The position numbers and the translations under genes were made by a program. A stretch of DNA of 20,992 bases, from positions 1 through 20,992 of IMG/VR virus record IMGVR_UViG_3300043667_000005; one strand, given 5' to 3'. A model generated the notes under the pieces. The model was not told the origin of the DNA, made no database searches, and worked only from the letters and a program-made list of their open reading frames with translations. This stretch comes from a virus. Positions 1-20,992 of this stretch are shown here, piece after piece (positions within the stretch are counted from its first letter, which is position 1; the number at the start of each line of letters is the position of its first letter).

Positions 1-23
1 TCCACACTCGCGTACGCCACCAT
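1..23 (-). CDS. Partial CDS, N-terminus of next leftward gene
   Basis: An ATG at 23 preceded by GGGAG seven bases upstream (in 34-38 region of the complementary strand) opens a frame reading MVAYASV before the window edge. It lies 22 bases beyond the stop of the 45-452 gene, so it would be the next gene of the head operon. In comparable phages this place is usually a head-tail connector, but seven residues cannot show that. Only the good ribosome binding site and the position support it. Confidence 0.5.
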
Positions 24-44
24 GAGCCGCTCCCGTCCCCGTGC

Positions 45-452
45 TCAGACCCGCTTGGACTCGCCGGTCTCCAGGTTGTGCTCGATCTCCACTCCCTGGA
101 CTTCATAGCGCTCGGTCCGGTCCTCGGACACGTCCCGATCGGGATCAGGTCCGAAAGGGAGTCGAGCCATGCCGGTCTTGACGTAGGCCACCACGGGGAG
201 CCCCGCCTTGGCCGCCTCGGCTGCCTCAGCCCCCGAGGGGATGAGGGTCGAGATCCGCTCACGCGGGTCCGTGGTGTCCGCCGGAGCGTCCCCGGGGGCC
301 GTGTTGATGGCCGGATCTCCGGGCATCTCACCTTCCACCGTGGTCGTCCCGGAGCGCTCTCCGGTCACGTGACCCTCTTGCTGGGACTCCTCGGCTGCCG
401 ACTTGGCGTCCTGTACCTCGGTGTCATCCTTGCTCGCCTTGCGTCCTACCAT
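45..452 (-). CDS. Hypothetical protein downstream of major capsid protein (135 aa)
   Basis: Function not recognised. The protein is acidic and low in complexity over its first 70 residues (rich in E, D, G, T and A), followed by a more ordered part around GLPVVAYVKTGMARLPFGPD and a charged C-terminus. No Cys pairs, membrane helix or catalytic motif is visible. The start at 452 has AGGAG upstream and the GATCATG start context found at other genes here. It lies 42 bases after the capsid gene stop in the same operon. A head-associated role (linker or accessory capsid protein) is inferred only from position. Confidence 0.75.
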   Translation of the reverse strand: MVGRKASKDDTEVQDAKSAAEESQQEGHVTGERSGTTTVEGEMPGDPAINTAPGDAPADTTDPRERISTLIPSGAEAAEAAKAGLPVVAYVKTGMARLPFGPDPDRDVSEDRTERYEVQGVEIEHNLETGESKRV

Positions 453-494
453 GATCGTTTTCTCCTGTCTCGTTTCGTCTCGCTGGGCCGTGGC

Positions 495-1472
495 TCAGGA
501 GTTGAGGACGTTGTTCATGCGGGCCGCTGCCTGGCCCCCGAAGGTGCCTACCCCACAGAAGAACTCGATCCGGGTCCGATAGACGGGCTTGGCGTCGATC
601 TCGCCCAGGTCTCGGACGTCGATACCGCCGTTGGTCAGCCCGGTGACTCCCCGGTCCGAGTCGTCCTCGCCCCACTTGACCGCGTAGATAGAGCTGGTCG
701 TGGCCCCAGCCGTACCGGTGCCGGTCTCGGTCTGAGGCAGGATCAGGGTCCCCGCCGCGTTGGCCTGGGGGTCCAGGAACGGAATCCCGTTGTAGGTGAG
801 GATTCGCTTGCCGGTCAGATCCTCTCGGATCGTGTCCGTCCCGCCGAGCCGTCGGCCCGCCGAGCGAACCTTGGCCAGGATGGACCCGTTGGCGTACAGA
901 GCCCCGTTCTCCGGTGTGATCCCCGGGACCCGGCTGAGCAAGGTGTCCAGGTTGTCGAAGAAGTTGTGCGTATCGGTGCCACCGTTGCCCACCACGGGGA
1001 GCCCGTTGGTCGCCCCGGTGGGAGCAAAGACCTGGAGACCGGTGAGCCGCTTCTTGAGACCGTCGAAACCGTTGGGAGCGTCGCCGCCCCCGGTGATGTC
1101 GCCGTTGAAGAAACAGTCCTGGAAGCGATAGCTCGCCGCCTTGACCTTCATTCGGGTCTGGACCGCTCGCTGGTCGTTGAGGTTGCCTCGGGTCTTGACT
1201 ATGAACGTATCCACGTCCGCGTCCCCGCCGAGGATGACAAGGCTCTCGGTGGCCTGGACGATGATGCCGGTTGACTCGGTGTAAGCCGCGTTCACGGCTC
1301 GGAACTCGACACCCGGGAGAGTGCCCTCTTGGTTGTAGGCGAATGCGTTGCCCTCGATGGGCATGAGCGGCATCCGGTCCAGGATCGGGGACTCCTGTAC
1401 GAACGTCTCAATCACGCCGCGCTGGAGGTCGTTCTGGGAGAGGACCGCTGCTTGGGCCAGTGTTACGGCCAT
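495..1472 (-). CDS. Major capsid protein
   Basis: The 325-aa product is of the size of HK97-fold capsid subunits and lies directly after a scaffold gene, the usual order. Recognisable features are an N-terminal helical stretch (AQAAVLSQNDLQRGVIETF), then a long beta-rich domain with the loop around EGTLPGVEFRAVNAAYTEST and the segment VILGGDADVDTFIVKT, which resembles the extended-loop/spine region of phage capsid families, and a C-terminal part ending in VGTFGGQAAARMNNV. No protease gene lies upstream, so maturation by a separate phage protease is not evident. The start at 1472 follows an AAAGG sequence. The family assignment is from general resemblance and gene order; the HK97 fold itself is inferred. 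Confidence 0.88.
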   Translation of the reverse strand: MAVTLAQAAVLSQNDLQRGVIETFVQESPILDRMPLMPIEGNAFAYNQEGTLPGVEFRAVNAAYTESTGIIVQATESLVILGGDADVDTFIVKTRGNLNDQRAVQTRMKVKAASYRFQDCFFNGDITGGGDAPNGFDGLKKRLTGLQVFAPTGATNGLPVVGNGGTDTHNFFDNLDTLLSRVPGITPENGALYANGSILAKVRSAGRRLGGTDTIREDLTGKRILTYNGIPFLDPQANAAGTLILPQTETGTGTAGATTSSIYAVKWGEDDSDRGVTGLTNGGIDVRDLGEIDAKPVYRTRIEFFCGVGTFGGQAAARMNNVLNS

Positions 1473-1492
1473 GGGGTCTTAGCCTTTCTTGA

Positions 1493-2215
1493 TCATGAGC
1501 TGTTCGCCGCGTAGGCGTCGCTCAGTCGCTGCTGGGGGGACTTCCGGTCCGGCTCGCCCGAGCTGGTCCGACCGCCCGCCAGATCGCCCCCGGATTTGGG
1601 GGTCTTGGGTGGCTGCTTCCCGGGTGGCGTGGCCCCCGTCGCTTTCAACGCCGCGTTTCGGGTCAGGGCCTCCTGGACCGCTTCCTTAACGTCCTTGGCG
1701 AAGTCAGCATCGGTCGGATCAAGATCACGAATCTCCGTTAGGAACGATCTTGAGTCCAGCACTGCCGCCGGGTTTGCTCCCAGCTCGCCGGACACCGTGT
1801 AAACCACGGGGACCGCTGCGGCAAGCCTGAGAGCGTGATCGCTGTCCGAGCTGGCCGCCGGGGCCGTGGTTTGCTTGGTATCGCTTGCTGGGGGCTGACC
1901 CGTAGCGAGATCGACTCCCAGAGCCTTGGCCAGTGCCCCCAGAACGGCCTCGGCCCCGGTGGGCTGAGTGTCCTGGCTCTGCTGACCTTGCTGGCCCGGA
2001 TTGGGAGCTGAGACCGCCCGACCTTTCCTGAGTTGCTTGTTCTCGCGTCGCAACCGCCGGATTTCGGTCTTGGTGGCCTCGGGCAGGCTGTCAAAATCGA
2101 CATCCTGGGAGCTTTGGCCTTGATCTTGCTGGCCTTGGCCCCCCGGGGGCTGATTTTGCTGGCCCTGGCCCTCCTGGGAGCCGGTGCCGCCTGTCTCGGT
2201 GCTCGATTGGGTCAT
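1493..2215 (-). CDS. Capsid scaffold protein
   Basis: The 240-aa product has the composition of a phage scaffold: a Gln/Gly-rich low-complexity N-terminus (about residues 10-36), a charged helix with coiled-coil character (about 42-66, SLPEATKTEIRRLRRENKQL), an Ala/Gln-rich linker, a helical region near 160-195 (residues around DADFAKDVKEAVQEAL), and a basic Pro/Gly/Lys-rich tail. Scaffolds use such tails to contact the coat protein. It sits between portal and major capsid genes, the standard place, 20 bases before the capsid ATG's leader. The start at 2215 is backed by GGGAGG eight bases upstream. No protease domain is fused to it. Confidence 0.85.
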   Translation of the reverse strand: MTQSSTETGGTGSQEGQGQQNQPPGGQGQQDQGQSSQDVDFDSLPEATKTEIRRLRRENKQLRKGRAVSAPNPGQQGQQSQDTQPTGAEAVLGALAKALGVDLATGQPPASDTKQTTAPAASSDSDHALRLAAAVPVVYTVSGELGANPAAVLDSRSFLTEIRDLDPTDADFAKDVKEAVQEALTRNAALKATGATPPGKQPPKTPKSGGDLAGGRTSSGEPDRKSPQQRLSDAYAANSS

Positions 2216-2294
2216 TTTGGTGGCCTCCCGGGGCCTAGATGGTCGTAAACCGGTCCAAGCCGGTCCTCTCGGAGCTGATCATAGCCCCCGGATG

Positions 2295-2302
2295 TGTTTA
2301 CA
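2295..2302 (-). repeat. TGTAAACA near-match at portal stop
   Basis: The minus strand reads CGTGTAAACA, one base off the 8-mer, and supplies the portal stop codon TAA. It lies in the scaffold-portal intergenic gap (2216-2297). Confidence 0.4.
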
Positions 2303-3881
2303 CGCTGCGAAGCTGGGCCGGGGGCTGATTTCCGGGCACTCCGGGGGCTCCGGGAGCTGCCGGAGCCGGCGGGACGGGAGTCTCTTCCTTGATCCGGGCC
2401 ACTTCCTCGTCCACCTCGGTCGGGGTCCAATCCTCGTGCAGCATGGCCACCTTGATCCGCTGGGAAATCGCGTTGGCCTCGCTCAGGAGCTGGAGCGTAC
2501 GGGCCACGGTCTCCGGGGGATCGCTCACCGCGTCCGGGAATTCGACCTTGACCGGAGCCGGGGTCATGTCCGCCCCGAACTGGGCCACGTCCACGGCCAT
2601 GAGGACCCGCAGAGCCCGGGTGATCGCCGGTCCCCAGTACCCGATCTTGCGGTCCCGGGTGGTCAGGGTCCGCTTTTCCTTGGCGGACACTTCGGTGGCC
2701 GTCTGAGCTGATCCCTCGGTCTCCCCGTTGAATGTTTGGATGCTGTACCCGGCCCCCCGGACCACTTGCTCCAGTAGCTCGCTGGTCGTTGCAGCGTGCT
2801 CCTCGTGCCTGATCTTGAACTGGACTTGAGTGATGCTCGACTCATCCGGCCCCAGGGAGAGATCGAGCCCCACGAGTAGCTCCCGGTCCAGATCGAAGTA
2901 ACCACCCTGGCCGGGGCCGAACGATGCCAGGGCCGACTGGGGCACCACGAGCCGGGCCAGGCCCAACCGGATGTCCCTCATCCAGCTCGACCAGACCATA
3001 TCGAGCCGGTCCATGCCCTGCTCGATCCCAGCGAAGTCCGATCGTCCGAAGTAGGCCGCGTCCGGGATGTTCCGCCAGAGCCGATTCGGCCTCACGTTGG
3101 GCACGTAGACCACGGTCAGCTCATCCACCTCGGTCGAGATGGCTGAGTCCTCATCGACCAGCTCGGCGTACTCGAAAGTCTCGGGAAAGTCGGTCAACGG
3201 GACCCGACGGCCCAGCTCTGCCGAGGTCCCGTCATAGACCCCGTGATAGATCCATCCGGGCTCGTGCCGCTCCAGGTGACGGACCACCCGGCCCGATGCC
3301 TCGGTCAGGATCTCCCGCCAGAACGTGGCCGCCCGGAGCCTGCCGAACTGGAATTCCGGGACCACCATGTCCGGGTGGACCGACTGAATCCAGGGCTTGT
3401 CGTTCACCTCGCCGTTCCACACGATCCGGAGGTACACCCCGCCCAGAGCCGAGCCCACCTCGGCCCCCTCCCGGAAATCGACTAGCAAACCGTCGTCCTG
3501 GTAGGCCGTGAGCCGGGCTTTGGTCTCCTCGCCGGCATCCTCGGGGAGCTTGAGGTTCGGGGCCTCCCCGAAGATCAGATCCGCCGACATGGCCGCGATG
3601 TCCGAGGCCACGGGGATGTGGAGCTGGACATCCGAGCGGGAATCGGCCCCCTTGGGGCTCGACCAAAACCACCCAACCATCCGGTTGAGGAATCCAGCCC
3701 GGGACTTGGGGGTCTGCTCCCCGAAAACGTTGTAACCGGGGTCCACGGCCCCGCCCCCGCCCATGACCCGCTGGAGCTGCTCGGCCTCCCCCGCATACCA
3801 AGCTCCCCAGAGGTCGATCCGGTTGAAAACCGACCTGAGGGTCTTCGGCGGCCAGGGCTGAGTCCGATCCGGGAGCGCCAT
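2298..3881 (-). CDS. Portal protein
   Basis: At 527 aa from the chosen start it is the usual size of siphophage portals (SPP1 gp6/phi29-like superfamily). Residues around GWFWSSPKGADSR, then IPVASDIAAMSADLIFGE, and later GIEQGMDRLDMVWSSWMRDI and SAQTATEVSAKEKRTL match the wing and stem/clip regions common in actinophage portals. The C-terminus is Pro/Ala-rich (VPPAPAAPGAPGVPG), likely disordered. The frame stays open 26 codons upstream, but ATG 3881 is chosen because AAGGGAG precedes it and it lies one base after the stop of the 70-aa gene. The stop TAA is embedded in a minus-strand TGTAAACA motif. The ring of portals forms the DNA entry vertex and docks the terminase. Confidence 0.9.
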   Translation of the reverse strand: MALPDRTQPWPPKTLRSVFNRIDLWGAWYAGEAEQLQRVMGGGGAVDPGYNVFGEQTPKSRAGFLNRMVGWFWSSPKGADSRSDVQLHIPVASDIAAMSADLIFGEAPNLKLPEDAGEETKARLTAYQDDGLLVDFREGAEVGSALGGVYLRIVWNGEVNDKPWIQSVHPDMVVPEFQFGRLRAATFWREILTEASGRVVRHLERHEPGWIYHGVYDGTSAELGRRVPLTDFPETFEYAELVDEDSAISTEVDELTVVYVPNVRPNRLWRNIPDAAYFGRSDFAGIEQGMDRLDMVWSSWMRDIRLGLARLVVPQSALASFGPGQGGYFDLDRELLVGLDLSLGPDESSITQVQFKIRHEEHAATTSELLEQVVRGAGYSIQTFNGETEGSAQTATEVSAKEKRTLTTRDRKIGYWGPAITRALRVLMAVDVAQFGADMTPAPVKVEFPDAVSDPPETVARTLQLLSEANAISQRIKVAMLHEDWTPTEVDEEVARIKEETPVPPAPAAPGAPGVPGNQPPAQLRSV

Positions 3882-3882
3882 C

Positions 3883-4095
3883 TCAGCTCCCTTCAACCTG
3901 GATAGACGAGATGTGTACGCGGGCAAGGTGTAACACGTCGTTATTGCCCAGCTCGCCATAGAGCAAGGTCAGGATCGGTCCTCGGCCCACGACCATTTCT
4001 TGGAAATCCTCAACCAAGTCCATCACGTCAGAGTCGGGCATGTTTCGGATCTCATGATCATCTCCGTTGCTCATCCGGACGTTTACACGGGGCAT
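3883..4095 (-). CDS. Small hypothetical protein between terminase and portal (70 aa)
   Basis: Not recognised. The sequence starts MPRVNVRMSNGDDHEIRNMP and continues with a mix of predicted strands and an acidic helix (SDVMDLVEDFQEM), suggesting a small folded alpha/beta protein with no Cys. It begins two bases after the large terminase stop and ends one base before the portal ATG, so translation of the three is probably coupled. Its residues V-N-V are encoded by a minus-strand TGTAAACG motif (4080-4087). An upstream in-frame start at 4128 would overlap the terminase coding end and is less likely. Confidence 0.7.
   Translation of the reverse strand: MPRVNVRMSNGDDHEIRNMPDSDVMDLVEDFQEMVVGRGPILTLLYGELGNNDVLHLARVHISSIQVEGS
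4080..4087 (-). repeat. TGTAAACG motif at start of 70-aa gene
   Basis: Minus-strand copy, eight bases after the ATG at 4095, read as Val-Asn-Val (GTA AAC GTC). Confidence 0.5.
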
Positions 4096-4097
4096 AA

Positions 4098-5351
4098 TCA
4101 CGCCGCCATTCTGATGTGAGGTCTCCACAACCTCTGAGTGGTGTTCACGGCATAGCGTAAGGCGTCCACGCCGTGGTCATTGACCTTGATCGGTCGGTCC
4201 TCCCCCAGGATCGCCAGCCGGTCGTCCCAGGAGTAACCATCGATCTCGTCCAGGAGATGGTTGCAACTCCGATGGATCTTGATCTTGTGCTTGCCCATGA
4301 GGGTCGACACGAGCCGAATCCCGTCCAGGACCGCGTTGACGGCCTCGGTCTGGATGATCCCCCGATTCCTCAGCTCGGTCCGAAAGCTCAGGGCCGACGG
4401 GTCCACGATCCAATAGTTGGGGACCACGATGGGCCAGCCCCGGACGGGCTCCGAGGTGAGCCACTCGTTTAAACGGTCCGCGTATTGGGAGTCCGTGAGT
4501 TGCTGGAGGGTCTTCCGCCCGTCGTATCGCCACTCCCCGGCCACGTAGAGATGATCATCCACGCCGAGCCCCATGAGCAGAGCATGGAAGGGATTCGATG
4601 TCCCGTAATCGACGGCCACGCACAGCCAGGCCCGCATCGCGGGGAGGATGTCCACCACGTCCCGGTCCCGGTCCCACATGTCATAGACGGCCCCCTCAGC
4701 GGCTACCCACTCCCCCTCGATGAATCGCCGGTAGTAGAGCCCGTGATACATGCTCATCAGAGCCCGGACGAAATCGGCATCTAGAAACGGGTTGTCCGTG
4801 ATCTTGAACTTGAACGATCGGACCCACTCGGACCCGCCCAGGATGTAGTCCCGCCGGAGCCAGTGGGCCGGGTTGTCCGGGTTGGTCGTGGCGAACACTT
4901 TCGAGCCCGGGACGCTCATCCTGGACAGGAGCTGATTCCAGAAAAGCTCGGGGATCAGGGTGGCCTCGTCCACGTAGGCCCCGCTCCCGGTCATGCCTCG
5001 GATCTTCTCTTCCGACCGAGCATCCGAGGCCCCCACCATGTGGACCGGCCTCCCCAGGATCACGGCCTGCGGGGCTCCCGAGGTATATCGGATCTCCCGG
5101 GCGATGGGGCCGAACTGCTCGGGGTCCTGGAGCGGGAGCATCACGTTGCGGTTGAGAGCCTGGAGGGTCTTCCCGATCATCATGAGCTGGCCACCCGTGG
5201 GAGCGTGCCGGACGTGCTGGAGCCACCTCCAGAGGGAGCCCACGGTCTTACCCGATCGGACCGAGCCCTCCCATATGTTGATCTTGCCTTCGGCCCCCGC
5301 GATGCTGTCTCGCTGCTTGGGGCTCAGCTCAATCCGTGCTGGGTTCGTCAC
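4098..5351 (-). CDS. Terminase large subunit
   Basis: ATP-driven packaging motor with nuclease, about 417 aa. Visible motifs in order: Walker A GSVRSGKT near the N-terminus; Walker B GAYVDEATLI with the catalytic Glu; the ATPase coupling motif in KVFATTNPDNPAHW; then an RNase H-like nuclease with acidic residues in AVDYGTSNPF, YWIVDPSALSF and DHGVDALRY. The DYGTSNP pattern fits PBSX/P22-type terminase families. The frame opens with TTG at 5375, but GTG at 5351 is chosen because GGAG lies seven bases upstream. It overlaps the small subunit gene by 23 bases. It cuts concatemeric DNA and translocates it through the portal encoded downstream. Confidence 0.93.
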   Translation of the reverse strand: MTNPARIELSPKQRDSIAGAEGKINIWEGSVRSGKTVGSLWRWLQHVRHAPTGGQLMMIGKTLQALNRNVMLPLQDPEQFGPIAREIRYTSGAPQAVILGRPVHMVGASDARSEEKIRGMTGSGAYVDEATLIPELFWNQLLSRMSVPGSKVFATTNPDNPAHWLRRDYILGGSEWVRSFKFKITDNPFLDADFVRALMSMYHGLYYRRFIEGEWVAAEGAVYDMWDRDRDVVDILPAMRAWLCVAVDYGTSNPFHALLMGLGVDDHLYVAGEWRYDGRKTLQQLTDSQYADRLNEWLTSEPVRGWPIVVPNYWIVDPSALSFRTELRNRGIIQTEAVNAVLDGIRLVSTLMGKHKIKIHRSCNHLLDEIDGYSWDDRLAILGEDRPIKVNDHGVDALRYAVNTTQRLWRPHIRMAA

Positions 5352-5904
5352 TACCCGGCTCCAGCTCGGGCACAACCTCGCCCCGGATGGTGAGGGTCAC
5401 TCCGTCCAGGAAGTTGATGGCGGTCTCCAGGCCCCCGCCGATCCGGTCATATTCGTCCAACTTGATCGCCCGGTCCAGGAGCAACGTGGCCGCCCGGGCG
5501 AGCTGAGCCTGGTCCTGAGGGTTGGGCTCGTCGTACTCGTCCTCACGCTTCTCGAAATCCCGGCCCCCGTATTGGGTGTAGGTCATCGGGGAGAACATCC
5601 GATCTCGGAGCCGCTCAACGTCGTCCAGGAGCCCCAGACTCAGCTCGGCCCGCCGGTCCGCCGCTTGCCGTCGTCTCACCTCGGTGGCCAGCAAGACCCC
5701 AGACCCGTCGAAGCTCAGCCCGAGCCGTCGGGCGATGGCAGACACGGTGCCATGAGCCAGGCCCAGCTCCCGACTGATCTCGTTTCGCCGCTTGCCCTCG
5801 GCGTGCAGTCGGGCCACCATCTCGTCCTTGGACGTATCAGCCGGGCCGAACCGGCCCCGCTTGTCATGAGGGGTCCCGTTGTCCCCGCTCCCACCCTGGC
5901 CCAT
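5329..5904 (-). CDS. Terminase small subunit
   Basis: The 191-aa product lies directly upstream of and overlapping the large terminase. Residues about 25-60 (SKDEMVARLHAEGKRRNEIS then RELGLAHGTVSAIARRLGLS) form a clear helix-turn-helix, the DNA-recognition part of many small terminases. A helical middle part (RRRQAADRRAELSLGLLDDV, then LARAATLLLDRAIKLDEYDR) fits the oligomerisation region, and the C-terminus is acidic. It would bind the packaging site and load the large subunit. The ATG at 5904 has only a weak ribosome site, so a slightly later start cannot be excluded. Confidence 0.85.
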   Translation of the reverse strand: MGQGGSGDNGTPHDKRGRFGPADTSKDEMVARLHAEGKRRNEISRELGLAHGTVSAIARRLGLSFDGSGVLLATEVRRRQAADRRAELSLGLLDDVERLRDRMFSPMTYTQYGGRDFEKREDEYDEPNPQDQAQLARAATLLLDRAIKLDEYDRIGGGLETAINFLDGVTLTIRGEVVPELEPGSDEPSTD

Positions 5905-5922
5905 GACCAGAGGATAACGGGC

Positions 5923-6399
5923 TCAGCCCTCGGATGGTGTAAACGGGACGGGCTGACTTTCGGCCCGGGCTCGGGCCAGGAGATCCCGGAGCGCATCCCG
6001 GACGGCCCGGATATCGGTGAGGATCAGGTCCGGAAGGTAGACCACCGCTGGGTCCATCTCCCCGTTGGCCAGAGCGGTCAGCACTGCTCGGGCCATGTCC
6101 CGGGGGGCCGTGGGCTCAATCGGGTCCCCCTCGGTCTGCTCCGGGAACGGGCCACCCTCAGAGGGGAACTGTTGATTGATCAGGTTGACGTTCTCGACAT
6201 GCTCGGCGGGGACGCAATCATGCTCGATCTTGATCCCGACCAGGCCCCCTCGGATCTGGATCGCGTAGGTCTCGTCATCGTTCGGGGCCGTGGTCATCGT
6301 GCCCTCGATCGCAAAGGTTGCCAGGGCCTGTTTGCCGCATACCGGGCAGGGTGGCCCCCAGGGCTTGGTGTCCAACACGCGGGTGAGTCCAGGTTCCAT
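5923..6399 (-). CDS. Hypothetical protein with N-terminal Cys pair (158 aa)
   Basis: Not recognised. The N-terminus holds a single zinc-knuckle-like pair (CPVCGKQAL, residues about 18-26), followed by beta-rich sequence (FAIEGTMTTAPNDDETYAIQ, GGLVGIKIEHDC) and a helical C-terminal half (RDMARAVLTAL, LILTDIRAVRDALRDLLARA). A second Cys pair that would complete a zinc site is not obvious apart from one Cys at HDC. The start at 6399 has GGAGG and the TGATCATG context; an upstream open frame reaching 6672 lacks such support. Codons near the C-terminus (F-T-P) are antisense to TGTAAACG at 5938-5945. It sits 18 bases before the terminase small subunit gene. Confidence 0.75.
   Translation of the reverse strand: MEPGLTRVLDTKPWGPPCPVCGKQALATFAIEGTMTTAPNDDETYAIQIRGGLVGIKIEHDCVPAEHVENVNLINQQFPSEGGPFPEQTEGDPIEPTAPRDMARAVLTALANGEMDPAVVYLPDLILTDIRAVRDALRDLLARARAESQPVPFTPSEG
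5938..5945 (+). repeat. TGTAAACG motif upstream of small terminase
   Basis: Plus-strand copy antisense to Phe-Thr-Pro codons, 34-41 bases upstream of the small terminase ATG. Confidence 0.5.
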
Positions 6400-6401
6400 G
6401 A

Positions 6402-6734
6402 TCAAACCTCCAGGTTGTGGGTCCGCCCGAGCTGCCGAACATGCTCGGGGAACCAAGCAGCCAGGCAGACGAAAGCGGTCCGCCGGAGCCTGCCCCAACG
6501 AACCTCGATCGGACGGCCCGAGATCGAATCCCACCCGAAGAGGGTTCGGGTATTGCTGGAGAGCGTCCGTTTCACCCGGTCCACCTCGGCCTTGTCCTGG
6601 GCCAGTGCGATGGCCTCGACCACGGCCCCGGCAACCGCCCACCCGAGCCAGAACGCGGTGAACCATGACCATCGATCGGACGGGCTCGGGGGCACCGGGG
6701 GCAGAGCTGCGGCTTGCTCAGGAACCGGAAGCAT
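6402..6734 (-). CDS. Small membrane protein (110 aa)
   Basis: Not recognised by name. A Pro-rich N-terminus is followed by one hydrophobic segment (about residues 24-44, WFTAFWLGWAVAGAVVEAIA), a charged stretch (QDKAEVDRVKRTLSSNTRTL), a short loop with GWDS, then a second mildly hydrophobic part (RLRRTAFVCLAAWFPEHVRQ). This suggests one, perhaps two, membrane passes. The start at 6734 (second ATG of ATGATCATG) has GAGG upstream. It overlaps the upstream gene by 17 bases and stops two bases before the next ATG. Proteins of this pattern are common as uncharacterised products in actinophages; function unknown. Confidence 0.75.
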   Translation of the reverse strand: MLPVPEQAAALPPVPPSPSDRWSWFTAFWLGWAVAGAVVEAIALAQDKAEVDRVKRTLSSNTRTLFGWDSISGRPIEVRWGRLRRTAFVCLAAWFPEHVRQLGRTHNLEV

Positions 6735-7227
6735 GATCATCCTCGATCGGGACGGCCTGGTAACGACCGTTCACCAGTCTCCACACGTGGCCCGGGGGTG
6801 GGGGGTCCCATATCACCCAACCATGCCGACGGAAAGCATCGATCAACTTGGCTCGGGCCTCGGGGTCGAGCTGTGGCCGGAGTATCGGCACATCCCGGCC
6901 AAGGTGGGTCCCAGCGCTGGCCTGGACATGAACGGCCCGCCGCTTGGCCAGCTCGTCCTCCCCCTCGAACTTCCAGACCACGGGCGGGGTCACCCTGGTG
7001 TGGATCGGTCGGGCCGCCATCGGGAGATCAATCCAGGAATGGATGTGCTGGCCTTTGTCCCCGCATCGGTGGGACTCGGTGAACCATCTCCCGCAGTCCT
7101 GGCAGCGGTATCCGTACCGATGCCGGTCCAGGATCTCTTGGAGCTTGGCCAGGGCTGGCTTGATCAGGGCTACTAGCTCCCGAAATAGCTCCCCGATACG
7201 TGTAAACGCCGCGTCAATGGGAGACAT
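6718..7227 (-). CDS. Hypothetical zinc-ribbon-like protein (169 aa)
   Basis: Not recognised. The N-terminal 35 residues form an amphipathic helix (IGELFRELVALIKPALAKLQ), followed by a likely zinc site YRCQDCGRWF...SHRCGDKGQHIHSW (Cys/Cys then Cys/His). The rest is mixed with a C-terminal domain containing LIDAFRRHGWVIWDPPPPGH and GRYQAVPIEDD. The ATG at 7227 lies inside the end of the upstream gene (14-base overlap), typical of coupled translation. Codons F8-T9-R10 are antisense to the TGTAAACG site at 7201-7208. No enzymatic motif is seen. Confidence 0.75.
   Translation of the reverse strand: MSPIDAAFTRIGELFRELVALIKPALAKLQEILDRHRYGYRCQDCGRWFTESHRCGDKGQHIHSWIDLPMAARPIHTRVTPPVVWKFEGEDELAKRRAVHVQASAGTHLGRDVPILRPQLDPEARAKLIDAFRRHGWVIWDPPPPGHVWRLVNGRYQAVPIEDDHASGS
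7201..7208 (+). repeat. TGTAAACG motif in 169-aa gene
   Basis: Plus-strand copy antisense to Phe-Thr-Arg codons 8-10 of the leftward 169-aa gene. Confidence 0.5.
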
Positions 7228-7444
7228 CGGCCCACCTCACCAGGGGAGCGTGATCGGTGTTGTCCTTGTGAGCCCAGATCCCGGCCAGCTCTCCGGGGTT
7301 GCTGACCCACACGAGCCGCTTGTGACAGATCTGGCAGTCCGGTCCGGCGGGCTCGTGCCAGCCGATCCATTCCGAGACCTTGGCCAGGATCGCATTCCCC
7401 GCCCGGAGCCACCACGGAGCCCGAGCCCGACGGCCCTTGGTCAT
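7214..7444 (-). CDS. Small hypothetical protein with Cys pair (76 aa)
   Basis: Not recognised. A basic start (MTKGRRARAPWWLRAGNAIL) is followed by GWHEPAGPDCQICHKRLVWV, in which CQIC and nearby His residues could bind zinc. The ATG at 7444 overlaps the upstream stop by four bases (ATGA), which argues for this start over the longer open frame to 7528. No Shine-Dalgarno is visible, consistent with termination-reinitiation. The end overlaps the next gene by 14 bases. Confidence 0.65.
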   Translation of the reverse strand: MTKGRRARAPWWLRAGNAILAKVSEWIGWHEPAGPDCQICHKRLVWVSNPGELAGIWAHKDNTDHAPLVRWADVSH

Positions 7445-7713
7445 GATCGGTGGACCAGTCCGGGCCGGGATAGCCCGGTGCCCTCCAGCTCGGGGTCCGT
7501 GCTGGGCTCGTCGGCCGCGTCCCGCCATTCAATCTGAATCCCTGGCTTGATCCGGAGCAAGAGATGGAAACCGTTGTAATCCAAAGCCAGGATCTGGACC
7601 GGATGGCCGTCCACTTGGTGGGTTTCCACCTCGATCGCGTCAACCTCGGGCAGGGACTTGATCATCTTCTCAACTTCGGCCCGTAGGTTTCGGTCGTTGG
7701 TCTCGCTGGGCAT
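7441..7713 (-). CDS. Hypothetical protein (90 aa)
   Basis: Not recognised. The sequence is a charged N-terminal helix (NLRAEVEKMIKSLPEVDAIE) then alternating strand-like segments (VDGHPVQILALDYNGFHLLL) and an acidic C-terminal tail. This looks like a small alpha/beta fold; no metal-binding or catalytic motif is visible. The start at 7713 has GAGGAG eight bases upstream. It is separated by 26 bases from the membrane peptide gene upstream. Confidence 0.7.
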   Translation of the reverse strand: MPSETNDRNLRAEVEKMIKSLPEVDAIEVETHQVDGHPVQILALDYNGFHLLLRIKPGIQIEWRDAADEPSTDPELEGTGLSRPGLVHRS

Positions 7714-7739
7714 GGTGTCTCCTCGGTAGATGGTCGATC

Positions 7740-7862
7740 TTACACGGATAGCAAGCTCAGAGTCCAGACGATGGCCCCGACGAAAATGATCATGGTCACC
7801 ACGAACAGGACCAGCAAGACCTTAGCGTCCCGCTTGGCCTCGGTGGGATCGAACCGGCTCAC
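7740..7862 (-). CDS. Small single-pass membrane peptide (40 aa)
   Basis: A 40-codon frame starting GTG at 7862. It has a charged N-terminus (MSRFDPTEAKRDAK) followed by one strong hydrophobic helix (about residues 15-38, including VLLVLFVVTMIIFVGAIVW) reaching almost the end. The GTG overlaps the stop of the 38-aa frame upstream by four bases (GTGA), suggesting coupled translation. A longer frame from GTG 7937 is also open, but its extra N-terminus would overlap the other small frame. The hydrophobic helix is coded in either case. Function unknown; it could be a regulatory or host-membrane peptide. Confidence 0.6.
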   Translation of the reverse strand: MSRFDPTEAKRDAKVLLVLFVVTMIIFVGAIVWTLSLLSV

Positions 7863-7975
7863 GATCCGACCCTGGTAAAGCTCGGGACCCATTCCCCGGC
7901 CCAGGTCACCCGCCACGTGACGATCCACTCCCGCCACGCTTCCCGGTGGATCATGAGCCCGTGGTCATCGATCAT
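7859..7975 (-). CDS. Small Trp-rich ORF (38 aa)
   Basis: This short frame reads MIDDHGLMIHREAWREWIVT and continues with a Trp-rich stretch (WRVTWAGEWVPSFTRVGS), six Trp in 38 residues. It starts with an ATGA overlap with the 87-aa gene and ends with a GTGA overlap with the membrane peptide, so it would fill the gap between them with no spare bases. No Shine-Dalgarno is seen. Support is the double stop-start overlap; no homology was recognised, and the alternative is that the membrane gene uses the longer GTG start at 7937. Confidence 0.45.
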   Translation of the reverse strand: MIDDHGLMIHREAWREWIVTWRVTWAGEWVPSFTRVGS

Positions 7976-8235
7976 GCCGCCATCCTCCCGGAGGTGGCCC
8001 AGCTCTGGGCCACCTTGAGAATCTTGGCCTCGGGCACGTCGACCAGGGCCAGATCCATCCCGCCGTCGGCCCGAACGAGCCAGACGAAATCGGTCCGGGT
8101 CCGGTCCCGGCTCATCCCGAGCTGATTCTGGGGGACTGCCGGAGCCAAGCTCCAGATCCGGAACTCGGTGCCGGACTCATCGGTCACGGTGCCCGATCCT
8201 GCGGTAAGCCCTAGGTGGGAATCAATCGCCTTCAT
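7972..8235 (-). CDS. Hypothetical protein (87 aa), first gene of leftward operon
   Basis: Not recognised. It begins MKAIDSHLGLTAGSGTVTDE and is predicted mostly beta with one helix near the C-terminus (EAKILKVAQSWATSG). No Cys. The ATG at 8235 is preceded by GAGAGGAC and the GATCATG context, and by a strong leftward promoter with the predicted start at about 8264, giving a leader of roughly 28 bases. As first gene of the transcript that leads into the head genes, it is likely expressed early or strongly; its role is unknown. Confidence 0.75.
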   Translation of the reverse strand: MKAIDSHLGLTAGSGTVTDESGTEFRIWSLAPAVPQNQLGMSRDRTRTDFVWLVRADGGMDLALVDVPEAKILKVAQSWATSGRMAA

Positions 8236-8263
8236 GATCTGTCCTCTCGGTGGTCTTGCGCTC

Positions 8264-8299
8264 TGAGTACAGAATACACGAGTACGGGCTACGGGTCAA
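8264..8299 (-). promoter_or_regulatory. Leftward promoter P1
   Basis: TTGACC (8294-8299), 17-base spacer and TATTCT (8271-8276) on the minus strand, followed directly by GTACTCA with the likely start on the A at 8264. The -35 lies inside the last codons of the 8289-8609 gene. The 22 bases downstream of the -10 (8249-8270) are identical to those of the rightward promoter at 16963. Confidence 0.8.
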
Positions 8300-8609
8300 C
8301 CCTTACGAACTCTCCGGCCTCGATTGTCTTGGCCAGATCGTAAGGCTGAGCGAGCTGTCGCTGGTCGTGGGCTCGGATGTTGGCCGAATAGATGTCGATC
8401 ATGGTCATGATCCCGGGCAGCGCGTCCACTGCCTTGACGTGCCGACGGGCCACGGCGGCCAGCGCTTGCCCGAGCTGATCCTCCACAGTCTGCCGGAGCA
8501 ACGGGAGCGACTGACCCACGGCCCCGGGACCGGCCACGTACTCATGGCCCCGGACGATTTCCAGGGCCTCGGCCAGGGAGGTGGCCTCGGCAAATACGTC
8601 CTGGCTCAC
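8289..8609 (-). CDS. Hypothetical protein (106 aa)
   Basis: Not recognised. It is largely helical: residues about 3-20 (QDVFAEATSLAEALEIVRGH), then a long helical part (LPLLRQTVEDQLGQALAAVA) and a C-terminal stretch around TMIDIYSANIRAHDQRQLAQ. No Cys or catalytic motif. The GTG start at 8609 overlaps the stop of the 40-aa membrane gene by four bases (GTGA) and has GGGAGGG upstream. A longer open frame upstream would contain the membrane gene in another frame and is not needed. Confidence 0.72.
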   Translation of the reverse strand: MSQDVFAEATSLAEALEIVRGHEYVAGPGAVGQSLPLLRQTVEDQLGQALAAVARRHVKAVDALPGIMTMIDIYSANIRAHDQRQLAQPYDLAKTIEAGEFVRVDP

Positions 8610-8728
8610 GATGTCCCTCCCACCACAAACCCCAGGACGGTCCCGAGGATCAAACCAACGACGAACGATGTCCCGATCATGGTCAAGATCAAACTCACGG
8701 ACAGATTGACCCGTATGTCCCCTCCCAT
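8606..8728 (-). CDS. Small membrane peptide (40 aa), probably leaderless
   Basis: A 40-codon frame beginning MGGDIRVNLS followed by a continuous hydrophobic, Gly-containing helix (about residues 11-36, such as SLILTMIGTSFVVGLILGT). This predicts one membrane segment with a possible GxxxG-type packing surface. The ATG at 8728 lies six bases after the -10 hexamer TACTCT, so the transcript probably starts at the ATG itself. The stop overlaps the GTG of the next gene. It resembles in size and design the other 40-aa membrane peptide at 7740, without clear sequence identity. Confidence 0.6.
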   Translation of the reverse strand: MGGDIRVNLSVSLILTMIGTSFVVGLILGTVLGFVVGGTS

Positions 8729-8763
8729 GAGTACAGAGTACTCCTATGCCGTCCACCTGGAAA
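8728..8763 (-). promoter_or_regulatory. Leftward promoter P2 (leaderless)
   Basis: On the minus strand TTTCCA (8758-8763), 17-base spacer and TACTCT (8735-8740) are followed by GTACTC and then the ATG of the membrane peptide. The -35 is a poor match; the -10 and the GTACTCA start region match the other promoters of this phage. Confidence 0.55.
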
Positions 8764-8799
8764 CGGCCGAAAAAGATTGGAGAAAGTTCGCGTAAGGAG

Positions 8800-8835
8800 T
8801 TGACAGGACGTGTAAACGGAGTAGAGTAGTACTCA
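8800..8835 (+). promoter_or_regulatory. Rightward promoter P3 with embedded operator-like site
   Basis: TTGACA (8800-8805), then TAGAGT (8822-8827) at 16-base spacing, then GTACTCA (8829-8835). The spacer contains an exact TGTAAACG at 8811-8818, placed to block RNA polymerase if a protein binds. The leader continues GAGCAGCAAGG...ACCACC, related to the leaders of P1 and the 16963 promoter. It drives the SprT-like gene. Confidence 0.78.
8811..8818 (+). promoter_or_regulatory. TGTAAACG motif inside promoter P3
   Basis: Exact copy flanked by GGACG and GAGTAG, between the -35 and -10 hexamers. This is the strongest hint that the dispersed motif is a protein-binding operator. Confidence 0.65.
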
Positions 8836-8877
8836 GAGCAGCAAGGAAAACCACCTACCAAGCAAGAGGAGCCCAGA

Positions 8878-9534
8878 ATGTCCAAGAATCGCCCCGCCCG
8901 TACCCGTGAAGAGTGGCTCCGTGAGGCCATCCGTCGATTCCGTCCGGTTTTCAAGGAAGCCGGGATCGAGATCCCCAAGGGTGTCCGGATCACCATCGGC
9001 TTTGGCCCGACGGGTGCCCGCCAGGAGAACGCGACCATCCTCGGTGTGACTGCCGCCCGGGTGCTCAGCTCGACCAACGTGAATGAGATCTTCATCTCCC
9101 CCGAGCACGCCGAGGCCCCCACCATGCTGGCCACCGTGATCCACGAGCTGATCCACGCGGTTGACGATTGCGAGCACGGCCACAAGGGTCCGTTTGTCGA
9201 GATGGCCAAGGCCCTGGGCCTGGACGGCAAAATGACCGCGACCGTCCCGGGCGAGGAGCTGACCAAGGCTCTGGAGATCATGGCCGACGAGATGGGTCCC
9301 TACCCGGGCTCGAAGATGAATCTCGAAGGTGGCCGCCCGATCGCTGGCCCGGGCGGGGAGATCCCCGGCGGTCCGATCACCTCCGGCCCCCGTCGTCAAG
9401 GTACAAGAATGATCAAGAGAATGTGTGTCCAGGATCCCGAACAGGATTGCTTTGGATACGCCGTCCGGCTGACTCAGAAGTGGATCGACGTGGGCAATCC
9501 CCACTGCCCCAACGGTCACGAGATGACCGTTTGA
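8878..9534 (+). CDS. SprT-like zinc metalloprotein
   Basis: The 218-aa product has the zinc-protease signature HELIH at residues 89-93 within TVIHELIHAVDDCEHGHKG, with His102 and the following PFVEMAKALGL pattern typical of SprT-like domains (HExxH...H). A C-terminal zinc-ribbon-like tail has Cys183, Cys191, Cys210 and His214. SprT/Spartan-family domains are associated with DNA-protein crosslink cleavage in cells; in actinophages they are common near early genes, but their role there is not established. The start at 8878 has GAGGAG six bases upstream and follows promoter P3. The stop overlaps the TTG start of the endonuclease gene by four bases (TTGA). The zinc tail has a frameshifted relative at 9831-9928. 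Confidence 0.85.
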   Translation: MSKNRPARTREEWLREAIRRFRPVFKEAGIEIPKGVRITIGFGPTGARQENATILGVTAARVLSSTNVNEIFISPEHAEAPTMLATVIHELIHAVDDCEHGHKGPFVEMAKALGLDGKMTATVPGEELTKALEIMADEMGPYPGSKMNLEGGRPIAGPGGEIPGGPITSGPRRQGTRMIKRMCVQDPEQDCFGYAVRLTQKWIDVGNPHCPNGHEMTV

Positions 9535-9920
9535 AGATCAGGCAGACTACAGAGCGGCGTAAGCGGTGGTTGGCGTTGTTCTACAACATGACCCCGGCTC
9601 AGTTCGATGAGATCAAGGCCCGCCAAGGCGGCGGTTGTGCGATCTGCGACCAGCCGTGTAAACGGGGAGAACTATCGGTGGATCATGATCATCAGTGTTG
9701 TCCCGGGCCGAAATCCTGCGGCAAGTGTTGGCGAGGTTTGCTTTGCCGTGACTGCAATGCGGGGCTCGGATCGTTCGGGGACGATCCGGAACGGCTCCGA
9801 GCTGCTATGGACTACCTTGCCTGGCCGATCCCGAGGCCGACTGCTTCGGCTACTCGGTCCGGACCACGGCCACATGGCCGGCGGTGGGTAACCCGCACTG
9901 CCCGGCCGGTCATGAGATGA
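9531..9920 (+). CDS. Endonuclease VII-like HNH nuclease
   Basis: About 129 aa. It has the recombination endonuclease VII pattern (T4 gp49 family): RQGGGCAICDQ (Cys36, Cys39), then DHDH at 51-54, a CCPG...CGKC cluster, WRGLLCRDCNAGLG (Cys72, Cys75, Asn76) and FGDDPERLRAAMDYL. This is a beta-beta-alpha metal nuclease with a structural zinc, resolving Holliday junctions and branched DNA. No ATG precedes the domain in frame: TTG at 9531, overlapping the upstream stop, is the best start; ATG 9588 would cut into the N-terminal helix. The residues after DYL (about 97-129) look unnatural, because the -1 frame there encodes a copy of the SprT zinc tail. Confidence 0.8.
   Translation: MKIRQTTERRKRWLALFYNMTPAQFDEIKARQGGGCAICDQPCKRGELSVDHDHQCCPGPKSCGKCWRGLLCRDCNAGLGSFGDDPERLRAAMDYLAWPIPRPTASATRSGPRPHGRRWVTRTARPVMR
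9657..9664 (+). repeat. TGTAAACG motif in endonuclease gene
   Basis: Exact copy in sense orientation, read as Cys-Lys-Arg (TGT AAA CGG) in the nuclease's zinc region. Confidence 0.5.
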
Positions 9921-9928
9921 TGGCCTGA
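9831..9928 (+). pseudogene. Frameshifted zinc-tail module (duplicate of SprT C-terminus)
   Basis: In the -1 frame relative to the endonuclease, these bases read CLADPEADCFGYSVR, continue through a Trp, and end GNPHCPAGHEMMA-stop. The SprT-like protein ends CVQDPEQDCFGYAVR...GNPHCPNGHEM. Cys, Cys, Cys and His positions and their spacing are the same. No start codon with a ribosome site serves this frame on its own, so it is either the lost end of the endonuclease after an indel, a remnant of a second SprT-type gene, or a sequence error. What is seen is the similarity; the mechanism is inference. Confidence 0.7.
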
Positions 9929-9946
9929 GTTTCCCCCAGAAACCGC

Positions 9947-9970
9947 AAGCCCCCGGCCTCCCGGGGGTTT
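9947..9970 (+). terminator. Rho-independent terminator
   Basis: A 10-base stem (AAGCCCCCGG pairing with CCGGGGGTTT, one G-T pair) with a four-base loop, followed by TGTGTTTTC. It ends the SprT/endonuclease transcript, 19 bases after the last in-frame stop of the zinc-tail frame. Confidence 0.88.
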
Positions 9971-10001
9971 TGTGTTTTCTGTCCATATGTTGGGATAGGG
10001 C

Positions 10002-10036
10002 TGTACTTGTGGACGTAGATCACGTAGTCTTTACTC
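10002..10036 (+). promoter_or_regulatory. Rightward promoter P4 (leaderless)
   Basis: TGTACT (10002-10007), 17-base spacer, TAGTCT (10025-10030), then TTACTC directly before the ATG at 10037. The CTTGTGGAC element at 10006-10014 and the -10/start region are shared with promoter P5. The -35 is weak. Confidence 0.65.
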
Positions 10037-10309
10037 ATGAGTACATACGAGATCGACTCCCCCGAAGCTCAGGCCAACGACTTCGCCGCATTCCAGGGTG
10101 AGCCCAGCGATGATGAGCTGGATGCCATGCACGAACAAGCCGCCACGGCCCTATGGCAGGAATACCAGCGGGACCTGGCCGAGTACGCCGAGACCCTGGA
10201 CCAGGCCGCCATCGATCGGGCCGAGCAGGATCGGGCCGATGACTACGCCGAACAGACCGCGATCGATCGGCTGGAGAATTCCTGGCTCGATTTCCGGATG
10301 GGATTCTGA
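10037..10309 (+). CDS. Acidic hypothetical protein (90 aa)
   Basis: Not recognised. It is strongly acidic and helical (DDELDAMHEQAATALWQEYQ, then DLAEYAETLDQAAIDRAEQD), with an aromatic end (SWLDFRMGF). Such small acidic helical proteins can be protein or DNA mimics, but nothing here proves it. The ATG at 10037 lies six bases after the -10, with no room for a ribosome binding site, so translation is probably leaderless. The first codons (MSTY) resemble those of the gene at 11075 (MSAY), which shares the same promoter sequence. Confidence 0.75.
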   Translation: MSTYEIDSPEAQANDFAAFQGEPSDDELDAMHEQAATALWQEYQRDLAEYAETLDQAAIDRAEQDRADDYAEQTAIDRLENSWLDFRMGF

Positions 10310-10320
10310 CCCACAGACTC

Positions 10321-10355
10321 CCCGGGCGGGCGAGCTTCTGGCCTACCCGCCCGGG
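10321..10355 (+). other. Intergenic GC hairpin
   Basis: CCCGGGCGGG (10321-10330) and CCCGCCCGGG (10346-10355) form a perfect 10-base stem with a 15-base loop. It lies between two co-directional genes, has no T run, and ends 19 bases before the next ATG. It may stabilise or attenuate the transcript. Confidence 0.65.
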
Positions 10356-10374
10356 CCGAGAAAGGAAAATGATC

Positions 10375-10605
10375 ATGAGCGAATCCACCGAGATCTACCT
10401 GGCCCACCATCTCGCGTCGCTGGTCGACCGAGCCCAGATCGACCGATTCGCCCCGACCCTGATCGCCCAGGGAATCGCCTGGGCCGTGCTGGGTTATGAG
10501 TACTCGCCCGAGCTGGGCTACCGGTTCCGGCTGGCCACCGACAACGGGTCCGGCCAGACCCCGTGGCTCCCGTCGACCCATCCGGTCGAGCTGGTGGCCC
10601 GATGA
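10375..10605 (+). CDS. Hypothetical protein (76 aa)
   Basis: Not recognised. The sequence begins with a helix (EIYLAHHLASLVDRAQIDRF), continues LIAQGIAWAVLGYEYSPELG and ends with a short strand-rich part (YRFRLATDNGSG). No Cys. The start at 10375 (second ATG of ATGATCATG) is preceded by AAAGGA at good spacing. Its stop overlaps the next ATG by four bases (ATGA). Confidence 0.7.
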   Translation: MSESTEIYLAHHLASLVDRAQIDRFAPTLIAQGIAWAVLGYEYSPELGYRFRLATDNGSGQTPWLPSTHPVELVAR

Positions 10606-10883
10606 AAATCTGGCCAGCCCGTGCGTGTGCCAAGACCGGGGCTCGATTCGGTTGGGCCTGGAGGCTCGACCACCCTTGGCACGAGGACTATCCCATGATC
10701 AAGTCCGGGCCGTGGAAAGGGTGGCGGGAGATGGGCTACACCGAGGAAGATGATCAAGTGCTTATCCGGGAGCCATGGCCCCAGGGCTGGAAGATCGGGA
10801 CCTGGACCCCCCTCCCCCGATGGGCCATGATCGAGGCCCAGGAGCGGGCCAGCCGGGACCGTGCCGTGGATAAAGATCACTGA
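10602..10883 (+). CDS. Trp-rich hypothetical protein (93 aa)
   Basis: Not recognised. It is short, basic to neutral and unusually rich in Trp (about eleven; for example KIWPARA, GWAWRLDHPWHEDYP, GPWKGWREMGY, WPQGWKIGTWTPLPRW). No cysteine pair or enzymatic motif is visible. Translation is coupled to the 76-aa gene by an ATGA overlap. It is the last gene before a 191-base gap and has no clear terminator behind it. Confidence 0.7.
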   Translation: MKIWPARACAKTGARFGWAWRLDHPWHEDYPMIKSGPWKGWREMGYTEEDDQVLIREPWPQGWKIGTWTPLPRWAMIEAQERASRDRAVDKDH

Positions 10884-11039
10884 GCGGTAGGGGTCCAGAA
10901 AATATCAGTACCTTCCCGGCGGTCCGGACCGATCGGGACAGGGGGGTGGGGGGTACCGGCTTAACCGGAGCAAGATCAACTCCGACCTGGGCCGGGAGTT
11001 ACGGCTCAGCCCCCTATCTCACCCCTTGGGATCGTAGGG
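10884..11039. other. Intergenic region upstream of P5
   Basis: No gene is seen. It holds a perfect 12-base palindrome CGGTCCGGACCG (10920-10931), a G-run stretch around 10940-10955, CCGG-CTTAA-CCGG near 10957-10969, and a 6-base inverted repeat AACTCC/GGAGTT near 10978-11001. None is a convincing terminator. Confidence 0.5.
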
Positions 11040-11074
11040 TTGACTTGTGGACAGTTTATACGTATTCTTTACTC
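11040..11074 (+). promoter_or_regulatory. Rightward promoter P5 (leaderless)
   Basis: TTGACT (11040-11045), 17-base spacer and TATTCT (11063-11068), then TTACTC and the ATG at 11075. CTTGTGGACAG (11044-11054) recurs at 16950-16960, and the downstream half matches P4. Confidence 0.75.
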
Positions 11075-11293
11075 ATGAGCGCATACCAGACCAGCATCCC
11101 GACCATCACCGCTGCTTGTGTTCGCATCGGTGAGACCATCGTGCTCGACTGCGGTGGTCAGCTCACCGTTGATCGATTCGAGGCCGGGCCTGAGCAAGGC
11201 GAGGTCTCGCTCTACTCAGGTGGAGAGCGGTACATCCTGGCCATGGGCCAGGCTGTACGGACCACCACGGGACGGGTCTGTAGGGACTGCTGA
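11075..11293 (+). CDS. Hypothetical protein (72 aa), leaderless
   Basis: Not recognised. The sequence is beta-rich (TIVLDCGGQLTVDRF, GEVSLYSGGERYILAMGQAV) with a C-terminal CRDC, so it may be a small barrel with a redox or zinc Cys pair. Cys15 and Cys26 are also present. The ATG at 11075 lies six bases after the -10 of P5. The first codons parallel those of the 10037 gene. A strong hairpin follows 11 bases after the stop. Confidence 0.72.
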   Translation: MSAYQTSIPTITAACVRIGETIVLDCGGQLTVDRFEAGPEQGEVSLYSGGERYILAMGQAVRTTTGRVCRDC

Positions 11294-11303
11294 GCCCCAC
11301 GTT

Positions 11304-11336
11304 CAAGATCAACATCTCGGTGAGATGTTGATCTTG
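11304..11336 (+). terminator. Perfect 15-bp hairpin, likely terminator
   Basis: CAAGATCAACATCTC and GAGATGTTGATCTTG pair perfectly over 15 bases with a three-base loop (GGT), followed only by TTCC. It lies after a rightward gene and could end transcription from both sides, although neither side has a U-tract. Confidence 0.65.
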
Positions 11337-11607
11337 TTCCGATCCCTACGCACGCGAGGCGTTTTGCGCCCGGCCAGCGGAATGGACTGCCCTGTAAACG
11401 CTGTACGTGGATAGATCAGCAGTGTAAACGCTGATTAGGCAGGATCTGGCAGGGAGGATTTCCCGCTGGAGCCAACAGCCAGAACCGATAGCTGAATGTA
11501 AACGCCGTTCAAACCGCTGAGCCCAGGCGATAGCTTGATCATCGGTGCGTTGGTGATCCCGCTCTCCCTCTTGCCTTCCCGAAACCACGTGGCCAGAGCA
11601 ACGTCCA
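11337..11607. other. Convergent intergenic region with three TGTAAACG sites
   Basis: No coding frame is convincing between the hairpin and the stop of the leftward HTH gene. The stretch holds three same-oriented TGTAAACG copies (11393, 11423, 11497), the first two followed by CTG and the third by CCG. It contains no promoter that I can support. Confidence 0.6.
11393..11504 (+). promoter_or_regulatory. Cluster of three TGTAAACG sites
   Basis: Exact copies at 11393-11400, 11423-11430 and 11497-11504, all on the + strand; starts are 30 and 74 bases apart. This is the densest group in the window and is outside any gene, so it is the best candidate for a regulatory array. Confidence 0.6.
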
Positions 11608-12108
11608 TCAGGACCGATAGTCCTCGGGAAGATCCTCGCCAACCGGAACGTCCACCGAGATCGAGCTTCCACCGTCGGCATAGACCCGCTGAGTCCCCCA
11701 CTCGGTCTCGGTCACCTTCTCCTCGGTCACCTCATCCGAAGGCACTCCCAAAGGGGTCCACTGCTCGGTCTCCATGGTCGCTCCGAGCCCGGCCAGCTCC
11801 GACTCCACAACCTCGGTCAGGGAGTGGATCTCGACATCCCCCACCTCGGCCATCTCCTCAGTGGCCAGCTCCGGGGGAAGCGTTCCCACCTTGGCCATGT
11901 TCCTCAGCGGTGTGTATCCCTTCCACCAAGCGACCACATCAGCCTGATCCCAGACCGGTCCCATAGCAAGATCAACAACCGGGTTCGGAAAGGCGTTGGT
12001 GTTCTGCCGGGCATACCAGTTCGAGATCGTGGTCCGACCTACTCCGAACAAGGTCGCCAGCTCAGCGATCCCCACCAAGGTCCGGGTTTCCGTGTTGGTT
12101 GTACTCAT
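11608..12108 (-). CDS. Helix-turn-helix DNA-binding protein
   Basis: 166 aa. The N-terminal part (about residues 12-65) reads LVGIAELATLFGVGRTTISN, WYARQNTNAFPNPVVDLAMG and PVWDQADVVAWW, the pattern of MerR/AlpA/excisionase-like winged helices seen in phage regulators. The C-terminal half is long, acidic and probably disordered (rich in E, V and T). The ATG at 12108 is preceded by AAGGTGG; a GTG three codons earlier is also possible. It is the last gene of the leftward replication operon, and the three-site TGTAAACG cluster lies just past its 3' end. A role as binder of that motif is only a hypothesis. Confidence 0.8.
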   Translation of the reverse strand: MSTTNTETRTLVGIAELATLFGVGRTTISNWYARQNTNAFPNPVVDLAMGPVWDQADVVAWWKGYTPLRNMAKVGTLPPELATEEMAEVGDVEIHSLTEVVESELAGLGATMETEQWTPLGVPSDEVTEEKVTETEWGTQRVYADGGSSISVDVPVGEDLPEDYRS

Positions 12109-12118
12109 GGTGACCACC

Positions 12119-12622
12119 TTACACGCTCTCCAAGCTCAGGACAAGCCGAGCCGGAGGATTCCTCAGGTAGTCGATCCCGAGCCGGATCAGCTCCGGATCG
12201 TCCCCGAACCACCCCAGGATCTCGTTGCACTTGCGATCGAGCAGACCCCGGACACACTCCCGACAACCGGACCCCCCACAGACCTGACAGGAATGATCAT
12301 GATCGATGGCTGCCCGGACGTTTACACCGATCCGCCGTCGGCACCACGCACACCGTCCACCCTGGAGAGCCAAGACGGCCTGGTAGTCCTCATCGGTGAT
12401 CCCGTAGGTGGTCTCTGCCCGCTTGGCTCCCTTGGCCGCCTTGACCAGCTTCCTCCGAGCGTGATGATGCCGGTGGCACCGTGGCCCAGGATGGGGAGCC
12501 GGGAGGTGGTTGATACTCCTGCCCTCCAGCAGACAGTCCTTGCAGATCTTGATCTTGCTGACCTGACCACCACGGCCCCCCACAGCCCCGGGCTCGGCTA
12601 GTTTGAGTGTTTCCCGCTTCAT
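12119..12622 (-). CDS. Endonuclease VII-like nuclease with N-terminal zinc finger
   Basis: 167 aa. The nuclease part has LQGGRCAWCRRRIG (Cys91, Cys94), DHDH at 107-110, CQVCGGSGCRECVRG, then LLDRKCNEILGWFGDDPELI, the endonuclease VII arrangement also seen at 9531. It carries an extra N-terminal zinc finger: Cys27-x2-Cys30 and PGPRC-x2-H (Cys49, His52), and a His cluster HRHHHARR. The free-standing protein at 19152 has the same finger with the same 19-residue spacing. The start at 12622 has AGAGG and the TGATCATG context. It is expected to resolve branched replication or recombination intermediates before packaging. Confidence 0.85.
   Translation of the reverse strand: MKRETLKLAEPGAVGGRGGQVSKIKICKDCLLEGRSINHLPAPHPGPRCHRHHHARRKLVKAAKGAKRAETTYGITDEDYQAVLALQGGRCAWCRRRIGVNVRAAIDHDHSCQVCGGSGCRECVRGLLDRKCNEILGWFGDDPELIRLGIDYLRNPPARLVLSLESV
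12319..12326 (-). repeat. TGTAAACG motif in second endonuclease gene
   Basis: Minus-strand copy, read in sense as Val-Asn-Val (GTA AAC GTC), one of only two exact copies on the minus strand. Confidence 0.5.
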
Positions 12623-12658
12623 GATCAAATTACCTCTGTCCTGAGTGCCGTTTGGTGT

Positions 12659-12742
12659 GGTGTTTCCCCCGTAGGGGAGGGAAACACCGAAACACCTCCA
12701 AAACGTGTGTTACGGAAACACCGGGAAACACCGGGAAACACC
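12659..12742. repeat. Iteron-like GGGAAACACC repeats with hairpin
   Basis: The 10-base unit GGGAAACACC occurs at 12679-12688, 12723-12732 and 12733-12742, with close copies at 12687-12696 (CGAAACACC) and 12713-12722 (CGGAAACACC), the last three exactly in tandem at 10-base period. An inverted copy GGTGTTTCCC at 12659-12668 pairs with the unit at 12679 to form a 10-base stem. The region sits between the primase/helicase stop and the next ATG in an operon that is otherwise tightly packed. Possible roles are a replication origin, an operator array or an attenuator. Confidence 0.8.
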
Positions 12743-12746
12743 ACTA

Positions 12747-14993
12747 TTACCCCTCCACGATCCGGCCCGGCTGGGACCGGTTCGGACCAGCCCAGCGAGT
12801 GATTTTCCCGGCATCCTCCAGTTGCACCAGGACCACCTTGAGAGCCTCCATCTTGATCTTGACCGGCGGTTGTGCGGCCAGTAGCCACGTGTGCAGCTCG
12901 TTGGCCGACGTGTACTCCCCACCCCTCTCCCGAAGCACCTGGAGGACCCGCTCGGCTCGGGGGTCGATCTCCTCGTCAAGATCCCCGTCCTCGGTATCCA
13001 CCGGGTTGGAGAGCACGATCGAAGTGAGGTGAGCCCCCTCCAGATCGGTGATCGAATCGTCCACCCGGAACTGGCCGAAGTAGTACCACGGCTCGGACTT
13101 ATCGGTCGAGAGCTGACACCGGGCCGCCACCTCCCCGGCCCGGTCCTTGACCACACTGACCGCCGAGCTGCCCTCGTGCTTGCGGCGTATCGGGGCCGTG
13201 GAAGCCACCAACCGGAACGAGCACCCGTCCACTTCGTCCAGCCACGCCGTGGACCCGAAAGAGTGGATCTCGTCCTGGCGGGACCGGTCCTTGACCGGAT
13301 GACCGAGGGAGAGCACTGCCGCCCCCCGCTTCTCAGCCGGGTTGACGAACATGGCCCGATAGAGCCCCACGGCCTCGGTGTCGTTGACCTTCCAGCCATG
13401 CCCCGAGCAGGCCGCATTGATCCCGTCCAGCACGACCAGATCCGGGTTGAGCCCGAGGTGGTCCAGGGTGTAGCCCAGCTCCCCGGCCTTCCAGGCCCGC
13501 TCGTTGTGCAGCCAGACGAACCGGGCCTTGACAGCATCCATGTCGGCCCCGAGCTGCCTCAGCCGGGCAATCGTGTTCACCGGGGTCTGCTCCTCGAAAT
13601 GGAGATAGACGCACGTCCCACCCTGGGCCAGGATCTCCAGGCAGTGCCACAGCGCGAACCACGACTTGCCCGCCGTGGTCAGACCGATGACCGTATGCCA
13701 CTTGGTGGGGTAGAGCATGAGCGCTCCGTCCACCCGGGTGGCCCCCACGCTGGGCTGGGGGTTGACTATCGAGCCATCGATGTACGGCCCCAGGTCCACC
13801 CACCGGTAGGGCTCGGCCCCGTCCAGCTCGGCGGCCGGATCGAACACCTCGGCCTCGGGCACTCCGGCCAGGGTGGGCTCCAGCCCGAGATCTCTCATTG
13901 CTGCGGCCACGTTGCCACCATGGTCACGAGCGGCGAGGTACTGGAGCTTGGTGTAGTTCCTCCGCTCGGCCAGCCACTCCGGCGGGTTGTCGGTCCAGAT
14001 ATGGAGAGGCCCGTGGCCGGTCTCGGTGTTGGTCTTGGTGCAGCCGGGCTCGTGGGCCGTGGCGGACTTCGGATCGTCGTGGTTGCCGGGGGCCGTCCAC
14101 ATCGGGCAGCCGCACCGGTCGGTCCGGGCCAGCTCGGTCCAGGTCTGGTGATTGGGGAGCCCTACCCTGGAGCCCTGCCCGAGCAGCTCGGCCCACGGGG
14201 TATTGGCCGCCCACTGATCCACCGGATCGTCCGGGTCTTTCTCGGGGGCCACGGGCCGGTCCGGCTCTCCCCGGTCCATCAGCTCGACCAGCCAGCCCGG
14301 GACGAATTCGATCTCCGGTGACTTGAACTGGTAGACCCCCTCGGGCCGTCGGCTCGGCGGGACCAGAGCGTAGTTCTCGCCCCACATCATCACCCAGCCG
14401 CTGGGGGCTTTGTACTTGCCCACCCCCAGGGGTAGCTCGACCCCCTCGGGCACCTCGAACCAAAAGTGACCCCCGTCCTTGTGGACCCACTCCCCCTCGG
14501 CGTTCTTGGCCCCGGGGCTCTGGACCGTGAGCTGAGGCTCCTCGGAGATCGGCCAGATCTGATTGGTGGCCACGCTCCAGTCAGTGAGAAACCCCTCCAG
14601 CTCGGTCGGGGAATCGACATCGATGCACACCATCCGGGACTGGCGGGGCTCAATGGCGATATTCAGCGGCTCGGTGTACTGGGCCTGGACGCGCGTGTAA
14701 ACGGTCTTGGCCTTGTCGGGATCGGTGAGTGCGTGCTTGAGCCCGCAATCATGATCAATCTTGTCCCATCGGGGATTGCCTGCCGCCTTGGCCGCCTCTC
14801 GGGCCTCCCGATCGGCCTTGGCCTTGGTCCTCGGGGTGGTCAGGGTGCAGACCGGTTGCTTGGTGCCCGGCTTGCACAGCACCACGGCGAAACCGTCCCG
14901 GACGGCCTTGGCCACCACGGCGGCCAGCTCGGTCTTATCTCCCTGGGCCACCCGCCCGAAGCTGGAGACGAATCGGTCATTGTCGGAGATCAT
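12747..14993 (-). CDS. Primase-polymerase / RecA-like helicase fusion
   Basis: 748 aa. The N-terminal domain matches bifunctional primase/polymerase (Prim-Pol): catalytic D-x-D in VCIDVDSP (Asp125, Asp127) and the downstream DGGHFWFEVP block. A middle region has a Cys/His cluster (CGCPMW...CT) that may hold zinc. The C-terminal domain is a RecA-like ATPase with Walker A GLTTAGKS (about 437-444) and Walker B PDLVVLDGIN (Asp523), followed by SLGHPVKDRSRQDEIHSFGS, resembling RepA/DnaB-type hexameric helicases. It makes primers and unwinds DNA at the fork. The ATG at 14993 overlaps the polymerase stop by four bases. The last 50 residues suggest a small winged helix (AERVLQVLRERGGEYTSANE). Confidence 0.88.
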   Translation of the reverse strand: MISDNDRFVSSFGRVAQGDKTELAAVVAKAVRDGFAVVLCKPGTKQPVCTLTTPRTKAKADREAREAAKAAGNPRWDKIDHDCGLKHALTDPDKAKTVYTRVQAQYTEPLNIAIEPRQSRMVCIDVDSPTELEGFLTDWSVATNQIWPISEEPQLTVQSPGAKNAEGEWVHKDGGHFWFEVPEGVELPLGVGKYKAPSGWVMMWGENYALVPPSRRPEGVYQFKSPEIEFVPGWLVELMDRGEPDRPVAPEKDPDDPVDQWAANTPWAELLGQGSRVGLPNHQTWTELARTDRCGCPMWTAPGNHDDPKSATAHEPGCTKTNTETGHGPLHIWTDNPPEWLAERRNYTKLQYLAARDHGGNVAAAMRDLGLEPTLAGVPEAEVFDPAAELDGAEPYRWVDLGPYIDGSIVNPQPSVGATRVDGALMLYPTKWHTVIGLTTAGKSWFALWHCLEILAQGGTCVYLHFEEQTPVNTIARLRQLGADMDAVKARFVWLHNERAWKAGELGYTLDHLGLNPDLVVLDGINAACSGHGWKVNDTEAVGLYRAMFVNPAEKRGAAVLSLGHPVKDRSRQDEIHSFGSTAWLDEVDGCSFRLVASTAPIRRKHEGSSAVSVVKDRAGEVAARCQLSTDKSEPWYYFGQFRVDDSITDLEGAHLTSIVLSNPVDTEDGDLDEEIDPRAERVLQVLRERGGEYTSANELHTWLLAAQPPVKIKMEALKVVLVQLEDAGKITRWAGPNRSQPGRIVEG
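14696..14703 (+). repeat. TGTAAACG motif in primase gene
   Basis: Plus-strand copy antisense to Val-Tyr-Thr codons (GTT TAC ACG) of the primase gene. Confidence 0.5.
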
Positions 14994-16753
14994 GCGTCGG
15001 CCCAACGATCACCGAGGTTTTTGAGGTCGGTACGTAGCACGGGGGTCCTCTGGGCTATCTCGATCAAGCGGTTAGGTGGTTGCTCCATGATCTTACGCAC
15101 ATCGTGAGCAGCATCCTCAGAACACACCAGCTCATCATGAAGAGCCAGATAGATAGCGTCCCCGAGCCCCTGGGCCTCCACTTCCACCAGGGCCTCAGCG
15201 AGCAGGTCGTACGCCGAGCCCTGATTCAGGTAGTTAATCCCCTTGTGGGTATGGATGCCCCACTTGGCATCGGCGGGGATCGGCAAGATCCGACCGCTCA
15301 GGGTGAACACCATCTTGTGACGCTCGGCTATCCCCCGCATGTTGCGAACCAGATTCTTGATCTTGGGGATCGGGCCGAAAACCACCTCCCGGAGCCGCTT
15401 GGCCTCTTCCTTGCTCACCCCCAGGTCCAGGGCCAGGGCCGTGATCCCCTCCCCGTAGAGCTGGGCCAACAGCACGACCTTGGCCACGGTCCGGCTGACC
15501 GAGGCCGCCTCAGCGATCGGGAGATACATGTCGGCCTTGACCGTGGGGTCCTCATAAGCGTGGATCACGTCCAGGTCCCGGGCCATGTTGGCTAGGAGCA
15601 CCGGCTCGATCTGGCTCCAGTCGATCGAAGTCATCCGGTCCCCCTCGTCGGCCAGGATGATCCCTCGGGCATCGCCGGGGAACTGGTGTAGTGGCGGGTC
15701 TCCCATGGACATCCGGCCCGTGGTGGCGGCCAGCATGTTGACCGAGGGGAAGACCCGGCCCCCCAGCTCCAGCTCCAGGCACTTGTTGAGGTAGTCGTTC
15801 TGGACGTGCTCGGTCTGCTTGATCGAGATGTACGCCTGAGCCACCGGATGGTGTAAACGGGCTAGGTTCTCGGCGGTCGTGCTCCAGGCCCCGGTCTTCT
15901 CGGTCGTGGGGTAGTCCTCGGGGATGGCCCCGATCCCCTCCAGGAATCCGGTGAGCTGGGTTGCCTTGTTGGGCTCGACCCCCACCGACTTCAAAACCTC
16001 CCGGGCGTGTATCTGCTCGGCCAGATGGGTCTCTTGGTATACGTCGGCCCAGTCCGGATCGATCCTCAGACCCTTGACCGATCGGGGCAGGAAGATCCCC
16101 CGGTTGAGTACCTGCTCCCGCTCGACCAACCGGCGGGCCTCGGCCCCGCTCACCCCGTAGAGGTTGCCCACCCAGGGATGGCCCGAGGTGATCCGGTTGT
16201 GTGCCGCCTCCCGGACCAGGGGGAGCAGCCGGGCCGTGGTGATCGCGTCCCGGGCCGCCCCGTAGATGTAAACGGGCCGGTCCACGTCGAAGCGTTCCCA
16301 CCCCTCGGAGATCTTCATTCCCAGCTCACGAAAGAGCTTGTTCATGGTGGCCCCGGTGTTGGTCCAGCCCAGGTAGCGAGCGGCACACGCTTCCACCGTT
16401 TTCTTGCGGATCACGCTGGGCTCGGCCATCCGGGCATAGATGATCGTGTCCGTCACCTTCCTGCACCACTCGGGCCGCCAGTGGCCGGCCGCTGCCAGGT
16501 TGGGCACGTCATAGGGGGAGTTGTGGAAGATCAACTCATCCACCTCGGAGAATCCCCACTCGATCACCTCAGCCTGGGCCGGGTCCCGGATGTCCAGGAT
16601 CACGGCGTGCTCGGGAGTGGCAAACGTTACGATTTTGATATCTCGTGCTCGCAGTCCGAGACCGTAGGTCTCGATGTCAGCGGCGAGCCAGCTATTTCTC
16701 CTGACAAGGGATTGGAGCATTTCCGGGGCTCCGGACCCGATGGTGTAGCTCAT
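14990..16753 (-). CDS. polA: Family A DNA polymerase with 3'-5' exonuclease
   Basis: 587 aa from ATG 16753; no 5'-3' exonuclease domain. Exonuclease motifs: DIETYG (Asp26, Glu28), FHNSPYD (Asn78, Asp82) and IYGAARDAITTARL (Asp169). Polymerase motifs: TTGRMSMGDPPLHQFP; motif A SIDWSQIEPVLL (Asp378); motif B Arg421-x3-Lys425-x7-Tyr433-Gly; motif C LALHDELV (His539-Asp540-Glu541). Motif B has Leu429 where E. coli Pol I has Phe762. The frame stays open to GTG 16924, with another ATG at 16813, and none has a convincing ribosome site; 16753 is chosen because homology-like sequence begins soon after. It is the replicative polymerase, translated in one unit with primase/helicase. Confidence 0.9.
   Translation of the reverse strand: MSYTIGSGAPEMLQSLVRRNSWLAADIETYGLGLRARDIKIVTFATPEHAVILDIRDPAQAEVIEWGFSEVDELIFHNSPYDVPNLAAAGHWRPEWCRKVTDTIIYARMAEPSVIRKKTVEACAARYLGWTNTGATMNKLFRELGMKISEGWERFDVDRPVYIYGAARDAITTARLLPLVREAAHNRITSGHPWVGNLYGVSGAEARRLVEREQVLNRGIFLPRSVKGLRIDPDWADVYQETHLAEQIHAREVLKSVGVEPNKATQLTGFLEGIGAIPEDYPTTEKTGAWSTTAENLARLHHPVAQAYISIKQTEHVQNDYLNKCLELELGGRVFPSVNMLAATTGRMSMGDPPLHQFPGDARGIILADEGDRMTSIDWSQIEPVLLANMARDLDVIHAYEDPTVKADMYLPIAEAASVSRTVAKVVLLAQLYGEGITALALDLGVSKEEAKRLREVVFGPIPKIKNLVRNMRGIAERHKMVFTLSGRILPIPADAKWGIHTHKGINYLNQGSAYDLLAEALVEVEAQGLGDAIYLALHDELVCSEDAAHDVRKIMEQPPNRLIEIAQRTPVLRTDLKNLGDRWADA
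15852..15859 (+). repeat. TGTAAACG motif in polymerase gene (1)
   Basis: Plus-strand copy antisense to Arg-Leu-His (CGT TTA CAC); it forces a TTA leucine codon, rare in high-GC genes. Confidence 0.5.
16267..16274 (+). repeat. TGTAAACG motif in polymerase gene (2)
   Basis: Plus-strand copy antisense to Val-Tyr-Ile (GTT TAC ATC), just before the third exonuclease motif. Confidence 0.5.
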
Positions 16754-16962
16754 CCCGAGCGAGCGGCTGAGCGTGTGAGTACCTGGGTTGTGTGGCGTGA
16801 CCGGTGCTAACATCGGTGCATCTAGTCCGTTCTGGGACAAAAATCCCTGCGGGTAGGTGGTAGCTTCCGGCTGGTAACCGGTAGCGGCGCTCCAGCGAGG
16901 CCCCCGTTTCGGCGGGGGTCTCACTGTTTCATAGCCCCCACCCTATCATCTTGTGGACAGAG
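16754..16962. other. Divergent intergenic region / polymerase leader
   Basis: It separates the leftward polymerase from the rightward helicase operon. A hairpin lies at 16897-16922. On the minus strand TTGTCA (about 16965-16970), 18 bases and TAGGGT form a possible leftward promoter that would overlap the rightward -35; this is weak. If the polymerase starts at 16924 or 16813, part of this stretch is coding. Confidence 0.4.
16897..16922. other. Hairpin in divergent region
   Basis: GAGGCCCCCG (16897-16906) pairs with CGGGGGTCTC (16913-16922), a 10-base stem with one G-T pair and a TTTCGG loop. It is terminator-like but has no clean T tract on either side, only GTTTC to the right. It may insulate the two operons or fold in the polymerase leader. 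Confidence 0.6.
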
Positions 16963-16998
16963 TTGACAAGTCACGGGGCCGGGAGTAGTCTGTACTCA
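16963..16998 (+). promoter_or_regulatory. Rightward promoter P6
   Basis: TTGACA (16963-16968), 17-base spacer, TAGTCT (16986-16991), then GTACTCA with the start near 16998. The 22 bases from 16992 to 17013 are identical to the leader start of leftward promoter P1. It drives the helicase/exonuclease operon. Confidence 0.82.
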
Positions 16999-17034
16999 GA
17001 GCGCAAGACCACCACTCGAACGGAGAAAATGATC

Positions 17035-17325
17035 ATGGCCAATCTGCACATCCGGAAGCAGGGCAAGGCGTTCCACGCTCGCCAGATCGCCCGGCTCATC
17101 GCCGTTGCCTGGACCGAGATCGGCTGGCTCGACAGGGCCGAGCAGGATGAGGCCATGAGCGGCGAAGGACTGCCCGCTCTCATGGTGACCACCCCGGACG
17201 GTCGGGAGTTCCTGATCACCGTGGAGGAGAATCCCCACAGCCCGGCCAACGCCATCCCGGACCGGATCACCCGGGTCGAGGATCTGACGGAGTGGGCCGC
17301 TCGGATGGTGCGGAGCCGGCCATGA
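17035..17325 (+). CDS. Hypothetical protein (96 aa)
   Basis: Not recognised. The sequence begins MANLHIRKQGKAFHARQIAR, with a helix (LIAVAWTEIGWLDRAEQDEA), a strand pair (LPALMVTTPDGREFLITVEE) and a C-terminal helix (VEDLTEWAARMVRSR). It looks like a compact alpha/beta fold. The start at 17035 has GGAG nine bases upstream and the TGATCATG context; an ATG two codons earlier is too close to GGAG. First gene after P6, coupled to the next by an ATGA overlap. Confidence 0.75.
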   Translation: MANLHIRKQGKAFHARQIARLIAVAWTEIGWLDRAEQDEAMSGEGLPALMVTTPDGREFLITVEENPHSPANAIPDRITRVEDLTEWAARMVRSRP

Positions 17326-17558
17326 TCCCCCAGGGTTATCGGCTTTACATCACGAACGGGGAAATTATTGGCCTGATCCTGGGCTGGGTCACTCAGGAGC
17401 GTGACGGATTGACCATCTTCCGGCCCGTATGTCACACGCTGGGAGAAGGTCCAGCCCGAGGAGGGGAGCCTTGGGTCCCCGAAGCAGACGAATTATTCAT
17501 GGTTACCGATCGCCTTAAGGATGCTCGGGGATGGATCGGAGTAAACCTCCATGCTTGA
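17322..17558 (+). CDS. Hypothetical protein (78 aa)
   Basis: Not recognised. It begins MIPQGYRLYITNGEIIGLIL and is strand-rich, with VTQERDGLTIFRPVCHTLGE in the middle and an acidic stretch before LFMVTDRLKDARGWIGVNLH. The fold is probably a small beta protein. The ATG at 17322 overlaps the upstream stop by four bases, and its own stop lies inside the helicase start (8-base overlap), so it is translated together with the helicase. It contains a TTA leucine codon (17491-17500 region). Confidence 0.7.
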   Translation: MIPQGYRLYITNGEIIGLILGWVTQERDGLTIFRPVCHTLGEGPARGGEPWVPEADELFMVTDRLKDARGWIGVNLHA

Positions 17559-19155
17559 GTCCAGGGAGTACCAGGACGAGGCCCTGGACGCCATCGAGGC
17601 CGACTGGGCCGCCGGGATCACCCGGACCGCGTGCGTCCTCCCCACGGGGATGGGCAAGACCATCGTGTTTGCTCGGGCCACCAAGAAGCGAGCCCCGCTG
17701 GGCAAGGTGCTGATCCTGGTCCACCGGGATGAGCTGGCCCGCTCGGCTCACCAAAAGCTCCACTCGGTGGCCCCCGAGCTGGAGATCGGCACCGTCAAGG
17801 CCGAGCAAAACGATGTAAACGCTCCGGTCATCATCGGCTCAGTCCAGACCCTGCGGAATCTCAAGCGGCTGGCCCAGATCGAGAACGTAAAAACGATCAT
17901 CATCGATGAGGCCCACCACGCGATAGCCGAGAGCTACCTCAGGATTCTCGATTTCTTCGGAGCCCTGGACGATGATCCCACGGTGATGGTTGCCGGATTC
18001 TCGGCCACCCTGGCCCGTGATGACCACCGGGGCCTGGGCCGGGTCTGGCAGAACGTGTGCTATCGAAAGGCCATCGTTTGGGGGATCGCCAAGGGCTACC
18101 TCTGCGACGTGAAAGCGCTCTCGATCACCCTGGACGATCTCAACCTGGGGGAGGTGCCCAGCTCACGCGGGGACTACCAGGAGGACGCTCTGGGCCGGGC
18201 TCTGCTCGGGGCCGGGGCAGGCCCCCGGATCGCTGAGGCCTGGCTCACTCACGCCGGAGAGCGTCAGGGATTCCTCTTCACCCCGAACGTGGCCACGGCT
18301 CACCAGTTCGCTGATGACCTGGACGCGGCCGGGATCAAGTCCCACGTGATCACGGGGGCCACCCCGATCGAGCTACGCCAAGAGGCTTACCGGAGATTCC
18401 AGGCCGAGGAGTGCCAGGCCCTGGTCAATTGCATGGTGCTGACCGAGGGTTTCGACATGCCCCAAGCCTCGGTGGCCGTGATCGCCCGGGCCACCAAGAG
18501 CCGCAATTTGTACGTACAAATGGCCGGCCGGGTGCTGAGGCCGTGGCCGGGCAAGGATGACGCTCTGCTCCTGGACGTGGTGGGAGCAACCGCCGAGCAC
18601 AAGCTGGCCAGCATCGTGGATCTGGCCGAGGACATCCTCAAGGAAGTCAAGCCCAACGAGACCATCACGGACGCCATCGATCGGGAGGATCGTGAGGGGA
18701 GCGAGATCGTGGAGGATCTTGGGGGCACGCTCCGGGCTCGGGACGTGGATCTGTTCCATGCCAGCTCGAAAGCCTGGCTCCGGACCCACAAGGGTGTCTG
18801 GTTCATCCCGGTCCGGGGTGGCACGTGGTTTCTCTGGCCGGACCCGAACAACGCCGGAGCGTTCCGGGTGATGTACCACGATCAGGGGACCAGAGGTTTC
18901 CGGGTGGCCGAGGACAACATGGATCTGAGCTACGCCATGGCCTGGGCCGAGGAGCTGGCCACCGAGCAGGACGCATCGATCAGCAACCGGGCCGCGTTCT
19001 GGCGAAACAAGAAAGCCAAGCCCACCGAGGCCCAGTTAGAAATGGCCCGTCGGTATCGGATTCCGGTCACGGAAGACATGACCAAGGCTCAGCTCTCCGA
19101 CCTGATCTCGATCGCTGCCGCTTCCCGGCTCCTGGACCCCAAGGTGGGGCGATGA
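17551..19155 (+). CDS. SF2 DEAH-type DNA helicase
   Basis: 534 aa. Superfamily 2 motifs in order: Q-like region REYQDEALDAIE; Walker A PTGMGKT (31-37); motif Ia VHRDELA; motif II DEAH (119-122); motif III SAT (151-153); motif V LTEGFDMP (297-304); motif VI QMAGRVLRPWPGK (Gln323-Arg330). This is the pattern of the XPB/RecG-like and type III restriction helicase-like branch. The C-terminal 140 residues are extra: a beta-rich part (GVWFIPVRGGTWFLWPDPNN, RVMYHDQGTRGFRVAED), then a helical tail. The start at 17551 has GGAG upstream. It likely remodels forks or recombination intermediates with the downstream Cas4-like nuclease. It includes TGTAAACG at 17814, read Val-Asn-Ala. Confidence 0.92.
   Translation: MLESREYQDEALDAIEADWAAGITRTACVLPTGMGKTIVFARATKKRAPLGKVLILVHRDELARSAHQKLHSVAPELEIGTVKAEQNDVNAPVIIGSVQTLRNLKRLAQIENVKTIIIDEAHHAIAESYLRILDFFGALDDDPTVMVAGFSATLARDDHRGLGRVWQNVCYRKAIVWGIAKGYLCDVKALSITLDDLNLGEVPSSRGDYQEDALGRALLGAGAGPRIAEAWLTHAGERQGFLFTPNVATAHQFADDLDAAGIKSHVITGATPIELRQEAYRRFQAEECQALVNCMVLTEGFDMPQASVAVIARATKSRNLYVQMAGRVLRPWPGKDDALLLDVVGATAEHKLASIVDLAEDILKEVKPNETITDAIDREDREGSEIVEDLGGTLRARDVDLFHASSKAWLRTHKGVWFIPVRGGTWFLWPDPNNAGAFRVMYHDQGTRGFRVAEDNMDLSYAMAWAEELATEQDASISNRAAFWRNKKAKPTEAQLEMARRYRIPVTEDMTKAQLSDLISIAAASRLLDPKVGR
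17814..17821 (+). repeat. TGTAAACG motif in helicase gene
   Basis: Sense-strand copy read as Asp-Val-Asn-Ala (GAT GTA AAC GCT), a different frame from the Cys-Lys-Arg copies. Confidence 0.5.
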
Positions 19156-19301
19156 GTAGCGACCTGGAGAAGGTCTGGTGCGTGGATTGCGTGATGAGCC
19201 CGCTTCCGATTCGGCACCGGGTGGCCAAGTATCCCGGCCCCCGGTGCTACACCCACTGGAAGGTCCTTAAGGGAGACGATCGAGGGAGGAAAGGGAGGTG
19301 A
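19152..19301 (+). CDS. Free-standing zinc finger (49 aa)
   Basis: A 49-codon frame starting by ATGA overlap with the helicase stop. It holds Cys10-x2-Cys13 (VWCVDCVM) and, 19 residues on, PGPRC-x2-H (Cys32, His35), followed by a basic tail (KVLKGDDRGRKGR). The endonuclease VII protein at 12119-12622 has the same C-x2-C, 19-residue spacing and PGPRC-x2-H in its N-terminal finger. The finger is thus a module shared between two proteins of the same phage. It ends by a GTGA overlap with the next gene. DNA or protein binding is inferred. Confidence 0.75.
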   Translation: MSSDLEKVWCVDCVMSPLPIRHRVAKYPGPRCYTHWKVLKGDDRGRKGR

Positions 19302-19597
19302 CCCGCTGCGGTTGGTGCATTTCGGGTGACTGCGAGAACTGCATCATCGTGATCAAGATGGGCACCAAAGCCGAGCGGGGCCACCCGATCAAGAAAGGTC
19401 ATCCGTACTTCTGGCTCTGCAAGTGCCAGGAGTGCATCAAGCCCACCAAGTGCGTGGACTGTCAGAGGCTCTCGGTAGACATAGACGAGAGCTGGAGATG
19501 CCGGAACCGGGAAGCGTGTGCAGCGTGCATAGAGGAGTACGGAGTGTTTAAACGACCTAAGCCACCACAACTGAAGGAGTCCGATGATGCCGCCTGA
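19298..19597 (+). CDS. Cys-rich zinc-binding protein (99 aa)
   Basis: Not assigned to a family. It has twelve Cys arranged as C-x2-C...C-x2-C at the N-terminus (RCGWCISGDCENC) and CKCQEC, KCVDC, C, and CAAC later, enough for two to three zinc sites. The GTG start at 19298 is preceded by GGAGG and overlaps the previous stop (GTGA). The frame contains TTTAAACG (19547-19554), a one-mismatch copy of the dispersed 8-mer, read Val-Phe-Lys-Arg. Position between helicase and nuclease suggests a nucleic-acid-binding role; this is inference. Confidence 0.75.
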   Translation: MTRCGWCISGDCENCIIVIKMGTKAERGHPIKKGHPYFWLCKCQECIKPTKCVDCQRLSVDIDESWRCRNREACAACIEEYGVFKRPKPPQLKESDDAA

Positions 19598-19838
19598 GCT
19601 ACCAGCAGAAGATGATCAACCCGAGATCAAGATAAACCTGGAGGGAGTGGACCAAGTGGACTGGCCGGTCCTCTGGACCGCGTTCGTCCACCCTGCCGCC
19701 CCGAGCTGGGAGCAGCTCGATCCGGCCAGCCGGGGAGCGTTCAAGTTCAATTGGTATCTCCAGATCATGCCCGGTCTTCACGGGTTAGTGACCGCCGTAG
19801 AGGCCTATGACCGCCGGCTGAAAGCACAGAGGAATTGA
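19587..19838 (+). CDS. Hypothetical protein (83 aa)
   Basis: Not recognised. It begins with an acidic Pro-rich stretch, then EIKINLEGVDQVDWPVLWTA, then helical FKFNWYLQIMPGLHGLVTAV. Two ATGs are adjacent (19584, 19587); the second gives seven-base spacing to AAGGAG and is preferred. It overlaps the end of the Cys-rich gene by 11 bases and stops three bases before the nuclease ATG. It has a TTA leucine codon (HGLV). Confidence 0.68.
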   Translation: MPPELPAEDDQPEIKINLEGVDQVDWPVLWTAFVHPAAPSWEQLDPASRGAFKFNWYLQIMPGLHGLVTAVEAYDRRLKAQRN

Positions 19839-19840
19839 TC

Positions 19841-20917
19841 ATGAGCGCTGCCACCGTGGATGATGTCTTTGCCGATGCGGTCCCGATCACCCTCGGGGGC
19901 CGGGATGATTTCGTGGTCAACCACCGCTATCGACTGCCGGACCCAGACAACGAGGAAAAGAACATCACACGCACCCGGGTGACCACGTTCTGCAAGGCCA
20001 TCTCCGATACCTACACGCTCGACCAGTGGGGCAACCGGATGGTGGCCAAGGGGATGGCGATGAGGCCCAGCATTGTGGCCCAGGTAGCCGTGATCCTCAA
20101 TGAGAAGCTGGACGAGACCGAGGAGAAGTACGCTCTCCAGCCGCTGGCCGATGCCGCCAAGAACGCCGCTGCCGCTCGGGAGGGGGCTGACCTGGGCACG
20201 GCTCTGCACTCATTCACCGAGCAGCACGATCGGGGCCGGGCTCCGGTGGTCCCCGAGCCCTGGGACCGGGACATGATCGCGTACCGGACCGCCCTGGACA
20301 AGATCTCGGCTCATGTGGAAGACCCGCTCATTGAGCGGATCGTCCTGGTCTTCAAGTACGCCGTGGCCGGGAAGTTCGATCGCATTCTCAAGCTGGCCAA
20401 GCCCTGCCCGACGTGTAAACGCCGCTACCGGGTGGCCGATCTCAAGACCGGTCGAGATCTCCAGTACGGATGGCATGAGATCGTGGTCCAGCTCTCGCTC
20501 TATGCCCACGCGGACAAGATGCTCAACACCTCGGGGACCAAGCCCCGGTGGGAGACCTTCCCTCCGGTCTGCCCGTGCGTGGGGTACGTGATCCACCTCC
20601 CGGTGGGCAAGGGACTGGCCACGCTGTACGTGATCGATCTGATCGCCGGATGGGAGGGGGCCGAGCTGTGTCATCGGGTCCGGCAATGGCGGAAGCGGAA
20701 GGCCCTGGCCGAGCCGATCTCTCAGATCGAGGTCACGGGCAACCCCCAAGCGGGCTACACCGTGGTGGACCACATCCCGACCTGGGCCGAGCGGATCAAG
20801 CTGGCCGCCTCGGTGGGAGAGCTGAGCGATATCTGGCAGGAAGCCAGCCGTAAAGGCCAGTGGACCGATGAGCTGGAGGCCCTGGGGAAGCGGCGTCAGT
20901 CCCAGCTCGCAAGTTGA
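19841..20917 (+). CDS. Cas4/RecB-like PD-(D/E)XK exonuclease
   Basis: 358 aa. RecB-type nuclease motifs: His123 in GTALHSFTEQHDRG, Asp180 in AGKFDRI, D-x-K in RVADLKTG (Asp200, Lys202), and the helix QLSLYAHA (Gln217, Tyr221). A Cys pair CPTCKRRY lies between motifs II and III, with PVCPCV later; these may bind a metal (whether an Fe-S cluster as in true Cas4 is not clear). Such nucleases are common in actinophage replication modules and are taken to process recombination ends. The start at 19841 has AGAGGA upstream and the TGATCATG context, three bases after the previous stop. TGTAAACG at 20414 is read as Cys-Lys-Arg in the CPTCKRR segment. Confidence 0.88.
   Translation: MSAATVDDVFADAVPITLGGRDDFVVNHRYRLPDPDNEEKNITRTRVTTFCKAISDTYTLDQWGNRMVAKGMAMRPSIVAQVAVILNEKLDETEEKYALQPLADAAKNAAAAREGADLGTALHSFTEQHDRGRAPVVPEPWDRDMIAYRTALDKISAHVEDPLIERIVLVFKYAVAGKFDRILKLAKPCPTCKRRYRVADLKTGRDLQYGWHEIVVQLSLYAHADKMLNTSGTKPRWETFPPVCPCVGYVIHLPVGKGLATLYVIDLIAGWEGAELCHRVRQWRKRKALAEPISQIEVTGNPQAGYTVVDHIPTWAERIKLAASVGELSDIWQEASRKGQWTDELEALGKRRQSQLAS
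20414..20421 (+). repeat. TGTAAACG motif in exonuclease gene
   Basis: Sense copy read as Cys-Lys-Arg (TGT AAA CGC). Confidence 0.5.
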
Positions 20918-20942
20918 CCAGTGTTCACAGTGCGTGTAAGAT
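20914..20942 (+). promoter_or_regulatory. Rightward promoter P7 at right edge
   Basis: TTGACC (20914-20919), 17-base spacer, TAAGAT (20937-20942). The -35 overlaps the nuclease stop. The -10 is part of GCGTGTAAGATA, a degenerate form of the dispersed motif. The start region lacks the GTACTCA of the other promoters. It would drive a gene beyond the window. Confidence 0.72.
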
Positions 20943-20992
20943 AGAGACAGATCCGGAACAGACCGGAACCTAACAGAACGGAGCAGCACAAT

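Follow-up and report, generated by a model that had tools for sequence, protein, structure and literature searches.

A dispersed DNA word in phage genomes tracks an SprT-like protease gene and is probably read by its product

The c1 operators of phage P1 and the phiC31 repressor sites are dispersed operators of a single phage protein. These are bound by repressors, whereas the reader that we propose for the sites described here is a protease. The stoperators of phage L5 are 13 to 14 bp long, end in TGTCAA(G), lie in intergenic DNA, are oriented with transcription, and are bound by a repressor of the L5-gp71 type, a two-domain HTH protein with no protease. In ImmA/ImmR-type pairs, an HExxH protease is tied to promoter control, with ImmA removing ImmR; these differ from our proposal in that repressor and protease are separate proteins and the sites are few. 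In L5 and other cluster A phages, many strict sites are found throughout the genome, one of them in an early promoter (PMC9283540, PMC6550527). In contrast, the site described here spans about 10 bp, contains no TGTCAA, is mostly genic, and has a protease as its proposed reader.

We know of no SprT/Spartan-family protein that acts as a sequence-specific binder or has cognate sites genome-wide. Spartan/SPRTN, Wss1, and SprT are DNA-dependent proteases that cut themselves and DNA-bound proteins (PMC5127644). The protein studied here shares their HExxH zinc protease domain, and in a second look the structure most similar to its model was that of human Spartan (6mdw), a modest similarity with a Z of 8.2 and an rmsd of 4.0 across 104 aligned residues. 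The antirestriction protein ArdC of plasmid R388 combines a metalloprotease domain with DNA binding and acts on incoming DNA (PMC7213743); it differs in binding single-stranded DNA, and that account mentions no dispersed site.

A strict, nearly palindromic site in the window

The window is the whole 20,992-base record of a virus (IMG/VR IMGVR_UViG_3300043667_000005), a genome fragment to which the motif counts apply. It carries 14 exact copies of TGTAAACG, 12 on the plus and 2 on the minus strand, all at the coordinates given in a first-pass annotation made from the letters alone (Table 1). That annotation estimated about 0.3 copies by chance; our nulls gave 0.1 to 0.4. Dinucleotide shuffles yielded a mean of 0.12 (maximum 2 in 100) and an order-2 Markov model 0.1, and the codon-preserving comparison proposed in the annotation, here synonymous-codon shuffles with shuffled intergenic DNA, yielded 0.42 and never more than 3 in 1000 runs. 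TGTAAACG is the top 8-mer by enrichment across the window, and its density is about 1 per 1.4 kb of phage DNA.

The site extends to a pseudo-palindrome of about 10 bp, CGTGTAAACG, with the family form CGTKTAAACG. Thus, the description of the motif as asymmetric was nearly right, since CGTGT/AAACG is one position off the perfect palindrome CGTTT/AAACG. The latter is itself present at 4467 and, with one flank altered, at 19546; the near copies annotated at 1798, 2295, 4468, and 19547 are all real. Ten of the 14 copies lie in coding sequence, where the gene map places 5 along the strand of the gene and 5 against it. The 12:2 strand bias is therefore independent of transcription. A dispersed protein-binding site, as initially suggested, is very probable; the functional polarity attached to it is not supported, because orientation ignores transcription. 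Of 13 phages whose site spacing was compared with chance, 7 had significantly more regular spacing (p<0.05).

Table 1. Sites and SprT-related features of the window.
Feature	Coordinates	Strand	Remarks
GTGTAAAC variant site (TGTAAACC)	1797..1804	+	
GTGTAAAC variant site (TGTAAACA)	2296..2303	-	
TGTAAACG	4080..4087	-	codons 3-6, small gene between terminase and portal
GTTTAAAC palindromic variant	4467..4474	no strand	terminase gene
TGTAAACG	5938..5945	+	antisense, 3' end of minus-strand ORF 5923-6672
TGTAAACG	7201..7208	+	antisense, near start of minus-strand ORF 6718-7227
Sigma70-type promoter of SprT-like gene	8800..8827	+	read from sequence
TGTAAACG	8811..8818	+	predicted operator copy, between -35 and -10 of SprT-like gene
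SprT-like (Spartan-family) metalloprotease gene	8878..9534	+	218 aa, phrog_6361; proposed motif reader
HELIH codons, zinc protease active site	9142..9156	+	H89, E90, H93
C-terminal zinc-ribbon-like domain	9391..9531	+	RRQGTRMIK..C....Y.VR.T.KW...G.P.CP; proposed DNA reader
TGTAAACG	9657..9664	+	inside small HNH-type gene
TGTAAACG	11393..11400	+	one of three clustered in intergenic DNA, convergent genes either side
TGTAAACG	11423..11430	+	intergenic three-copy cluster at 11393-11504
TGTAAACG	11497..11504	+	intergenic three-copy cluster at 11393-11504
TGTAAACG	12319..12326	-	endonuclease VII gene
TGTAAACG	14696..14703	+	PrimPol/helicase gene, antisense
TGTAAACG	15852..15859	+	DNA polymerase A gene, antisense
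TGTAAACG	16267..16274	+	DNA polymerase A gene, antisense
TGTAAACG	17814..17821	+	DEAD/ResIII helicase gene
GTTTAAAC palindromic variant	19546..19553	no strand	
TGTAAACG	20414..20421	+	exonuclease gene

The annotation had also argued that the DNA itself, rather than an encoded peptide, is under selection, and had named conservation in related phages as a check. In five related phages that are 80 to 85% identical (the G021 group), 120 of 151 aligned sites were exactly conserved (79%), compared with 32% for composition-matched 8-mers; this conservation within coding sequence supports the claim. Conservation also exceeded background for Sue2/DrManhattan (15/18 versus 0.26) and Stuff/Araceli (35/39 versus 0.55); Honk/Zeta1847 conserved just 9 of 23 sites, which again exceeds the background for this pair (0.21).

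The motif accompanies the SprT-like gene

A comparison of 12 motif-rich phages left SprT as the sole gene common to all. The HTH protein at 11608, put forward earlier as a possible binder, is absent from this shared set and was rejected. Seven phages of Streptomyces, Microbacterium, and Arthrobacter, the first to be sampled and chosen by full-length SprT homologs alone, carried 17 to 43 GTKTAAAC each, with 0 for a reversed-motif control; because the phages compared are related, such counts are not independent. DrManhattan has 26 sites. In cyanophage Pan1 we found 16 GTTTAAAC versus 0.02 expected and in Burkholderia phage Mica 7 versus 0.09.

We then turned to 80 IMG/VR contigs selected solely by SprT homology, using a scan built on a 7-sequence alignment, because the diversity of an 18-sequence SprT alignment made it unsuitable for scanning. 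Together they contained 609 GTKTAAAC versus about 21 expected. Nearly all of these fell in the 77 contigs whose SprT bears the C-terminal signature (608 versus 20.2 expected, with 76 of the 77 more than 3-fold enriched; reversed motif, 16 versus 25 expected), while the 3 without it had 1 site versus 0.63 expected. Fifty-six related loci selected by TerL/polA and lacking SprT had 10 sites versus 6.6 expected. The motif was likewise absent from the terminase or polymerase relatives of the window, because these relatives are without SprT; single-protein scans with the polymerase and helicase found no close relatives. One record, G022, has 6 GTGTAAAC and no SprT within its 30.9 kb, which are of uncertain completeness. 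Together, these computations show that the motif is associated with an SprT gene bearing the C-terminal signature. Very diverse phages share this combination of protease and word; a literature search on the words themselves, and on any dispersed motif linked to SprT, turned up no description of the link.

The C terminus and promoter of the SprT-like gene

The window protein matches PHROG 6361 with an E value of 7e-41. Its score for Pfam PF10263 (SprT-like) is 14.9 bits, under the 25.6 cut-off, and 39 of 48 homologs match that family (best 3.4e-8). H89, E90, H93, and H102, corresponding to HExxH and a third histidine, are invariant among the 48, and H102 is probably the third zinc ligand. In an AlphaFold model (pLDDT 87.8), the C-terminal domain folds apart from the protease domain, with a low-confidence linker between them; a Foldseek search with this model gave no match below E 0.04.

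The C-terminal signature is present in all motif-rich phages. Armstrong, Sharkboy, and MW2 have a different C-terminal domain in its place; they keep the protease domain and have 0 to 1 sites. The preference for GTG or GTT also shifts with the SprT C terminus: the KQxTRM..GSG type goes with 116 GTG versus 1 GTT, the QxxRN type with 2 versus 68, and the QxxRL type with 3 versus 30. In ep3, KA2-1, and Persinger, the signature is present, yet just 4 to 7 GTTTAAAC were found.

The promoter of the SprT-like gene consists of TTGACA (8800-8805), a 16-bp spacer containing CGTGTAAACG, and TAGAGT (8822-8827). Each of the 15 named SprT genes whose C terminus is of the normal type has a site at most about 100 bp upstream, in or adjoining the core promoter. 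AGAAGTAT, considered as an alternative site of C-terminally different SprT, was dropped, as its copies lie at other promoters with no clear tie to SprT.

Candidate readers of the site

We first favored the L5/cluster A parallel drawn in the annotation, in which the copies would be stoperators of an immunity repressor: the sites are dispersed, strict, and AT-rich, one copy lies in an early promoter, and G021 encodes an L5-type repressor. It was dropped once G021 proved to have, besides TGTAAACG, a separate stoperator-like set, CTAGTATTTG, with 14 copies. The window sites are also too short at about 10 bp, pseudo-palindromic, mostly intragenic, and indifferent to transcription, as in G021, where orientation is mixed too; CGTKTAAACG lacks the TGTCAA core, and R4 has an L5-type repressor with neither SprT nor site. 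This reading is thus very improbable. The window record, a genome fragment, contains no L5-family repressor. Recognition by a host DNA-binding protein would explain one word common to unrelated phages; we give it scarcely any credence, because carriers infect actinobacteria, cyanobacteria, and proteobacteria, and because phages of one host strain differ (Honk, 33 sites; Armstrong and Sharkboy, 0). Moreover, a scan of 84,980 bacterial and archaeal species for the promoter arrangement gave 6 matches, none actinobacterial, which are taken as chance.

A strict, evenly spaced octamer could also serve replication, recombination, or packaging, as Chi-, KOPS-, or primase-like signals do. Yet the site is nearly palindromic, occurs in core promoters, is used equally on both strands in Stuff (21/21), and is tied to SprT rather than to polymerase or recombinase genes, making such a role highly unlikely. 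Protease-repressor pairs are known, and in several phages a protein annotated as "DNA binding" is encoded near SprT; the site might be read by a second phage protein to which SprT is obligatorily coupled, for instance by removing that reader through proteolysis as in ImmA/ImmR. We regard this as unlikely, since no other protein family is common to all motif-rich phages, the "DNA binding" neighbor also occurs in the motif-free Armstrong and Sharkboy, and both the presence of the motif and its GTG/GTT preference track the SprT C terminus.

The motif is probably bound by the SprT-like protease that the phage itself encodes, serving autorepression and genome-wide tethering. Direct binding is quite likely, and the SprT-like protein would read CGTKTAAACG through its C-terminal zinc-ribbon-like domain. 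Autorepression is probable as well: on the copy at 8811, in the -35/-10 spacer, the protein would repress its own synthesis. The remaining, evenly spaced copies would hold the protease on phage DNA. By analogy with Spartan, its zinc active site may cut proteins found there, such as roadblocks, silencers, nucleases, or replication blocks. We suggest only tentatively that DNA-bound proteins are the target of this proteolysis.

These results would assign both a role and a recognized DNA sequence to a gene that is common in phages and has hitherto been called just "SprT-like protease"; the phages that have it include actinobacterial, cyanobacterial, and proteobacterial ones. Finding the gene that tracks a word across unrelated genomes offers an approach to the readers of other dispersed phage motifs. 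There may be a widespread class of phage metalloproteases whose C-terminal domain recognizes a specific DNA word, with the word, seeded evenly by the phage in its own genome, aiming proteolysis at proteins on phage DNA, sparing the host chromosome, and autoregulating the protease gene. The findings suggest that a DNA word can direct a protease to a single genome; from this, DNA-addressed proteolysis could be developed for laboratory use.

Enrichment of the word in the window

The first-pass annotation had listed 14 exact, dispersed copies of TGTAAACG, and every one was found where it had been placed. Three null models predicted 0.1 to 0.4 copies, and no other 8-mer in the window ranked higher. 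The claimed enrichment also withstood the strictest null, a synonymous-codon shuffle over 30 approximate gene models, which gave a mean of 0.42 copies and at most 3 in 1000 shuffles. The sites lie mainly inside genes, on both strands; spacing was more even than random (p<0.05) in seven of 13 phages tested.

The record, a virus fragment of 20,992 b, is identical to the window. It encodes capsid, portal, terminase, endonuclease VII, PrimPol/helicase, family A polymerase, helicase, and exonuclease; the closest relatives, at ~40-64% protein identity, are actinophages and contigs. Other enriched words were ATGATCAT (16 versus 0.9 expected), which sometimes overlaps start codons, and CAAGATCAA (11 versus 0.25). 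ATGATCAT was also enriched in G001, the closest terminase relative (12 versus 1.35). Several predicted promoters carry a box directly after the -10, and a terminator-like hairpin between convergent genes adjoins the three-site cluster.

Coordinates of the features discussed
Genome	Feature	Position	Strand
Window	TTGACA	8800-8805	
Window	Copy of the word	8811	
Window	TAGAGT	8822-8827	
Window	SprT-like metalloprotease	8878-9534	+
Window	Box TACTCAGAG or TACTCATGAG	8830, 10033, 11073, 16990	+
Window	Box TACTCAGAG or TACTCATGAG	~8258	-
Window	ATGATCAT (examples)	10369, 17027, 19838	
Window	Hairpin CAAGATCAACATCTCGGTGAGATGTTGATCTTG	11300-11340	
G021	CTAGTATTTG (examples)	20122, 28237, 36822	
G021 group	Orthologous promoter	20924	
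G001	GAGACCGTGC (examples)	6785, 9073, 33366, 38801	
Trine	TGACATTTAAGACATTACA elements	27285-39613	

Carriers found by promoter arrangement

Relatives of the window picked by terminase or polymerase lacked the word; we therefore searched by arrangement instead of homology. One copy sits between TTGACA and TAGAGT, and a pattern search of IMG/VR for TTGACA-GTGTAAACG-TAG returned two GC-rich contigs with many copies: 14 across the 43 kb of G021 and 5 across the 31 kb of G022. Reversed-word controls gave 0 in both, and their structural genes are unrelated to those of the window. Placing the palindromic CGTTTAAACG in the same promoter position yielded four relatives of G021. The arrangement was found in no actinobacterial genome of the searched genome collection, which fits a phage-specific address.

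Among the G021 gene products is a repressor of cluster-A type (phrog_357, E 2.7e-22), which at first suggested that the sites are stoperators, the repressor sites of cluster A mycobacteriophages. That this repressor reads CGTKTAAACG, the family form of the word, is disfavored by CTAGTATTTG, a distinct site set in G021 that fits the published stoperator description; 12 of its 14 copies point the same way. The same early promoters hold both motifs. Among its relatives the word at the CTAGTATTTG position varies while CGTKTAAACG is constant; thus, the repressor is probably not the CGTKTAAACG binder. The CTAGTATTTG sites occur at -35 boxes and gene starts in G021, where the repressor is L5-type. 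The relatives have CGTTTAAACG in such early promoters, and at one orthologous promoter they are 1 or 2 bases off TGTAAACG; given this exchange, a single reader probably accepts both forms. Conservation in related phages, which would accompany the selection on DNA proposed in the first-pass annotation, was borne out: G021-group sites were exact in 120 of 151 aligned cases versus 32% for equal-GC 8-mers.

Association of the word with SprT

Gene content shared by the window and the G021 group gave a clue to the reader. The sole common protein is a SprT-like metalloprotease (phrog_6361). Phages with SprT homologs were then picked blind to motif content, and the word was abundant in all seven full-length homolog carriers first examined, with GTKTAAAC counts of 43 (Araceli), 42 (Stuff), 33 (Honk), 25 (Sue2), 23 (Barnstormer), 22 (Zeta1847), and 17 (Emotion); reversed controls gave 0. 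De novo counting ranked GTGTAAAC strongest in each of the seven and GTTTAAAC strongest in cyanophage Pan1 (16 versus 0.02 expected), and found GTTTAAAC in excess in Burkholderia phage Mica. Among comparison genomes, GTKTAAAC was absent from R4, G045, G007, and G009 and occurred once in G001; SprT is absent from R4, G001, G007, and G009. SprT was the only family common to 12 motif-rich phages compared, nine of them picked for SprT and three (the window, G021, and G034) reached through the motif.

Other dispersed words were seen: GAGACCGTGC in G001 (a 10-mer, 8 copies, strand mostly following local gene direction, two overlapping GTG starts), a promoter-like element in Trine (core six times, single orientation), and AACGACAAC in Mica and Persinger (10 and 8 copies).

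A larger sample of 80 contigs was drawn by a scan with SprT protein alone. The 77 bearing the signature of the C-terminal, zinc-ribbon-like domain held 608 sites versus 20.2 expected, with more than threefold enrichment in 76, and 16 reversed words versus 25 expected. Where the signature was broken or missing (three homologs), the count was 1 site versus 0.63 expected; as the signature was defined after the sequences were seen, this 77 versus 3 split is descriptive only. The 56 terminase- or polymerase-selected loci, all without SprT, had 10 sites versus 6.6 expected. The sampled phages span 32% to 73% GC and are kin in varying degree, so the counts are not independent draws. Exceptions were G022, with sites and no SprT within its 31-kb record, and three proteobacterial phages with the signature and few sites.

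The preferred word form goes with the type of SprT C terminus: QxTRM..GSG with 116 GTG and 1 GTT, QxxRN with 2 and 68, and QxxRL with 3 and 30. The word is missing from Armstrong, Sharkboy, and MW2, whose SprT retains the protease domain but has another C terminus; Honk, with its 33 sites, grows on a Microbacterium strain that Armstrong and Sharkboy also infect. Zinc ligands and the catalytic glutamate are unchanged across 48 homologs, so catalysis is predicted to be kept. In an AlphaFold model (pLDDT 87.8), a low-confidence linker connects the protease domain to a C-terminal domain that folds separately; the model's best second-look structural match was human Spartan (Z 8.2), a modest match to the expected family.

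SprT promoter and proposed mechanism

In 14 of 15 named SprT genes with a normal C terminus, the 100 bp before the annotated start hold a site, in the -35/-10 spacer or adjoining the -10 box. In the 15th, Zeta1847, the annotated start is upstream of a better ATG, and the site is just before that ATG. The 300 bp preceding the SprT match contained a site in 54 of the 80 contigs, versus 15% of random windows. Together, these data show the enrichment and conservation of the word, its tie to SprT and the C-terminal signature, and a site in or beside the SprT promoter.

Papers found in a search of the open-licence literature treat phage SprT-like proteases only as annotations, suggested proteases against host proteins, or toxic gene products (PMC8758107, PMC7824862, PMC7474061, PMC13402561), and we found no link to a DNA word there. 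We propose that the SprT C-terminal domain would bind the site and that binding would repress the SprT promoter. Spartan in eukaryotes cuts DNA-bound proteins (PMC5127644); by analogy, the bound protease would cut proteins on phage DNA.
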